Part shown: piece by piece, positions 1 to 64,000 of the stretch | Numbering within the stretch: the stretch's first letter is position 1 | Layout of the letters: each line of letters opens with the position of its first letter | The notes under the pieces: model-generated | Told to the model about the DNA's origin: nothing | The model's input: only the letters and a program-made list of their open reading frames with translations | Database searches by the model: none | Translations under genes and position numbers: made by a program | Assembly (NCBI GenBank): GCA_005880795.1 | Contig: VBGP01000008.1 | Location: forward strand, 92,681-156,680 | From: Chloroflexota bacterium | GTDB taxonomy: Bacteria > Chloroflexota > Dormibacteria > Dormibacterales > Dormibacteraceae | DNA length: 64,000 bases | Reading direction: 5' to 3'

Positions 1-608
1 TCGCGCAGGAGGCGCCCGTCGAGGCCGACATGGTGGTGCCGTTTCCGGACTCGGGTACGCCGGCCGCGATCGGATACGCCGAAGCCTCGGGCATCCCGTT
101 TCGCGAGGCCATGATGAAGAGCCGCTACATCAACCGGACCTTCATCCAGCCCGACCAATCGCTGCGCGAATCAGGGGTCATGCTCAAGCTCAACCCGCTG
201 CCGCGATCGATCAAAGGCAAGCGTCTGATCGCTGTCGACGACTCGATCGTGCGCGGCACCACCTCGAGGCGCATCATCGAGCGCCTGCGCGCGGCCGGCG
301 CGAGCGAGATCCACATGCGCATCTCGAGCCCACCGATGAGGTTCCCGTGCTTCATGGGGGTGGACATCGGCTCGACCAAAGAGCTCATCGCGGCCGGGCG
401 ATCGGTGGACCAGGTTCGCCAGCAGATTGGGGCAGACTCGCTCCACTACCTGTCCATCCCCGGACTGATCCGGGCGATCGGCCGCGGCACGTCGCAGGAG
501 TTCTGCCGCGCCTGCTTCGACGGCTCCTATCCGGTGCCCGTGCCGCAGCAATTAGAAATGGACAAGATGCAGTTCGAGCCGTCGGGATTGGTCACGTCGC
601 AAACGTGA
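1..608 (+). CDS. purF: Amidophosphoribosyltransferase, C-terminal part
   Basis: The gene is cut by the window edge; the open frame runs from base 3 and about 200 residues are visible. PurF makes phosphoribosylamine from PRPP and glutamine, the first step of purine synthesis. The PRPP loop (LIAVDDSIVRGTTS) is clear. The cysteines in PCFMG and FCRACF match the [4Fe-4S] ligands of the Bacillus-type enzyme. The last residues are abnormal: after MDKMQFE the frame runs into inserted DNA and stops at 608. A second copy of the same 20 bases lies 86 bp downstream and continues as TPPIQLIKV, stopping in a TGATG overlap with purM. The original gene therefore probably ended at 694. Only the extreme C-terminus is changed, so the enzyme may still work. 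Confidence 0.93.
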   Translation, partial: AQEAPVEADMVVPFPDSGTPAAIGYAEASGIPFREAMMKSRYINRTFIQPDQSLRESGVMLKLNPLPRSIKGKRLIAVDDSIVRGTTSRRIIERLRAAGASEIHMRISSPPMRFPCFMGVDIGSTKELIAAGRSVDQVRQQIGADSLHYLSIPGLIRAIGRGTSQEFCRACFDGSYPVPVPQQLEMDKMQFEPSGLVTSQT

Positions 609-664
609 TACCTGCTGGGGTCCCCATGCGCAGCATGGGGGGAGTGGACAAGATGCAGTTCGAG
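559..664. repeat. 86-bp insertion at purF 3' end: 20-bp direct repeats around a hairpin spacer
   Basis: The 20-mer TGGACAAGATGCAGTTCGAG occurs exactly at 559-578 and 645-664. The 66-bp spacer holds nested palindromes: TGGGG-T-CCCCA (616-626) and CCCCATG-CGCAG-CATGGGG (622-640). Removing 86 bp restores both the purF frame and its TGATG overlap with purM, so this is a clean insertion or tandem duplication. It could be a small mobile hairpin element, a slippage product, or an assembly error. Confidence 0.8.
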
Positions 665-693
665 ACTCCCCCGATCCAGCTGATCAAAGTCTG

Positions 694-1797
694 ATGTCCG
701 GCGAGGGGCTGTCGTACGCCGCGGCCGGCGTCGACATCGAGGCGTATGAGCGTGTGCTGGAGCGCGTCAAGCCGCTGATCGCAACGACGCACGGCAAAGA
801 GGTCGCGGTCGGCGTCGGGCCTTTCGCCGGGCTCTACGCGCTGCCGGGCGGCGGGCATCTCGCCGCCAGCGCCGACGGTGTGGGGACCAAGATCAAAGTC
901 GCCATCGCCGCCGAAAGCCATCGCGGGATCGGCGTGGACATCGTCGCTCATTGCGTTAACGACATCGCGACCGCCGGCGCCCGACCGCTCTTTTTTCTCG
1001 ACTACTTCGCGACCGGTCAACTGGATCCCGAAGTCTTCTCCGAGCTGGTCGAGGGCATGACCGCGGCGTGCCGCGAAGCGGGATGCGCCCTGCTCGGTGG
1101 GGAGACGGCCGAGATGCCCGGTATGTACGCCCTTGGCGACTACGACCTCGCCGGCTTCATCGTCGGCCTGGTCGATGCAGGCTCTCGTCGAACTGCCGTC
1201 GGGGCGGGTGATGTCCTGCTCGGTCTTCCGTCGAGTGGCCTCCACACCAACGGGTACTCGCTCGTGCGCAAGGTGTTCGAGGACGTGCCTCTCAGTCATG
1301 TCTTCCCGGAGCTGGGAAAGCCGCTAGGAGAGGTGCTGCTGGAGCCGCACCGCTCCTACCTCGCGGACCTGAACGGCCTCCACTGGAAAGGCGCTGCGCA
1401 TGTCACGGGCGGGGGCATCCTGGGCAATCTTCCACGCTGTCTACCAGAGGGCCTGGGCGCGCGGCTGGATCGGGGTGCGTGGCAGGTTCCGCCGATCTTT
1501 GACCTGGTGCGCCGGCGCGGCAACATCACGGACGACGAGATGTTCGGAACGTTCAACATGGGACTTGGCATGATCGTGGTGGTCGACCGAGCCGACGTTC
1601 CCGGACCGGGCCGGATCGGGTGGAGATCCGCTGAAACTCGGGATTTGCGTCTCCGGCAAGGGCAGCAACCTCCGCAACCTCGTCGAGCTCGGATTCGACG
1701 TCGTCGCGGTGGCGACCAACCGACCATCGTGCGCAGGCGCCGCTTTCGCGCGCGAGCGCGGCATCCCGCTGGCGGAGCTCTCGCAGAGATCTTTTGA
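694..1797 (+). CDS. purM: Phosphoribosylformylglycinamidine cyclo-ligase, frame lesion near the C-terminus
   Basis: PurM closes the imidazole ring (FGAM to AIR) in purine synthesis. Recognisable motifs include SADGVGTK near residue 60, LLGGETAEMPGMY near 145, LPSSGLHTNGYSL near 180 and HVTGGGILGNLPR near 235. Homology stops after GLGMIVVVDRADV (about base 1596); the remaining Arg-rich tail to 1797 is purN DNA read in another frame. In frame 0 the DNA just downstream reads TGPDRVEIR and stops at TGA 1632-1634, a plausible native PurM end. I infer that roughly 20 codons plus a frame-changing number of bases are missing near 1596-1602. Either this copy is damaged or the assembly has a local deletion. 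The start ATG overlaps the second purF stop. Confidence 0.85.
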   Translation: MSGEGLSYAAAGVDIEAYERVLERVKPLIATTHGKEVAVGVGPFAGLYALPGGGHLAASADGVGTKIKVAIAAESHRGIGVDIVAHCVNDIATAGARPLFFLDYFATGQLDPEVFSELVEGMTAACREAGCALLGGETAEMPGMYALGDYDLAGFIVGLVDAGSRRTAVGAGDVLLGLPSSGLHTNGYSLVRKVFEDVPLSHVFPELGKPLGEVLLEPHRSYLADLNGLHWKGAAHVTGGGILGNLPRCLPEGLGARLDRGAWQVPPIFDLVRRRGNITDDEMFGTFNMGLGMIVVVDRADVPGPGRIGWRSAETRDLRLRQGQQPPQPRRARIRRRRGGDQPTIVRRRRFRARARHPAGGALAEIF

Positions 1798-2203
1798 CTC
1801 GGCCGAGCAGCGTGATGTCGCCATGCGCGATTTCTTCATCCGGCATCGAGTGGAGCTCGTTGTCGACGCCGGTTACGACCGCATCCACACGGCCCCGTTC
1901 CTTGAAGCATTCGAGAGCCGGATCATCAACGTTCACCCCTCGCTTCTGCCGCAGTTCAGCGGGGGGATGGACGCCATCGAGCAAGCGCTGGAGAGCGGAG
2001 CCAGCCAAACCGGTGCGACGGTCCACGTCGTGACCTCTGAGCTGGACGCGGGCCCAATCCTGCTCCAGGAAGCGGTCTCGATCATGGAAGGCGAAACGGT
2101 GGAGACTCTTCGCCAGAAGCTGCACGAGGCCGAGTACCGGATCCTCCCCGCGGGGATCAGGCTGATGGAGGCGCGACTTGCCAACAGCCCTCTTATCCGT
2201 TAG
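1631..2203 (+). CDS. purN: Phosphoribosylglycinamide formyltransferase, probable CTG start
   Basis: PurN transfers a formyl group from 10-formyl-THF to GAR. The conserved N-terminus (LKLGICVSGKGSNLRNL) begins exactly at a CTG; the frame has no ATG, GTG or TTG between the stop at 1571 and 1709, and a start at 1709 would remove the phosphate-binding SGKGSNL loop. The CTG forms a CTGA overlap with the presumed original purM stop. Catalytic features are present: the Asn/His pair in INVHPSLLP and Asp in TSELDAGPIL. About 190 residues, slightly short because the segment after the first helix is compact. It overlaps purH by 26 bp. Confidence 0.88.
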   Translation: MKLGICVSGKGSNLRNLVELGFDVVAVATNRPSCAGAAFARERGIPLAELSQRSFDSAEQRDVAMRDFFIRHRVELVVDAGYDRIHTAPFLEAFESRIINVHPSLLPQFSGGMDAIEQALESGASQTGATVHVVTSELDAGPILLQEAVSIMEGETVETLRQKLHEAEYRILPAGIRLMEARLANSPLIR

Positions 2204-3704
2204 CGACAAGAGCGGACTCACCGCTTTCGCCCGCGGGCTCAAGCGCCTCGGTTACGACCTCTTCGCCACAGGAAGCACCTTGCAGGCCATCGAGGACGCG
2301 TCGCTTGACGTCCAACCGGTGAGCGACCTGACGGGCTTTCCCGAGATGATGGACGGCCGGGTCAAGACGCTGCACCCGGGCGTCCACGCGGGCATTCTGG
2401 CCAGGCGCGACAAGCCGGAGCACCTGGAAGCGCTGGCCCAGCACGGGCTGCGCGAGATCGACCTCGTTTGCTGCAATCTGTACCCGTTCATCGACACCGT
2501 CGTCGGCGAAAAGGTCACCTTCGAGGCTGCCATCGAGCAGATCGACGTCGGCGGTCCGGCCATGATTCGCGCCGCGGCCAAGAACCACCAATCGGTGGTC
2601 GTGGTGGTGCGGCCGGAGCGATATTCGGAGGTCCTCGGAGCGCTCCACGAGGGAGCGCTCGACGAACCCGCGCGGAGAAGCCTGGCGGCCGAGGCTTTCG
2701 CGCACACATCTGCTTACGACGCCTGGGTCGCCGCCTACATGAGAAGGGATGCACGCAACGGCTTCCCGAGCGAGCTCACCATCCCGGGCCAGCTCGCCGA
2801 ACCGCTCAAATACGGCGAGAACGAGCACCAGAAGGCTGCTTTCTACCGGCTGGGTCCAGATCCCGGAGGCCTCGGTGGCGCAGTGCAGGTGCACGGTGGG
2901 GCGCCCGGGTTCAACAACCTCCAGGACGCCTCGGCCGCCTACCAGCTCGTGATGGATTACGCCGAGCCGGCCGCGGCGATCGTCAAGCACATGAACCCTT
3001 GTGGGCTCGCGGTCGCGCAAGACGCGGCCACGGCGTATCGGATGGCCTTTGAATGCGACAAGGTCTCTGCCTTCGGCGGGATCGTTTCTATCAACCGGCC
3101 GCTCGACCGCGCGACCGCCGAGCAGATCGTGCAGATCGTCACGCACGTCGTGATCGCGCCCAAAGTCCTCGATGAAGCAAGGGATGTCCTAGCGCGGCGC
3201 AAGAACATGATCGTCCTCGCGGCCCAGCCGGCGCACCAGGGTCTGTTCGACTATGACGTCCGCTCGGTGCCTGGTGGCTTCCTGGTGCAGGAGTGGGACC
3301 GCGCCGGTTTTGACCGGTCGGCGTGCAAGACCGTAACCCGCCGCGCCCCGACCGAAGAGGAATGGCGACAGCTGGGACTCGCCTGGACCGGCGTCAAACA
3401 CGTCAAGTCGAACGCGATCGTGCTTTTCAAGGACGACGCAGCGATCGGTGTCGGCGCCGGCCAGATGTCACGCGTCGAGGCGGTTCAGCTTGCGGTGCAG
3501 CGGGCGGGGGAGAGGTCGCAAGGCGCGGTCATGGCTTCGGACGCGTTCTTTCCGTTTCCTGACGGCCTCGAGCTGGGCATTCGCGCCGGGGTCACCGCGG
3601 TGATCCAGCCTGGCGGTTCAATGAAGGACGCCGACGTGATCGCGGCCGCCGACGCCGCCGGCATCGCGATGGTGGTGACGGGCCGCCGCCACTTCAAGCA
3701 TTGA
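2178..3704 (+). CDS. purH: Bifunctional AICAR transformylase / IMP cyclohydrolase
   Basis: PurH carries out the last two steps to IMP. The 508-residue length is full for the family. The N-terminal MGS-like cyclohydrolase domain is seen in LLSVSDKSGL, FATGSTLQAI and GRVKTLHPGVHAGIL; the transformylase domain contains KYGENEHQKAAFY and the KHMNPCG active-site segment, ending with GRRHFKH. It begins with TTG at 2178 inside the purN 3' end, giving MPTALLSVSDKSG, the usual family start. It is coupled downstream to kynA by a TTGA overlap. Confidence 0.97.
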   Translation: MPTALLSVSDKSGLTAFARGLKRLGYDLFATGSTLQAIEDASLDVQPVSDLTGFPEMMDGRVKTLHPGVHAGILARRDKPEHLEALAQHGLREIDLVCCNLYPFIDTVVGEKVTFEAAIEQIDVGGPAMIRAAAKNHQSVVVVVRPERYSEVLGALHEGALDEPARRSLAAEAFAHTSAYDAWVAAYMRRDARNGFPSELTIPGQLAEPLKYGENEHQKAAFYRLGPDPGGLGGAVQVHGGAPGFNNLQDASAAYQLVMDYAEPAAAIVKHMNPCGLAVAQDAATAYRMAFECDKVSAFGGIVSINRPLDRATAEQIVQIVTHVVIAPKVLDEARDVLARRKNMIVLAAQPAHQGLFDYDVRSVPGGFLVQEWDRAGFDRSACKTVTRRAPTEEEWRQLGLAWTGVKHVKSNAIVLFKDDAAIGVGAGQMSRVEAVQLAVQRAGERSQGAVMASDAFFPFPDGLELGIRAGVTAVIQPGGSMKDADVIAAADAAGIAMVVTGRRHFKH

Positions 3705-4447
3705 GCCGCCGCTTCGGGGAAGAGGGCCGCCAGCTTTCCTATGGCACCTATCTCAAGGTGCCCGAGCTCCTTTCGCTGCAGCAGGGCCTCAGCCAGGAGC
3801 ATGACGAGCTCCTCTTCATCGTGGCCCACCAGGCCTACGAGCTGTGGTTCAAGGTCGTCCTGTTCGAGCTCGAGGCGGCGCGGGACCGGATCGATGCCGG
3901 CGACATCTTCTTCGCCCGCCACCACCTGCACCGCGTCCACGTCATCGAAGAGCTCCTGGTCGAACAGATCGAGGTCCTCGAGACGATGTCGCCGCAGGAC
4001 TTTCTCGCCTTTCGCTCCAAGCTCGCCCCGGCGAGCGGATTTCAGTCGGTGCAGTTCCGCGAGATCGAGTTTCTCTCGGGCCTGAAGGAGCCCAAGTACG
4101 TGGCCCGGCTGGAAGCGACGCCCGAAGAGTTGAGCCGCCTGACGAGGCGCCTCGAAGAGCCTTCGGTGGACGATGCCTTTCGCTCTCTAATCGAGCGACG
4201 AGGCGCGCCCTCGCTGCTCGAGATCTTTCGGGACCGAGACCGGTATGGCGACCTGTTCGACCTGTGCGAGGGACTGCTCAACCACGACGAGACGTTTGCC
4301 CACTGGCGGGCCCGGCACGTGCTGATGGTCGAGCGCCAGATCGGGAGCAAGACGGGGACCGGTGGCAGCAGCGGCGCTGAATATCTTCGCTCCACGCTGG
4401 GCAAGCGTTTCTACCCAGAGCTGTGGGAGGTTCGGTCGCAGCTGTGA
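3701..4447 (+). CDS. kynA: Tryptophan 2,3-dioxygenase
   Basis: This heme enzyme opens the indole ring of tryptophan to N-formylkynurenine. Family motifs are LSYGTYLKVPELL, HDELLFIVAHQAYELWFK, GFQSVQFREIEFLSG and, at the end, RHVLMVERQIGSKTGTGGSS, which contains the proximal heme histidine and the substrate-binding GTGGS loop. At 248 residues it is a little shorter than many relatives. The TTG start overlaps the purH stop (TTGA), so it is cotranslated with purine genes, an unusual placement; no other kynurenine-pathway gene is in the window. Confidence 0.95.
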   Translation: MSRRFGEEGRQLSYGTYLKVPELLSLQQGLSQEHDELLFIVAHQAYELWFKVVLFELEAARDRIDAGDIFFARHHLHRVHVIEELLVEQIEVLETMSPQDFLAFRSKLAPASGFQSVQFREIEFLSGLKEPKYVARLEATPEELSRLTRRLEEPSVDDAFRSLIERRGAPSLLEIFRDRDRYGDLFDLCEGLLNHDETFAHWRARHVLMVERQIGSKTGTGGSSGAEYLRSTLGKRFYPELWEVRSQL

Positions 4448-4653
4448 CTTCAAGAAAGGGCGCCAATTCCGCACCCGCTGACCTGTTTCCTGGTGAGCGT
4501 CCTGAGCACCACATGAAGAAGGCGCAGGCCGAGCGGCCGCGGGTCACGTGCGGTTCCTGCCGGAAGTTCGACGGCACCGCGTGGTGCCGTCACTGGAACT
4601 TCCACACCACGGCGGAATCGCCGCCGTGCAGCTTCTACGCCAAACGCCCGTAG
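4444..4653 (+). CDS. Small four-cysteine protein
   Basis: A 69-residue protein whose GTG start overlaps the kynA stop (GTGA), making it the last gene of the purine/kynA operon. The C-terminal half carries CGSCRKFDGTAWCRHWNFH followed by SPPCSFY, a Cys-x2-Cys...Cys...Cys set with His and Trp that could bind zinc or iron. I do not recognise a named family. The upstream in-frame GTG at 4423 would put codons inside kynA and is less likely. Its last codons (ESPPCSFY) are duplicated 208 bp downstream. Confidence 0.7.
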   Translation: MTSRKGANSAPADLFPGERPEHHMKKAQAERPRVTCGSCRKFDGTAWCRHWNFHTTAESPPCSFYAKRP

Positions 4654-4712
4654 ACGTTCTCAGCGTCTGTGTCCTGGTCTCGCGTGAGCCAGGAGTCCTT
4701 TGTGAAGCTGAA

Positions 4713-4731
4713 GCCCGGATTTACTCCGGGC
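4713..4731 (-). repeat. REP-like hairpin, copy 1
   Basis: On the minus strand the sequence is GCCCGGAGTAAATCCGGGC, a perfect 7-bp stem with a 5-nt loop. It aligns base for base with the hairpins at 7600-7618 and 63050-63068 (consensus GnCCGGrrTrAAyCCGGnC). Flanks GACG before and TTCAG after resemble the flanks of copy 3. Confidence 0.6.
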
Positions 4732-4786
4732 GTCCCCTGGTTGCGCAGTAGCGACTCCAGTCAGCCTCTATGTCAAAGGGGGGTCC

Positions 4787-4812
4787 CGCGGGGGGATCCT
4801 GATCCCCCCGCG
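4787..4812. terminator. Strong G/C hairpin between convergent transcription units
   Basis: CGCGGGGGGATC pairs with GATCCCCCCGCG (12 bp, two-base centre). It lies between the kynA operon and the convergent MFS gene, so a bidirectional terminator role is plausible, but there is no T-run. It could equally belong to the repeat insertion around it. Confidence 0.45.
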
Positions 4813-4856
4813 CCTTATGGCGGAATCGCCGCCCTGCAACTTCTACTCGAAGCCCC

Positions 4857-6263
4857 TTAGGCGGCTTCCTCGACCGGCGCTTGTTCGCGGATCACCACAT
4901 CGGTGTTGCGCGTGCGCAGCACAGCCAGCACGACCACGAGTGCCGCGGCGACGCAGAGCGCCGCCAGGACGTACGCCATCTGAAAGGCAGCGTATCCCTG
5001 CGCGTGCGAGGTCGAGATCGACGTGATCGATGCAAGCCCCAGCGCTCCACCGACCTGCATCACGACATTGCTGAAGCCCGAGCCCAGGCCCGCGTCTCGG
5101 AGCGGAACCTCGGACATCGAGATGGTGAGCAGCGGCAGGAAGGACGATCCTGCGCCCGCCCCGAGCAGAACGTAGGCGGCCAGCAGGACCGGCGCGTAGC
5201 CTGCCGCGGGACCTGCGTTGGACAGGATGGTCAGGGCAGCGACGATGCCTGCCAGTCCGGCCATCAGAAGGTTGCGGGGTCCGACACGAGCCATGAGCCG
5301 CGCGGCGATGCCACTCGACATGACCCCGATCATCAGCGTGGTTGGCAGGAAAGCCAGCCCAGTCTCGAACGCGCTGTAGCCGCGCCCGTGCTGCAGGTAG
5401 AGGGCTCCGACGAAGAAGTTCACGAAGAGGCCCGTGAACAAGAGCGCCCGGGCGCCGGTGGCACCCATGAGCGAGCGTATGCCGAGGATGCGCATCGGCA
5501 TCAACGGGTTCCGCAGCCGCGACTCGAGCAGGACGAACACCGCCAGCAGCCCGAGGGCTGCGCCCACCAGGCCGAGGGTGTGAGGTGACGTCCAGCCGTA
5601 ATCCGTCGCGGTCACGATGCCGTACACGCCGAGCATCAACGACGCGGTGATCAGGACGGCGCCCAGCAGGTCGACGCCCTGGCTCAAACCGAGCCCCTCG
5701 TTCTCCTCGATCAGCCACGCGCCCAGGACGAGGGTGGCCACGCCGATCGGCAGGTTGATGAAGAAGATCCAGTGCCAGTTGATCCACTCGGTCAGGAATC
5801 CACCCGCAAGAAGTCCCAAGGAGCCGCCACCGGCGATGACGAGCGTGAAAACGCTCATCGCCTGGGCGCGCTCAGCCGGCCGCTGGAACTCCGTGACGAT
5901 GATCGCGATGATCACGCCTGCTGAGAGCGACCCCCCCAGGCCCTGCAGAAATCTACCGACGATGAGGTTGTCGGCCCCCTGGGAAAACCCGCTCCCCACC
6001 GAAGCGACTGTGAAGAGGAACACGCCAGCCAGGAAGACCTTCCGGCGGCCGATCAGGTCGCCGACGCGGCCGGCCACCAGCAGGAAGCCTCCGTAGGCGA
6101 TCAGATAGGCGTTGACCACCCAGGTCAGGTTGGCCTGGCTGAACCCGAGGTCGCGCTGGATGTAGGGCAGCGCAACGTTGACGATCGTCGAGTCGAGCAT
6201 GATCATGAGCTGCCCGAAGCACACGACGACCAGGGCCATCCACCTTCTGAGATTTGCGTTCAT
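4857..6263 (-). CDS. MFS multidrug efflux transporter (DHA2, EmrB/QacA type)
   Basis: A 468-residue, probably 14-helix proton-driven drug exporter in the inner membrane. Motif A is seen as GRVGDLIGRRKVF after helix 2, and the DHA2 motif C region as GGGSLGLLAGGFLTEWINWHWIFFINLPIG. I chose ATG 6263 (MNANLRRWMALVV) because GGAGG sits five bases upstream; the ORF track's TTG at 6275 lacks such a site. It is divergent from a marR gene across about 117 bp containing an inverted repeat, the usual arrangement for MarR-controlled pumps. Confidence 0.9.
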   Translation of the reverse strand: MNANLRRWMALVVVCFGQLMIMLDSTIVNVALPYIQRDLGFSQANLTWVVNAYLIAYGGFLLVAGRVGDLIGRRKVFLAGVFLFTVASVGSGFSQGADNLIVGRFLQGLGGSLSAGVIIAIIVTEFQRPAERAQAMSVFTLVIAGGGSLGLLAGGFLTEWINWHWIFFINLPIGVATLVLGAWLIEENEGLGLSQGVDLLGAVLITASLMLGVYGIVTATDYGWTSPHTLGLVGAALGLLAVFVLLESRLRNPLMPMRILGIRSLMGATGARALLFTGLFVNFFVGALYLQHGRGYSAFETGLAFLPTTLMIGVMSSGIAARLMARVGPRNLLMAGLAGIVAALTILSNAGPAAGYAPVLLAAYVLLGAGAGSSFLPLLTISMSEVPLRDAGLGSGFSNVVMQVGGALGLASITSISTSHAQGYAAFQMAYVLAALCVAAALVVVLAVLRTRNTDVVIREQAPVEEAA

Positions 6264-6293
6264 AACCGCCTCCAAATGACCGAACCGATGCGA

Positions 6294-6319
6294 GGATGAT
6301 CACTATAACAGGATCATCC
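6294..6319. promoter_or_regulatory. Candidate MarR operator
   Basis: Inverted repeat GGATGATC - 10 nt - GATCATCC in the MFS/marR divergent promoter region. A TATAAC-like -10 lies in the spacer. Symmetry and position suit autoregulation and pump repression by the adjacent MarR protein; binding is inferred. Confidence 0.6.
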
Positions 6320-6380
6320 CGATCCTTATTGCATGGATTATCCGCAAAGGTGGGAAGGTTAAGAATCAGTGATAACATCA

Positions 6381-6836
6381 ATGGACGTGAAGAAAGACGA
6401 AGCAAAGTCGGATCTGGGCTTTGTCTCCCTGCTGACCCAGCTGTACAAGGCGATGAACCGCCGGACGAGCGACGACCTGTTGGGCATGCGGTTCAAGCCA
6501 TACCTGACGCTTGGCTACATCCGAGACCACCCGGGCACCAGCCAGCAGGAGCTGGAGAGCTCGTTGTTCATGGACGCCAACTCGGTGGTCCTGATCCTGA
6601 ACGAGCTCGAAGCGGCCCAGTTCTCGATCCGGCGGCGGGACCCGAACGACCGCCGGCGGCACATCGTCGAGATCACCGCGTCAGGCCGGCGTGCCCTCGA
6701 CCGCGCCGACAAGGCCCGGGAGAGCCTCGAGGACGAGGTCCTGAGGGCGCTTTCGGCCGACGAACGCAGGACGGTCCACAAGCTCCTGGAACGGGTCCTG
6801 GACAGCCTGCTGACGGCGCCTGCCGCCCGGGTCTGA
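6381..6836 (+). CDS. MarR-family transcriptional regulator
   Basis: A 151-residue winged-helix repressor from ATG 6381 (GTG 6369 would add four residues). The recognition region TSQQELESSLFMDANSVVLILNELEAAQ and the wing with RRRDPNDRRRHIVEITASGR are typical MarR features, flanked by helical dimerisation segments. It is divergent from the MFS pump and likely controls it. The inducer is unknown. Confidence 0.92.
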   Translation: MDVKKDEAKSDLGFVSLLTQLYKAMNRRTSDDLLGMRFKPYLTLGYIRDHPGTSQQELESSLFMDANSVVLILNELEAAQFSIRRRDPNDRRRHIVEITASGRRALDRADKARESLEDEVLRALSADERRTVHKLLERVLDSLLTAPAARV

Positions 6837-6851
6837 CCCGGGAGGCCCCTC

Positions 6852-7439
6852 CTACCGGCTGAGCACCAGCACGAAGTAGACCAGGACGATCGCGATCACC
6901 CCTACGTAGACGTAGACCCCTGGTCTCCTGAACAGGCCCTGGCCCGGGTCGGCGGGCGGCCTGACGCTGCTGTTCGGATCAGGCGCGGGCAGAGAGGTGA
7001 GCTTCGAGAGGTTCACCACGTTGATCAGCGCCGTGACCGGGGCGATGAAGAAAGAGAACATGCCGAGCCACCCTCGCAGCAGCGTGGCGTCGGTCATCCG
7101 TCGCCAAACGTTCAGCCCGCAGTCGCGGCAGAAAGGACCCTTCAGGTTCTTGAAGGTCATCAGGATCAAGTACCCGTTGTGCTCGTAGATCGTCATCGGA
7201 ACGGCGGGCACCGACCCGCAGAAGCGGCACCGTGTGCCGCCGGTCTGGAAGTAGGTCGCGGGTGGGGGCGCCGGCGTCGCGCCGACCGCAGCGCGGGCGG
7301 CGTTTGAAGCCTCGGACACCGTTCCGCCTGTTTGCAGGGACTGGAGCGCAGCGTCCAGCGCGGTTCTCTGTCGCCCCTCGTCGCCGCCGATCTCCCGGGC
7401 AACCCATTCCGCCCAAAGGCGGCGATTGTCCTCCCCCAC
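6852..7439 (-). CDS. Membrane protein with zinc-ribbon-like CxxC pairs
   Basis: A 195-residue protein of unknown function. The N-terminal 65 residues look like a soluble Ala-rich region, followed by CRFCGSVPA and, some 35 residues on, FCRDCG, two CxxC knuckles that could bind one zinc. A hydrophobic stretch (MFSFFIAPVTALINVV) and a C-terminal membrane helix (VYVGVIAIVLVYFVLVL) follow. It is convergent with marR, 15 bp away. Confidence 0.75.
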   Translation of the reverse strand: MGEDNRRLWAEWVAREIGGDEGRQRTALDAALQSLQTGGTVSEASNAARAAVGATPAPPPATYFQTGGTRCRFCGSVPAVPMTIYEHNGYLILMTFKNLKGPFCRDCGLNVWRRMTDATLLRGWLGMFSFFIAPVTALINVVNLSKLTSLPAPDPNSSVRPPADPGQGLFRRPGVYVYVGVIAIVLVYFVLVLSR

Positions 7440-7465
7440 TGTCGACAGCTTAACGTCAGATGGTA

Positions 7466-7494
7466 TGAGGGAAAACCCAGATGGTTTTCCCTCA
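7466..7494. repeat. 12-bp-stem hairpin in intergenic DNA
   Basis: TGAGGGAAAACC - CAGAT - GGTTTTCCCTCA, a perfect stem in the 212-bp gap between two minus-strand genes. It lies downstream of thiolase and upstream of the zinc-ribbon gene. It has no T-tail on either strand; it could be a thiolase terminator or a mobile palindrome. A smaller hairpin (GTCGC-TTC-GCGAC) follows at 7502-7514. No gene is visible in the gap. Confidence 0.6.
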
Positions 7495-7597
7495 TCGGCC
7501 GGTCGCTTCGCGACGGGCCTGCGCCCATTCCGGTATACGGTTGGGACTTCTTTTAGTTGTCACTCGAGGCGACGTTGGGAGCCCAGAAAACAAAGTT

Positions 7598-7620
7598 GCG
7601 GCCGGGATAAACCCGGCCGC
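7598..7620 (+). repeat. REP-like hairpin, copy 2
   Basis: GCGGCCGGG - ATAAA - CCCGGCCGC, a perfect 9-bp stem. The inner 19 bases match copies 1 and 3 in stem, loop and length. It sits 31 bp past the thiolase stop and may double as its terminator. Confidence 0.6.
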
Positions 7621-7651
7621 CAAAGCGATGTCAGCAAAAAGGAAGGTCGGC

Positions 7652-8815
7652 TTAGTTAAGGCGCTCCAGGATCATCGCCATGCCCTGACCCCCGCCCACG
7701 CACATCGTCTCGAGGCCGAAGGTTTTGTCCGTTTCACGTAGGCCGTTGAGCAGCGTGCACAGGATGCGCGCCCCGGTCATCCCGAAGGGATGCCCGAGCG
7801 CGATCGCGCCGCCGTGCGGGTTCAGCTTGTCGCTGAATGGGTCCACACCGATGCCTCGCGCCGACGGGATGACCTGCGCGGCGAACGCCTCGTTGATCTC
7901 GACGATGTCGATGTCGTCGATCGTCATCTTGGCGCGCTTGAGCGCTTGCCTTGAGGCGTCGATCGGCCCGAGGCCCATGAATTCCGGCTCGAGCGCTGAA
8001 AGCCCGGTGGATATGACCCGGGCGATTGGCTTCAGCCCCAGGTCCTTGGCCCGACTGTCGGACATGACGACGACCGCCGCCGCGCCATCGTTGAGCGGGC
8101 ACGAGTTGCCCGCGGTGACGGTCCCGTTCTCGCGGAAGACCGGCTGCAGGGCGGCCAGCGCTTCCATCGTCGTGCCCGGCCGCGGCCCGTCGTCTCTCGT
8201 GAATGTCTGGCCGTTGGGCAGGGGGACAGGGATGATCTCGCGGTCGAAGAAACCGCCGTCGCGAGCCTTGACCGCGGCGGCCTGGCTTTTGACCGCGTAG
8301 CGGTCCTGCTCTTCCCGACTGATCTTCTCTCGCGCCGCCACGTTCTCGGCCGTCTGCCCCATCGCGATGTAGATATCCGGGTATTCCTCGGTATTTCCCG
8401 GTACGAGCTTTGGGTTGTAGGTGTCGGGCGCGTCGGGGTAGCCGCTGCCGTATCGGGACACGCACTCGACGCCGACAGACAGGAAAACATCGCCTTCGCC
8501 GGCCTCGATGGCGTGCGTTGCCATGCGGGTGGTCATCAGAGAAGACGAGCAGTAGCGGTTGACTGTGACTCCCGGCACATCGAGCCGAGACAGGATGGAA
8601 ACCACGCGCCCGATGTTGTGGCCCTGCTCGCCGCCGGGCAGGCCGCAGCCGCAGATGAGGTCCTCGATTTCTGTTGGGTCGAGCTGGGGAACCTTGTCAA
8701 GAACTTTGTTCACGACGTGCGCCGCGAGGTCGTCGGGCCGGACGTCGACGAGGGATCCCTTCCGCGCTCTGCCGATCGGGGAGCGGCCGTAGGCCACGAT
8801 CACTGCTTCGGTCAT
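7652..8815 (-). CDS. Thiolase (acetyl-CoA C-acyltransferase)
   Basis: A 387-residue thiolase II. The acylated cysteine is in NRYCSSSL (about residue 90), the histidine in GGAIALGHPFGMTGAR and the second cysteine in ETMCVGGGQGMA near the C-terminus; NEAFA is also present. It cleaves 3-ketoacyl-CoA in beta-oxidation or condenses acetyl-CoA; the sequence does not say which. It is divergent from the phosphotransferase gene with only 27 bp between starts. TATAAA six bases before the ATG suggests a leaderless message. Confidence 0.95.
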   Translation of the reverse strand: MTEAVIVAYGRSPIGRARKGSLVDVRPDDLAAHVVNKVLDKVPQLDPTEIEDLICGCGLPGGEQGHNIGRVVSILSRLDVPGVTVNRYCSSSLMTTRMATHAIEAGEGDVFLSVGVECVSRYGSGYPDAPDTYNPKLVPGNTEEYPDIYIAMGQTAENVAAREKISREEQDRYAVKSQAAAVKARDGGFFDREIIPVPLPNGQTFTRDDGPRPGTTMEALAALQPVFRENGTVTAGNSCPLNDGAAAVVVMSDSRAKDLGLKPIARVISTGLSALEPEFMGLGPIDASRQALKRAKMTIDDIDIVEINEAFAAQVIPSARGIGVDPFSDKLNPHGGAIALGHPFGMTGARILCTLLNGLRETDKTFGLETMCVGGGQGMAMILERLN

Positions 8816-8821
8816 GTGTCG

Positions 8822-8827
8822 TTTATA
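8822..8827 (-). promoter_or_regulatory. -10 element of thiolase, leaderless layout
   Basis: TATAAA on the minus strand, six bases before the ATG at 8815, with no Shine-Dalgarno sequence between. Confidence 0.5.
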
Positions 8828-8842
8828 CGCTGGTCAGGAACA

Positions 8843-9721
8843 GTGAGTGGATTTAGCGGGGAGATCCCGTCCGGACTCGACTGGCTGAGGGGCTCGCAAC
8901 GCGGACGTCGATGGCTCAAGTCGCTGCCGCAGCTGGTTGAAGACTGCGCCGCGCACTGGCGGTTGCGACTAAGCGCCCCCTTTCCTTACGCCTTCACGTC
9001 GCTTGCGCTGCCCGCACGGAGGGAGGACGGGTCGGATGTGGTCCTCAAGCTCCTCTTCGTCGACCGCGAGAACGAGCATGAAGCTCTCGCGCTTCGGCAC
9101 TGGGGCGGGGACGGAGCAATCCAACTCCTCGACGAGTTTCCAGCGCGCGAAGCGCTGTTGTTGGAGCGCTGCATTCCCGGCACTCCGCTGTCGAGCGCCG
9201 GCCCCGAAAAGGCGATCGAAGTGATGACGGCCTTGCTGCCCCGGCTCTGGAAGCCCGCGACCGCACCGCCTTTCCGCCCGCTTGCCGATGAGGCAGCTCG
9301 GTGGTCCACGCATCTCAGAGCACGCTGGAACGCTGCCGGGCGACCATTCAGATCGGGGCTTGTCGATGCCGCCCTTGACGCTTTGCGGTCACTGCCCTCC
9401 TCCCAGGGCGAGCAGGTTCTGCTTCACCAGGACCTGCATGACGCCAATGTGCTGGCGGCCGAGCGCGAGCCGTGGCTCGCCATCGACCCCAAGCCTCTGG
9501 TGGGCGAGCGAGAGTTCGGCCTGGCACCCATCGTCCGCTCGGCCGGTTTCGAATCAAGCCGCAAGCAGGTCCGGCTGCGCCTCGACCGCCTCACCGACGA
9601 GCTCGGACTCGATCGTGAGCGGGCCCGCCTTTGGTGCCTGGCCCAGACCGTCGCGTGGTCGATCGGCAGCAACAGCCCGGAGTCCCAGGTCGCGATCGCT
9701 GAGTGGCTTTCGGAGGTCTAG
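8843..9721 (+). CDS. APH(6)/hydroxyurea-type phosphotransferase
   Basis: A 292-residue small-molecule kinase of the aminoglycoside 6-phosphotransferase / hydroxyurea phosphotransferase family. The catalytic loop is LLHQDLHDANVLAAE and the metal-binding segment WLAIDPKPLVGEREFGLAPIVR, in the family order with usual spacing. The ORF track begins at 8513 inside thiolase on the other strand; the real start is probably GTG 8843 (VSGFSGEIPSGLDWL). Natural substrate and any resistance role are unknown. Its stop shares CTAG with the convergent next gene. Confidence 0.85.
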   Translation: MSGFSGEIPSGLDWLRGSQRGRRWLKSLPQLVEDCAAHWRLRLSAPFPYAFTSLALPARREDGSDVVLKLLFVDRENEHEALALRHWGGDGAIQLLDEFPAREALLLERCIPGTPLSSAGPEKAIEVMTALLPRLWKPATAPPFRPLADEAARWSTHLRARWNAAGRPFRSGLVDAALDALRSLPSSQGEQVLLHQDLHDANVLAAEREPWLAIDPKPLVGEREFGLAPIVRSAGFESSRKQVRLRLDRLTDELGLDRERARLWCLAQTVAWSIGSNSPESQVAIAEWLSEV

Positions 9722-10017
9722 CGGTACCTACCCGCGATCACGTAGACGAAAATGCCTACGAACAAGAGGCCGACCAGGCCGAACGCCACCAGCGGTTTGA
9801 TGCCGAACGAAGCCATGACGACCACGCCAAGGATCAGGGCGGGCAGATAGATGAAGCCCAGCAGCTCCATGAAGCGCATCCCGATCATGCGGTGGCGCTT
9901 GCCTTCGAGGATCAGCTCGCGAGGCAACCGCTCGTCCGGGTCGAGCGGGTGGAAGATCGAGTACATGCTTCTCCGCTCGAGGCTTCGCAGGTCCCTCAGC
10001 TCAAGTCGCCGGCGCAT
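9718..10017 (-). CDS. Small two-helix membrane protein
   Basis: A 99-residue protein of unknown family. A basic, Arg-rich cytoplasmic-looking N-terminus (to about residue 45) is followed by two hydrophobic segments, FMELLGFIYLPALILGVVVMA and ALVAFGLVGLLFVGIFVYVIA-like, and a short basic tail. Downstream of and co-oriented with the natAB-like genes, 29 bp after them. Its stop overlaps that of the convergent kinase at CTAG. Confidence 0.65.
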   Translation of the reverse strand: MRRRLELRDLRSLERRSMYSIFHPLDPDERLPRELILEGKRHRMIGMRFMELLGFIYLPALILGVVVMASFGIKPLVAFGLVGLLFVGIFVYVIAGRYR

Positions 10018-10046
10018 CTCAATCGATACCAGTTTGGCACCGCGGG

Positions 10047-11183
10047 CTAGGAACGGACCAGCAATGCCTCACGGGTGAACAGCTTCAGGGCGGCGTAGAA
10101 GCACAGGGCCCCGGTCAGGATCAGGCTGAGCGAGGTCACGGCCAGCGTGTCCCAGGCGACCGAGTTGTGCGTGATCGCGTCGCGCAAGACCAAGACCGCG
10201 TTGAGGATCGGGATCAGGTAGTACGCAAGATTTGGGTTGAAGTCCGGGATGAACAGCACGATCGAGGCGGGAAAGATCGTGATGAAGTAAAGCGGCGTGG
10301 CGTAGGCCTGGCCCTGTCGAAAATTGCGTGCCAGGGTCCCAAGCGTGATCGTCAGCGAGCTGAACGACGCGGCGAGCAGGACGGCGAGCCACACCATGAC
10401 GGTCGCCGCCAGCGGGCTGAGCTGCACCTCGAATGACTGTCCGCCATTGCCGCCGAAGCGGACCTGGCTCAAAGCGACCAGCATCGAGACGATCGATGCG
10501 AGCGCCGCCACCAGACTGATCGAGCTCACCGCCAGGATCTTGCCGACGAGCACCTGACTGCGCGGCGCTGGGGTCAGGAGCAGGCTCTCGAGAGTCTTGC
10601 GCTCCCGCTCTCCCGCGGACGTGTCCAGAGCGGCGGACAATCCCCCGGTGAGACTCATCGTTATGAGGATGTACGGCAGGAAGAAGCTCAGGAACGAGTT
10701 GCCTACCGCCTGGCTCGGCGAGCTGAGCGGATGGAGCATGACCGGGAGGGGATTGAGGACCGAAGGGTCGACGCCCTTTTCCTGCAGCGACGCGGCTACC
10801 TTCGCCGCGTCGTACCTGCTCAGCACCGTCTGGAATCGAACGTCGGCGAGCTGCGCGCTCTGACGGGTCGGGTCGAGATACTCGTCGACGCCCGACGCCG
10901 AGAAAGCGACACCTATGTCGACCTGGTGTTTGGCGGCCGCTGCGGGATCATCTACGCGCTCGAGCTTCAGCCCGACCGCGTTGAAAAGTGTGTCCAGGCC
11001 GGCCGGAACGGTCCCTGAGTAGCCGACCGTGTAGGCCTGCGAGGCCGTTTTGGTCGAGACCTGCGAGATGACGAACAGCACGATTGGCGTGGCAAGCGCG
11101 GCGAGGCCGATCGCCATCAACGTTCGCCGGTCGCGAAGGATCTCGCGCATCTCCTTCTTGAAGACGACTGCGATCGGGCTCAT
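10047..11183 (-). CDS. ABC-2 type exporter permease (NatB-like)
   Basis: A 378-residue permease with one N-terminal helix, a large extracellular loop (about residues 45-175) and a six-helix ABC-2 core. SAGERERKTLESLLLTPAPRSQVLVGKI is the signature coupling segment of Na+-efflux/ABC-2 permeases. The true start is ATG 11183 (MSPIAVVFKKEMREILRDRR), which forms an ATGA overlap with the ATPase gene; upstream codons in the ORF track are natA shadow. Together the pair forms an exporter of unknown substrate. Confidence 0.9.
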   Translation of the reverse strand: MSPIAVVFKKEMREILRDRRTLMAIGLAALATPIVLFVISQVSTKTASQAYTVGYSGTVPAGLDTLFNAVGLKLERVDDPAAAAKHQVDIGVAFSASGVDEYLDPTRQSAQLADVRFQTVLSRYDAAKVAASLQEKGVDPSVLNPLPVMLHPLSSPSQAVGNSFLSFFLPYILITMSLTGGLSAALDTSAGERERKTLESLLLTPAPRSQVLVGKILAVSSISLVAALASIVSMLVALSQVRFGGNGGQSFEVQLSPLAATVMVWLAVLLAASFSSLTITLGTLARNFRQGQAYATPLYFITIFPASIVLFIPDFNPNLAYYLIPILNAVLVLRDAITHNSVAWDTLAVTSLSLILTGALCFYAALKLFTREALLVRS

Positions 11184-11908
11184 CCGGCCGCCTCGACGAG
11201 CGAGAGGAACGAATCCTCGAGGTCCTTGAATGCGCCGCGCACCTCGGCCGTGGCGCCGCTCGCGACGACGCGGCCCTGGTGAATGATCGTGAGGCGATCG
11301 CACAGGCGCTCCGCGTCGTGCAGCACGTGGGTTGAGAAGATGACCGACTTGCCGCGATCCTTGGACTCGACCATGAACTCTCTGATCTCCCGAGACGCGA
11401 GCACGTCGAGATTCGACGTCGGCTCGTCGAACATCAAGACAGGCGGGTCGTGGACGATCGCGCGAGCGATCGCGACCTTCTGCTTCTGGCCGGAGGACAG
11501 GCTCTCCGCCCGCTGCTCGGCGAACGAGCCCATGTCGAGCCGGTCGATCACGCCGTCCACCCTTCGCTTCACCTCTCCGTTGAGCACACCCGTCAGCTCG
11601 GCAAAGTACGCGATGTTCTCGCGTGCGCTGAGGCGTGGGTAGATGCCGATCTCCGCGGTGACCACGCCGACCCGACGCCTCACCTCCTGGGGCGACACGC
11701 GGGTGTCGTAACCAAGGACCTCAACCGATCCTGAGTCGGGCGCGAGCAGGGTGCAGATCACGCGCAGGGTCGTGGTCTTGCCGGCGCCGTTCGGGCCGAG
11801 CAGGCCGAAGATCTCGCCGGAGTGCGCTTCAAAGGTGATGCCGCGCAGCACCTTGTTCGAGCCCAGGGTCTTCTCGAGGCGATCGACCTTGACCGCCGCT
11901 TGAGTCAC
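11180..11908 (-). CDS. ABC transporter ATPase (NatA-like)
   Basis: A 242-residue nucleotide-binding subunit. Walker A GPNGAGKTTT, signature LSSGQKQK, Walker B VLMFDEPT and switch histidine FSTHV are intact. The start is GTG 11908, overlapping the stop of the zinc-finger gene (GTGA), so three genes are translated in series: zinc-finger protein, ATPase, permease. Confidence 0.93.
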   Translation of the reverse strand: MTQAAVKVDRLEKTLGSNKVLRGITFEAHSGEIFGLLGPNGAGKTTTLRVICTLLAPDSGSVEVLGYDTRVSPQEVRRRVGVVTAEIGIYPRLSARENIAYFAELTGVLNGEVKRRVDGVIDRLDMGSFAEQRAESLSSGQKQKVAIARAIVHDPPVLMFDEPTSNLDVLASREIREFMVESKDRGKSVIFSTHVLHDAERLCDRLTIIHQGRVVASGATAEVRGAFKDLEDSFLSLVEAAG

Positions 11909-12297
11909 TTCTTCTTGGTGGCTTTTCTCGTGGCGGTCGAGGTGGGCTTGCCGGTCCTGGCGGCGGCCTTGGCGGTGCGCTTCGCCGGCGCCTTCTTCGC
12001 GGGCGCTCGCGTCGCCGCAGCGGCATTGGCTTTTTTGGCGGGTGCGGCAGCTGGCTTCGCAGGTGCCGCCTCTGCGACCGCAGCCTGGACGTCGGCGGAC
12101 TCCTCGGCGGCCGCCGGCTCTGCCTGCGCCACCCCGATCGAGCTGGAAAGCGTGCGGTGGCACGTCTCGCACGTCACGATGGTGCGCACGAGCGTGCCGA
12201 GGTGATGCTCCTCGCGGCGCAGGTTGCGGGTGCGGTCGCAAAACGAGCAGTAACCAACCTCGGTGAACACCTCGACGTGTCCAGGACGCTTGTTCAT
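11905..12297 (-). CDS. Zinc-finger protein with lysine/alanine-rich basic tail
   Basis: A 130-residue protein. Residues 1-55 hold two CxxC knuckles (CSFCDRTRNL and CETCHRTL), a likely zinc site. From about residue 75 the protein is almost only Ala, Lys, Pro, Arg and Thr (KKAPAKRTAKAAARTGKP), like the C-terminal tail of histone H1-type bacterial proteins, suggesting nucleic-acid binding. Function is unknown. It heads the ABC operon and is divergent from the pyr operon. TAAGTT lies 10 bases before its ATG. Confidence 0.75.
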   Translation of the reverse strand: MNKRPGHVEVFTEVGYCSFCDRTRNLRREEHHLGTLVRTIVTCETCHRTLSSSIGVAQAEPAAAEESADVQAAVAEAAPAKPAAAPAKKANAAAATRAPAKKAPAKRTAKAAARTGKPTSTATRKATKKK

Positions 12298-12335
12298 GGG
12301 CGTATGTAACTTACGGTAAACTCTCGGTCGAGCTC

Positions 12336-12370
12336 GCCTTTAAGTCCTGGCCTGTGAGCCTGGGAAGGAG
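12336..12370 (+). promoter_or_regulatory. PyrR-binding leader hairpin over the pyrB ribosome binding site
   Basis: The leader reads CCTTTAAGTCCTGG then CTGTGAG then CCTGGGAAGGAG. TCCTGG pairs with CCTGGGA around a loop containing TGTGAG, resembling PyrR binding loops that sequester the Shine-Dalgarno sequence in actinobacterial pyr operons. PyrR is encoded in the same operon. A TAAACT -10 lies at 12317-12322. UMP-dependent translational repression is the inferred mode. Confidence 0.6.
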
Positions 12371-12378
12371 ATTTTTTC

Positions 12379-13305
12379 GTGGCAATCACGTCGCGTATGC
12401 GCCATGTGATCGAGAGTCAGCAGTTCAGCCGCACCCTCCTCGAAGAGCTGTTCGCGCGCGCCGACGAGATCAAGCGCGAGCCGCACAGGTTCATGGGTCG
12501 CCTTGCGGGCCTGGTGATGGCGGCTCTCTTCTACGAACCGTCGACCCGCACCCGGCTTTCCTTCGAGGCGGCGATGCTCCGGCTCGGCGGCCAGACCATG
12601 GGCACCGACAACGCCCGCGAATTCTCCTCCGCGGCCAAAGGCGAGACTCTCGAGGACACCATCCGCATCGTGAGCGGGTACGCAGACGTGATCGTCTTGC
12701 GTCACAGCGAAGAAGGAGCGGCCAAACGCGCGGCCGCGGTCAGTGACGTCCCGATCATCAATGCGGGCGACGGCCCGGGCCAGCATCCAACTCAAGCCCT
12801 TCTCGACCTGTTCACCATCCGGGCCGAGCTAGCGAAGATCGACGGCGTGCGCGTGGCGATGGTGGGCGATCTCGCCAACGGCCGGACGGTGCGCTCGCTC
12901 GCCTATCTCCTCAGCAAGTTCAAGGACATCAAGCTCTGGTTTGTCGCTCCGCCTCAGGTGTCGATGCGCGACGACCTGAAGGCGCACCTGGACGAGCACC
13001 ACGTGTCCTACACCGAGACGCAGGACCTCGACGCGGTGCTGCCGGAGGTCGACGTCGTCTATATGACGCGCATCCAGAAGGAGCGCTTCACGGACCCGGC
13101 CGTGTATGAGGCGATCAAAGGCATCTACCGCATCGACAAGAACGCGATGGCCCGCATACGCAAGTACGGCGTCCTGATGCATCCGCTGCCGCGCGTCGAC
13201 GAGATCTCGCCCGAGGTCGATGACGACCCGAGGTCCGCTTACTTCCGCCAGGCGCGCAACGGCCTACATATCCGCATGGCCTTGCTGGATCGCCTTCTCT
13301 CATGA
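12379..13305 (+). CDS. pyrB: Aspartate carbamoyltransferase catalytic subunit
   Basis: Makes carbamoyl-aspartate in pyrimidine synthesis. The 308-residue protein has the carbamoyl-phosphate loop YEPSTRTRLSFE, GDGPGQHPTQALLD and HPLPRVDEI. The GTG start follows GGGAAGGAG. It leads pyrB-pyrR-carAB-pyrK-pyrD; no pyrC or pyrI is present in the window. It couples to pyrR by an ATGA overlap. Confidence 0.97.
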   Translation: MAITSRMRHVIESQQFSRTLLEELFARADEIKREPHRFMGRLAGLVMAALFYEPSTRTRLSFEAAMLRLGGQTMGTDNAREFSSAAKGETLEDTIRIVSGYADVIVLRHSEEGAAKRAAAVSDVPIINAGDGPGQHPTQALLDLFTIRAELAKIDGVRVAMVGDLANGRTVRSLAYLLSKFKDIKLWFVAPPQVSMRDDLKAHLDEHHVSYTETQDLDAVLPEVDVVYMTRIQKERFTDPAVYEAIKGIYRIDKNAMARIRKYGVLMHPLPRVDEISPEVDDDPRSAYFRQARNGLHIRMALLDRLLS

Positions 13306-13839
13306 GCATCACTGAGCGTCGCCTCAAGGCAACCGTGATGGACGCCGACCAGATCCGCCGCTCGCTGCATCGGATCGCGCACGAGATCGTGGAGCGCAAT
13401 CGCGGCGTCGAAGATGTTGTGATCGTCGGCATTGTCAGCAAAGGCGACATCCTCGCCCAACGTCTGGCCATGATTCTCCGCGAGCTCGAGCAGTCTCGAG
13501 TGCCCTTTGGCCGCCTCGACGTCACACAGCATCGCGATGACCTACACCTCAGACCACCTGACGGTCACCGGCCATCGAGCGAGATGCCCGACGTCAGCGG
13601 CAAGGTGGTGGTGCTGGTCGACGACGTAATTCATCACGGGCGCACGGCCCGCGCCGCAATGGATGCGCTGATGGACTTCGGCCGGCCGCGCTCGATCCAG
13701 CTGGCGGTCCTTGTCGACCGCGGACATCGTGAGCTTCCGATCCGTCCTGACTACATCGGCAAGAACGTGCCGACGTCGGACGCCGAGCGGATCGATGTCC
13801 TCATCGACGAGGAAGACGGCATCGACCAGGCGGTGATCG

Positions 13840-13850
<11 letters not shown>
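13302..13850 (+). CDS. pyrR: Pyrimidine operon regulator / uracil phosphoribosyltransferase-like
   Basis: A 182-residue PyrR with the PRPP motif [18 protein letters not shown] near residue 105 and the family N-terminus ([17 protein letters not shown]). PyrR binds pyr mRNA when UMP is high; the leader hairpin before pyrB is its likely target. It sits second in the operon rather than first as in Bacillus. Confidence 0.95.
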
Positions 13851-18142
<4,292 letters not shown>

Positions 18143-18156
<14 letters not shown>

Positions 18157-18901
18157 CGCGTCGATAACCGGTCGTCGCCAGGTTGCGCGCGGCATGTTCG
18201 TCATCGGTATGCACGGGCCTGAAATCGCGTCCACCGTCCGGGCGGGCCAATTTGTCAATCTCGGTTGGTCTCCGGGTCCCCTGCTGCGCCGTCCGTTTTC
18301 CGTCTATCGCTCGGACGGGGAGCACATCGAGGTCGTGCTGAACGCCGTCGGCACGGGAACCGCGCAGCTGCTTGGAATGGACATCGGCGAACACGTCAGC
18401 TGCCTCGGCCCGCTTGGCCGCGGTTTTGAGATCAGGCCCGGGATCCGAACCGCCGTGCTGATCAGCGGCGGCCTGGGCGTGGCGCCGATGCCACTCGCGG
18501 CCAGGGATGCGCGCCAGGCGGGTGCGCATGTCACGTGGGTTCACGGCGCGCGGACCGCGGTCGAGCTGTGCTCGGAGACGGAGGGCGATGAGGTCATCTG
18601 GGCGACCGACGACGGAACAGAGGGTTCTCGCGGCACGGTGGTAGCGGCGGCTCCTCAAGCCGAGGTCGTGCTCGCGTGTGGCCCGAACCGTATGCTCGCC
18701 GCGGTCGCCGAGAGGTGGCCGGAAGCGCAGGTCGCCGTCGAAACGTATATGGGTTGCGGGACCGGCGTCTGCCTGGGCTGTGCGGTGCCTCTCAAGCGCG
18801 GGGGATACGACCGCGCCTGCAGGGAAGGCCCGGTCTATCGCGCCGCCGACATCGACTGGGGCGCCCTTCCCTCACACCTTTCGTACGCGGTCACGAGATG
18901 A
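18143..18901 (+). CDS. pyrK: Dihydroorotate dehydrogenase electron-transfer subunit
   Basis: PyrK passes electrons from class 1B PyrD to NAD+. The 252-residue protein has the FAD motif RRPFSVY, NAD-domain [10 protein letters not shown], and the C-terminal [2Fe-2S] set [10 protein letters not shown]...C. It overlaps the carAB 3' end by 14 bp and pyrD by ATGA. Confidence 0.95.
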
Positions 18902-19812
18902 CTCCCGACCTTTCGGTGGCGGTCGGGGCGTTGAAGCTTCGCGGTCCGGTTCTCGCGGCGTCCGGGACTTTCGGCTACGGCACCGAGGTGCCGCTCCTCG
19001 AGCGGCGCTCGCTGGGCGCGATGGTCTCCAAAGGAATCTTCCTCCGGCCGCGCGAAGGCACCGCGCCACCGCGCATCGCAGAAACGCCCGGAGGGATGCT
19101 CAACGCCATCGGACTGCAGGGTCCCGGCGCCGACGCTCTCGTCCGCGACTACGCGCCGCAATGGGCAGACTGGGACTTCCCAGTCCTCGTCAACATCAAC
19201 GGGGAGTCGGCGTCGGAGTACGGCGAATTGGCCGCACGCCTCGACGGGGTGCCCGGCATCGCGGGGTTTGAGATCAACATCTCCTGCCCCAACGTCGAGC
19301 AGGGTGGGCTGTACTTCGGCAACGATCCGCGGGCGGCCGCGGCGGTCACCGAGGCGGTGCGCAGGCGGACCAAGCTGCCGGTCTGGGTGAAGCTCACGCC
19401 GATGGTGAGCGACATCGGCGTCATCGCGCGCGCGGTCGAAACGGCCGGGGCCGACGCCCTATGCGCGATCAACACCTTCGTCGGCATGTCGATCGACCTC
19501 AACAGCTACCTCCCCCGCCTGAGCTTTCGCACCGGTGGTCTTTCGGGGCCGGCCATCCGGCCGTTGGCCGTCCACCTCGCGCACCAGGCCGCGCGTGCGG
19601 TGCGCATCCCCGTGATTGGCATCGGGGGAATCGCTCGAGCCGAGGACGCGCTGGAGTTCCTGGTCGCGGGCTGCTCGGCGGTGCAGGTGGGCACGGCCAC
19701 GTTCGTGAACCCGAATGCGATCGCCGAGGTCCACGACGGCATCTCCGCCTTTCTTGAATCCAGAGGGTTGACGTCGCTCGCCGATCTTCCCCGCTATCTT
19801 CCACGCGACTAG
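18898..19812 (+). CDS. pyrD: Dihydroorotate dehydrogenase, class 1B catalytic subunit
   Basis: A 304-residue FMN TIM barrel. The catalytic cysteine is in FEINISCPNVEQGG, and VNINGES, KLTP and GIGGIARAEDALEFLVAG are FMN-binding segments. ATG 18898 overlaps the pyrK stop; the longer ORF-track start is inside pyrK. The pairing with pyrK supports NAD+ as acceptor. Confidence 0.96.
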   Translation: MTPDLSVAVGALKLRGPVLAASGTFGYGTEVPLLERRSLGAMVSKGIFLRPREGTAPPRIAETPGGMLNAIGLQGPGADALVRDYAPQWADWDFPVLVNINGESASEYGELAARLDGVPGIAGFEINISCPNVEQGGLYFGNDPRAAAAVTEAVRRRTKLPVWVKLTPMVSDIGVIARAVETAGADALCAINTFVGMSIDLNSYLPRLSFRTGGLSGPAIRPLAVHLAHQAARAVRIPVIGIGGIARAEDALEFLVAGCSAVQVGTATFVNPNAIAEVHDGISAFLESRGLTSLADLPRYLPRD

Positions 19813-20499
19813 ATGTCCACTGAAATCCCGCCGTCTCGACGTGACTCCGAGGCACTGCAGATCCTCGCGACCGAGCACTGGAGCCTGCTTGCCACTCGCG
19901 CGCTGACTTACCAGGAGTCGCTCGGCCGGGTGAACATGTTCCTGACCATCCTTTCAGGAGCTGTCATCGCACTGGCGCTGGTGGCCCAGGCGGACCACTT
20001 CGGCGCCGCCTTCATCTCGATCGCAATTTTCATGCTCTCGGTCGTCCTGCTCACGGGGGTCTTCACCGTGGCGCGGCTGATGTCGCTGAATCGTGACGAC
20101 TTCCGCTGGGTGCTCGCGATGAACCGGCTGCGCCACGCCTACCTCGAGATGCACCCAGAGCTCGAGCCGGCCTTCATGACGAGCCCTTATGACGATCTGC
20201 CTGGCGCGCTGCAAACCCTCGGCATCGAAGTGTCAGGTCAGGATCGGCTTGGATCGATGTTCCATGGTCTGCAGACGCTTCCGGGCATGCTGTCCGTGAT
20301 CGTTGCCTCGGTCGCCGGTGCGATCGGGGGCCTCATCGGGGTGGGATTTGGCGCTCCGGTGGTCGTGGTGGTGCTCTCCGGCATCGTCGTGTTCCTGGTG
20401 ACCTTCGCCCTGATAGGGATCTGGGGCCGGCGATCCGTCCGGAACCTGGACCCATCGCTCGCCGCGCGTTTTCCTTCGCCACCCAAATCGCCTGCTTAG
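19813..20499 (+). CDS. Four-helix membrane protein of unknown function
   Basis: A 228-residue protein starting directly after the pyrD stop. Two hydrophobic segments near residues 40-85 and two near 160-205 surround a soluble region (about 90-155) containing NRLRHAYLEMHPELEP. I recognise no family. Its position suggests cotranscription with the pyr operon, with no evident role in it. Confidence 0.7.
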   Translation: MSTEIPPSRRDSEALQILATEHWSLLATRALTYQESLGRVNMFLTILSGAVIALALVAQADHFGAAFISIAIFMLSVVLLTGVFTVARLMSLNRDDFRWVLAMNRLRHAYLEMHPELEPAFMTSPYDDLPGALQTLGIEVSGQDRLGSMFHGLQTLPGMLSVIVASVAGAIGGLIGVGFGAPVVVVVLSGIVVFLVTFALIGIWGRRSVRNLDPSLAARFPSPPKSPA

Positions 20500-20528
20500 G
20501 CTCGACCGACCGTCACAATCCACTAGCC

Positions 20529-21302
20529 GTGCTGGAAGTTGAAGGCCTCGCCAAGCGCTACGGCGAGGTGCTTGCGCTCAAAGACCTGACCGTCAGCGTC
20601 GAGGAAGGCGAGTGCCTTGTCCTGCTGGGCCGCAACGGGGCCGGCAAGACCACCGCCCTGCGGTGCATGGCCGGCGTGCTGCTTCCCACCGCGGGCACGG
20701 TCAAGGTCGATGGGATTGACGCGGCGGACGACCCGGCCGCCGTCCGCGCCAGGGTTGGATTGATGCCCGAGGTGCCTGGCCTGTACGAGCGGATGTCGGC
20801 CCGCGCCTACCTGGACCATTTCGGCGCGATCTACGACGTCGAACCGCCGGTCCGGCGCCGCCGGATCGAAGAGCTGCTCGAGGTCTTCGAGCTCACCGAT
20901 GCCGGCGATCGCTGGCTCGGCACCTTCTCGAAAGGCATGCGCCAGAAGGTCGCACTCATCCGCGCGACCCTGCACCGCCCTCGCCTCATCCTCGCCGACG
21001 AGCCGACCTCGGCCCTCGACCCAGACAGCGCGCGCCGCGCATGGATCTACCTCAAGGACCTGCAGAGGGATGGCTGCGCGCTCGTCATCTGCACTCACAG
21101 CATGGAAGAGGCGGAGCATCTGGCAGGCGACATTGGAATCCTGTCCGCGGGCAGAGCGCTCGCCGTCGGCAACATGGTCGAGCTGCGCCGGCGCTCTGGA
21201 TTGAAGATGCGGCAAGAGGTGCGCGATCTCCCGACGCTGCAAGACATCTACCTCGCGATAGTGGACAACCATCGTGACCTGGCCGAAGTTAGAACGGCGT
21301 AA
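20529..21302 (+). CDS. ABC transporter ATPase
   Basis: A 257-residue NatA/CcmA-type nucleotide-binding subunit: Walker A GRNGAGKTTALR, signature FSKGMRQK, Walker B LILADEPTSALDPDS, switch CTHSM. GTG start. It overlaps the permease gene by 29 bp, and its ATPase resembles the N-terminal domain of the 37.7-kb ABC fusion. Confidence 0.9.
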   Translation: MLEVEGLAKRYGEVLALKDLTVSVEEGECLVLLGRNGAGKTTALRCMAGVLLPTAGTVKVDGIDAADDPAAVRARVGLMPEVPGLYERMSARAYLDHFGAIYDVEPPVRRRRIEELLEVFELTDAGDRWLGTFSKGMRQKVALIRATLHRPRLILADEPTSALDPDSARRAWIYLKDLQRDGCALVICTHSMEEAEHLAGDIGILSAGRALAVGNMVELRRRSGLKMRQEVRDLPTLQDIYLAIVDNHRDLAEVRTA

Positions 21303-22605
21303 AGCCGCGCTGGTCGCTCGCCGCGACCTGCGGGATGCGGTCAGCGAGCTGCGCCTTATCGTGGCGATGGTCGCGCTGACGCTCGCGATCCCGATCGCCT
21401 CCGCCTCCGGCGTCCGCGCGCTCGCGGCCTTCGGCGGCGGCACCGCCGTCGTCAACCGGCTGTCCCTGGTGGGCGCGTTCTTCGTGGTCTTCATCCCGGC
21501 CAGCTTCTCGCTGGTTCTCGCGCTCGAGTCGTTCGTCGGCGAGCGCGAGCGGACGACGCTCGAGGTGCTCCTGTCGACGCCGCTGCGGGAGGCGGAGATC
21601 TACGCCGGCAAGGTGGCCGCCGTGCTGACCGTTTCTCTAAGTCTTTGCTACGGCGGCCTGATCGTCTACTGCCTGATCGCGTTTCCGGGGCTTGGGTACT
21701 TCCCGCTCGGCATTCTGCTTGCGCTCGCCCTTTCGACGATCTGTCAGGTCGCGGCGATGGTTGCCGGCGCGGTGATCATCAGCCTCAACGCTCGCACGAT
21801 GCGCGCTGCCAACGTGATGGCCTCTTTCATCATCCTGCCCATGTCGGTGGCGCTGCAGGCCGAGGCGGCGCTGATCCTGCTGGGTCGCGCTGATTTCCTC
21901 TGGGCTTTTGCATTGCTGATGGCTGTGGTCGCCGTCGTGCTGCTGCGAATGGGCCTCAGCGGGTTCTCACGCGAGGCGTTGCTCGCCCGCGACGTTGGGC
22001 TGCGTCAGCCCCTGCGGCGTGCGACACGTGCGGTGCGGTCGAGCTTAAAGATGCGCCCGGGCATCTTTCGGCTGATCTGGATGAGGCGAACCCCGATGCT
22101 GCTTGCGGCCGCGGGCCTGCCACTCGGAGTGCTGGCCGGCTACCTCGCCGGGGCATCGAATGCGATCCCCCCGGCCGTGATACGGCCCGCGCTTGCGAGC
22201 CTTGTCAAGTCGTCTGGTGACGGAGGGCCGATCTACGAGGTCGCCACCATCTTCAGCCACAACGTGCTGGCCTTCCTGCTGGTGGCTGCGCTAGCGGTCA
22301 CGACGGCAGGCCTCAGCGGCTTCTTGCTCACGTTCGCGCCCGGATTCCTGCTGGGTTTTGCCGCCGCCCTTTCGTCCTGGACGCTCGCGTTGACCGGGAT
22401 CGTGCCGAACGGCCTGGTCGAGATCCCCGCGGCGATCATCGCGGGCGGCCTGGCGATCCACATCGGCGCCACCGCGATCCATATGGACGCGCGAGGTGGA
22501 TGGGCCGACCGGGTGCTCGCCGCGACGGCCGACTACGTGCGGGCGCTGCGCTGGCTGGTGCCTGCGCTTGCCGTCGCGTCGGTGCTCGAAGTCTTCATCG
22601 GCTGA
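21274..22605 (+). CDS. ABC-2 permease fused to a SpoIIM/DUF95-like membrane domain
   Basis: A 443-residue protein. Residues 1 to about 235 form an ABC-2 permease with the coupling segment VGERERTTLEVLLSTPLREAEIYAGK. After a basic linker, residues about 265-443 resemble the SpoIIM/DUF95 family: a helix pair beginning IFSHNVLAFLLVAALAV, then FAPGFLLGFAAAL and NGLVEIPAAIIAGGLAIHIG, the family's conserved Asn-Gly/Glu-Ile-Pro turn. Such a fusion is unusual. The partner ATPase is immediately upstream; substrate unknown. Confidence 0.8.
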   Translation: MTWPKLERRKAALVARRDLRDAVSELRLIVAMVALTLAIPIASASGVRALAAFGGGTAVVNRLSLVGAFFVVFIPASFSLVLALESFVGERERTTLEVLLSTPLREAEIYAGKVAAVLTVSLSLCYGGLIVYCLIAFPGLGYFPLGILLALALSTICQVAAMVAGAVIISLNARTMRAANVMASFIILPMSVALQAEAALILLGRADFLWAFALLMAVVAVVLLRMGLSGFSREALLARDVGLRQPLRRATRAVRSSLKMRPGIFRLIWMRRTPMLLAAAGLPLGVLAGYLAGASNAIPPAVIRPALASLVKSSGDGGPIYEVATIFSHNVLAFLLVAALAVTTAGLSGFLLTFAPGFLLGFAAALSSWTLALTGIVPNGLVEIPAAIIAGGLAIHIGATAIHMDARGGWADRVLAATADYVRALRWLVPALAVASVLEVFIG

Positions 22606-23822
22606 CCGAACACCTCCGGTACGAGGAGCCTTATCGCTAGCACGACCGCGCCTGCCGCGATGGCGCCGACAGCCATGGCCCATGGCGCGCCGAACAGCGT
22701 TGCGAGCAGCCCGGCCTGCATGGCTCCAATCGGTCCGACCCCGGCAAAGGCCTGCACGTAGAGAGCCATCACACGCCCGCGCAGATGGTCGGGCGTTATG
22801 GTCTGGATGCGGTTGTTCGTGGTCGCCAGAAACGAGATCTGGCAGTAACCCGCCACAAACAAGGCGATGAGCGAGAGCACGAGCACCCGCGAGATCGAGA
22901 ATTCGAGGAGCGCGGCCACCCATATCCCCGCCATCCAAAGCTGCCGGGGCGGGTCTGCGCCGAGGTGGGGCATGAATGCCAACGTCAGCGCTCCGGCCAG
23001 AGCGCCAAGACCCATCGCGCCGAGCAAAAAGCCGAATCCCTGCGCGCCCGCATGTAAGACCTGATCCGCGAACAGCGGCATGAGCGTCTGCCGGTTCATG
23101 GCGAACAGCGAAAAGACGGCGACCGCGACCAGCAGCCCTCCCACAACCGGCTGATGTCGCGCATAGGAAGCGCCCTGCGCGAGCCGCGACAGCAAGGGCT
23201 GCTCGTGCCGCTCTTGCGCCACGTTCGGCAGTTCTCGCATCAGAAGCAGGGCTGCCACGGCAGCCAGATAGCTGACCGAGTTGGCGAGAAAGCAAATGGG
23301 CACACCGACCAGGGCGATGAGCACGCCCGCAAGCGACGGCCCCACCACGGCGGCGCCGTTGAAGACCGACGAGTTGAGTGCGATCGCATTCATCAGGTCT
23401 TGCTTGCCGACCATCTCGACGATGAACGCCTGCCGAGCGGGAACGTCGAAGAGGTTGACGGTGCCGGTGGCGAGGGCGGCGATGATCACCATCCAGTACT
23501 CGGCGTGGCCGCTCGCGCTGAGGGCGAAAAGCGCGAACGATGGAATCGTGAACGCGGACTGGGTGATGAGCAAGATGCGGCGCTTGCGGAAGCGGTCGGC
23601 CACGACGCCGCCGAACTGGCTGCCGAGCAGGATCGGCGTGAACTGCGCGGCCAGCACGAGGCCGACGAGCAGGCCGCTGTGCGTGAGCTGCAGGGCGAGC
23701 CAAGGCATCGCGACGCTCTGCATCCAGGTGCCGATCGTCGAGATGATCTGGCCGGTGAAGAAGAGCCGGTAGTTGCGATGGCGCAGGGCACCCAGCATCC
23801 GTGCCTGAGCGGCGTCACTCAT
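22533..23822 (-). CDS. MFS transporter (EntS-like)
   Basis: A 429-residue, 12-helix transporter of the EntS/MFS_3 type: NYRLFFTGQIISTIGTWMQ at the start, motif A GGVVADRFRKRRILL, and FNGAAVVGPSLAGVLIALVG. Such proteins export siderophores, macrolides or other small molecules; the substrate is unknown. The start is ATG 23822; the ORF track's upstream codons are shadow. Its 3' end overlaps the convergent ABC permease gene by 73 bp. Confidence 0.87.
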   Translation of the reverse strand: MSDAAQARMLGALRHRNYRLFFTGQIISTIGTWMQSVAMPWLALQLTHSGLLVGLVLAAQFTPILLGSQFGGVVADRFRKRRILLITQSAFTIPSFALFALSASGHAEYWMVIIAALATGTVNLFDVPARQAFIVEMVGKQDLMNAIALNSSVFNGAAVVGPSLAGVLIALVGVPICFLANSVSYLAAVAALLLMRELPNVAQERHEQPLLSRLAQGASYARHQPVVGGLLVAVAVFSLFAMNRQTLMPLFADQVLHAGAQGFGFLLGAMGLGALAGALTLAFMPHLGADPPRQLWMAGIWVAALLEFSISRVLVLSLIALFVAGYCQISFLATTNNRIQTITPDHLRGRVMALYVQAFAGVGPIGAMQAGLLATLFGAPWAMAVGAIAAGAVVLAIRLLVPEVFGQPMKTSSTDATASAGTSQRSART

Positions 23823-23830
23823 CCGGTGGG

Positions 23831-24307
23831 ATGATCCCCAACGTGGCCAGGATCCGTGAAACGATCGAGATCGACGCCCCGACCGAGCGGGTATGGGCGG
23901 TGGTCGCGGAGGACGTGAAGAACGCGCCGAAGTGGACCTCCTACCTCGAGAAGGTGGAGAAGCTCGACGACGGGCCTCCGGGCAAAGGCACACGGTACCG
24001 CTACTTGCTGAACCTCCCCGGTGGAAACAAGGTGAGGCTCGAGGTGGAGCAGGACGTCTACAACAAGTCGACGAGATGCGCCGGCAGGTTCATCAAGGGG
24101 CCGCTCAAGGGGACCTGGTCCTATGTCTACACCGGGCGCAAGGACGGTTCGACCCGATTGGCCTACGAGATGGACTACGAGCTCAGCGGGCTGCTTCGTT
24201 TCGCCGGCGGGCTCCTGGGGCCGCAATACGCGGCCGGGATTCACAAGAACATGGAATCGCTGAAGCGCTACATCGAGTCGGGCAAGGGGCCGAAGCCTAA
24301 GCAATAA
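23831..24307 (+). CDS. SRPBCC (START-like) ligand-binding protein
   Basis: A 158-residue polyketide-cyclase/dehydrase-type protein: RETIEIDAPTERVWAVVAEDVKNAPKW at the N-terminus and an amphipathic C-terminal helix (NMESLKRYIE). Likely binds a hydrophobic ligand. ATG 23831 is eight bases from the start of the divergent MFS gene, so each promoter must lie in the other's coding DNA. Its stop region overlaps ridA (convergent) by 11 bp. Confidence 0.8.
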   Translation: MIPNVARIRETIEIDAPTERVWAVVAEDVKNAPKWTSYLEKVEKLDDGPPGKGTRYRYLLNLPGGNKVRLEVEQDVYNKSTRCAGRFIKGPLKGTWSYVYTGRKDGSTRLAYEMDYELSGLLRFAGGLLGPQYAAGIHKNMESLKRYIESGKGPKPKQ

Positions 24308-24680
24308 CCGCTTCGGCTTCGATCTCGACCTTCCAGCGTTCGTCGATGAGGTCTTTGACCACGACCATGGTGGCGACCGGTCGCGCGTTGGCCATGGCCT
24401 CTCCGTGGGCCTTGCCCACTGCATCGACCCAGTCCAGGCCCGTCACATACATGCGGGTCCTCACCACCTGGTCGAGCGAAGCGCCGGCCTCGGCCAGCGC
24501 GTTGCCGATGATCTCGAAGCAGCGCTTGGCCTGGACGTATGCGTCGGATTGAACCGAGCCGTCGGGCCAGACCGGCGCCGTCCCCGCCACCATGACGCGG
24601 TCGCCGATGCGGATCGCGCGGCAATAGCCGAATGATTTCTCGAACGGATTGCCGGAGCTGACTCGCTGCCTGGAATTCAG
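24297..24680 (-). CDS. RidA/YjgF-family protein, probable CTG start
   Basis: A 127-residue RidA-like protein; RidA enzymes deaminate reactive enamine/imine intermediates. Family features: SSGNPFEKSFGYCRAIRIGDRVMVAGTAP at the start, RTRMYVTG with the conserved Arg, and ATMVVVKDL...KVEIEAEAVIA at the end. The ORF track gives a much longer shadow start; the only start-like codon at the proper place is CTG 24680, which makes a CTGA overlap with the stop of the upstream gene. Confidence 0.85.
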   Translation of the reverse strand: MNSRQRVSSGNPFEKSFGYCRAIRIGDRVMVAGTAPVWPDGSVQSDAYVQAKRCFEIIGNALAEAGASLDQVVRTRMYVTGLDWVDAVGKAHGEAMANARPVATMVVVKDLIDERWKVEIEAEAVIA

Positions 24681-25135
24681 GGCTTTCGAAATGGGAGCAG
24701 CTCGAGCTGCTCGAAGCGGTCGTCGACCGCGGTGCGCAGCTCGATGACAAGCGCCTTCAAACGCTCTTGGGCGGCGGTGTCTGAGATGTTGACCACACGA
24801 ATCCGGCGGAGCGCCGTCTGCAAGGCGTACAGTCCGGCCGCCTCGTTGCCATTCAGACGCGCAGCGGCATTGCGAATCTCGCGAGCCACGTCCTCGTGAC
24901 CGTGTGCGCGCATCCAGTTGGACAGGCGGCCGGCGGCGGCGACGACCCGCTGCGTCTTCGGGTTGAGGGCCGCGGGCACGACCTCCACCGGCCGGCGCGA
25001 CGGGAAAACAGACGCCACCTTGCCCGGGTGGCGGAAAGAGGCGATGCGCCGCATCACGTTCCCTGGCCCCAGCATCACGACGATCCCTGCTCCAACCAGA
25101 AGGAAGACGAGGAAGCCCACGGCCGCATCGAGCAT
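24677..25135 (-). CDS. Single-pass membrane protein, unknown function
   Basis: A 152-residue protein with an N-terminal hydrophobic helix (VGFLVFLLVGAGIVVMLG) and a soluble helical remainder rich in Ala, Arg and Glu. I recognise no family. It is the first gene of a two-gene unit with ridA. TAACCT lies eight bases before the ATG. Confidence 0.65.
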   Translation of the reverse strand: MLDAAVGFLVFLLVGAGIVVMLGPGNVMRRIASFRHPGKVASVFPSRRPVEVVPAALNPKTQRVVAAAGRLSNWMRAHGHEDVAREIRNAAARLNGNEAAGLYALQTALRRIRVVNISDTAAQERLKALVIELRTAVDDRFEQLELLPFRKP

Positions 25136-25143
25136 TTTTATCT

Positions 25144-25149
25144 AGGTTA
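25144..25149 (-). promoter_or_regulatory. -10 element, leaderless layout
   Basis: TAACCT (minus strand), eight bases before the ATG at 25135; no Shine-Dalgarno site between. Confidence 0.5.
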
Positions 25150-25197
25150 CGCTTGGACAGCGACGATTTTTTGCATCCATTTACCAAAGGGGCGAAT

Positions 25198-25953
25198 GTG
25201 ACTCCTGTCGCCGTCATCACGGGGGCTTCGTCGGGTATCGGCGCCGCGACTGCGATCGCGCTCGGCCGCCACGGCTACCGAGTGGTGGTTGGAGCGCGAC
25301 GGGTGGAGCGTCTCGAACGCGTTGCGGGCGAAGACGGAGTCGCCCTGCATCTCGACGTGACGGACGAAGAAAGCATCAACCAATTCGTGCGCGAGGTCGG
25401 GAAACGGTTTGGGCGGATCGACGTGCTCGTCAACAACGCAGGGGGAGCTCTGGGTCTCAATCCGATTGAGAAGGCCAACGACGATGAGTGGATCGGCATG
25501 TGGAAGACCAACGTGCTCGGGCTCATGTGGATGACTCGTGCCTGCCTGCCTCTTCTGCGCAAAGCGCGGCATGGACACATCGTGAACATCGGATCGATCG
25601 CCGGGTTCGAGACCTACAAGGGTGGCGCGGGATACACCGCGGCAAAGCACGCCGTGCGTGCGATCAACAAGACGCTGCGGCTGGAGCTCAACGGCGAGCC
25701 GATCCGCGTGACCGAGATCGCACCCGGCCTCGTCGAGACGGAGTTCAGCCTCGTCCGCTTCCACGGCGACCGGAAGGCGGCTCGAGCTGTCTACCAGGGC
25801 CTGAAGCCGCTGACCGCCGACGACATCGCCGATTGCGTCGTGTTCGCCGTGACGCGACCGCCTCATGTCGACATCGACGAGATCGTGGTCCGGCCGGTCG
25901 CCCAGGCCACGGTGTGGCAGGTGGCGCGCAAACCCCCGCGCCCCAAGGCCTAG
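25198..25953 (+). CDS. Short-chain dehydrogenase/reductase (YdfG-like)
   Basis: A 251-residue classical SDR. Cofactor loop TGASSGIGAA, NNAGG, catalytic Ser in GSIAG, and YTAAK with the proper Tyr-x3-Lys. An Arg after beta-2 (VGARRVERL) favours NADP. Closest by eye to YdfG-type 3-hydroxy-acid dehydrogenases. I chose GTG 25198 because AAGGGG lies eight bases upstream; TTG 25153 is the ORF-track alternative. The stop shares CTAG with the convergent quinone reductase gene. Confidence 0.9.
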   Translation: MTPVAVITGASSGIGAATAIALGRHGYRVVVGARRVERLERVAGEDGVALHLDVTDEESINQFVREVGKRFGRIDVLVNNAGGALGLNPIEKANDDEWIGMWKTNVLGLMWMTRACLPLLRKARHGHIVNIGSIAGFETYKGGAGYTAAKHAVRAINKTLRLELNGEPIRVTEIAPGLVETEFSLVRFHGDRKAARAVYQGLKPLTADDIADCVVFAVTRPPHVDIDEIVVRPVAQATVWQVARKPPRPKA

Positions 25954-26888
25954 GGTTCGAGGAGGATCTTTCCAGTCGTCTTACGCGCCTGAAGGTCGAT
26001 GTGGGCCTGGCGGGCATCAGCGAGCGGGTAGCGCGCCCCGATCCGTACGTTGAGCTTGGACTGCCGGATCAGCTCGAACACCTTGCCCGCCCGCTCGCGG
26101 AGCATGTCGGGTGTCCGCGTGTAGGTCTGTATCGTCGGGCGCTGGACGTAGAGCGACCCCGACTTGGCGAGGAGCGCCACCGGCAAGGGATCGGGCTGGC
26201 CGCTCGCAGCTCCGTACAGGATCATCCGGCCGAGCGGCCGGATCGCTCGCAAGCCCTCATAGAACGTCGTCTTGCCGACGCCGTCGTAAACCGCCGCCAC
26301 GCCTTCACCGCCGGCCATCTCGCGGGCTCGCGTCGCGAAGTCTTCATAGCCCAGGACCTCATCGGCCCCAGCCTCGCGCGCAAGCTGTGCTTTGCCCTCG
26401 GAGGAGGTCGTGCCGATCACGTGCGCCCCGAGCTGCTTTGCGATCTGGGTCAACAGGAGACCGACACCACCCGCCGCGGCGTGGACGAGCACCCAGTCGC
26501 CCTTATGGATCGGATACGAGTCATGGGCGAGGTAGTGCGCGGTAATGCCTTGCAGCAGCGCCGCAGCCGCGATGTCCGATGAGACGCCGTCGGGAATCGG
26601 GACCAGGTGCTTGGAGTCGGAGGCGACCCGCTCCGCGTAGCTGCTCGGAACATTGATCCAGGCGACTCTCTCGCCTGTGCCTGCGACCCGGCCGGCGCCT
26701 TCGACTCCGATGATGGCCGGCGGTTTCTGGCCGTAGTCCTGACCCTCGCGCTCGTAGACATCGCGGAAGTTCACGCCGATGCCCTCCACCTCGACGAGGA
26801 CCTGCCCGTCCCGGGGTGAGGGGTCGGGCACCTCGCGATAGTCGAGGACCTCTGGGCCGCCGTTGCGCTCGAAGACCACCGCGCGCAC
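25950..26888 (-). CDS. NADPH:quinone reductase-like zinc-independent MDR protein
   Basis: A 312-residue medium-chain dehydrogenase/reductase. The N-terminal GroES-like domain has GIGVNFRDVYEREG; the Rossmann motif is HAAAGGVGLLLTQIAKQLGA; no zinc-ligand set is present. These mark the QOR family. GTG start with GGAGG ten bases upstream. Confidence 0.9.
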   Translation of the reverse strand: MRAVVFERNGGPEVLDYREVPDPSPRDGQVLVEVEGIGVNFRDVYEREGQDYGQKPPAIIGVEGAGRVAGTGERVAWINVPSSYAERVASDSKHLVPIPDGVSSDIAAAALLQGITAHYLAHDSYPIHKGDWVLVHAAAGGVGLLLTQIAKQLGAHVIGTTSSEGKAQLAREAGADEVLGYEDFATRAREMAGGEGVAAVYDGVGKTTFYEGLRAIRPLGRMILYGAASGQPDPLPVALLAKSGSLYVQRPTIQTYTRTPDMLRERAGKVFELIRQSKLNVRIGARYPLADARQAHIDLQARKTTGKILLEP

Positions 26889-26944
26889 CGCTCAGGTTCC
26901 TCCTACTCGATCAAACCGGCCGCCCGGGCCTCGTCTTTCGTCAT

Positions 26945-27055
26945 TCAACAACCCGGCTCGCCATAGTTGCCGCAGCAACCCTTCCCTCCGCTCTTTCTCC
27001 GCAGGTTGTTCGAGAACACTCGCAGCCGTTCGAGCGGGCCATACGACCCCGCCAT
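26945..27055 (-). CDS. Very small Cys-rich protein ending CCGNYGEPGC
   Basis: A 36-codon frame from ATG 27055. The first 25 residues are basic (ERLRVFSNNLRRKSGGKG) and the end is CCGNYGEPGC, an unusual low-probability tail that looks selected. I see no strong ribosome binding site, and the frame stays open upstream to 27148, so the start is uncertain. The rest of the gap between the quinone reductase and lipoprotein genes holds nothing else I can identify. Confidence 0.45.
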   Translation of the reverse strand: MAGSYGPLERLRVFSNNLRRKSGGKGCCGNYGEPGC

Positions 27056-27099
27056 GAAATTGCTGAAGAGGCTACGCGGCGAGGGACGCGCTGTGCGAC

Positions 27100-27492
27100 T
27101 CATTCGTAGTAATTGCTGTTGTACTCGATCCAGCCCGGGTTTGGGCATCCACTCGACGTATGGGCGTGGGTGCAGTGGACGCCATAGCGGGGCCCTGGGT
27201 CGATGTACAGCTGGCCGTGGATCACAACCGCGTCCCCTTTGTGCAGGGGCACGTTCTGCGCGAGGCTCGTGTTGTGGTCGATCTCGAGCGTCTCACCGGT
27301 CGTCGTCTTCACATCGAAGACTTCGTGGTCGCCACTCTGCACGGGGTCATTGCTCAGCGTCGCATCGAACGTCACCTCGGCGCCGTTCGAGCTCTGCTGG
27401 ATGTCGTTGTGGAGACCCTGGTCGTCGGCCGCATCACGGCCTCCGCAGGCGACCATCAAGAATGCCGCCGCGATCGCCGCGACCTGTTTCAT
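27100..27492 (-). CDS. DUF3465-like lipoprotein
   Basis: A 130-residue protein with a lipoprotein signal peptide ending at FLMVACGG (Cys about residue 16). The mature part resembles DUF3465: FDVKTTTGETLEIDHNTSLAQNV, GDAVVIHGQLYIDPG, HCTHAH and a PGWIEYNSNYYE end. Function unknown, presumably outside the membrane. It follows hisA with an ATGA overlap. Confidence 0.8.
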   Translation of the reverse strand: MKQVAAIAAAFLMVACGGRDAADDQGLHNDIQQSSNGAEVTFDATLSNDPVQSGDHEVFDVKTTTGETLEIDHNTSLAQNVPLHKGDAVVIHGQLYIDPGPRYGVHCTHAHTSSGCPNPGWIEYNSNYYE

Positions 27493-28193
27493 CGTGCCAG
27501 GGCCTGCTCCAGCGTGATCCGCCCTTCGTAGAGCGCCTTGCCCAGGATTGCCGCCTGCGCTCCAGCCGCGGCTACCCGGGTGAGGTCGTCTAGCGAAGCC
27601 AGGCCCCCCGAATACTGCAGGTCGACCTTGGTCATCTTGCGGACTCGTGCGAGCGTTTTCAAATCCGGACCGGACATCGTGCCGTCGCGGTCGATGGAGG
27701 TCAGGATCACTCCGGCGAGGGGGAGAAATTCCCAGCGGCCGACGAGTGCGCCAACTGAGACCGGGTCGGTATCGAGCCATCCGCTCACGGCGGCTTTGTT
27801 GTCCCGGACGTCGAGCGCGGCCAGGACCTGACCTGGGTGCTTGATCGCGCATCGCTCAAAAAGGTGAGGGTCGCGCACCGCGGCGGTAGCCATCACCACC
27901 CAGTGCGCGCCGCCCTCGAGCAGCGCATCAACCGCTTCAACGCTGCGCACCCCGCCCGCAACCTGCAGCTCGATGCCGGGCAGCTCGAGGATGCGCGCGA
28001 TGACGGGCATGTTGCTCGCGGAACCGCGTGCAGCATCCAGGTCGACTACATGAACGCGGTGCGCACCGGCGGTCGTGTAGCGCTGCGCGACCTCCACAGG
28101 ATCGTCCGCATAAACGATCGGGTGGTTGTAGTCGCCCTGGGTCAGACGCACGCAGCGGCCGCCGAGGATGTCGATCGCGGGAATGATCAGCAA
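27489..28193 (-). CDS. hisA: ProFAR isomerase
   Basis: A 234-residue TIM barrel for the fourth step of histidine synthesis. Catalytic Asp in IIPAIDILGGRCVRL and second Asp in LTSIDRDGTMSG; phosphate loops AGGVRS and YSGGLAS; GKALYEGRITLEQAL end. In Actinomycetota a close relative (PriA) also does the TrpF reaction; I cannot separate these by eye. TTG start with TAGCCT seven bases upstream. No other his gene adjoins it; hisC is 29 kb away. Confidence 0.93.
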   Translation of the reverse strand: MLIIPAIDILGGRCVRLTQGDYNHPIVYADDPVEVAQRYTTAGAHRVHVVDLDAARGSASNMPVIARILELPGIELQVAGGVRSVEAVDALLEGGAHWVVMATAAVRDPHLFERCAIKHPGQVLAALDVRDNKAAVSGWLDTDPVSVGALVGRWEFLPLAGVILTSIDRDGTMSGPDLKTLARVRKMTKVDLQYSGGLASLDDLTRVAAAGAQAAILGKALYEGRITLEQALAR

Positions 28194-28200
28194 CGCTTCG

Positions 28201-28206
28201 AGGCTA
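28201..28206 (-). promoter_or_regulatory. -10 element of hisA, leaderless layout
   Basis: TAGCCT (minus strand), seven bases before the TTG at 28193. Confidence 0.5.
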
Positions 28207-28213
28207 AATCGGG

Positions 28214-28705
28214 CTAACGGTAGTTCGTGAACTGAAGTGGGACGGGAATGTCCTCTGCTTCCCGCAGCGCCTTGATGACGAGCTGCAGCGAGTCCTTGTC
28301 CTTGCCCACGACACGGAGCTGGTCGCCCTGGATGCGGACCTGAACTTTGCTCGAGACGTTCTGAATCCGCTTGCGCAGGTCGCGCGCTATGTCATCGGTG
28401 ATTCCGGCGTTCAGGCGAACGTCGATCTGGCCGCGACCCTTGCCGACCGTCTTCGGGTCATCGGCCTTGAACAACTTGGGCGACAGCTGGCGGCGAGCGG
28501 CCTTCTCCCGCAGCACCTGGAGTGCGGCCTTGGCTCTGTCCTCACTCGCAGACTCGATGACGATGAGGTCGTCGCGAAGGTCGTAAACGGTCGCTGTGTC
28601 CTTGAAGTCGAAGCGAGTCCCGACCTCGCGGCGAGCCTGGTCGACGGCGTTCGTCAGCTCCGCGGGGTTGAACTCGGAGACGACGTCGAAGGAGTACTCG
28701 GCCAT
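28214..28705 (-). CDS. YajQ/DUF520 nucleotide-binding protein
   Basis: A 163-residue YajQ-family protein: SFDVVSEFNPAELTNAVDQA at the start, TRFDFKDT, and KVQVRIQGDQLRVVGKDKDSLQLVI near the end are diagnostic. Relatives bind RNA, nucleotides or cyclic di-GMP. It is two bases downstream of the next gene, so cotranscribed with it. Confidence 0.93.
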   Translation of the reverse strand: MAEYSFDVVSEFNPAELTNAVDQARREVGTRFDFKDTATVYDLRDDLIVIESASEDRAKAALQVLREKAARRQLSPKLFKADDPKTVGKGRGQIDVRLNAGITDDIARDLRKRIQNVSSKVQVRIQGDQLRVVGKDKDSLQLVIKALREAEDIPVPLQFTNYR

Positions 28706-28707
28706 GG

Positions 28708-29094
28708 TTACTGCGTACTGAGAATCGCCCGCAGCCCGATCACGACCGCCAGGACGGCGAGCGCCATGGCTGCCAGCGAGGAGATCGCAAGGAGGGCTCC
28801 GATGCCCGCGGTCGCCTCGTCCAGCGCCTCGGGTGGCGGCTTGTCATAAGGGTCGGGACCATAGTCGAGGTCGTACACGCCCTCCTCGCGCGCCCGCTCG
28901 ACGAGCTCGTCGAGGACGACCTTTCCGCCTGGCGGCAGAGCCTTGCCGTCGAGCTTAGAGACCGCCTCTTTCAGGTTGTCTCGGGTCCGTCCGAGCTCCG
29001 CCACCACCAGGTCCAGCGTTTGCGTCGCGGCTGGGGTCGGGTGTTCGCGGCGGAGGTCGGCGATGATGCCGTAAAGGCTCACGCCCGGATTCAT
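28708..29094 (-). CDS. Hypothetical protein with C-terminal membrane helix
   Basis: A 128-residue protein. Residues 1-65 are soluble and helical (LDLVVAELGRTRDNLKEAV), followed by an acidic Pro/Tyr/Asp stretch (DLDYGPDPYDKPPPEAL) and a C-terminal hydrophobic helix (LLAISSLAAMALAVLAVVIG). Not recognised. It precedes yajQ in one unit and is divergent from ilvE. Confidence 0.65.
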   Translation of the reverse strand: MNPGVSLYGIIADLRREHPTPAATQTLDLVVAELGRTRDNLKEAVSKLDGKALPPGGKVVLDELVERAREEGVYDLDYGPDPYDKPPPEALDEATAGIGALLAISSLAAMALAVLAVVIGLRAILSTQ

Positions 29095-29140
29095 AACAGA
29101 ATGAGGCAGCGCGGTGCAGGTGGGTAACCACCCGCCCTAA

Positions 29141-29146
29141 TACACT
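29141..29146 (+). promoter_or_regulatory. -10 element of ilvE, leaderless layout
   Basis: TACACT (within TAATACACT) seven bases before the ATG at 29154; no Shine-Dalgarno site. Confidence 0.55.
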
Positions 29147-29153
29147 TACTTCG

Positions 29154-30119
29154 ATGGGTGTGGAAACCAAACCGAAGGCTGCGGTGAAGAAGCCGTCGGC
29201 CCATCCGAACACGTGGGTCTTCTTCGAAGGCGAGTTCGCTCGGTACAACGACGTGAAGCTGGGCCTGATGACCCACGCACTCCACTACGGCACGGCTGTC
29301 TTCGAGGGCATCCGCGCCTACTGGAACGAAAAGAAGGGCCAGCTGTTCCTGCTTCAGGCCGCGGCCCACTACGACCGCATGCAACGCTCCGCCAACGTAA
29401 TGCGCATGAAGCTGCCCTTCTCGACTGAAGAGCTGGTCAACTTCACAGTCGAGCTGCTGCGCCGCAACGAGTTCAAGTCGGATGTATATGTTCGGCCGCT
29501 CCTCTACACGTCGAGCGAGGAGATCGGCGTCCGCCTCCACAACTTGAACCGCGGCTTTTTCATCTACGCCATCCCATTCGGCAACTACGTCGAGGTCGAA
29601 GCGGGCATTCGATGCATGGTCAGCACGTGGCGCCGCGTCCCCGACCAGGCGCTCCCCGCTCGCGCCAAGATCACCGGTTCCTACGCGCAGGCCGCGCTCG
29701 CCAAATCGGAGGCGGTGGAGAACGGTTTCGATGAGGCCATAGTCCTTTCCGTAGACGGCCACGTGTCGGAAGGCTCCGCCGAGAACCTCTTCATGCTCAA
29801 GGACGGCGGCTTCATCACCCCACCGGTGACCGACGACATCCTGGAAGGTGTCACGCGAAGCCTGCTGATCAAGGTGATCAAAGACGAGCTGAACTTGCCT
29901 GTGCTCGAGCGAAGCATCGACCGCACGGAGCTCTACACCTGCGACGAGCTGCTCCTTTGTGGGACGGGGGCGCAGATCTCGCCCGTGATCGAGGTCGACC
30001 GCAGACCTGTCGGTAACGGCCGGGTTGGTGAGTTCACGCAGGAGCTGCAGAACATCTACTTCGGCGCGGTCCGCGGCGACACACCGAAGTACAAGGACTG
30101 GACCATCCCCGTTTACTAG
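29154..30119 (+). CDS. ilvE: Branched-chain amino acid aminotransferase
   Basis: A 321-residue fold-IV PLP enzyme that makes Leu, Ile and Val from their keto acids. HYGTAVFEGIRAY, the Schiff-base lysine in PARAKITGSYAQAALAKSEA, and SEGSAENLFMLKDG are present. The lone 20-residue Lys-rich N-terminus precedes the usual family start. It stands alone behind a leaderless-type promoter. Confidence 0.95.
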   Translation: MGVETKPKAAVKKPSAHPNTWVFFEGEFARYNDVKLGLMTHALHYGTAVFEGIRAYWNEKKGQLFLLQAAAHYDRMQRSANVMRMKLPFSTEELVNFTVELLRRNEFKSDVYVRPLLYTSSEEIGVRLHNLNRGFFIYAIPFGNYVEVEAGIRCMVSTWRRVPDQALPARAKITGSYAQAALAKSEAVENGFDEAIVLSVDGHVSEGSAENLFMLKDGGFITPPVTDDILEGVTRSLLIKVIKDELNLPVLERSIDRTELYTCDELLLCGTGAQISPVIEVDRRPVGNGRVGEFTQELQNIYFGAVRGDTPKYKDWTIPVY

Positions 30120-30135
30120 ATGGCCGGTCCCCTTC

Positions 30136-30197
30136 CGGATAGTCCGGACTATCCGAGATTTGCGACGGACTTCATGGCGATTCGTCCGGACTAACCG
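30136..30197. promoter_or_regulatory. 20-bp perfect palindrome plus half-site before glycerate kinase
   Basis: CGGATAGTCCGGACTATCCG (30136-30155) is a perfect palindrome; GTCCGGACTAACCG at 30184-30197 repeats its right half with one mismatch, ending three bases before the ATG. A dimeric repressor could bind here and block expression; the protein is unknown. Confidence 0.6.
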
Positions 30198-30200
30198 AAC

Positions 30201-31334
30201 ATGGCGCCCGGGATGAAGGTGGTCGTCGCGCCCAACGCGTTCAAAGGAACCCTTACTGCCCCCCAGGCCGCGGCTGCGATTGCGCGTGGCGTCCGCGAGG
30301 TCTTTCCTGACGCTGAGGTTATGGAGGTTCCAGTCGCCGACGGCGGCGACGGGACGGTCGAGGCGCTGGTCACAGCCAACCGGGGCGAATACCTCACCGC
30401 GCAGGTCGAGGGTCCGCTCGGTGACCCTGTCACCGCCAGGTATGGCCGCATGGGCTCAGGCGCGGTTGTCGAGCTGGCCGCGGCCAGCGGCCTGGCGTTG
30501 ATTCCCCCCGAGCGCCGTGATCCCCGCCGGGCATCCACGTTCGGCTTCGGCCAGCTCCTCATGGCGGCGCGGCGGGACACCATCCGTCTCATCGTTGGAA
30601 TCGGCGGCTCGGCCACCAACGACGGGGGCGCCGGCATGGCGCAGGCCCTCGGCTACCGCCTGCTCGACAAGTCCGGCACGGACCTGCCGCGGGGTGGAGC
30701 AGCCCTGGCCCGGCTCGAGCGAATCGACGCCTCTGGGTTCAAACCGTGGGCGCCGGCGGTCGAGGTCAGGGTCGCCTGCGACGTGACCAACCCCCTGACC
30801 GGCTCCCGGGGCGCCAGCGCCGTCTACGGACCTCAGAAGGGCGCGGACAAGGCCGCCGTCAGGGAGCTGGACGCAGCCCTGGCCCGGCTGGCCGAGGTCA
30901 TCGAGCGCGATCTCGGCAAGCGCGTGGCGGATGTCCCTGGAGCGGGCGCGGCGGGTGGGACGGGCGCCGGGCTCATGGCCTTCCTCGACGCCTCGCTGGT
31001 CCCCGGCGCACCGCTCGTGGTCGAGGCGGCCGGCCTCGACGCGAAGCTGGCCGAGGCTGACCTTGTGATCACCGGCGAAGGCCGGGTCGACGAGCAGACC
31101 GCCTATGGCAAGGCCCCTGGCGAGGTGGCCAAACGAGCCCAGGCGGCCGGTGTGCCCGTGATCCTCCTGGCCGGAAGCAAGGGTCCGGGTTGGGAGGCGT
31201 TGACGCGGTCAGGCGTCACATCGGTCGTCACGCTCACGGACGGCGGCTCGGACCTGCGGCAGGCCTTAAACGACCCAGAGGGGATGCTAATCCGGGCCAC
31301 CGTAGTAGCCTGCCGCAGTCGTAAATGGACGTAG
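30201..31334 (+). CDS. Glycerate kinase (GlxK/GarK family)
   Basis: A 377-residue glycerate 2-kinase. VVVAPNAFKGTLTAPQAA, VADGGDGTVEAL, GIGGSATNDGGAGMAQALG and TGEGRVDEQTAYGKAPGEVAKRA are family signatures. The ATG at 30213 (MKVVVAPNAFKG) fits the family start better than 30201. It could phosphorylate glycerate made by the 2-hydroxyacid dehydrogenase at 58.7 kb. It overlaps the sigma factor gene by 10 bp. Confidence 0.93.
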   Translation: MAPGMKVVVAPNAFKGTLTAPQAAAAIARGVREVFPDAEVMEVPVADGGDGTVEALVTANRGEYLTAQVEGPLGDPVTARYGRMGSGAVVELAAASGLALIPPERRDPRRASTFGFGQLLMAARRDTIRLIVGIGGSATNDGGAGMAQALGYRLLDKSGTDLPRGGAALARLERIDASGFKPWAPAVEVRVACDVTNPLTGSRGASAVYGPQKGADKAAVRELDAALARLAEVIERDLGKRVADVPGAGAAGGTGAGLMAFLDASLVPGAPLVVEAAGLDAKLAEADLVITGEGRVDEQTAYGKAPGEVAKRAQAAGVPVILLAGSKGPGWEALTRSGVTSVVTLTDGGSDLRQALNDPEGMLIRATVVACRSRKWT

Positions 31335-32107
31335 AGGAAGACAAACCGGCGCCGCATGAAGGCCCCGGCCCGAGCGACGTCGAGCTGGTCAGGGCGTATC
31401 GGAACGGTGAAGTACACGCGTTCGAAGAGCTGCACAGGCGCTACGTCGCGTCCATCTACCGGCTTGTCCGCCGCAAGCTTGGCGACGCCCTGCTTGCCGA
31501 GGACATCGCGCAGGAAACCTTCATGAAGGCCCTCCGGATGATGGACCGGGTCGACGACTCGTTCAACTTCGGCGGCTGGATCCACACCGTCGCCCGCAAT
31601 CTTTGCTACGACGAGCTGCGGCGGCGGCAGCGGGATCTCCGGGCCGACGGCGCGACCGAAGAGGAAGACGACGAGCTGATGTCAAACCTGCCGTCGACGG
31701 CCAAGGCCTTCGACCCGGTCCAGGTCCAAGAATCGAACGAGACCCGCCGCCAGGTCTGGCACGTGGCGCAGCGATTGCCCGAGAAATACCGCCTGGTCCT
31801 GACGCTGCGCGAGCTCCAGGACATGAGCTACCGCCAGATCGCCCGCACCCTGAAGATGTCCGAGAGCGCGGTCGAGACGCTGCTGTACAGGGCGCGTCTG
31901 CGCTTCAAAGAGGAATACCTCGCCTCCCAGCGCGAGGGCGATCTCACCCACGAGGAGGCCGTGCCGCTGCTCGCGCCCTACCTCGCGGGAAAACTGCGCC
32001 GCCCGCAGGCGGAGGCAGTTCGAAACCACATCGCAACGTGCACCAAGTGCGCCCGCCGACTAGGCCGGAGAAAGCTCCGAGACCAGCGCAGGAGTGAAGC
32101 TAGATGA
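31325..32107 (+). CDS. ECF sigma factor with C-terminal zinc-finger-like extension
   Basis: A 260-residue group IV sigma factor. Region 2 (ELHRRYVASIYRLVRRKLGD, AEDIAQETFMKAL, FGGWIHTVARNLCYDELRRR) and region 4 (LPEKYRLVLTLRELQDMSYRQIARTL, SESAVETLLYRARLRF) are complete. After residue 200 the protein continues with THEEAVPLLAPYLAGKLRR and NHIATCTKCARRL, resembling the zf-HC2/ZAS domain normally found in separate anti-sigma factors (His...His-x3-Cys-x2-Cys). No separate anti-sigma gene is nearby. Confidence 0.9.
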   Translation: MDVEEDKPAPHEGPGPSDVELVRAYRNGEVHAFEELHRRYVASIYRLVRRKLGDALLAEDIAQETFMKALRMMDRVDDSFNFGGWIHTVARNLCYDELRRRQRDLRADGATEEEDDELMSNLPSTAKAFDPVQVQESNETRRQVWHVAQRLPEKYRLVLTLRELQDMSYRQIARTLKMSESAVETLLYRARLRFKEEYLASQREGDLTHEEAVPLLAPYLAGKLRRPQAEAVRNHIATCTKCARRLGRRKLRDQRRSEAR

Positions 32108-32129
32108 GGGTTAGTACAGTAGGTGTGAG

Positions 32130-32687
32130 ATGGCCAGGATAGTCGTTCGCTTTTTCGACGACGAGACCGTGGAAGGGGTCGCCCGCGATCTCGATTTCGA
32201 CGAACCCGACTTCCTGGTCGAGGTCGACGATGCCGGTGGCCTGGAGAACAACGAAACCGCCTGGATTCCCCTGACTGCCGTCAAGTGGGTGGAGCTGCAG
32301 CGCGACAAGGAGCTCGCCGACACCCCCACGCGCAAGGTCGCGATCCGCTTCCTCGACGGAGAGGTCCTGCGCGGTCACCTAGACGGCACCCTGGAGCGCC
32401 ACCGGTACGGGGTCGTGCTGCACCTGCACGCCGAGCAGAGCGACAGCCCGATTCGCAAGCTCGGCATCCCCTTCTCCGCGGTCAAGGCTCTGTTCTTCGT
32501 CCGCGAGTTCGACGCGCGGGGTGAGGAGGCGGGCACAGCCTCTGACGCCTACCTGGCGCGGCGGACGATGGCGCCCCTGCTCGACGTGCTCGAGGAGATG
32601 GACATGCTGACCCGACTCCATCGAGACGGCCTCCTCTCCGACCACGAATACGCGAGCAAGCGCACACTCGTTCTAGAGCGCCTCTAG
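32130..32687 (+). CDS. Conserved hypothetical protein with two beta-rich repeats
   Basis: A 185-residue soluble protein. Two related segments, VRFFDDETVEGVARDLDFDE and IRFLDGEVLRGHLDGTLER, each followed by a strand ending in IPLTAVKWVEL or IPFSAVKALFFV, suggest a duplicated small beta domain. The C-terminus (LDVLEEMDMLTRLHRDGLLSDHEY) resembles a SHOCT-type helix pair. Function unknown. TACAGT lies nine bases before the ATG. Confidence 0.7.
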   Translation: MARIVVRFFDDETVEGVARDLDFDEPDFLVEVDDAGGLENNETAWIPLTAVKWVELQRDKELADTPTRKVAIRFLDGEVLRGHLDGTLERHRYGVVLHLHAEQSDSPIRKLGIPFSAVKALFFVREFDARGEEAGTASDAYLARRTMAPLLDVLEEMDMLTRLHRDGLLSDHEYASKRTLVLERL

Positions 32688-32740
32688 GCCCTTTCCTCCC
32701 GATTTATGGGCAGGCGGCGGCGGAGCCGGCGGAGGGCCCG

Positions 32741-32746
32741 TAGAAT
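32741..32746 (+). promoter_or_regulatory. -10 element of pdxS, leaderless layout
   Basis: TAGAAT seven bases before the GTG at 32754, the clearest leaderless-type promoter in the window. Confidence 0.6.
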
Positions 32747-32753
32747 TTCGAAC

Positions 32754-33671
32754 GTGGCCGAACGCAACGGTGCCCGCGACGGGAACGGATCCGTCAAAGG
32801 GTCCTTCAAAGTCAAGGCAGGACTCGCCCAGATGCTGAAAGGCGGCGTGATCATGGACGTCGTCACGCCTGAGCACGCCCGCATCGCCCAGGAAGCCGGC
32901 GCATGCGCTGTGATGGCGCTGGAACGCGTGCCGGCCGACATCCGCAGGGAAGGAGGCGTGGCCAGGATGTCCGATCCGGACCTGATCAAGTCGATCATGG
33001 CCGCGGTGACGATCCCGGTCATGGCGAAGTGCCGGATCGGCCACTTCGTCGAGGCCCAGATCCTGGAAGCGCTCGGCATCGACTACATCGACGAGTCGGA
33101 GGTGCTTACCCCGGCCGACGAGGAAAACCACATCGACAAGCACCCGTTCAAGGTTCCGTTCGTCTGCGGCTGCCGCGACCTCGGCGAGGCGACACGGCGG
33201 ATCGCGGAAGGCGCGGCCATGATCCGGACCAAGGGCGAAGCGGGTACGGGCAACGTCGTCGAGGCGGTCCGGCACGCGCGCGCGGTCAACGCCGGCATTC
33301 GCAAGCTTCAGGGCATGAACCACGCGGAGCTCGTGCATGAGGCCAAGCAGATCGGCGCGCCGGTCGAGGTGCTCGCCGAGTGCCAGAAGCTCGGCCGCCT
33401 GCCGGTGGTCAACTTCGCGGCGGGAGGGATCGCGACGCCGGCCGACGCCGCGCTCATGATGCAGCTGGGGGTCGACGGGGTGTTCGTCGGGTCAGGCATC
33501 TTCAAGGCCGAGGACCCGTTGAAGCGTGCCAAGGCGATCGTCGCGGCGACCACCTATTTCGACAAGCCGGAAGTGCTGGCCGAGGTCTCAGCCGGGTTGG
33601 GCAAGGCCATGCAAGGCCTCGAGATTCCCGCCATCCCAAAGGACGAGCTGCTCGCTGCCCGAGGCTGGTAG
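32754..33671 (+). CDS. pdxS: Pyridoxal 5'-phosphate synthase, PdxS subunit
   Basis: Makes PLP from ribose 5-phosphate, glyceraldehyde 3-phosphate and ammonia. The 305-residue barrel has both reactive lysines ([12 protein letters not shown] and [12 protein letters not shown]). I chose GTG 32754; the ORF-track start at 32706 adds an Arg-rich run and lies upstream of the promoter. Paired with pdxT. Confidence 0.96.
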
Positions 33672-34266
33672 CTCTAAGGGGAGCAAAAGCCCACTCATCG
33701 GGGTCCTCGCGATGCAGGGTGCTTTTGAGGAGCACATGCGCGCACTCGAAGCGGCCGGCGCCCGCACCCGCCTGGTCCGCACGCGCGAAGACCTCGAGGA
33801 GCTCGACGGCATCGTGCTTCCAGGCGGCGAGAGCACGACGATGACGATGCTGATGGAGCGCGTCGGCCTCCTCGAGCCGGTGCGCGAGGCGATCCAAGCC
33901 GGCCTCGCAACCCTCGCCACATGCGCCGGCATGGTCGTTTTGGCGCGAGAGATCACTGACGGCATGCCCGAGCAAAAGGGACTCGGATTGCTCGACATCG
34001 GCGTCCGTCGCAACGGCTACGGCCGCCAGGTCGAGAGCTTCGAGTCTCCGCTGCACATCGAAGGTATGGATGGGACCGATTTCCCCGGTGTCTTCATCCG
34101 CTCTCCGCTCGTGGAGCGGACCGGCGACGTGAAGGTGATGGCCACGTACGACGGGCATCCGGTCGCGGTGCGACAGGGTCGCATCGTGGCGCTTTGTTTC
34201 CACCCCGAGCTGACCTCGGACCTCCGCCTGCATCGCGAGTTCGTGCGCCTGGCGGCGAGTCGATGA
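33655..34266 (+). CDS. pdxT: PLP synthase glutaminase, PdxT subunit; start probably CTG
   Basis: Class I glutaminase that feeds ammonia to Pdx[24 protein letters not shown], nucleophile in [16 protein letters not shown] and CFHPE are present. Upstream of ATG 33712, which would delete the first strand (IGVLA), the frame has no ATG, GTG or TTG back to a GTG far inside pdxS at 33526; CTG 33655 is the only near-cognate start, overlapping pdxS by 17 bp. An AAGGGGAG sequence lies at 33676-33683, so the exact start is unsettled. Confidence 0.88.
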
Positions 34267-35210
34267 AAATTCGTACTGCCGGCCTCCTCGACCTGGCCCG
34301 CATCGAGGAGATGCATCGCTCATCGGACATTCGACTGAGCGAGGCCGCGCCTCCGGCGGCACGCTTGTGGTCCCTGTTCAGCTCCACGCTTTCCGCGCTG
34401 CTGCCGCTGTCGCAAGAGACGTTGATGTACGTCGCGGAAGGAAATGGCAAGGTGCTGGGATACATCCAGGCCTCGGGCCAGCCCCTCAGTCTCGACCTGC
34501 GCCGGGCTCGCGTTCTCCAGGTGCTCAACCTGCAGGTGGCGGATGAGGCTGATCCGGACGAGGTCGCGCCGGCGCTGGTCATGCATCTCTGCAACCAGGC
34601 GCTCGAGCGCGGAGCGCTGCGGCTGTTCGTCCGCCTGCCCGACCGCGACGCGCTGCTGCCGGCCTTCCGCCTGCAGGGATTTCGCCAGTACGCGACGGAG
34701 CAGGTCGTCTACTCGGAAGACCCGAAGCGGCGCGGCGACCAGTTTCCGCAAGGCCTGCGTCCCACCAAACGAGGCGACGATCGGCGCCTCTACCAGCTCT
34801 ATCGCAAGGTGACGCCGCAGGGCGTGTCGCAGCTCGAGGCGCCGACCTATCGCGAGTGGAGGGCGCTGCACACCGGGGAGCTGAGCGGTGGCGACGTCGT
34901 CGATCGGATCGAGGTCGTAGGTTGGGTGCGAATGCAGCGCGGGACGGGCGCCCGACCGAACACTCTCCAGTTCATGGCATTGCCCGAAAATCCGCTTCCC
35001 GCCGAGCTGGCGGATTACGGGATCTCGCTTCTGGGTGACTCCGGGGCGCCGGCCTGGTCGAGCCTCCGTCACTATGATTCGCACATGATCGACGCCCTTC
35101 GAGGGCGTGGGTTTAACGTCTTGCTGACACAGTTGTTGCTGGTCAAAGAGCTGGCACTGCGCGTGCCCAAGCCCGTGCGCGAGAAAGGACTGGTGCCGTC
35201 GTTCGGATGA
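34263..35210 (+). CDS. GNAT-like acetyltransferase domain protein
   Basis: A 315-residue protein starting with [22 protein letters not shown], a typical GNAT first strand and helix; LGYIQASGQPL and NQALERGALRLFVRLPDRDALLPAFRLQGFRQY match the acetyl-CoA-binding half. The C-terminal 150 residues may be a second, degenerate GNAT fold. Substrate unknown. ATGA overlaps join it to pdxT and the R3H ATPase gene. Confidence 0.75.
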   Translation: MKIRTAGLLDLARIEEMHRSSDIRLSEAAPPAARLWSLFSSTLSALLPLSQETLMYVAEGNGKVLGYIQASGQPLSLDLRRARVLQVLNLQVADEADPDEVAPALVMHLCNQALERGALRLFVRLPDRDALLPAFRLQGFRQYATEQVVYSEDPKRRGDQFPQGLRPTKRGDDRRLYQLYRKVTPQGVSQLEAPTYREWRALHTGELSGGDVVDRIEVVGWVRMQRGTGARPNTLQFMALPENPLPAELADYGISLLGDSGAPAWSSLRHYDSHMIDALRGRGFNVLLTQLLLVKELALRVPKPVREKGLVPSFG

Positions 35211-36751
35211 TGGCTCAAGCGAGGCAGCAATCTCGCGCAGTGAACTGGGACGAGGAGGTCGAGCTCCTCGCGCGGGCCCTGCCACCCGATCTAGCGCGAG
35301 CACTGCACGAGCGGACCGATCCAAGGGAGCTTTTGGAGATCGTGCTCGACCTGGGCCGCGAGCCCGAAGCCCGCGTCCCTGGTCGCGAGGTGCTGCTGGC
35401 GGACCATCCTGTCTCGGCGTCCGACCTCGATCACGTGGCCAACAACGTCGGCCAGTTCGGCGACGACAACCGCGCCGGAATCGAGCGCACGCTGCATCGC
35501 GTTTCGGCGATTCGCAACCGGTCCGGCAGGATCGTCGGCCTGACCATGCGGGTTGGGCGCGCGGTCACCGGGACTGGCGAGATCATCCGCGACATCGTCG
35601 TGAGCGGGCAGAGCATTCTCTTGCTCGGCCGTCCGGGGATCGGCAAGACCACGATGCTGCGCGAGTGCGCGCGGCTGCTCGCCGACGAGCTGCGCAAGAG
35701 AGTCGTGATCGTCGACACCTCGAACGAGATCGGAGGAGACGGCGACATCCCGCATCCTGGCATCGGCCGGGCGCGCCGGATGCAGGTGAAGACTCCGCTT
35801 CTGCAGCACGCGGTGATGATCGAGGCGGTCGAGAACCACATGCCCGAGGTGATCGTCATCGACGAGATCGGCACCGAGCTCGAGGCCGCGGCCGCGCGCA
35901 CCATCGCCGAGCGCGGCGTGCAGCTGATCGCGACCGCGCACGGCCAGACGCTCGAGAACCTGCTCGTCAACCCGACCCTCAACGACCTGCTCGGCGGCAT
36001 CCAGAGCGTGACCCTTTCCGACGAGGAGGCCCGCCGCCGTGGAACGCAGAAGTCGGTGCTCGAGCGGAAGGCGCCGCCGACGTTCGACGTGCTGGTCGAG
36101 ATCCAGGACCGCGACCGCGTCGCGATCCACCAACCGCTCGCCGACGTCGTCGACACGGCGCTCCGGGGCCCGATGCAGACGCCCAAGATTCGGGTCCGCA
36201 CCCGAGAGGGCCGCGTGATATCGAACGTCGATGCGCCGGTGGTCGTCGCCTCGGAACCGCTTGCCCCCGCGGCCAACAACAGGCCGCTCGGCATCTTTCC
36301 CTACGGGGTCAGCCGGCATCACGTCGAGCAGTCGATCCGGGAGCTCGACATCCCTGTCCGGGTGCTGGGCAACCTCGACGGCGCGGGTGCGGTTCTAACG
36401 CTGAAAAATCACTACCGCCGGCGCCCCGACAGCCTGCGCCAGGCCGAAAGTCGCGGCCTCCCCATCCACATCCTCAAGAGCAACTCGGTGAGCCAGGTAC
36501 GGGATGCGCTGGCGCGCATCTACGGCGTGGACAAGGAGGACGAGGCGACGACTCGAGCCCTGGCCGAGGCGGCGGCGGCGATCCGGCAGGTCAAGGCGAC
36601 CCTGCGGCCCGTTGAGATCTCGCCCCAGAACGCCTACCTGCGGAGGCTCCAGCATCAATTGGTTGCCGAGAACGACCTGTCGGCGCGCAGCACCGGGAAA
36701 GAGCCGCAGCGCCGGCTGCGCATAACCCCATCCCCAGAGGAACCCGCCTAG
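35207..36751 (+). CDS. AAA ATPase with C-terminal R3H domain (SpoIIIAA/Ycf45-like)
   Basis: A 514-residue protein. An N-terminal domain (to about 120) precedes a P-loop ATPase with Walker A LLGRPGIGKTTMLRE, Walker B VIVIDEIGTELEA and the sensor TAHGQ. The last 60 residues fit an R3H single-stranded nucleic-acid domain (YLRRLQHQLVAENDL...SRSTGKEPQRRLRI-like). Relatives are widespread in cyanobacteria and Firmicutes with unclear function. Confidence 0.88.
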   Translation: MMAQARQQSRAVNWDEEVELLARALPPDLARALHERTDPRELLEIVLDLGREPEARVPGREVLLADHPVSASDLDHVANNVGQFGDDNRAGIERTLHRVSAIRNRSGRIVGLTMRVGRAVTGTGEIIRDIVVSGQSILLLGRPGIGKTTMLRECARLLADELRKRVVIVDTSNEIGGDGDIPHPGIGRARRMQVKTPLLQHAVMIEAVENHMPEVIVIDEIGTELEAAAARTIAERGVQLIATAHGQTLENLLVNPTLNDLLGGIQSVTLSDEEARRRGTQKSVLERKAPPTFDVLVEIQDRDRVAIHQPLADVVDTALRGPMQTPKIRVRTREGRVISNVDAPVVVASEPLAPAANNRPLGIFPYGVSRHHVEQSIRELDIPVRVLGNLDGAGAVLTLKNHYRRRPDSLRQAESRGLPIHILKSNSVSQVRDALARIYGVDKEDEATTRALAEAAAAIRQVKATLRPVEISPQNAYLRRLQHQLVAENDLSARSTGKEPQRRLRITPSPEEPA

Positions 36752-36769
36752 TACGCTTCCCGCGCACAG

Positions 36770-37378
36770 ATGGCAAAGCGCGGGTTGTTCATCACGTTCG
36801 AGGGCACCGAGGGCTCAGGCAAGACCACCCAGGCTGAGCTGCTCGGCGAGTGGCTCGCCAAGCGGGACCCGGTGGTCGTGCGGGAGCCGGGAGGCACCGA
36901 GCTCGGGGAGCAGATCCGCGATGTCCTTCTCTACAAGGGCCTCGAGATCGACGCCGAAGCGGAGATGTACCTCTTCATGGCCTCGCGCAGGCAGCTGATC
37001 GCGGAGGTCATCGCTCCCGCCCTGGCGTCGGGCCAGGTGGTGATCGCCGACCGCTTTCACGATTCGACGCTTGCCTACCAGGGCGGTGGCCGAGGCATAC
37101 CGACGACCTGGCCCCCGACCTTTCCCCGCCCCGACATCACCTTTCTGCTCGAGGGTCCGGTCGAGACCGGCCTGAGCCGCCACGAGCAGGCGGGCAAGAG
37201 CAAGGACCGGATGGAGCAGGAGTCGATCGATTTCCACCGCAAGGTCGCCGAGGCGTACGACAAGCTGGCCACGGCCGAGCCTTCTCGATTCGTCCGGCTT
37301 GATGCGACCGGCTCGCGCGACAAGATCCACCTCGAGGTTCGCGATCACCTCAAGCCGCTCCTAGAAGGCAAGGATTGA
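36770..37378 (+). CDS. tmk: Thymidylate kinase
   Basis: Phosphorylates dTMP to dTDP. The 202-residue protein has P-loop FEGTEGSGKTTQ, REPGGTELGEQIR and the DRFHDSTLAYQG motif. TACGCT lies 12 bases upstream of the ATG. It overlaps the PII-like gene at TTGA. Confidence 0.96.
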   Translation: MAKRGLFITFEGTEGSGKTTQAELLGEWLAKRDPVVVREPGGTELGEQIRDVLLYKGLEIDAEAEMYLFMASRRQLIAEVIAPALASGQVVIADRFHDSTLAYQGGGRGIPTTWPPTFPRPDITFLLEGPVETGLSRHEQAGKSKDRMEQESIDFHRKVAEAYDKLATAEPSRFVRLDATGSRDKIHLEVRDHLKPLLEGKD

Positions 37379-37704
37379 AGCTCATCATCGCCGTGGTCCA
37401 GGGCGAGGACGCCCAGCGCACAGTGCTCGCTTTGACCGATAAGGGGATCAGCTCGACGAGAGTCGCCTCCAGCGGAGGCTTCTTGCAGCAGGGCAACGCC
37501 ACGCTGTTGGTCGGCGTCGACGACGGCCAGGTGACCGATGCGCTCGAGGTCATTCGTGCGAACTGCCACGAGCGCAGCCGTTACCTGACTCCGGTCCCGC
37601 CGCTGGCCGAACCCGGCGAGTTCTTCATGGCTTTTCCCGTGGAGGTCCAGGTGGGCGGCGCCACAGTTTTCGTCGTACCGGTGGATTCCTTCGAGAAGAT
37701 CTGA
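37375..37704 (+). CDS. PII-like cyclic-di-AMP receptor family protein (DarA/PstA type)
   Basis: A 109-residue DUF970 protein: MKLIIAVVQGEDAQRTVLALTDKGISSTRVASSGGFLQQGNATLLVGVDD contains the ligand-binding loop set, and it ends GGATVFVVPVDSFEKI. Firmicute relatives bind c-di-AMP. TTG start coupled to tmk, as in Bacillus, supporting the assignment. Split here only to keep motifs short: TRVASSGGF and GNATLLVGV are the key segments. Confidence 0.9.
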   Translation: MKLIIAVVQGEDAQRTVLALTDKGISSTRVASSGGFLQQGNATLLVGVDDGQVTDALEVIRANCHERSRYLTPVPPLAEPGEFFMAFPVEVQVGGATVFVVPVDSFEKI

Positions 37705-37717
37705 GCCAGGACTTTTC

Positions 37718-40102
37718 ATGATCAGGGTCGAGGGTCTGCGCAAGAGCTTCAACGACGTGCGCGCCGTGGCAGGAGTAGACCTTCGTGTCGCGCGCGGCGA
37801 GATCCTCGTGCTGCTCGGCCAGAACGGCGCGGGCAAGTCGACGACGCTGCGCTGTCTCGGGGGGATCTTGCGTCCCGACGCCGGCCTGATCGAGCTCGAC
37901 GGCCTTCGGCTTCCCGAAAGCCTCGATGCGGTGCGATCGCGGCTGGGCGTGGTGCCTGACCAGGCGCGTCTCTACGGTCGCAACACCGCAGCCGAATACC
38001 TCGACCGCTTTGGCTACCTGTACGGAGTTCCCGAAAAAATTCGCCGCGAGCGCATCGCATCGCTCCTCGAACGGTTCGAGCTCGCCGACCGCTCCGACAC
38101 CGTTCTCGCCGCTTACTCCCGCGGTATGGCGCAGAAGGTGGCGCTCATCCGCGCCACCATCCACGAGCCGGACTGGATCTTCTGTGACGAGCCCACCGCT
38201 GGTCTGGATCCGGTGGCCGCGGCGGACATGCGCCGCTATCTCGGCGAGCAGAAGAGCCGTGGCGCGGCTCTCATCGTGACGACTCACGTGCTGGGCGAGG
38301 CGGAGCTGATGGCCGACCGCATCGCCATCATGCGCCGTGGGGTCATCGTCGCCGAGGGCACGCTGGACGAGCTGCGCCAGGAGGCCGAGGGGGGACGGCG
38401 TTTCAGCGCGCGCCTCGCGCGCAGCCCGGCGAGCCCCGAAGCGATCATGCGGTGGCTGAGCTCTCGCGCTCTGGCGCACAGCCTTGAGGGCGCCGAGCTT
38501 TCCTACACGCTGCCGTGGCGGGCGACCCTGAGCGATCGCGCGGAGTTCGCCGCCGCCCTGCAGGCCCACCTGGCCGAGCAAGGCGCGCCGTTCCATGAGC
38601 TCGAGGAGCGCCAGACGACGCTCGAATCGGTCTACCTGAAGGCGATGGACGCTCCGATCGTGGCGCAGGACCTGCCGCCCGCGCCGGCGGCCCATATCGC
38701 GTCGGGAATCCGCGCGCCGCGCATGTTCGCGTCGCTGCGGGAGCAGGGCGACATGCTGCGCCACTCGCTTCCTTTCTATGTCAGCTCCTGGTGGCGGCGC
38801 GGCGACCTCAGCTGGGTGATGTACCTGAACGCCTTCGTGCTTCTGCTCGTCGCGGGCACATCGCTGTTCGGCCAGCTACCTGGCCCTGCGGGGCAGGTTG
38901 CGCAGCGCCTGGCGGGTGGGAACGCGCTCCAGGCGGGGCTCCTCCTTCCGCTTTTCTTCATGTCGTTTGCCCTGCTCGAATCGATCAAGAGCTCGATCGG
39001 GATCTGGTGGGAAAAGGCGCAGGGCTCGCTGGAAGTGCTTCTCTACACGCCTGTCGACGACCCCTCGCTGATCTGGCTCGAGGTCCTCCCCGGCGCGGTA
39101 GTCAGCACAGTCTGGGTGACGCTGTGGATGGCTGCCGGCATGGGGCTGCTGACCCTGTTCGGGCAGACGGCGCCATGGGATCTCCTGCCCGTGTTCTCCT
39201 TCGTCGCGGCGGTCACCTCGTACTGGGCGGCGATGGGACGAATGCTGGGCTTCATGCTCTTTCCGCGCGAAGGCGCAGCCGGCGGGGCGTGGTCGTTCTT
39301 GCTCTCACCCGTGTCGGCTGCCGTGGCTGACCTTCCGCTTGCGCTATTTGTCTTCCGCTCGCCGCTGGCGCCCGCTTCGCTGCTGCTCCCGCTCACCGCC
39401 TGCTTCGCGTTGACCGTTCTGTGTGGCGCGGCGTTCGACCGCGAGCGCTTGATGGAAACGGGTTTGGGACGCACGCGCCGCCGCCGCAACTGGCTGCCGG
39501 TGGCCGTGATCCGCCGCAACGCGGTCGCGGTCGCGGCGGGCGTGATGATCGCGGCGGCTTCTGCCGGCGTCGCCGGGACGGTAAGCGCAGGCGCTCACTG
39601 GCACTCCTGGTCAGACGTGCGCGCAGCCGCGACCGGATCGCCAATCGATCCGACCCCGGTCGCGTCGACGACCGCGCAGGCCTCCAACATCCACCCGACG
39701 AGCACTACAGTCGCGGCGGCGGGGCTGGCCGGCATCGTGGCCACGCTTGCGCTCATGCTCGGGCTCGTGGCCTTGAGCTTTGCCGCCTTCTTCCTGCTGG
39801 GGATCCCGGCCGTGGTCGCCCTCGCCGGCGTGGGTGGGCTGTGGGGACTGCAGCTCGGCTTCGGCCCAGCGGCGCCGCTCCAGGCGTGGTTCGCGGTTGC
39901 CGGCGCGGGCGTCGTCCTCGCCCTTGCCATCAACACCGGAGCTGCGCTTCCGATCTACTGGTCTCTGGTGTTCGGCTCGGGACGGCGTCTCGACCGGCTG
40001 CGCGAGGCCTGGTCCAACTACTGGGCGCTTTTCAGGAGCCTGGTCATCCCCAGCTGCGTGGTGTTCGGCCTGGTGGTTTTCAGACTTCTAGCCTCAGGCT
40101 GA
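37718..40102 (+). CDS. ABC exporter: ATPase and permease fused in one 794-residue chain
   Basis: Residues 1 to about 235 are a NatA-type ATPase (Walker A GQNGAGKSTTLR, signature YSRGMAQK, Walker B IFCDEPTAGLDP, switch TTHV), followed by an ATPase C-terminal domain. Residues about 340-620 contain an ABC-2 permease (WWEKAQGSLEVLLYTPVDD is the coupling segment). The last 190 residues form further helices that may parallel the SpoIIM-like domain of the 21.3-kb permease, weakly. AGGA precedes the ATG. Substrate unknown. Confidence 0.85.
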   Translation: MIRVEGLRKSFNDVRAVAGVDLRVARGEILVLLGQNGAGKSTTLRCLGGILRPDAGLIELDGLRLPESLDAVRSRLGVVPDQARLYGRNTAAEYLDRFGYLYGVPEKIRRERIASLLERFELADRSDTVLAAYSRGMAQKVALIRATIHEPDWIFCDEPTAGLDPVAAADMRRYLGEQKSRGAALIVTTHVLGEAELMADRIAIMRRGVIVAEGTLDELRQEAEGGRRFSARLARSPASPEAIMRWLSSRALAHSLEGAELSYTLPWRATLSDRAEFAAALQAHLAEQGAPFHELEERQTTLESVYLKAMDAPIVAQDLPPAPAAHIASGIRAPRMFASLREQGDMLRHSLPFYVSSWWRRGDLSWVMYLNAFVLLLVAGTSLFGQLPGPAGQVAQRLAGGNALQAGLLLPLFFMSFALLESIKSSIGIWWEKAQGSLEVLLYTPVDDPSLIWLEVLPGAVVSTVWVTLWMAAGMGLLTLFGQTAPWDLLPVFSFVAAVTSYWAAMGRMLGFMLFPREGAAGGAWSFLLSPVSAAVADLPLALFVFRSPLAPASLLLPLTACFALTVLCGAAFDRERLMETGLGRTRRRRNWLPVAVIRRNAVAVAAGVMIAAASAGVAGTVSAGAHWHSWSDVRAAATGSPIDPTPVASTTAQASNIHPTSTTVAAAGLAGIVATLALMLGLVALSFAAFFLLGIPAVVALAGVGGLWGLQLGFGPAAPLQAWFAVAGAGVVLALAINTGAALPIYWSLVFGSGRRLDRLREAWSNYWALFRSLVIPSCVVFGLVVFRLLASG

Positions 40103-40134
40103 AACCTATTGAGCCTGCGAACGTTTTCGCTGCT

Positions 40135-41400
40135 ATGAGACTGGTCGGCATCGCAGCGCTGCTCCTCATGGTCGTGGCCTGCGGTCAGGCCCCAGGAAAA
40201 GGGGCGTCGGTTACCGTGTCTCCCACCTCGACGCCAGGGGCCGCCGTAAGCGTTGAGCCAAGCCAGCCACCGACCTCGAGCCCTGGCCCGGCGGCAAATC
40301 CAAGCCCCGGGGCGACGCCATCCTTGTTGTTCGCGGTGTTGGAGGCGAAGGGCACGGCGAATAGCTGGACCTACAACACCGTCGCGATCGCCGGCCTCGA
40401 CGGATATGCGAGAGCGAAGACCACCTTCACGCCGATGCCTGTGCCCAGCCTCGGCTGCATGGGCGCGGTCATTCCCCCATCGGCGCATGTCGCGGCGGGC
40501 AAGGTCTTTTTCGCGGACGCGAAAGGCGTCGTGCGGAGTCTTTCGATTGACGGCACCATCCGCACCGTTGCCACGTTTCAGATGACCTCGCCACAGCAGA
40601 TGCTGTCCTTCGCGGTGAGCCCCGACGGCAGCAGGGTCCTCGGCACGGTCTTCACAATCCCTACGAATGCATTCTCATGCGATGGCTCCGCGTCCGCGGG
40701 CACATTCGCATTCGATGCCTACTCGGCATCGAATGGCGGTGCAAGTCAACTTGTCTATCACCAGAGCTGGACCAAGTCTCAGAACGTCCTGGCTTTAACC
40801 GGATGGGATGAGCTGGGCCCTGTTGGTACATATCCGACAGTGTGGGCGTCACAAGGTGGCGGTCCGGGTTCCACGCTCGGCGTGCTGGTTCACGTCGACG
40901 CAGCCACGGTCAAAGCCTTGGGTCGGTTCTCGGACCCCAGCTCGTGCATGGCGTGGGGCTCGGTGGCCAACGGAGCATTCGTCTGCACAGGCGACTCGGC
41001 GATCACAGGCGGCGGCACGCCTCAGCAGAATGTCGTGCAGCCCGTGAGCGTCCGACGCGCCGATGGGACTGAGCTGTGGCACTTCACAGTGTCCGGCGTC
41101 AACGCTCCCTCTTCTCCCGTCCTGGCACCGGACGCCCAGCACGTGATGATGTGCTGTGCCGATCAGAGCGGTTCGGGCGGCGTTGCGGAGCTGGTGATCG
41201 GTCGAGACGGCAGCCGGGTCACATTGGCGCGGGGATTGTATGGCTACGCCTGGCTCGACTCGACCACGTCGGCGGGCGACTTCAACACCGATCCCCTGAA
41301 GCAGCCGCCGTTCCAGCTTGCCTATGTCTCCGCAAGCGCGCCCGCTTCGGTCACGTCGATGGGATTCTCGGGCCTGGTCGTCGGGACAGTTCGCGCCTAG
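40135..41400 (+). CDS. Lipoprotein with Ser/Pro/Thr linker and beta-propeller-like body
   Basis: A 421-residue secreted lipoprotein. Signal peptide MRLVGIAALLLMVVAC with Cys at about 16, then a linker of about 50 residues rich in Ser, Pro, Thr and Ala. The body has repeated phrases such as SFAVSPDGSRVLGTV and SSPVLAPDAQHVMM, suggesting a WD40/TolB-like propeller. Function unknown. ORF-track upstream codons are shadow of the ABC gene. Stop shares CTAG with the convergent SMR gene. Confidence 0.8.
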   Translation: MRLVGIAALLLMVVACGQAPGKGASVTVSPTSTPGAAVSVEPSQPPTSSPGPAANPSPGATPSLLFAVLEAKGTANSWTYNTVAIAGLDGYARAKTTFTPMPVPSLGCMGAVIPPSAHVAAGKVFFADAKGVVRSLSIDGTIRTVATFQMTSPQQMLSFAVSPDGSRVLGTVFTIPTNAFSCDGSASAGTFAFDAYSASNGGASQLVYHQSWTKSQNVLALTGWDELGPVGTYPTVWASQGGGPGSTLGVLVHVDAATVKALGRFSDPSSCMAWGSVANGAFVCTGDSAITGGGTPQQNVVQPVSVRRADGTELWHFTVSGVNAPSSPVLAPDAQHVMMCCADQSGSGGVAELVIGRDGSRVTLARGLYGYAWLDSTTSAGDFNTDPLKQPPFQLAYVSASAPASVTSMGFSGLVVGTVRA

Positions 41401-41726
41401 TGCGTCTTGGCGCCTGACGCGCTCACGAGCAAGACGCCGCCGACGATCAGCACCATTCCGGCGATCGCAAGCGGTGGTACAGGGTCATCGAAGATCAGCT
41501 TGCCAAGCACCGCGACGAGCGCGATGCCTACGGCTGACCAGATCGCGTAGACGACTCCGACCGGCAGGGACTTGAGCACGATCGCGAGCAGGATGAAGCT
41601 GGCGACGTAGCCCGCGACCGTGATCACCGACGGCACCAGCTTGCTGAAGCCATCGGATCCGCGAAGGGCCAGCGTGCCCGCGACCTCGGTGGCGATCGCT
41701 GCTGTCAGCAGCACCCAGGGTGTCAC
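41397..41726 (-). CDS. Small multidrug resistance (SMR) transporter
   Basis: A 109-residue, four-helix SMR/EmrE-family protein. The essential membrane glutamate is in LTAAIATEVAGTLALRGSDGF, and VVYAIWSAVGIALVAVLGKLIF is the family GxG-type signature region. Exports cationic compounds or guanidinium. It follows the acyl-CoA dehydrogenase gene by seven bases. Confidence 0.93.
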   Translation of the reverse strand: MTPWVLLTAAIATEVAGTLALRGSDGFSKLVPSVITVAGYVASFILLAIVLKSLPVGVVYAIWSAVGIALVAVLGKLIFDDPVPPLAIAGMVLIVGGVLLVSASGAKTH

Positions 41727-41733
41727 GGCTCGC

Positions 41734-42864
41734 CTAGAGGTCGAGGGCTTGCGCGACCAGCTCGCGATGGTACGTGGCGTCGCCGAGCGTCACCTCTGAC
41801 GATTTCGCGCGCTTGAAGTAGAGGTGCATGTCGTGCTCCCACGTGAAGCCGATCCCACCGTGCACCTGGATGCCGTCCCCCGCGACCTTTCGGTACGCGT
41901 CGGAGACGTACGCCTTGGCCATCGACGAGGCGAGCGAGCGATCGGGCGCGTCCGCGTCGACCGCCCACGCGGCGTAGTAGGTAGCCGATCTTCCGCTCTC
42001 GGACAGAACGAGCATATCGGCGAGCTTGTGTGACACCGCCTGGTAGATGCCGATTGGCTTGCCGAACTGCTGACGTGTCTTCGCGTACTCGGTCGACGTC
42101 TCGAGCACCTTCTGCACGCCGCCCACCATCTCCGCACACAGAGCGGCGGTGGACCAATCGAGCGCGCGCCGCAGTCGCGGCCACGCTTTGTCCGGCGTCC
42201 CCATCACGGCCTCGGGATCCAGCTGCACGCCTTCAAAACGAACCTCGCACCAGCGTCGCGTCATGTCGAGGGTTTCGAGCGGTTTGACGCTCATGCCCTT
42301 CGGCCTGCCTTTGACCAGGAACAGTGTGATGCCCTCTTCGCCCTCGCCTCGGCTGCGTGCGGCCACGACGGTGTAGTCGGCTGTGTGTGCGTCCGGAACG
42401 AAGAGCTTGACCCCATCGAGCTGCCACCCGCCGCCTGCTTGTTTGGCCGTCAGCGCAACGCTGCTCGCGTCCCAGCGGCCTGACGGCTCGGTGAACGCCA
42501 GGGTCGCTTTCGCATCGCCTGACGCGATGGCGCCAAGCGCATCTTTCTTCTGGGCTTCGGTGCCGGCTTCGAGGAGGGTCGGAACGGCCAATCCCATCGT
42601 CGAGAAAAACGGCCCCGGCAACAGCACGCGGCCGGCCTCCTCGAGCACAACGACAAGGTCGAGAAACGTGCCCACGCCTCCGTACTGCTCAGGGATGCCC
42701 AGCGCAGTCCACCCCAGGTCCGCGATCTTTTTCCACATCGCGGCGTCGAACCCGTCGGCGCCCTCCATCAGCTTGCGCACGGTTTTGGGGCTGCATTCCT
42801 TCGCCAGGAACTCGCGCGCCGAGCGCCGCAGCATCTCCTGCTCTTCAGAGAAAGCGAAGTCCAC
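41734..42864 (-). CDS. Acyl-CoA dehydrogenase
   Basis: A 376-residue flavoprotein. MDFAFSEEQEMLRRSAREFL, LAFTEPSGRWDASSV (flavin loop), RQQFGKPIGIYQAVSH and QVHGGIGFTWEHDMHLYFKRA fit the ACAD fold and resemble actinobacterial FadE proteins of complex-substrate degradation. GTG start; TAGACT lies 11 bases upstream. Substrate unknown. Confidence 0.92.
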   Translation of the reverse strand: MDFAFSEEQEMLRRSAREFLAKECSPKTVRKLMEGADGFDAAMWKKIADLGWTALGIPEQYGGVGTFLDLVVVLEEAGRVLLPGPFFSTMGLAVPTLLEAGTEAQKKDALGAIASGDAKATLAFTEPSGRWDASSVALTAKQAGGGWQLDGVKLFVPDAHTADYTVVAARSRGEGEEGITLFLVKGRPKGMSVKPLETLDMTRRWCEVRFEGVQLDPEAVMGTPDKAWPRLRRALDWSTAALCAEMVGGVQKVLETSTEYAKTRQQFGKPIGIYQAVSHKLADMLVLSESGRSATYYAAWAVDADAPDRSLASSMAKAYVSDAYRKVAGDGIQVHGGIGFTWEHDMHLYFKRAKSSEVTLGDATYHRELVAQALDL

Positions 42865-42878
42865 GACTAGTCGAGAGT

Positions 42879-43508
42879 CTAGGTCTTGGCGGAGCTCGAC
42901 TCGTGAGGTGGCAGCTCAGGGAGCTCCGCCTCCTCATGCGCGGGCAGCTCAGGCTCGGTTTCGGATGCTGCGCGAGCAACCACGGCCGCGGGCTCAGGCG
43001 CCCGTGTCGGAGCGACCGGCGTGGCCACCGGCGGTATCTTGCGCACCGGCCGGGCCAGCTGCGGAATCACCGCGCCGCGGAAGATCGTCATGAGGCCGTA
43101 GAAGCCCAGGAACAGCGCGGCGATGCCGAGCGCCGCCGCAGCTCCCATCCCGGTGTTCTCGCCGTCGGTGAGCGGGCGCGACAGCCCCGTTGGGCATGGG
43201 GCCGGCAAGGCCGGGCAAGTCCCCAGCACGGCCAGGCGGATGGGCAGGGTGAACATCGATAGCAGGCCGTACACGATCGCCAGGCCGGCCACGAAATAGA
43301 TGATCGAGAGGACCGTCCTGCTCTGCGTCCTGAGCAGGCCACAGGCGCCGATTGCGATGGCCGCGATCCAGAACGGGACGATCACGCCGGCGACGCGGCT
43401 CGAGGTGCCTCCGAACACGAGCGGCATGAGGCCGCCGAACGCGACGATACCCGCCGCCGCCCAGATCGACCAGATCCGACGCTGTTCTTGCCCCAGGGAT
43501 GGGATCAC
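42879..43508 (-). CDS. Four-helix membrane protein with acidic Pro-rich tail
   Basis: A 209-residue protein of unknown family. About four hydrophobic segments fill residues 10-150 (VAFGGLMPLVFG, AGVIVPFWIAAIAIGACG, IYFVAGLAIVYGLLSMF, ALGIAALFLGFYGLM), then a Pro/Ala/Glu tail. The 62-bp gap upstream holds a CGTCCC...GGGACG inverted repeat and no clear promoter. Confidence 0.65.
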   Translation of the reverse strand: MIPSLGQEQRRIWSIWAAAGIVAFGGLMPLVFGGTSSRVAGVIVPFWIAAIAIGACGLLRTQSRTVLSIIYFVAGLAIVYGLLSMFTLPIRLAVLGTCPALPAPCPTGLSRPLTDGENTGMGAAAALGIAALFLGFYGLMTIFRGAVIPQLARPVRKIPPVATPVAPTRAPEPAAVVARAASETEPELPAHEEAELPELPPHESSSAKT

Positions 43509-43570
43509 GTCCCGGAATTCTGTCCCTCGGGACGCCGCAAGACAAGCCGGTTACGGAAACAGGGCCTTTC

Positions 43571-45157
43571 TTAAGCCTTGCCCGAGGCGCCGTTCACCTG
43601 CCGCCCGGCGGTCACGTGCGCCGTCTGGCGCAGCGGCACCTCCCGGATGAAGAGGGTGACGATGAACGCCACCGCGATGATTGGCAGGAGGGCCAGGAAC
43701 ACGGGATGCAGGGCGTCGGCCAACCCGTGCCGGATGCCCGCCGCGATCGCGGGCGGAAGATGCGCCAGCTGCGCTGGGTCGAACACAGCCGTGGCCCCAC
43801 CGCCGGCGGATTGAAGCTTCTGGACGGCTGACGCGGATAGGTACCTGGCGATCGAGGTCGTCATCCCCTGGGTCAAGATCGTGCCGAGGATCGCAAGACC
43901 TATAGCCGCCCCCATCGAGCGTGACAGCTGGGTCGCCGACGTCGCGACCGCCATGTCGGCTCGATCGGCCGAGTTCTGGACGACGAGCGTGTAGGTCTGC
44001 ATCGTCAGGCCCAACCCGAGACCGATGATCACCATGGCCTCGATGGTCTGCTGGTTGGTCGTGTGCACATCGAACGTCGACAGCAGGTAGAAGCCCGCGC
44101 CCATCAGGGCCAGACCTACCAATAGCAGACCCTTGTACCTGCCGGTCCGCGAGATGAACTGGCCGCCGGCGACACTGGTGACGATCATCGCGACCAGCAT
44201 CGGCACGAGGATGGCGCCGGAGTTCGTGACGCTGTTGCCGATCACGCCCTGGACGAAAACAGGGAGAAAGAAGATGGCGCCGAACATCGCCATCGCGACC
44301 CCGATGCTGGCGATGTTGGAGAACGTGAAGATGCTGCTCTTCCACAGGCGCAAAGGTAGGACCGGTTCCGGCGCGTGCAGCTCGACCCAGACGAACCCGG
44401 CCAGCAGGAGGGCGCCCGCCGCGTAAAGGCCGACGATCTGCCACGAGGCCCACGGATATTGAAGGCCGCCCCAAACGGTGGCAAGCAGCACGCAAGTGAT
44501 ACCGCCCGAGAGGGTGATGCTGCCCCAGACATCGATCGCGTGCTTCCGTCTCTCGTTCGGGACGTGCATGTAAAACCAGATGACGATGAGGGTGATCGCG
44601 GCGATAGGCAGGTTGACGAAGAAAAGCCATCGCCATGTGAAGTGCTCGGTGATGAATCCGCCCGCGGCGGGCCCGACTATCGAGGCCAGACCGAATGAAG
44701 CGCCCATCATGCCCTGGTATTTGCCTCTGTCGCGGGGCGAGATGATGTCGCCGATGATCGCCTGCGACAGCGGCATGATGAAACCCATGCCGGCGCCCTG
44801 GACGAAGCGGGCAAACACCAGGAACCAGAAGTTCGGGGCCAGGCCGGACAGGCCCGATCCGATCGCGAAGACAACGATCCCGGTCATGTACAGAGGCTTG
44901 CGGCCGTAGATGTCTGAGAGCTTGCCCGCGACGGGCACGACGATCGTCGAGGCAAGCATGGCGGAGATCGGTATCCAGCTGTAGTCGGCCAGGCCCCCGA
45001 GCTCGGCGACGATCGTGGGCAGCGCCGGCGCGACCAGGGTCATGTTGAGTGACGCGATCAGCGAGCCGAGCATCAGGCCGGCGAAGACGGCCATCACTCC
45101 GCGGTCGATGCCTTTCTGTGCAGTCGTGGTGGTCGCCTTGGTGGCGACAGCGGTCAT
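43571..45157 (-). CDS. MFS multidrug transporter (DHA2, 14 helices)
   Basis: A 528-residue exporter: MTLVAPALPTIVAELGG in helix 1, motif A GKLSDIYGRKPLY, and ASIVGPAAGGFITEHFTWRWLFFVNLPI. Distinct from the 4.9-kb pump. It sits between fatty-acid genes, so it may export a related compound. TAACCT lies eight bases before the ATG. Confidence 0.92.
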   Translation of the reverse strand: MTAVATKATTTTAQKGIDRGVMAVFAGLMLGSLIASLNMTLVAPALPTIVAELGGLADYSWIPISAMLASTIVVPVAGKLSDIYGRKPLYMTGIVVFAIGSGLSGLAPNFWFLVFARFVQGAGMGFIMPLSQAIIGDIISPRDRGKYQGMMGASFGLASIVGPAAGGFITEHFTWRWLFFVNLPIAAITLIVIWFYMHVPNERRKHAIDVWGSITLSGGITCVLLATVWGGLQYPWASWQIVGLYAAGALLLAGFVWVELHAPEPVLPLRLWKSSIFTFSNIASIGVAMAMFGAIFFLPVFVQGVIGNSVTNSGAILVPMLVAMIVTSVAGGQFISRTGRYKGLLLVGLALMGAGFYLLSTFDVHTTNQQTIEAMVIIGLGLGLTMQTYTLVVQNSADRADMAVATSATQLSRSMGAAIGLAILGTILTQGMTTSIARYLSASAVQKLQSAGGGATAVFDPAQLAHLPPAIAAGIRHGLADALHPVFLALLPIIAVAFIVTLFIREVPLRQTAHVTAGRQVNGASGKA

Positions 45158-45165
45158 CTGGAGAG

Positions 45166-45171
45166 AGGTTA
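45166..45171 (-). promoter_or_regulatory. -10 element of the DHA2 pump, leaderless layout
   Basis: TAACCT (minus strand), eight bases before the ATG at 45157; overlaps the stop region of the acyl-CoA dehydrogenase gene. Confidence 0.5.
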
Positions 45172-46314
45172 CCGGCTTCGCGGCAAACCCAGCACGCGTT
45201 CCGCGAGGATGTTGCGCAGCACCTCTGAAGTACCTGCCTCGATCGTGTTGGCGCGCGAGCGCAGGAACTGGTACTTCCAGCCGTCGCCATCGCCCACCTG
45301 CGCTCCGGACCCTGCCATGTCCATCGCGGTTTCGGTCATCCGCTGGTTGAGCTCAGACCACATCAGCTTGAGGATCGATCCTTCCGGTCCCGGAACGCCA
45401 CTTCGCTTGACCGCCGTGACGGCGCGATATCCGTTCAGCTGCAGGGCACGGGCCTCAATCGTGTGCTGCGCGATCTTCTGCCGCACCAGCGGATCCGAGC
45501 CTCGGCCGAGCTTGCGTGCACGTTCAGCCAGCTCTGCCGCCGTGATCTGCGCTCGTGTGGCCAGGGCCAGGCCGAGCGTGCCGCGTTCGTGGAGGAGGGT
45601 TGTCATCGCGACGGCCCATCCGTTGCCCGCTTCGCCGAGGATCTGCGACTTCGGCACCTTCACGTCCTTGAAGAAGATCTCGTTGAACTCGGCGTCACCC
45701 GTGATCTGGACCAGCGGGCGGACCTCGATGCCAGGGCTCTGCATGTCGACCAGCAGATAGGTCAAACCCTCGCGTGGGTTGGTTTCCTTGCGCTCGCGGG
45801 CGAGGAGCATGCACCACCTCGCCACATGGGCGAGCGTCGTCCAGACCTTCTGGCCGTTGACGACGTAGTGATCGCCTTTGTCATCGGCGCGCGTCTGCAG
45901 CCCTGACAGGTCGCTGCCGGCGTTCGGCTCGCTGAAGCCCTGGCACCAGATCTCCTCCGCGGAGAGCAGGGGCGGAAGGTATCGCTTCTTCTGCTCCTCG
46001 GTGCCGTGAGCGATGACGACCGGTCCCCCCATGCCGAGGCCGATGACGTTGATCGGATCGGGGGCATGAGCCTGGATCATCTCGTCGTTGAAGATCAGCT
46101 GGTCCATGAAGCTGCGGCCGCGCCCGCCGTATTCCTCGGGCCAGGTGAGGCCAACGTAGCCCGCGGCGTAGAGCTTGGCCTGCCACGCCCGCCGGCTGTC
46201 GATGAAGGCTTTCATGTCGCCGGCTCCATCCCCGTCGCGCGGCGCGTTGGCCGTCAGCCACGCCCGAGCCTCATCGCGAAACGCCTTCTCTGTCGGGCTG
46301 AGCTCGAAGTCCAC
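45169..46314 (-). CDS. Acyl-CoA dehydrogenase
   Basis: A 381-residue ACAD. MDFELSPTEKAFRDEARAWL, GFSEPNAGSDLSGLQT (flavin/substrate loop), YVVNGQKVWTT and RSRANTIEAGTSEVLRNILAERVLGLPR are typical. Differs from the 41.7-kb enzyme, so the two may act on different acyl-CoAs or form a two-gene FadE heteromer; they are not adjacent. GTG start with TAACGT six bases upstream. Confidence 0.94.
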   Translation of the reverse strand: MDFELSPTEKAFRDEARAWLTANAPRDGDGAGDMKAFIDSRRAWQAKLYAAGYVGLTWPEEYGGRGRSFMDQLIFNDEMIQAHAPDPINVIGLGMGGPVVIAHGTEEQKKRYLPPLLSAEEIWCQGFSEPNAGSDLSGLQTRADDKGDHYVVNGQKVWTTLAHVARWCMLLARERKETNPREGLTYLLVDMQSPGIEVRPLVQITGDAEFNEIFFKDVKVPKSQILGEAGNGWAVAMTTLLHERGTLGLALATRAQITAAELAERARKLGRGSDPLVRQKIAQHTIEARALQLNGYRAVTAVKRSGVPGPEGSILKLMWSELNQRMTETAMDMAGSGAQVGDGDGWKYQFLRSRANTIEAGTSEVLRNILAERVLGLPRSR

Positions 46315-46320
46315 GCGCTT

Positions 46321-46326
46321 ACGTTA
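46321..46326 (-). promoter_or_regulatory. -10 element of the acyl-CoA dehydrogenase, leaderless layout
   Basis: TAACGT (minus strand), six bases before the GTG at 46314. Confidence 0.5.
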
Positions 46327-47232
46327 GGCCACAGCGGGAAGGACTTCTTTCGCAAGCACCCGCAGCGCGTCGAAGTCGTCGAGCACGAAGTGCTGCAGCA
46401 TGAACAGGTCGACGCCCAGCTTCGCGTGCTCCCGCATCTGCTCGGCAATCTCCTCAGGAGTGCCGACGAAGGCCTGCAGTCGCATCTTCTCGAGGACTTG
46501 CTCGGCATCCAGGCCTTTCAACGAAGGGATGATGTCGCGCAGCTTCAGGGCGCGCTCCCGGAGCTCATCGCGATCACGCCCGACGATGTAAGTCGTCATC
46601 ACTGAGCGCCGGATAGTGGCGGGATCGCGACCGACTTCGCGGCAGGACTGCTCGAGCACCTCGCGGCGCTGCCGGAACATCTCGGCATCGAGCCGCGAGA
46701 GATTCCACTCAGTCGCTTCGCGCGCCACCAGCGGAAGCGTGCGCTTGGCGCCTTTGCCGCCGAGCAGAAGTGGAATCGGATTGCGGGCTGGCTTCGGATA
46801 CGTCGTCTCCCAGATCTCGCGCATCTTCTTAATGCCGGCGTCGAGCCGGTCAAAACGCTCTCTTTCCGTGTAGAACGGGATGTTGAACACGCGGTGCTCG
46901 TTCTCGTTCCACCCTGCTCCGACTCCGAGGATCAATCGCCCGCCGGAAAGGGCATCCACCGAAGCCGCGACCTTTGCCAGGACGCCCGGCAATCGAAAGG
47001 TCATCGGGCTCACCATCGGACCGAACTCGATCCGCTTCGTCCATTCCGCGGCCAGCGCGAGCGAGGTCCAGCACTCGATGCATTCCCGGTCGGGCGACGA
47101 CATGAGGGAGATCAGGTGGTCGCTCCGCCGCAGCGACGCGAAGCCGAGGGTGTCGGTGTCGTGGCAGATGCGCCGCCAGCGCTCCCAGCTCAACCCCTCC
47201 TGGCCTTCGATCATGATCCCGACCTGCGTCAC
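46324..47232 (-). CDS. Luciferase-like (LLM) F420/FMN-dependent oxidoreductase
   Basis: A 302-residue bacterial-luciferase-fold protein: SLRRSDHLISLMS near the start, FGPMVSPMTFRLPGVLAKVAASVDALSGGRL and LGVGAGWNENEH are hallmark segments, often of F420-dependent actinobacterial enzymes. Substrate and cofactor are inferred only. GTG start with TACGAT eight bases upstream. Confidence 0.9.
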   Translation of the reverse strand: MTQVGIMIEGQEGLSWERWRRICHDTDTLGFASLRRSDHLISLMSSPDRECIECWTSLALAAEWTKRIEFGPMVSPMTFRLPGVLAKVAASVDALSGGRLILGVGAGWNENEHRVFNIPFYTERERFDRLDAGIKKMREIWETTYPKPARNPIPLLLGGKGAKRTLPLVAREATEWNLSRLDAEMFRQRREVLEQSCREVGRDPATIRRSVMTTYIVGRDRDELRERALKLRDIIPSLKGLDAEQVLEKMRLQAFVGTPEEIAEQMREHAKLGVDLFMLQHFVLDDFDALRVLAKEVLPAVA

Positions 47233-47240
47233 GACTGCTG

Positions 47241-47246
47241 ATCGTA
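47241..47246 (-). promoter_or_regulatory. -10 element of the LLM oxidoreductase, leaderless layout
   Basis: TACGAT (minus strand), eight bases before the GTG at 47232. Confidence 0.5.
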
Positions 47247-47265
47247 AGCCGCCTCCGTCGGAAAC

Positions 47266-48276
47266 CTAATCCAGCGCGTCGGTGAGTTGATCGAGCGGTC
47301 GGAAGTTGAGGATGCGGTCCTGCGGGATCCCGGCCCGGCGTGCCATCCAAAGGCCCATCGGCACATAGGCGAATTCGGCCGGCGCATGCGCGTCGGCGTC
47401 GACGACGAAATCGCACCCGAATTCGCAAGCCAGGCGAGCCATCTCCGGCGAGAGGTCCATCCGCGCGGGGTCACAATCGATCTCCAGCGCCACTCCATTT
47501 CTGGCTGCTTCTTTGAACACCGCCTCGAAGTCGTAGCTCGCGCCCTCCCTCGATCCAGGCCTGCGTCCGGTGGGGTGGCCGATCACGTCGACGTGCGGGT
47601 GGGCCGCGGCGCGAAGCATCCGCTCAGTCATCGCGGCCGGCTCCTGCCGCAGCTTTACGTGGGGTGAGGCGATCACCACGTCGAGGATCTCGAGCACGGC
47701 ATCCGGCAGGTCGAGCGCGCCGTCTTCGAGGATGTCGACCTCGATGCCCTGCAGCAGCGTCAGCCCGTCGACCTGTGACTGCACCTGCGCCATCTCCCGC
47801 GATTGGGCGACCAGACGCTCCGCGTCCAGGCCGTTCACGACCTTGATTCGTGGCGAGTGGTCGGTGATCCCGAGGTAGCGGTAGCCAAGGGCCCTGGCAC
47901 CCTCCGCCATCTCCAGCATCGTCGCGCGCCCGTCGCTCCACTCGGTATGTGAGTGGATGTCGCCCTGGTAGTGGTTGAAATCAATCCGGGACTCGTCCTC
48001 CCGCGCGGGCTGCTTCATCTCCTCGCGGAGTCGGGCCAGGTAGCGGCTCTGGCCTGTCTCGACGAGCTCGGCTAGAACCTTCGCGATGCCGGCGCCCACT
48101 CCCTCCAGCGTCGTCAGCTTGCCGTCCCGGTGCAGGGCCTGGAGGTCGGGCCGCTCGATAGCGAGTGACCAGGCCGCCATTGAAAATGCCTTGGCGCGGA
48201 AGACTTCCTTTGGATCCTGGCGGAGCAGGTAACCGATTTCGGACAGTACCTGGGCCGCCGCAAGCGCATCCACCAC
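47266..48276 (-). CDS. PHP-domain protein with PolX-like N-terminal HhH domain, no polymerase core
   Basis: About 336 residues from GTG 48276. Residues 1-90 resemble the 8-kDa helix-hairpin-helix domain of family X polymerases (VLSEIGYLLRQDPKEVFRAKAF, LEGVGAGIAKVLAELVETG). From about 105 a PHP phosphoesterase domain follows (GDIHSHTEWSDGRATM, GITDHS, HPHVDVIGHPTGR, DADAHAP). The catalytic palm of PolX is absent, so it is probably a nuclease or phosphatase acting on DNA-like substrates. Confidence 0.87.
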   Translation of the reverse strand: MVDALAAAQVLSEIGYLLRQDPKEVFRAKAFSMAAWSLAIERPDLQALHRDGKLTTLEGVGAGIAKVLAELVETGQSRYLARLREEMKQPAREDESRIDFNHYQGDIHSHTEWSDGRATMLEMAEGARALGYRYLGITDHSPRIKVVNGLDAERLVAQSREMAQVQSQVDGLTLLQGIEVDILEDGALDLPDAVLEILDVVIASPHVKLRQEPAAMTERMLRAAAHPHVDVIGHPTGRRPGSREGASYDFEAVFKEAARNGVALEIDCDPARMDLSPEMARLACEFGCDFVVDADAHAPAEFAYVPMGLWMARRAGIPQDRILNFRPLDQLTDALD

Positions 48277-48295
48277 GTAAATTGTGTGAGCAAAG

Positions 48296-48874
48296 GTGGC
48301 CACCCCGAAACCGAAGCCCGGCGACCCGATCGCCGAACTGGTCGAATCGCTTCTCGTCGAGCTGGGCGAAGACACGGAGCGCCAGGGCCTTAAAGCCACG
48401 CCTGACCGGGTGGCCCGCGCGCTACGCGAGCTGACCGACGGCTACGGCGTCCGCCCCGAGGAAGTGATCGCCGGCGCCATCTTCGACCAGGACTACGACG
48501 AGATGGTCGTGGTCAAGGACATCAACTTCTACAGCCTGTGTGAGCACCACTTGCTGCCGTTTTTCGGTCAGGTCCACGTCGGCTACCTCCCCAAGGGCAA
48601 GGTGGTTGGTTTGAGCAAGATCCCGCGCCTGGTCGAGGTCTTCTCCCACCGCCTGCAGCTCCAGGAGCAGCTGACCAGGCAGATCGCCGAGGCGCTCAAC
48701 GAGTCGCTGGCCCCTCGCGGTGTCGGGGTCGTTGTCGAGGCGCGCCACCTGTGCATGGAGATGCGAGGGGTCGAGAAGGCTGGCGGACACATGATGACCT
48801 CGTGCATGCTGGGCACCTTCCGCCGCGACCCGCGCACTCGAGCCGAATTCCTAGACCTGGTCAAGAGGTCCTAG
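48296..48874 (+). CDS. folE: GTP cyclohydrolase I
   Basis: First enzyme of folate/pterin synthesis. The 192-residue protein has zinc ligands in YSLCEHHLLPF and EARHLCMEMRG, plus GKVVGLSKIPRLVEVFSHRLQLQEQLT. GTG start. It is divergent from the PHP gene by about 20 bp and precedes a CPBP protease gene. Confidence 0.97.
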   Translation: MATPKPKPGDPIAELVESLLVELGEDTERQGLKATPDRVARALRELTDGYGVRPEEVIAGAIFDQDYDEMVVVKDINFYSLCEHHLLPFFGQVHVGYLPKGKVVGLSKIPRLVEVFSHRLQLQEQLTRQIAEALNESLAPRGVGVVVEARHLCMEMRGVEKAGGHMMTSCMLGTFRRDPRTRAEFLDLVKRS

Positions 48875-48904
48875 ACGAGAGAAAGGGCCGCCGCCAACGA
48901 TCGC

Positions 48905-49726
48905 TTGGTGCTGGTCTGGATCGCGGCGGTCTTCGCAATTACAGGCCTCGGAATGTTGCCGCTCTATGTCTATCGGCTCGACCTCGGCAAGCTCACCTTT
49001 TCGAGCTCGGTTCCCCTTGTTGCCGGCCTCGGCATCGAGCTAACCGCCTTCGCTCCGACTCTAGCCGCTGTGCTGATCGTCGCCGTGATGCGAGAACCCC
49101 GTGGAATCAGGCGGCTTCTTCGCCCCGTGCTGCGCTGGCGTGTCGCCGTCGCGTGGTATCTGGTGGCGGCCGCCGGATCGACCGTGCTTTTCCTCGGAGC
49201 GGACGTGGCGCGGGCCATCATCCACGCGCCGTTGCCCGAGCACTGGGTCACCCTGCCCACCGTCGCCGCAGCGGTCTTCCTGGTAGGCGCGCTCCTGGCG
49301 GGGTCATTTGGCGAGGAGATCGGCTGGCGAGGACTAGGCCAGCGCCGGCTGCAGAGCGGTCACAACGCTCTGGGTGCCGCGATTGTTATCGGTCTGGTCT
49401 GGGGAGTCTGGCACCTGTGGCCGGTGGTCGCGCCTGGCGGCCTTGACGGCACAACATGGAGCGACGGATTTCTGACCATCGCCCGGCTGATGGCGATGTC
49501 GGTCCTTTTCGCCTGGCTCTACAACAGCTCCGGCGGCAGCCTGTTGATCGTGATGATCGCGCACGCCGGCTACAACCTCGGAATCCGCATCGTGCCGAGC
49601 GTGACGGGCGACCATGCCGACGCGTTTGTGGTCGCATTGTTTGTAGTCGCGGCTGTCGCGGCTGCGGTCGTTGCGGGGCCCCGGCGGCTTGCCAGGATGG
49701 AGGCCGGCTTCCCCGATCACATATAA
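48905..49726 (+). CDS. CPBP-family intramembrane protease-like protein
   Basis: A 273-residue multi-helix membrane protein. Active-site motifs of the CAAX/CPBP family are SFGEEIGWRG, VWGVWHLWP and the late His in IAHAGYN. TTG 48905 or GTG 48908 is the start, after GAGAAAGG. Target unknown. Confidence 0.88.
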   Translation: MVLVWIAAVFAITGLGMLPLYVYRLDLGKLTFSSSVPLVAGLGIELTAFAPTLAAVLIVAVMREPRGIRRLLRPVLRWRVAVAWYLVAAAGSTVLFLGADVARAIIHAPLPEHWVTLPTVAAAVFLVGALLAGSFGEEIGWRGLGQRRLQSGHNALGAAIVIGLVWGVWHLWPVVAPGGLDGTTWSDGFLTIARLMAMSVLFAWLYNSSGGSLLIVMIAHAGYNLGIRIVPSVTGDHADAFVVALFVVAAVAAAVVAGPRRLARMEAGFPDHI

Positions 49727-49732
49727 ACCAGC

Positions 49733-49768
49733 CTTTATGTATACTCGAACATAAAGTAACCTTTATGT
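49733..49768. promoter_or_regulatory. ArsR operator: three CTTTATGT half-sites at the arsR start
   Basis: CTTTATGT (49733-49740), its inverse ACATAAAG (49749-49756) and a third CTTTATGT (49761-49768). The -10 TATACT (49740-49745) lies between the first two, and the third covers the ATG. This A/T-rich island stands out in GC-rich DNA. Autoregulation of arsR-ino1 is inferred. Confidence 0.7.
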
Positions 49769-50088
49769 TTCTCCAGAACCCGCGGAACGAGCTGCCGGAT
49801 CATTTCCTCGGCTTTGCCAACCCGACGCGTCTGCGCATCCTGGAGCGCCTCGCCCAGGCGGGTGAGGAGAACGTCAACGACCTCGCCGAGTTCCTGCATA
49901 TGAGCCAGCCGCGCATCTCCTGGCACCTGCGGATGCTGCGCGTGGGCGGGGTGATCAAGACCCGGCGCGAGGGTCGGCAGGTCTACTGCTCGCTCGACGT
50001 GGAGAACATCCGGCGCTATCGCGAGCGCCTCGACCAGATGCTCGGTATGTCATCCAGAGTGAAAGTTCGTGAGGAGGTGGGAGCATGA
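49765..50088 (+). CDS. ArsR-family transcriptional regulator
   Basis: A 107-residue winged-helix repressor: [48 protein letters not shown] is the ArsR helix-turn-helix (quoted parts: [24 protein letters not shown]) and [13 protein letters not shown] the wing. No arsenic-type CVC metal site is in the recognition helix, so the signal is probably not a thiol metal. It overlaps ino1 at ATGA, indicating control of the inositol lipid operon. Confidence 0.92.
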
Positions 50089-51269
50089 GCGCCAATCAGA
50101 GGAACGGCCATCGCAACGGTAACGACAGGAAAGTTCGGGTTGCCATCGTGGGGGTCGGCAACTGCGCCTCTTCGCTTGTCCAGGGCGTTCAGTACTACCG
50201 CAACGCATCGCCCAAGGAATCGGTCCCGGGACTCATGCATGTCGAGCTGGGCGGCTATCACATCCGAGATATCGAGTTTGTTGCCGCGTTCGACATCGAC
50301 AAGAACAAGGTTGGTCTGGATCTCTCAGAGGCGATCTTCGCCAAGCCCAACAACACCGTGAAGTTCTCCGAAGTTCCACGAGTCGGTGTCAAGGTCCAGC
50401 GCGGCATGACTCACGATGGAATCGGCAAATACCTCGCCGACATCGTCCAGAAGGCACCGGGCGAGACCTCCGACGTCGTCGGGATCCTCAAGAAGACCAA
50501 AGCGGACGTGGTCGTGAGCTACCTGCCGGTCGGCTCTGAAGAGGCTACGAAGTGGTACGTCGAGCAAGCGCTTACCGCCGGCGTGGGGTTTGTGAACTGC
50601 ATTCCGGTCTTCATCGCCCGCGAGCCGTACTGGCAGAAGCGCTTTCTGGACAAAAACCTGCCGATCATCGGCGACGACATCAAGTCACAGGTGGGCGCGA
50701 CCATCGTGCACCGCGTGCTGACGAGGCTTTTCCGAGACCGCGGCGTGAAGCTGGAGCGCACATACCAGCTCAACTTCGGGGGCAACACCGACTTCTTGAA
50801 CATGCTGGAGCGGGACCGCCTCATGTCGAAGAAGATCTCCAAGACGCGCTCCGTCACGTCGCAGCTGGACTATGACATCGGCGCGGACAACGTCCACATC
50901 GGGCCGTCGGACTACGTGCCCTGGCTTAGCGATCGCAAATGGGCGTACATCCGGCTCGAGGGCCGCTCGTTTGGCGACGTTCCGCTCAACGTCGAGCTCA
51001 AGCTCGAGGTCGTCGACTCACCGAACTCGGCGGGCATCGTGATCGACGCCGTGCGCTGCGCCAAGCTGGCTCTGGACCGCGGCATCGGCGGAGCGCTGGA
51101 GTCGCCGAGCTCGTACTTCATGAAGTCGCCCCCGGTCCAGTACAGCGACAACGAGGCCAGAAGGCTGGTCGAGGAGTTCATCGAAGGTGATAAGGCGGGA
51201 GTCAATGGGCGCGACGGGCGCGTCCGCCGCGTCGCCCGCGCGAAGCCGGCCGCGCCTGCTCGGCGCTAG
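50085..51269 (+). CDS. ino1: Myo-inositol-1-phosphate synthase
   Basis: Converts glucose 6-phosphate to inositol 1-phosphate with NAD+. The 394-residue protein is of the actinobacterial type: [37 protein letters not shown] and [12 protein letters not shown] are intact. First biosynthetic gene of the arsR-ino1-acyltransferase-GT-PgsA run and the source of the lipid head group. The last 20 residues are a basic tail. Confidence 0.96.
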
Positions 51270-51331
51270 ACCCGCACAGTGGCGCCACGCGAGCAATGCG
51301 GCGGCATCGACGGCCGAAGCCCAGGAAGCGA

Positions 51332-51378
51332 CGAGCAGCGCAGCGAGCGCATCGTGGATGCGTGAGCGAGCAGCGCAG
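51332..51378 (+). repeat. Dispersed palindromic repeat, copy A
   Basis: Non-coding DNA between ino1 and the first acyltransferase. AGCGAGCGCATC then GATGCGTGAGCGAG form its core. The reverse complement of 58630-58677 matches about 44 of 48 bases. A further hairpin (GGCGCCC-ACA-GGGCGCC) follows at about 51396-51412. ORF-track codons across 51270-51444 are probably not translated. Confidence 0.65.
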
Positions 51379-51444
51379 GAGCTGACGCCGGATAGGCGCC
51401 CACAGGGCGCCGGTCGGCCGTCTAGGCCGCCGCAGGGCCGCGGG

Positions 51445-52290
51445 GTGTCACTGGGCGGGTCTGTCTACCAGGCAAGCGCGCGGCTGCTCCGCGCCGTTCC
51501 CGCCAGACTGCGGCATGCGGCCGCGACGCCCGGCGGGACGGCGTGGTTCTGGCTTAGCGCGGCCCAGCGCCGTGCCGCCCTCGACAACTACGCGACGGTG
51601 CTCGGCGTCGACTCATCCGATCCACGCGCGGCCCAGGTAGCCAGACGGGCATTCCAGAACTACGGGCGAATGCTGATGGACTTTCTCTTGATGGGCGACC
51701 TCTCGCCGGAGGATGTCAACGCCCGGATGTCGGCGGACGGGCTGGAGCACCTGGACGTGGCGTTGTCTCGAGGACGTGGCCTGGTCCTCGCCTTGCCGCA
51801 TATGGGCTCGTGGGACATGGCGGCAGCATTCGCTTCGGTGCAGGGTTACCCGATCAGTGCGGTGGCGGAAGTGTTCCCCGGATCACTGAACGACGCGGTC
51901 GTCGCTACCCGCCGCGGGATGGGAATGGACGTCATACCGATTGGCCGGTCGGCCGTGAGGGCGATCCTGGCGGCACTCGCCGCCAACCGGATCGTCGCCC
52001 TCCTGTGCGACCTCGAGCAAGGTCCCGGCGTGAAGGTGCGGTTCTTCGGTCGGCAGGCGATCGTGCCGAGCGGCCCTGCCGCCTTTGCAATGAAGACCGG
52101 CGCGGCGCTTGTCCCCACGTTTGTCTATGGGATCGGGGACGGCAAGTACCACGGCCACGTGCATCAACCACTGGTGTGGTCGCCCTCCGACACCAAGGAA
52201 GGCTTGACCCAGAGGGTCATCGACTGCTTTGAAGATTTCATCAAGGAGCGTCCCGATCAGTGGTACGCCTTTCGCCCCATGTTCAGCTAG
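51445..52290 (+). CDS. LpxL/PatA-like lipid acyltransferase 1
   Basis: A 281-residue membrane-associated acyltransferase. The His-x4-Asp active site is in ALPHMGSWDMAAAF, followed by DLEQGPGVKVRFFGRQAIVPSGPAAFAMKTGAALVP, the family's glycine/proline-rich segment. In mycobacteria the homologue PatA acylates PIM mannose. I chose GTG 51445 because upstream codons fall in a repeat. Its tag stop directly precedes the second acyltransferase. Confidence 0.85.
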   Translation: MSLGGSVYQASARLLRAVPARLRHAAATPGGTAWFWLSAAQRRAALDNYATVLGVDSSDPRAAQVARRAFQNYGRMLMDFLLMGDLSPEDVNARMSADGLEHLDVALSRGRGLVLALPHMGSWDMAAAFASVQGYPISAVAEVFPGSLNDAVVATRRGMGMDVIPIGRSAVRAILAALAANRIVALLCDLEQGPGVKVRFFGRQAIVPSGPAAFAMKTGAALVPTFVYGIGDGKYHGHVHQPLVWSPSDTKEGLTQRVIDCFEDFIKERPDQWYAFRPMFS

Positions 52291-53196
52291 TTGTGGCGGT
52301 ATCGGCTTTCGCGAGCGATCACAGCGGTTCAGTACCGCGGCTTCAAAGCCGTGCAGTCGATCGTGCAGCACATGCCGCGGGCCTGGGCTTACGCGCTCGC
52401 GGTGTTCGCGGCGCGCTTCGCCTGGTGGTTTTCGCCGCTTGCCCGTCCACGCCTGGAGTTCAACCTCAAGATCGCGTGTCCCGAGCTGGCCAACGACCGC
52501 AACGAGCTCCGTCGCATCTCGTGGCTCAACTTCCGCAACCACGCCAAGGCCTACGCGGACCTGATGCAGCTGCCGCTGGCAAGGGTCGAAGCTATGCGCC
52601 CACTCCTCAAGGTGAACGGCTGGGAGTATCTCGAACAGGCGCGAGCCCATGGTCGAGGAGTTCTCGTCGTTTCCTGTCATATGGGGTCGTACGAGGTCGC
52701 TGCCGCGATCTGGTCGGCGACGCTTGCGCCGGTGAGCTTTTTCGCCGAGGAGCTGGAGCCCCGCCCGCTGTTCGAGTGGTACCGGGATACGCGAGCGCGC
52801 CTGGGGATCAGCGTGCTGACGCTCGACTACGGCGGCATCCGCAAGGTGCTCGATGCGCTGCGAGACCAGGAGATGGTGATCACCGCGATCGACCGCGACA
52901 TCACGGGCACCGGCTACCTGATGCCCTTTTTCGGCAAGCTTGCCCCCATCCCGCTCGGTCCGGCGGCGATCGCGCTGCGGTTGGGGACGCCACTGTTCCC
53001 GGTGTGCGTGTACAGGTTGCCGGACGACACATACCAGGTCGAAGTCGCTCCGTTGATCTTCGCCGAGTCCACGGGCAACCCCCGAGCCGACCAGGTCAAG
53101 GCGACCCAGGCTTTGCTGCGCCGCATCGAGCAGTTCATCCAGCATCACCCCGAGCAGTGGCACGTTCCACATCGCATCTGGGCGGGCTCCCCATAG
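52291..53196 (+). CDS. LpxL/PatA-like lipid acyltransferase 2
   Basis: A 301-residue paralogue of the preceding protein. His-x4-Glu active site in VSCHMGSYEVAAAI and conserved FFGKLAPIPLGPAAIALRLGTPLFP. TTG start directly after the previous stop. Two adjacent acyltransferases may acylate two positions of the same glycolipid, or one may acylate another lipid. Confidence 0.88.
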   Translation: MWRYRLSRAITAVQYRGFKAVQSIVQHMPRAWAYALAVFAARFAWWFSPLARPRLEFNLKIACPELANDRNELRRISWLNFRNHAKAYADLMQLPLARVEAMRPLLKVNGWEYLEQARAHGRGVLVVSCHMGSYEVAAAIWSATLAPVSFFAEELEPRPLFEWYRDTRARLGISVLTLDYGGIRKVLDALRDQEMVITAIDRDITGTGYLMPFFGKLAPIPLGPAAIALRLGTPLFPVCVYRLPDDTYQVEVAPLIFAESTGNPRADQVKATQALLRRIEQFIQHHPEQWHVPHRIWAGSP

Positions 53197-53206
53197 AGCG
53201 GCGCGC

Positions 53207-54376
53207 ATGCGAGTAGGTCTGGTTTCCCCTTACGACTTCGCCTCACCAGGCGGCGTGAACGACCACGTCCGCCAGCTGGCCCGGCGTTTAACCGAGACCG
53301 GACACGAGGCGCGAATCTTCGCGCCGTCCAGTCGCGCAGACGTCGGCTTCGACAAGGCGCGCTTCTACCGCATCGGCACCCCCATCGCCATCCCGGCCAA
53401 CGACTCCGTGGCTCGGATCACGCTGAGCTTTCACCTCGCCAACCAGGTCGCCGCGATCGCTGCCGACGAGCGCTTCGACGTCCTTCATTTCCATGAGCCG
53501 CTCATGCCCGCGCTGCCCATGACCATGCTTCGGATGTCGACCACCGCAAATGTCGGGACGTTTCACGCTTACGCGCGTTCGAACGTCGGGTACTACTACG
53601 GCCGGCCCTTGCTGAAACCGTACCTCGGGCACCTGCATCGCGCGATTGCCGTGAGCGAGCCGGCGCGCGCCTTTGTGAACCGCTATTTCCCCAACTTCCC
53701 CATGCGCGTAATTCCGAACGGCATCGACCTCGACGTCTACAACCCTGACGTCACTCCAATCCGCCATCTGCGAGACGACAACTTGAACATCCTCTTCGTC
53801 GGCCGGCTGGAGAAGCGCAAGGGATTAGGCGATCTGCTGCGCGCGTATCGAGCCATCATCTCCCGCATCCCGCACGCACGATTGATCATCGTCGGCGATG
53901 GGCCGCTGCGCGGCCGAGCCGAGTCGTACATAGCGCGGCACAGGCTGCCCAACGTCGTCATGGCCGGCTACGTGCCTGAATCCGTGAAGCCGAGGTACTA
54001 CAACAGCGCCGACATCTTCTGCGCTCCAGCGACCGGAGCCGAAAGCTTCGGCATCGTGCTCCTCGAGGCGCTGGCGAGCGGCCTTCCTGTCGTCGCCACC
54101 GAGGTCCCCGGATACATGTCGGTCCTCGAATCCGGAAGGGACAGCATCACCGTGCCACCGAAGAACTGGCGCGAGCTGGCCGCATCTCTCGTGATCCTCG
54201 CGCGCGACGCCGAGCTGCGCCGCCGGCTGTCGGACTACGCCCTCCACAAGGCACGGAGGTATTCGTGGGACGTCGTTGCGTCCGAGATCGTCGGTGTGTA
54301 TCAGGAAGCGCGCAAAGCGCTCGCCGCGCAACCCGCGGTGGCGTTGGAGGTGTCACGTGTTCACAACGCGGTTTGA
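53207..54376 (+). CDS. pimA: GT4 glycosyltransferase, PimA-like
   Basis: A 389-residue retaining glycosyltransferase. The N-terminal VGLVSPYDFASPGGVNDHV loop matches phosphatidylinositol mannosyltransferase PimA; VGRLEKRKGLGDLLRAY, the donor-site GAESFGIVLLEALASGLP and IPNGIDLDVY are GT4 features. Neighbouring ino1, acyltransferase and PgsA-like genes make PI the likely acceptor; GDP-mannose as donor is inferred. Confidence 0.88.
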   Translation: MRVGLVSPYDFASPGGVNDHVRQLARRLTETGHEARIFAPSSRADVGFDKARFYRIGTPIAIPANDSVARITLSFHLANQVAAIAADERFDVLHFHEPLMPALPMTMLRMSTTANVGTFHAYARSNVGYYYGRPLLKPYLGHLHRAIAVSEPARAFVNRYFPNFPMRVIPNGIDLDVYNPDVTPIRHLRDDNLNILFVGRLEKRKGLGDLLRAYRAIISRIPHARLIIVGDGPLRGRAESYIARHRLPNVVMAGYVPESVKPRYYNSADIFCAPATGAESFGIVLLEALASGLPVVATEVPGYMSVLESGRDSITVPPKNWRELAASLVILARDAELRRRLSDYALHKARRYSWDVVASEIVGVYQEARKALAAQPAVALEVSRVHNAV

Positions 54377-55049
54377 GGCCTGGGTGCGGCGGCGGGCCGA
54401 GGCGCTGATGTCCGCCCTCGGACGGACGCCGTTGACGCCAAACCAGATCACCGTCGTCGGCGTGGCGCTGACTTTCGTCGCCGCCGCCCTGGCTGCGTTC
54501 GGACAGCTGCGGTGGGCCGGGGTGGTGTTGATCTTCGCCGGCACCTGCGACATCCTCGACGGTGCCCTCGCGCGCTCGACCAAGGCGAGCTACCCGTATG
54601 GCGCGTTTCTCGATTCGACCCTGGACCGCTACTCCGAAGGGGCGATCTACCTGGGCCTCGCGGCGTACTTCGTGACCATCAACGGCCCACTGCAGCGATG
54701 GCTCGTCCTGGCGACGATGGCCGCGCTCGCGGGCTCGTTCCTGGTCAGCTATGTGCGGGCGCGAGCCCAGAGCCTGGGCTTTACCTGTGAGACGGGACTC
54801 TTTGCGCGACCGGAACGAGTCGTCGTGACCGTGATCGGGCTGCTGATCGGCGGCCCGGTGCTCTATGGCGTCGTCTTCTTGCTCGCCATCGTCACCAACA
54901 TCACCGCCCTGCAGCGGATCCGCGAAGTCTGGTTGCAGGGCCGCGCCCAGCGCCTTGCCAGGGAGCGTGAGGAATCGGGGGCGCGCCAGGCCGCCGAGGC
55001 GGCCAAGGCCTCGCTGCAGCCCCGCGGCCGCCTACAAGGGGACCCGTGA
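54357..55049 (+). CDS. CDP-alcohol phosphatidyltransferase (PI-phosphate synthase-like)
   Basis: A 230-residue, roughly six-helix enzyme with the family signature DGALARSTKASYPYGAFLDSTLDR (D-G-x2-A-R-x8-G-x3-D-x3-D). With ino1 nearby it probably joins inositol phosphate to CDP-diacylglycerol, as PgsA1 does in mycobacteria. GTG 54357 lies inside the pimA 3' end. Key pieces: DGALAR and GAFLDSTLDR. Confidence 0.87.
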   Translation: MFTTRFEAWVRRRAEALMSALGRTPLTPNQITVVGVALTFVAAALAAFGQLRWAGVVLIFAGTCDILDGALARSTKASYPYGAFLDSTLDRYSEGAIYLGLAAYFVTINGPLQRWLVLATMAALAGSFLVSYVRARAQSLGFTCETGLFARPERVVVTVIGLLIGGPVLYGVVFLLAIVTNITALQRIREVWLQGRAQRLAREREESGARQAAEAAKASLQPRGRLQGDP

Positions 55050-55955
55050 GGCGACCGCCCGAACCTCGGGGGCAATAGCTTCGGTCAGCTCGTCTGATCC
55101 GACCTGGTAGACGCGGCGCAGCAACCCTTTCAGGCCAGGCGGCCCCAGCAGAAGGCGGGTCGTCGCGGTGATCGTCTGCTCTGTCGTGACGTAGGCGGCC
55201 CGAAATGCGCTCTGGTCCTCAGGCGTCATCAGGGGCGCGATATTCCTATCGATAAGCCGTCCCGTGCTGGTGTCGCTGATGACGTGCGCCACCATCACCG
55301 TTGCGGCGACGTTTCTCAGTGCCGCCTCCCGCGCCTCTGTGTTGAGCCACTTCTCGAGGCGCGTCTTGCTTTCGGCCACCGAGCTGTAAAAGGCCGGACA
55401 GCCGGCGCCCGCCATTTCCGACCAAACGCTAGCGAAGAGGATGATCCGACCACCGTCCGGCATCGTTGGCCCGATTCGCTCGAACAACCGTCTTGGACCT
55501 TCGTAATTGACGGCCATACCGGTGGCAGAGGTCGCGGCAACGAGGCGCTCCATCTCCGCCCGTCCGTCCGCGAAGGCCTGGTCGCGTTCCCTGGAAGGAG
55601 CCATTCGCCGCAGTCCGGCCGTGAGCCGTAGGAGTGGACGCAGGATCGGTTCCAGGCCACCCGCCGCGAAATGGACGATGTCGGTCGGCGCGACGCCCGA
55701 ACCTTCGAGGTTGCCGATCGCGAGGTCGATGGCGGAGGGGTCGCCGAGATCTGCCACGAAAGGATGAACGCGGGCATTGCCCATGCGGTCCGCCACTTGC
55801 GCGCAGCTCGCCGCGCTGCGCGATCCCACCACGATCTCTGCGCCGAGCCGGTGCCAGGCGAGCGCGCCGGCGAGCCCAGTACCACTCGAGGCGCCGGTGA
55901 CGAGCAGGGTGCGGCCGGCGAGAGGGACTGATGAGGAGTCGCGCGTGGAGGCCAC
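55032..55955 (-). CDS. Atypical short-chain dehydrogenase-like protein
   Basis: A 307-residue SDR relative. The cofactor loop is TGASSGTGLAG, Ser is in FASVWS, and Tyr in FYSSVAESK. The usual Tyr-x3-Lys is altered: Ala stands at +4 and Lys at +7, and the NNAG motif is AAGG. Activity is doubtful or shifted. It overlaps the convergent lipid gene by 18 bp. GTG start with TACCCT six bases upstream. Confidence 0.82.
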   Translation of the reverse strand: MASTRDSSSVPLAGRTLLVTGASSGTGLAGALAWHRLGAEIVVGSRSAASCAQVADRMGNARVHPFVADLGDPSAIDLAIGNLEGSGVAPTDIVHFAAGGLEPILRPLLRLTAGLRRMAPSRERDQAFADGRAEMERLVAATSATGMAVNYEGPRRLFERIGPTMPDGGRIILFASVWSEMAGAGCPAFYSSVAESKTRLEKWLNTEAREAALRNVAATVMVAHVISDTSTGRLIDRNIAPLMTPEDQSAFRAAYVTTEQTITATTRLLLGPPGLKGLLRRVYQVGSDELTEAIAPEVRAVASRVPL

Positions 55956-55961
55956 GTTTGA

Positions 55962-55999
55962 AGGGTAAGGCGCACCAGCCGAGGGACCAGCGATACCTT
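55962..55999. promoter_or_regulatory. Divergent leaderless-type promoters of the SDR and holB genes
   Basis: TACCCT on the minus strand (55962-55967), six bases before the SDR start, and TACCTT on the plus strand (55994-55999), six bases before the holB ATG. Both lack a Shine-Dalgarno site. Confidence 0.55.
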
Positions 56000-56005
56000 T
56001 TGTCT

Positions 56006-56968
56006 ATGGAATTGTCTGGGGCGGACCCCTTCGACGGCGTCATCGGGCACACGCAGGCGCTGGACCAGCTGCGCTCGCAGCTCAGGAAAGACCGCCTGGC
56101 GCATGCCTACCTGTTCGTCGGTGAGGCGGGCCTCGGCAAGTCGACCGCCGCACGCGCCCTCGCATCGGCGCTGCTGCCGGAGGCGTCGCTAACCAGGCAC
56201 CCCGATTACTGGGAGGACGATCGGATCAAACCGCTGTCGATCAACGAGATCCGCCTGCTGCCGGACAAGCCGCCTGAGTTTCACGAGCTTTCGCTGCAGG
56301 CATTCCTCAACCTGAAGCCCGCAGTCGGAATGCGCAGGGTCGCGCTCGTCGTCAATGTCGGCCGCCTGCGGGACCAGGACCAGGGCGTCCTGCTGAAGAC
56401 GCTCGAGGAGCCCCACCCGCACCGCGTCATCGTCCTCACCACACCGAGCCTCAACCCCTTCGTCGTGCTGCCGACCGTGGTCTCGCGCTGCCAGCGCGTG
56501 TTCTTCCACCCGGTGCCAGCGCCGGAGATCGAAAGGCTGCTCATCGGGCATGGTCTGGAGGCGCCGCGGGCGAGGTTGCTGGCCGAGCTGTCGAGTGGGA
56601 GGCCGGGCTGGGCCCTGCGGAGAGCCCGCGACGAGAGCGTGATCGAGATGCACCACGCATGGACGCGACGGCTGGAAGAGATCTTTGGCGCGCCGGCGGA
56701 TGTGCCGCTCCATGTCGCGGCTCAGCTGGATTCTGAGCAGATGGGCTGGCGTCGGAGCGAAGGCGCCGAGGAAGACCCCGCCCTTTTCGCGATCGCGAGC
56801 TGGCAGATCGAGCTCCGGCGCCGCATGCTCGCCGCGCATGGCCGCGAGCAAGGGCGGTGGGCGCGGCTGCTCGAGCTGTCGTACGACACCCTCGGTTATC
56901 TCGAGCAGAATGTCAGCCCACGTCTGGCTCTGGAGACTTTTCTTCTCGAATGCCGAAAAGCGTCGTAA
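56006..56968 (+). CDS. holB: DNA polymerase III delta' subunit-like clamp-loader ATPase
   Basis: A 320-residue clamp-loader protein: IGHTQALDQLRSQLRKDRLAHAYLFVGEAGLGKST (quoted parts: HAYLFVGEAGLGKST), LKTLEEPHPHRVIVLTT, and VVSRCQRVFF sensor region. The zinc-binding Cys cluster of many HolB/DnaX proteins is absent. ATG 56006 (MELSGADPFDGVIG) fits the family better than the upstream ORF start. It overlaps hisC by 19 bp. Confidence 0.88.
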   Translation: MELSGADPFDGVIGHTQALDQLRSQLRKDRLAHAYLFVGEAGLGKSTAARALASALLPEASLTRHPDYWEDDRIKPLSINEIRLLPDKPPEFHELSLQAFLNLKPAVGMRRVALVVNVGRLRDQDQGVLLKTLEEPHPHRVIVLTTPSLNPFVVLPTVVSRCQRVFFHPVPAPEIERLLIGHGLEAPRARLLAELSSGRPGWALRRARDESVIEMHHAWTRRLEEIFGAPADVPLHVAAQLDSEQMGWRRSEGAEEDPALFAIASWQIELRRRMLAAHGREQGRWARLLELSYDTLGYLEQNVSPRLALETFLLECRKAS

Positions 56969-57996
56969 GGAAGTCCCTCGAGGGCTTCCAGCCATACACG
57001 CCGGGTGAACAGCCGGCGGACGGCGAAGGCTGGGTCAAGCTCAACACCAACGAGTCGCCGCTGCCTCCGTCGCCCCGAGTGATCGAAGCGATCAAGGAGG
57101 CGGCCAACGACTCGCTGCGGCTGTATCCCAGCCCAACCGCGGCGCCGGCCCGCAAGGCAATCGCCCGCCGGTTTGGGCTCGATCCGGCGCAGGTCACCAT
57201 CGGCAACGGCGGTGACGAGCTCATCGACCTGTGCTTCCGCGCCTTCGTGGATGCAGGCGACCGCGTCGCTTTTCCGACGCCGACCTATCCCCTGTTCGAG
57301 CCCTTGTGTCGCATCCACGAGGCGACCCCATCACTGCATCCGACCGAACTTCCGTGGGAGCTGCCGCCAAGCCTCGCGCCCGACCCAGCCCCGCTGAAGC
57401 TCATCGCGAACCCCAACTCTCCGACCGGGGCGCTCTTCGCCACTCAAGAGGTCGAGGCGGTGGTCGGCGCCTCGCCGGGCATCGTCGCGATAGACGAGGC
57501 CTATGTGGACTTTGCGCCGCATTCATGCCTGCCGCTTCTCGAGCATCACGAAAACGTTCTGCTGCTCAGGACCTTCTCCAAGTCATACGGGCTCGCCGGT
57601 CTGCGCATCGGTTTCGCGCTCGGCCCGCGCGACTTGATCGAGGCCATCGATTCGGTCAAGGACTCGTACAACGTCGACCGGCTCGCCATAGCCGCCGCGG
57701 TCGCCGCGATCGAGGATCAAGAGCACCACAGCAAGCTCGTCTCCGAGGTCGTCATGAATCGAGGCAACCTCGCGGGCGCTCTCGGCGACCTGGGTTTCGA
57801 CCTCGTCCCGTCTTCGGCCAATTTCGTTTTTGCAAAACCGCCGAAGCCGGCCGCTGACGTTGTCGCGGCGTTGCGCGAGCGCCGAATCCTGGTCCGCCAT
57901 TACGATCGTGAGCCGATCGCGGGTTGGATCCGCATCACGGTCGGCACTCGAGACCAGCACGAGAGGTTGTTGGCGGCGCTCAAGGAGATCCTGTGA
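56950..57996 (+). CDS. hisC: Histidinol-phosphate aminotransferase
   Basis: A 348-residue fold-I PLP enzyme: VKLNTNESPLPPSP, NGGDELIDLCFRAF, NPNSPTG, IDEAYVDF and the lysine in RTFSKSYGLAGLRIG. Makes histidinol phosphate; some relatives also act on aromatic amino acids. ATG 56950 lies inside holB; the stop overlaps the HD gene at GTGA. Confidence 0.93.
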   Translation: MPKSVVRKSLEGFQPYTPGEQPADGEGWVKLNTNESPLPPSPRVIEAIKEAANDSLRLYPSPTAAPARKAIARRFGLDPAQVTIGNGGDELIDLCFRAFVDAGDRVAFPTPTYPLFEPLCRIHEATPSLHPTELPWELPPSLAPDPAPLKLIANPNSPTGALFATQEVEAVVGASPGIVAIDEAYVDFAPHSCLPLLEHHENVLLLRTFSKSYGLAGLRIGFALGPRDLIEAIDSVKDSYNVDRLAIAAAVAAIEDQEHHSKLVSEVVMNRGNLAGALGDLGFDLVPSSANFVFAKPPKPAADVVAALRERRILVRHYDREPIAGWIRITVGTRDQHERLLAALKEIL

Positions 57997-58559
57997 CGAC
58001 ACCGTCGCGCGAGGAGACATGGGAGCTCGTCACCTCGATGACGAAATCGGACCAGCTGCGCCGTCACATGCGCAGCGTCGAGGCGGCGATGCGCGCTTAC
58101 GCCCGACGTTTCGGCGAAGACGAAGATCGCTGGGCCGTCCTCGGGCTCATCCATGACTGGGATTACGAGTCAGGACCGACCGCCGAGCTTCACCCGATGC
58201 GCGGCATCGAGATGCTGCGCGAGAAGGGCTGGCCGGAAGACATCCTCGGCGACATCGCCTCGCACGCCGACTACCTGAACGTGCCGCGTGACACCAACGC
58301 GCGCAAGGCGCTCTATGCGGTTGACGAGATGTGCGGGTTCATCATCGCCTGCGCGCTTGTAAAGCCGGACAAGTCACTGAGCGCGGTCGAGCCCAGCAGC
58401 GTGCGCAAGAAGATGAAGGACAAGGCTTTCGCCAGAGGAGTGCATCGCGAGGAGCTGGCCGCCGGGGCGGAGCAGCTGGGTATACCCTTCGACGAGCACG
58501 TGGAGATCGTCCGCGATGCCCTGAAGCCGATCGCGCAGGAGCTGGGACTGAATCCATGA
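57993..58559 (+). CDS. HD-domain phosphohydrolase-like protein
   Basis: A 188-residue HD-superfamily protein: RRHMRSVEAAMRAYA supplies the first His, LGLIHDWDYE the HD pair, and HADYL a later ligand. Such proteins hydrolyse nucleotides or phosphate esters with metal. Substrate unknown. GTG start coupled to hisC. Confidence 0.85.
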   Translation: MTTPSREETWELVTSMTKSDQLRRHMRSVEAAMRAYARRFGEDEDRWAVLGLIHDWDYESGPTAELHPMRGIEMLREKGWPEDILGDIASHADYLNVPRDTNARKALYAVDEMCGFIIACALVKPDKSLSAVEPSSVRKKMKDKAFARGVHREELAAGAEQLGIPFDEHVEIVRDALKPIAQELGLNP

Positions 58560-58629
58560 GCACGCGATCCCGGCCGGAGCCCCTCGCCGGATCTTCGGCG
58601 CCCATGCGGCCCATCTGCGTCGTTGCGGA

Positions 58630-58677
58630 CTGCGCTCCTCGCTCACGCATCGACGGATGCGCTCGCTCCGGTGCTCG
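58630..58677 (-). repeat. Dispersed palindromic repeat, copy B
   Basis: On the minus strand this matches copy A at 51332-51378 (about 44 of 48), including AGCGAGCGCATC and GATGCGTGAGCGAG. It fills most of the 175-bp gap between the HD and dehydrogenase genes, in which I see no gene. Confidence 0.65.
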
Positions 58678-58734
58678 CCCGCGCCTAGCATCTGGGCCAC
58701 CTGTGCACCGAATCTCTCGACGAGGTCTCCGGCC

Positions 58735-59718
58735 GTGATCGCGGGGGGGCGATCTCGAGTCCTGCTGATGCATCCGATCCTGGACCCGGGCCCCGCAATA
58801 CTCGCCGAGGCGGCGGAAGTCATCTCCTATCCGCCCGACCGCCCGCTCGACGAGGCGAACATAAGACAGGCCGCGGAGGGCTGCATCGGGATCGTGAGCC
58901 AGCTGATGGACCCGATCCGCGAAACGGTGCTCTCGAGCCCGGGCCTCAGGTGCGTGAGCAACGTCGCGGTCGGCTTCGACAACATCGACCTGGCGGCCGC
59001 CACCGCACACAAGGTGATGGTGACCAACACGCCAGGAGTTCTCGATGATGCGACCGCCGACTTCGCCTTCACCCTCCTGATGGCGACGGCACGCCGGGTC
59101 GTCGAAGCGGACAACTTCACGCGCAGCGCGGGCTTTCACGGCTGGGCGATCGACATGATGCTGGGCCAGGACGTGTACGGTGCGACGCTTGGCATCATCG
59201 GCATCGGGCGAATCGGACGGGGCGTGGCTCACCGCGCGAAGGGCTTCAACATGCGGGTCCTCTATTACGATCCACAGCCGCTCCCGCAGGAGGCCGAGCA
59301 GCAGCTGAACGCCACGCGCTCGAGCCTGGATCGGCTGATCGCCGAGTCTGACTTCATCTCGGTCCATGTGCCTCTGACCAAGGAGACGCTGCATCTCCTC
59401 AGCACCGCGCAGTTCAACGCGATGAAGAGGAACGCGATCCTGATCAACACATCGCGCGGGCCGGTCGTGGACGAGGCGGCCCTGGTCGAAGCGCTGAAGG
59501 CACGCAAGCTGGCCGGTGCGGGCCTTGATGTCTACGAGCGCGAGCCCGCGGTGCATCCGCAGCTGATTCCGATGCCCAATGTGGTGCTTGCCCCGCACAT
59601 CGCCAGCGCCACCGTACGAACCCGCTCCGAGATGTCCGCCATGGCCGCGCGCAACATGGCGACGGCCGTGCGCGGCGGCCGCCCGCCGAACCTGGTCAAC
59701 CCCGAGGCCAAGCGATAG
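58735..59718 (+). CDS. D-isomer 2-hydroxyacid dehydrogenase (glyoxylate/hydroxypyruvate reductase-like)
   Basis: A 327-residue NAD(P)-dependent enzyme: GIIGIGRIGRGVAHRAKGF (cofactor loop), Arg in INTSRGPVVDE, Glu in LDVYEREP and His in LAPHIASAT. Closest by eye to GyaR/GhrB glyoxylate reductases; SerA-type is the alternative, but no ACT domain is present. GTG 58735; upstream codons lie in the repeat. Could work with the glycerate kinase at 30 kb. Confidence 0.92.
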   Translation: MIAGGRSRVLLMHPILDPGPAILAEAAEVISYPPDRPLDEANIRQAAEGCIGIVSQLMDPIRETVLSSPGLRCVSNVAVGFDNIDLAAATAHKVMVTNTPGVLDDATADFAFTLLMATARRVVEADNFTRSAGFHGWAIDMMLGQDVYGATLGIIGIGRIGRGVAHRAKGFNMRVLYYDPQPLPQEAEQQLNATRSSLDRLIAESDFISVHVPLTKETLHLLSTAQFNAMKRNAILINTSRGPVVDEAALVEALKARKLAGAGLDVYEREPAVHPQLIPMPNVVLAPHIASATVRTRSEMSAMAARNMATAVRGGRPPNLVNPEAKR

Positions 59719-59741
59719 CTCTCGCAACGCGATACAAGCTG

Positions 59742-60518
59742 TTGGCGCTGGACCTGGACGGCACGATCCTGGACATGAAGCTGAACCTCGACCCGCGAGA
59801 CGTGGAAGCCCTCAGCCACATAGTTTCAGCCGGGGTGACAGTGATCGCGTGCACGGGCCGTCCCTTTCCGGGCGCGGTTCCATGGGTGAAACAGCTCGGC
59901 CTCGAGGGTCCGATCATCTGCTACCAGGGCGCCGAGGTCCGGACGCTCGACGGCGGCGTCCTGCTCGATCACGGTGTCGAGCACGAGTTGGCAATGGAAG
60001 TGGTCCGCTACGCGCGTGAGCGAGACCTGCACGTGCAGGCGTACCGAGACGACCAGCTGATTGTTGAGCGTGACCGGCCCGAGGCGCATCAGTACGCGAA
60101 CCACGCCGGCATGAAAATCAACGTCGTCGGCGACCTGGATGGGGCGATGGGCCGGACCACGCCCAAGCTGGTCATCGTGACCGCGGCTGAAAAGGCAGAG
60201 GCGCTGCTGCCCGATGTTCGACGCCGCTGGGCGGGCAGGCTCAACGCCGCGACATCTGTGCCGGAGTACATCGAGTTCACGAGCGTGGAGAGCGACAAGG
60301 CTTCCGCGCTGCGCTTTCTATCGGAGCGCATGGGCGTTGCGCAGGGCGAGGTGGCCGCCGTCGGCGACGGTCGCAACGACGCGTCGATGATCGCCTGGGC
60401 CGGGCTCGGCATTGCGGTCGAAGGATCGCCGCCGGAAGTTGTCGCGGCCGCGGACCGCATCATCCCCGGGCCGGGCCACGGCGGAATTCAGCAGCTGGCT
60501 GAAGCGTTGCTCCACTAG
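59742..60518 (+). CDS. HAD-superfamily (Cof-type) phosphatase
   Basis: About 258 residues. Nucleophile motif ALDLDGTILD, second motif ACTGRPF, Lys in ESDKASALRFL and VGDGRNDASMI. A type IIB cap lies between. The usual start would be a few residues earlier (YKLLALDLDG); upstream of TTG 59742 the frame has only CTG, ACG and ATA, so the start is uncertain. Substrate is probably a sugar phosphate or similar. Confidence 0.9.
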   Translation: MALDLDGTILDMKLNLDPRDVEALSHIVSAGVTVIACTGRPFPGAVPWVKQLGLEGPIICYQGAEVRTLDGGVLLDHGVEHELAMEVVRYARERDLHVQAYRDDQLIVERDRPEAHQYANHAGMKINVVGDLDGAMGRTTPKLVIVTAAEKAEALLPDVRRRWAGRLNAATSVPEYIEFTSVESDKASALRFLSERMGVAQGEVAAVGDGRNDASMIAWAGLGIAVEGSPPEVVAAADRIIPGPGHGGIQQLAEALLH

Positions 60519-61325
60519 ATGGGCACACTTCTGCTGGTTCACGCACACCCGGACGACGAGGCGATCTCGACCGGTGGCGTGATGATGAAGGCGAAGGCGC
60601 ACGGTCATCGCGTCGTGAACATCACCGCAACCCGCGGCGAGGCCGGGGAGATCTACAACATGGACGAGGCGGCGTCGCGGCCTCGCCTGGGCGAGATCCG
60701 GACGGATGAGCTTAAGACAGCCGGCGAGATCCTCGGGGTCGACCGGCAGGAGTTCCTGGGCTATCGCGACTCCGGCATGGTGGACACCCCTGACAACAAG
60801 GACCCGCGCTCTTTTCACCAGGCGGACCTGGGCGAGGCCGCGGGCAGGCTGGCCGTGTTCATGCGCGAGGAGCGCCCGGATATCGTCGTGACCTATGCCG
60901 AAGACGGGGTGTACGGCCATCCCGACCACATCAAGGCGCATTACGTCACGAACGCAGCGCTCGACATGCTCGAGCGCGAAGGACTGCCGGCCAAAAAGCT
61001 GTACTACACCGCGATCCCGCGCTCCGGGATGGAGGAGTTCATGAAGCAGATGCCCGAGGAGGCGCGTCGGATGCAAAACCCGAACATGCGCTTCGCCGGC
61101 ACGCCGGACGAGCTTGTGACAACCCGGGTCGACGTGCATGACTACGTCGAGCGCAAACGCCAGGCGTTCGCGGCGCACGTCAGCCAAAACGATCCGAACT
61201 CTTGGTTTGCGACGATGGCAAGCCAGCTCTACGAGCTGGCATTCGGTACCGAGTATTTCCAGCTCGTTCGAGGCAAAGCGGGCCCAGAGCTGCCCGAACC
61301 TGACCTCTTCGCGGGGATCCGCTGA
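60519..61325 (+). CDS. PIG-L deacetylase, Mca/LmbE-like
   Basis: A 268-residue zinc-dependent amidase/deacetylase: zinc site HAHPDDEAIS and HPDHIKAH. The late segment HVSQNDPNSWF resembles mycothiol S-conjugate amidase (Mca) rather than plain sugar deacetylases. That hints at a mycothiol-like thiol in this organism, though no other mycothiol gene is here except ino1, whose product is also a mycothiol precursor. ATG follows the HAD stop directly. Confidence 0.88.
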   Translation: MGTLLLVHAHPDDEAISTGGVMMKAKAHGHRVVNITATRGEAGEIYNMDEAASRPRLGEIRTDELKTAGEILGVDRQEFLGYRDSGMVDTPDNKDPRSFHQADLGEAAGRLAVFMREERPDIVVTYAEDGVYGHPDHIKAHYVTNAALDMLEREGLPAKKLYYTAIPRSGMEEFMKQMPEEARRMQNPNMRFAGTPDELVTTRVDVHDYVERKRQAFAAHVSQNDPNSWFATMASQLYELAFGTEYFQLVRGKAGPELPEPDLFAGIR

Positions 61326-61336
61326 GTTCGCTCTCG

Positions 61337-61342
61337 TAGACT
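61337..61342 (+). promoter_or_regulatory. -10 element of ispH
   Basis: TAGACT ten bases before the ATG at 61353; short or absent leader. Confidence 0.45.
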
Positions 61343-61352
61343 CGGAACCGCG

Positions 61353-62222
61353 ATGCAGGTCCTGAAGATCACGCCGCGGGGTTACTGCCACGGGGTGGTG
61401 GACGCGTTCCGCATCGCCAAGCGTGTGCGCGAGGAGACGCAAGGTCCGGTGCACATGCTGGGCATGCTGGTCCACAACACTCATGCGACCGACGACCTTC
61501 AGCGCCAGGGCATCGAGCTGGTCGATCAGCCGAACCGGCTGGCCGGTCTGGAGCACATCAAAGAAGGCACCGTCATCTTCACGGCCCACGGCGTGTCGCC
61601 GCAGGTCAAGCAGCGCGCGGTGGAGCTCGGCCTGACCCCCGTCGACGCCACATGCTCGGACGTTGTGCGGACGCATGAGCTGGTGGCCGACCTCGCCCGT
61701 AAGGGTTACGAGGTGGTTTACATCGGCCGCAAGGGACATCCCGAGCCCGAAGGGGTGGTGGGGGAGGCGCCGGGCAAGGTCTACCTCGTCCAGGACCCCG
61801 AAGACATCGACGCTCTCGACCTCGAGGGCGACCGTGTCGCCGTGACATGCCAGACCACGCTTTCCGTGTGGGACACGGACGACCTGATCGCCCGGGTTCT
61901 GGCGCGTTACCCGCAGGCCGAGGTCCACAACGAGATCTGCCGCGCCACGCAGGAGCGCCAGGAGGCGGCGGTCGAGGCCGCAAGAGAGGTCGACCTGGTG
62001 ATCGTGGTGGGCAGCACCCGGTCTTCAAACTCGCTGCGCCTGGTCGAGGTGGTCAAGAAGCTAGGTCACAAGCCGGCCTACCTCGTCGACCGGATGGAGG
62101 ACCTGGACCTGGCCTGGTTCAAGGGGGCAACCAGGGTCGGTGTGACCAGCGGCGCATCCACGCCGACCCAGCTGACCCGCCGGGTCATCGAGTACCTGGA
62201 GGCCCTGGAGGTTCCGGCCTAG
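61353..62222 (+). CDS. ispH: 4-hydroxy-3-methylbut-2-enyl diphosphate reductase
   Basis: Last step of the MEP isoprenoid pathway. The 289-residue protein has the three iron-sulfur cysteines in RGYCHGVVDA, DATCSDV and NEICRATQERQ, plus HNTHATDDLQ, FTAHGVSP and GVTSGASTP. The stop shares CTAG with the convergent MaoC-like gene. Confidence 0.96.
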   Translation: MQVLKITPRGYCHGVVDAFRIAKRVREETQGPVHMLGMLVHNTHATDDLQRQGIELVDQPNRLAGLEHIKEGTVIFTAHGVSPQVKQRAVELGLTPVDATCSDVVRTHELVADLARKGYEVVYIGRKGHPEPEGVVGEAPGKVYLVQDPEDIDALDLEGDRVAVTCQTTLSVWDTDDLIARVLARYPQAEVHNEICRATQERQEAAVEAAREVDLVIVVGSTRSSNSLRLVEVVKKLGHKPAYLVDRMEDLDLAWFKGATRVGVTSGASTPTQLTRRVIEYLEALEVPA

Positions 62223-62241
62223 GCCTGCGTAGGCCTGCGTA
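62219..62241. repeat. Short tandem repeat at convergent stops
   Basis: AGGCCTGCGT occurs twice in tandem (62221-62240), preceded by the shared CTAG. It encodes the RRLRRPTQA end of the minus-strand protein. Confidence 0.6.
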
Positions 62242-63139
62242 GGCGCCGCAGCACCCCGCCCAGCCCACTCCGGCCCGCGGGCCGCGCCGGGGTGGCGGGA
62301 GCGGACTCCGCCGACGGCGCCGGGGCTGTCTCGGGCACGTGCGCCGCGCGCGGCTCGTGCTCGTCCGGGTTCTCGCGCTCGCGGGCACCGGAGCCTGAGG
62401 GGCGCCGCCTGCGGCGTCTCCGCGAGGGTCCCGCCGCTCGCTCGGGCTTGGCTGTGGCGGCGGGTGGCGCCGCGACCGGCGGCGGCTCGGGCACAGCGCC
62501 GTTGGCCCGCGGGCGGCGGCGCCGCCGCCGTGGACCGCTGGAGGATGCCGGCTGCTCGGCGGCTGGACGCGGACGCTCGGCGGCCACGCCCCGCTTCACC
62601 TTGGCGCCGATCTCGCCCTCCGCGCAAAGAGCTCCGTCCAGGGTGTGCACGTCAACTCGCCAGACGACGATCGACGACGGCGCGCCGCTGGCGGGCGGGC
62701 GCTTCTGGGTGAGCGTCCACCGGGCATAGATGGTGTCGCCGGCGTGCACCGGACGGGGGAACTTCCAGTTCAGCCACTCCCACTCGGCGATCGACGGTAC
62801 GGGCGTGTCGACGGAGCCCAGGCCGACCGCCATCGCGACCACCAATGCGGGCGGAGCGGGACGGCGCCCATCTCCGGAAGCCTCGATGGTGAGCGGGGAG
62901 AGGTCGCCGGCGACGCCGGCGAACAGGGCTATCTCTGCGTCGGAGACGGTGCGGCGGCGCGTGGTCCACTCGCCACCGAGAGGAAGATCGTCAAAAGAAA
63001 GCGGCTCCAGATCGGGCCGAGTATATCCCGTAGCCGAGGTGCGGCCTGAGGCCGGATTCATTCCGGCCGTCACCCAGCGTCGCTCGCCAAACGCCTCCCA
63101 GTGTGGCGAGGGAGAGGAGGGGGTTTCGCGGGGGAGCAA
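62219..63139 (-). CDS. MaoC/hot-dog dehydratase-like protein with Arg/Pro/Ala-rich tail
   Basis: Residues about 45-185 of the 306 form a hot-dog domain (LPLGGEWTTRRRTVSDAEIALFAGVAGDLSPLTI, VVAMAVGLG, NWKFPRPVHAGDTIYARWTL), like MaoC enoyl-CoA hydratases. The last 120 residues are low complexity with several RRRRRR blocks, likely disordered. The start is uncertain: ATG 63061 sits in the loop of a REP-like hairpin and TATACT lies just downstream, so a later start is possible. Confidence 0.8.
   Translation of the reverse strand: MLPRETPSSPSPHWEAFGERRWVTAGMNPASGRTSATGYTRPDLEPLSFDDLPLGGEWTTRRRTVSDAEIALFAGVAGDLSPLTIEASGDGRRPAPPALVVAMAVGLGSVDTPVPSIAEWEWLNWKFPRPVHAGDTIYARWTLTQKRPPASGAPSSIVVWRVDVHTLDGALCAEGEIGAKVKRGVAAERPRPAAEQPASSSGPRRRRRRPRANGAVPEPPPVAAPPAATAKPERAAGPSRRRRRRRPSGSGARERENPDEHEPRAAHVPETAPAPSAESAPATPARPAGRSGLGGVLRRLRRPTQA
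63050..63068 (-). repeat. REP-like hairpin, copy 3
   Basis: Minus strand GGCCGGAATGAATCCGGCC, 7-bp stem and 5-nt loop, same length and pattern as copies 1 and 2, with GACG before and TCAG after, as in copy 1. It falls at the 5' end of the MaoC-like frame. Confidence 0.6.
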
Positions 63140-63227
63140 TCAGTAAGCCGCTTCCATAACGCGCTTGCGCGCGACAACTGTCCTTCCCCGCGCTCTTATA
63201 GAACCAAGTCGAAGTTTGCCGCGTTAA

Positions 63228-63254
63228 CCTATGGCAACCTCCGGGCCCCATAGG
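63228..63254 (+). promoter_or_regulatory. Hairpin covering the Shine-Dalgarno site of the GGDEF gene
   Basis: CCTATGG (63228-63234) pairs with CCATAGG (63248-63254), the latter overlapping the AGGAG ribosome binding site. The fold could hide the site and regulate translation. It does not match the c-di-GMP riboswitch consensus by eye. Confidence 0.4.
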
Positions 63255-63262
63255 AGTGACTC

Positions 63263-64000
63263 TTGGACCTCGCAGCCGTACTCCTGATCACGTCGGTCTT
63301 TCTGGTCTTGGCCCTCATCCTCCTGACCGTCTCCCTAATGCGGAATCGCGGCACCGCCCGCGAGCTCGAAGCTGCGTTGGCCGACGAGAGCGGCGCCCGC
63401 GATCGGGCCGCCCTTTTGCTGGCGATCGCGTCCGCGGTCAACTCCTCGCTGGCCCTGGAAGAGGTCCTCAACGTCGCCCTCACCCACGCCGGCCGGATCA
63501 TGGGCGCGGTCGCCGGCGCCATGTATCTGGTCCGAACCGGCAAGACCGAGATGTACCGCGAGGCTTCCTACAACCTCAATACACGCGCCCGCGGCGGGAT
63601 GCGCAAGATCAACGAGGAACCTTTGAGCTCGGCGTTGTCCGCGATGCGTCCGCTGGTCGTCAAGCTCGACGAGCAAACCGCCCCAGGCCTGGACACCGGC
63701 GGCCACCCGCAGCACGTGCTGGTCGTTCCCATCCAGCGGTCGGGGCAGCTGATGGGTGCGATGGAGCTCTACCTCAACGCATGGCGAGAGCTGTCCGAAG
63801 ACCAGGCCGGCCTCCTGAACGGGGTCGCCTCCCAGGCGGCGATCGCCATCCGCCACGCCCAGCTCTTCCAGGCCCAGGAGGAGAACGCCCTCACCGACGA
63901 GCTCACCAAGCTGCCCAACCGGCGGCACCTCGCGCAGCGGTTCCTGCAGGAGATGCAGCGAGCCCGCCGCCACCACAATGCGATCGCGTTCTTGATGATC
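63263..64000 (+). CDS. Membrane-anchored GAF-GGDEF diguanylate cyclase, partial
   Basis: Not in the ORF track because it runs off the window. From TTG 63263, seven bases after AGGAG, the frame is open to the end (246 codons). An N-terminal helix (LLITSVFLVLALILLTVSLM) is followed by a GAF domain (about 50-205: LLAIASAVNSSLALEEVLNVAL, VLVVPIQRSGQLMGAMELYL) and the GGDEF entry TDELTKLPNRRHLAQRF. Likely makes c-di-GMP in response to a ligand; the GGDEF site itself is beyond the window. The 123-bp gap upstream holds nothing else I can identify. Confidence 0.88.
   Translation, partial: MDLAAVLLITSVFLVLALILLTVSLMRNRGTARELEAALADESGARDRAALLLAIASAVNSSLALEEVLNVALTHAGRIMGAVAGAMYLVRTGKTEMYREASYNLNTRARGGMRKINEEPLSSALSAMRPLVVKLDEQTAPGLDTGGHPQHVLVVPIQRSGQLMGAMELYLNAWRELSEDQAGLLNGVASQAAIAIRHAQLFQAQEENALTDELTKLPNRRHLAQRFLQEMQRARRHHNAIAFLMI

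What the first reader, a model, noticed from the sequence alone, without database searches (positions are those of the whole stretch)
1631..33657. CTG start codons, supported by NTGA stop/start overlaps of all four kinds
Operon joints in this window use ATGA (pyrB/pyrR, pyrK/pyrD, pdxT/GNAT, arsR/ino1 and others), GTGA (kynA/small Cys gene, zinc-finger/natA, hisC/HD) and TTGA (purH/kynA, tmk/PII-like). Two more joints are CTGA: the presumed purM stop/purN at 1631-1634 and the membrane-protein stop/ridA at 24677-24680. In both, the conserved protein N-terminus begins exactly at the CTG, and no ATG, GTG or TTG exists in frame at a usable place. pdxT (33655) also has only CTG. CTG initiation is rare in bacteria and annotation tools normally miss it.
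Basis: partly seen in the sequence, partly recalled or inferred. Interest (0 to 1): 0.75.

Follow-up and report, generated by a model that had tools for sequence, protein, structure and literature searches.

The report
Conserved CTG start codons in Dormibacterota
In this lineage of uncultured soil bacteria, several core metabolic genes appear to start with CTG, a start codon that is normally very rare and that gene finders ignore; the CTG is kept, or swapped mostly for ATG or TTG, across dozens of related genomes, so standard annotation is likely to get these genes wrong.

Summary
The window is a Ca. Dormibacterota MAG.

Window genes:
- purN (1631): 21 of 29 family genomes start with CTG and have no in-frame ATG/GTG/TTG; the others have ATG or TTG. 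In 18 of the 21 the CTG overlaps purM's stop as CTGA.
- ridA (24680, minus): CTG in 15 of 16 family genomes; ATG in several outgroups.
- pdxT (33655): CTG lies inside pdxS. Spacing to the pdxT core takes 14 lengths, all in one phase. The CTG needs Ala GCT (8% of Ala codons), kept where that frame is kept.

Outside the window: guaB3 (CTG 27, TTG 2, ATC 2 of 31; own -10 and SD), guaA and cofD. At cofD, CGC-TGA versus CGA-TGA turns CTG into ATG.

CTG leads in about 6 of ~125 genes. A study of annotated genomes found four switches to CUG among ~69,000 starts.

Most CTG starts sit at stop/start overlaps, suggesting termination-reinitiation; guaB3 does not. Initiator tRNA and IF3 look normal. There is no protein-level proof, and other high-GC lineages may do the same.

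Correction: the window's purM has a 34-nt deletion, so CTGA is not its in-frame stop here.

The parts
694..1797 (+). purM reading frame as assembled; 34-nt deletion at 1601/1602 shifts the frame past the expected stop at 1632-1634
   Evidence: the ORF listing; Pfam AIRS; alignment with three relatives
1631..1634 (+). CTGA: CTG start of purN overlapping the (ancestral) purM TGA
   Evidence: conserved in relatives
1631..2203 (+). purN, CTG-initiated
   Evidence: TIGR00639 above cut-off, residue 2 = model position 2; CTG/TTG/ATG alternation
24677..24680 (-). CTGA: CTG start of ridA-family gene
   Evidence: CTG in 15 of 16 family loci, 9/9
24297..24680 (-). RidA-family (Ribonuc_L-PSP) gene, CTG-initiated
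   Evidence: PF01042; TIGR00004 (below the curated cut-off)
32706..33671 (+). pdxS; its Ala codon GCT (33654-33656) makes the pdxT CTG in the +1 frame
33655..33657 (+). CTG start candidate of pdxT, 17-nt overlap with pdxS
   Evidence: phase kept in 24 of 25 relatives
33655..34266 (+). pdxT, CTG-initiated with about 13-residue N-terminal extension
   Evidence: PF01174; TIGR03800
18143..18901 (+). pyrK, GTG start here; orthologues use GTG 4, TTG 4, ATG 1, CTG 2 at the same column

Best explanation
These are real CTG start codons, read by the ordinary initiator tRNA and used as a regular minor start codon in this Ca. Dormibacterota family. Most lie at four-base stop/start overlaps (CTGA) or just inside the upstream gene. 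There the ribosome that has finished the upstream gene most likely re-initiates at once on the adjacent NTG (termination-reinitiation), so a weak CUG is tolerated, or useful for a low fixed ratio of the second protein. guaB3 is different: it is SD-led behind its own -10-like promoter with a CTG, TTG or ATC start, which suggests selected weak initiation. Shown: position, conservation, alternation with ATG/TTG/GTG, absence of other starts, normal tRNA-fMet. Inferred: that CUG initiates translation, the re-initiation step, and any regulatory purpose.
For: purN: 21 of 29 family genomes have CTG as the only usable NTG, and in five loci (G005, G006, G024, G031, L212) a stop lies 5 codons upstream of the CTG. 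In 18 of the 21, and in L207 and L212, the CTG overlaps the purM TGA; loci where the genes are apart use mostly ATG (Fisher p 1e-6, uncorrected for kinship and with the three odd purM frames counted as overlaps). ridA CTG 9/9. cofD: CGC TGA in four genomes, CGA TGA in another, so a synonymous change of the upstream gene turns CTGA into ATGA. guaA CTG 9, ATG 2, the ATG where genes are apart. guaB3 CTG 27, TTG 2, ATC 2, with SD and TATAAT. pdxT: 14 linker lengths, one phase in 24/25, GCT conserved against 8% usage. 4-nt joints in the census: ATG 56, GTG 34, TTG 27, CTG 19 codons. Initiator tRNA GGG/CCC intact.
Against: No protein or ribosome-profiling data were available for these uncultured bacteria. 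guaB3 has no upstream coupled gene, so coupling cannot be the whole account. pdxT in several relatives also has a downstream ATG, GTG or TTG. CTG is the commonest Leu codon here (44%), so a single CTG column is weak evidence; only alternation, sharp boundaries and missing rivals count. Related genomes are not independent. One ridA locus (G035) shows no NTG.
Confidence: 0.85

Rival explanations
1. The CTG is an ordinary internal Leu codon and translation starts elsewhere, at an upstream or downstream classical or other rare codon.
For: CTG is the most used Leu codon. pdxT in some relatives has a downstream ATG, GTG or TTG.
Against: In purN the open frame upstream can be only 5 codons long with no NTG. 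The column reads CTG, TTG or ATG, and where it reads CTC or CTT an NTG (CTG in two genomes, ATG in one) sits two codons upstream. Codon-position conservation starts at or near the CTG.
Confidence: 0.07
2. Programmed frameshifting at the stop makes fusions (PurM-PurN, PdxS-PdxT and so on), so no start codon is needed.
For: The downstream frame is fixed relative to the upstream gene, with pdxT phase kept in 24/25.
Against: guaB3 has no upstream coding gene on its strand. Relatives have the same genes separated and ATG-started. The last upstream codons vary (CGC, AGC, ATC, CAC) with no constant slippery site seen.
Confidence: 0.04
3. CTG starts are real but not a lineage trait: CTG at coupled joints is common in many high-GC bacteria and is simply not annotated. 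(This is compatible with the best explanation as to mechanism; it bears on novelty.)
For: Start prediction assumes ATG/GTG/TTG (stated in PMC5472188). A mycobacterial N-terminal proteomics study accepted CTG as a less common start and reported N-termini at UUG/CUG codons (PMC10653884).
Against: In sister family f3 about 65 mapped start columns gave no sharp CTG-led gene, but the sample is small and partly redundant. Belinky et al. found 4 switches to CUG among ~69,000 reconstructed starts (PMC5622118), though that rests on annotation.
Confidence: 0.35
4. Sequencing or assembly artefact.
For: The window is a MAG and its purM does carry a 34-nt deletion.
Against: The same CTGs occur in more than 20 genomes from several projects and assemblies.
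Confidence: 0.01

Closest known systems
Rare bacterial CUG start codons (PMC10653884; Belinky 2017 PMC5622118; structures in PMC11497404)
   Same: CUG decoded as a start by fMet-tRNA; weaker than AUG/GUG/UUG
   Different: Known as scattered rarities; here conserved at orthologous positions through a family and dominant in about 5% of the genes examined
Termination-reinitiation at ATGA/TGATG overlaps (Huber 2019, PMC6728339)
   Same: Four-base stop/start overlap between co-directional genes in an operon
   Different: The paper's text names ATGA and TGATG as the overlap types and does not mention CTGA; here all four NTGA kinds occur, and CTG alternates with ATG or TTG at orthologous joints
IF3-controlled non-canonical starts: infC (ATT, ATC) and Streptomyces sigR (GTC), PMC5472188
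   Same: Conserved non-canonical start, possibly chosen to keep synthesis low or IF3-sensitive, like guaB3 here
   Different: CTG rather than ATH/GTC; several genes rather than one or two; no IF3 effect tested
tRNA-fMet M1 (G30-C40 swapped), which loses discrimination against CUG (PMC11497404)
   Same: A known way for CUG to compete better
   Different: Not met here: GGG/CCC stem intact

Membership tests
Bacterial CUG-initiated genes | CUG at the conserved N-terminus with no usable AUG/GUG/UUG in frame | tested here: met
   purN, ridA, guaB3, guaA, cofD
Bacterial CUG-initiated genes | Initiator Met shown at the CUG by protein data | not testable with these tools
   uncultured lineage; no proteome held
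Termination-reinitiation overlaps | Stop of upstream gene overlaps start of downstream gene by 4 nt on one strand | tested here: met
   purN, ridA, guaA, cofD in relatives; in the window itself the purM frame is shifted
Termination-reinitiation overlaps | Downstream synthesis depends on upstream translation | not testable with these tools
   needs reporters
Termination-reinitiation overlaps | All CTG starts are at such overlaps | tested here: not met
   guaB3 CTG is SD-led behind a divergent gene; pdxT is a 17-nt overlap
Altered initiator tRNA (M1 type) | G30-C40 changed in the anticodon stem | tested here: not met
   GGG...CCC in all the tRNAs read
IF3-repressed non-canonical starts | Start codon other than ATG/GTG/TTG, conserved | tested here: met
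   guaB3 CTG/ATC; infC ATA/ATC/ACG
IF3-repressed non-canonical starts | Expression falls when IF3 is raised | not testable with these tools
   experiment needed

The most novel reading that the evidence does not exclude
In this Dormibacterota family CUG has become a standard fourth start codon (about 1 gene in 20), with a set of CUG- or ATC-started genes biased to purine and GTP metabolism (guaB3, guaA, purN, plus infC with ATA/ATC) that is kept weak on purpose and tuned by IF3 or by coupling.
Probability: 0.25. Interest if true: 0.75.

Novelty: new variant of a known kind. Interest (0 to 1): 0.6.

Why it matters
If about 5% of genes in a lineage start with CTG, ATG/GTG/TTG-only gene finders will truncate or lose them, including guaB3, purN and pdxT, and comparative start-site studies built on annotation will understate CUG use everywhere. 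The clade also offers natural experiments, such as CGC-TGA versus CGA-TGA at cofD, that isolate the effect of a CUG start at a coupled joint.

Tried and rejected
Altered initiator tRNA as the cause: rejected, stem intact. IF3: the protein looks ordinary, and infC itself keeps a non-canonical ATA/ATC/ACG start in the relatives, which by analogy with known infC autoregulation argues against a general loss of start-codon discrimination. A first census with a crude conservation threshold picked shadow frames; it was replaced by a codon-position filter and a change-point start call. Widening to genes with only 3 genomes added little. Conserved internal CTG columns (for example genes 180 and 191) were not counted as starts. 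No paper with both 'Dormibacter' and 'start codon' was held. The guaB search query ended in residues typed from family knowledge rather than read from the genome; only the places found were used, not the scores.

Full report
What was checked. The quoted ordinary joints that were spot-checked are right. The proteins are PurN (TIGR00639, PF00551), a RidA-family protein (PF01042) and PdxT (TIGR03800, PF01174). The PurN match starts at residue 2 = model position 2, so the CTG sits exactly where the family begins.

Where it is. The window is contig C160 (92681-156680) of a 3.2-Mb MAG. Named relatives with the same PurN are Ca. Dormibacterota, older label Chloroflexi CF_ MAGs. Of the relatives searched, 16 share the genus and 20 more the family.

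purN. Of 29 family genomes read, 21 have CTG as the only usable start, either at the PurN column or, in g11 genomes, two codons upstream (CTG ACC CTC/CTT). The rest have ATG or TTG; G021 has both TTG and CTG. In 18 of the 21 genomes the CTG overlaps the purM TGA, as it does in two further family records (L207, L212). In G000, G030 and G031 the script put the purM stop elsewhere: a downstream TGA in G000 because of the deletion described below, and upstream TGAs in the other two. Where purM and purN are separated by an insert, the start is ATG, or TTG once. A 2x2 test of overlap against CTG, with those three counted as overlaps, gives p = 1e-6, not corrected for kinship. In five loci (four G-handle genomes and L212) a stop codon lies 5 codons upstream of the CTG, so nothing else can start the gene except a codon inside the conserved fold. 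In the window itself purM has a 34-nt deletion at 1601/1602 against three relatives, so its frame runs on to 1797 and the CTGA is not its in-frame stop as assembled.

ridA. CTG is present in 15 of 16 family loci, and several outgroup loci have ATG at or near the same place. In nine genomes aligned at DNA level the last codon of the upstream gene always ends in C, giving CTGA 9/9.

pdxT. The CTG lies inside pdxS in the +1 frame. The distance from the pdxS stop to the PdxT core takes 14 different lengths (13 to 94 nt), all in one phase, in 24 of 25 genomes where pdxS could be placed. The one exception (G031) has its own GTG. The CTG requires the pdxS Ala codon to be GCT, 8% of Ala codons in this clade, yet GCT is kept where that stretch could be read in genomes with that frame; two family genomes with their own GTG or ATG start (G029, G027) use GCC. 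In G010 a TAG sits directly before the CTG and no other NTG follows before the core. In G001, G008, G013 and G016 a downstream ATG/GTG/TTG exists, and G006 has a TTG three codons before the core, so the CTG is not obligatory there.

More cases. A census of 131 genes with at least 5 genomes (G013 contig as reference; codon-position filter, change-point start call) gave a classical start column in most. CTG-led starts with a sharp boundary are purN, ridA, guaB3, guaA and cofD, plus pdxT: about 6 of 125. guaA: CTG 9, ATG 2, CTGA overlap with guaB3, ATG when the genes are apart. cofD: CTGA in four genomes, ATGA in G005 through CGC-to-CGA, ATG downstream in G003. guaB3: CTG 27, TTG 2, ATC 2 of 31 genomes, behind a TATAAT and GGAG, with no coding gene upstream on its strand. 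Single-genome CTG at otherwise ATG/GTG/TTG columns occurs in an SDR gene, folE and a metallo-beta-lactamase-fold gene, and two-genome CTG in pyrK. At 4-nt joints the census counted ATG 56, GTG 34, TTG 27, CTG 19 codons, with CTG in three joints (purN, ridA, cofD); guaA, which that script did not catch, is a fourth.

How it may work. CUG is the fourth NTG; in the structures of PMC11497404 it pairs normally with the CAU anticodon at the second and third positions but not the first. The initiator tRNA of the family keeps the three G-C pairs, and infC keeps a non-canonical start, as in bacteria where IF3 represses its own gene (PMC5472188). There is therefore no sign of a general loss of discrimination. 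The link between overlap and CTG at purN, guaA and cofD fits termination-reinitiation (PMC6728339), in which the ribosome is already placed at the start. guaB3 does not fit that and looks like a deliberately weak start. Shown here: the sequence facts. Inferred: initiation itself, coupling, purpose.

Baseline and limits. Belinky et al. (PMC5622118) list 2 AUG-to-CUG, 1 GUG-to-CUG and 1 UUG-to-CUG switches among 61,358 + 5,080 + 2,468 ancestral starts, but on annotated genomes. In the sister family f3, about 65 start columns (partly duplicated) showed no CTG-led gene, too few to claim a lineage trait. The sample comes mainly from one 150-kb region. Whole-genome counts could not be made.

Verdict. 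It is a new variant of a known kind: CUG initiation, here recurrent, conserved and mostly at coupled joints.

Noticed in passing
L379 and 17 other infC loci; about 25 nt upstream of infC: In 15 of 18 family genomes a CTG lies exactly 25 nt before the ATA/ATC start of infC, opening an 11-codon frame (typically L-N-x-x-E-V-x-x-H-x-V) with a GGAG-like SD upstream, ending 8 nt inside infC; a possible CTG-started leader peptide coupled to IF3.
   Followed up: partly
L332, L340-L346, L350, L351, L355 (family f3): infC appears to start with ACG in sister family f3, and with ATA or ATC in the other three families.
   Followed up: partly
window 1601/1602: 34-nt deletion in purM relative to three relatives shifts its frame; assembly error or true variant.
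   Followed up: partly
L279:1291-1365 and L301-L330: Initiator tRNA in family f1 and in the f2 genomes read is 2 nt shorter in the D-loop than the E. coli form as recalled; C1:A72 mismatch seen in f1, GGG/CCC stem kept.
   Followed up: no
L421, L422 (G032, G020; genus g5): guaB3 has ATC where other family members have CTG or TTG, behind the same SD-like GGAG.
   Followed up: no
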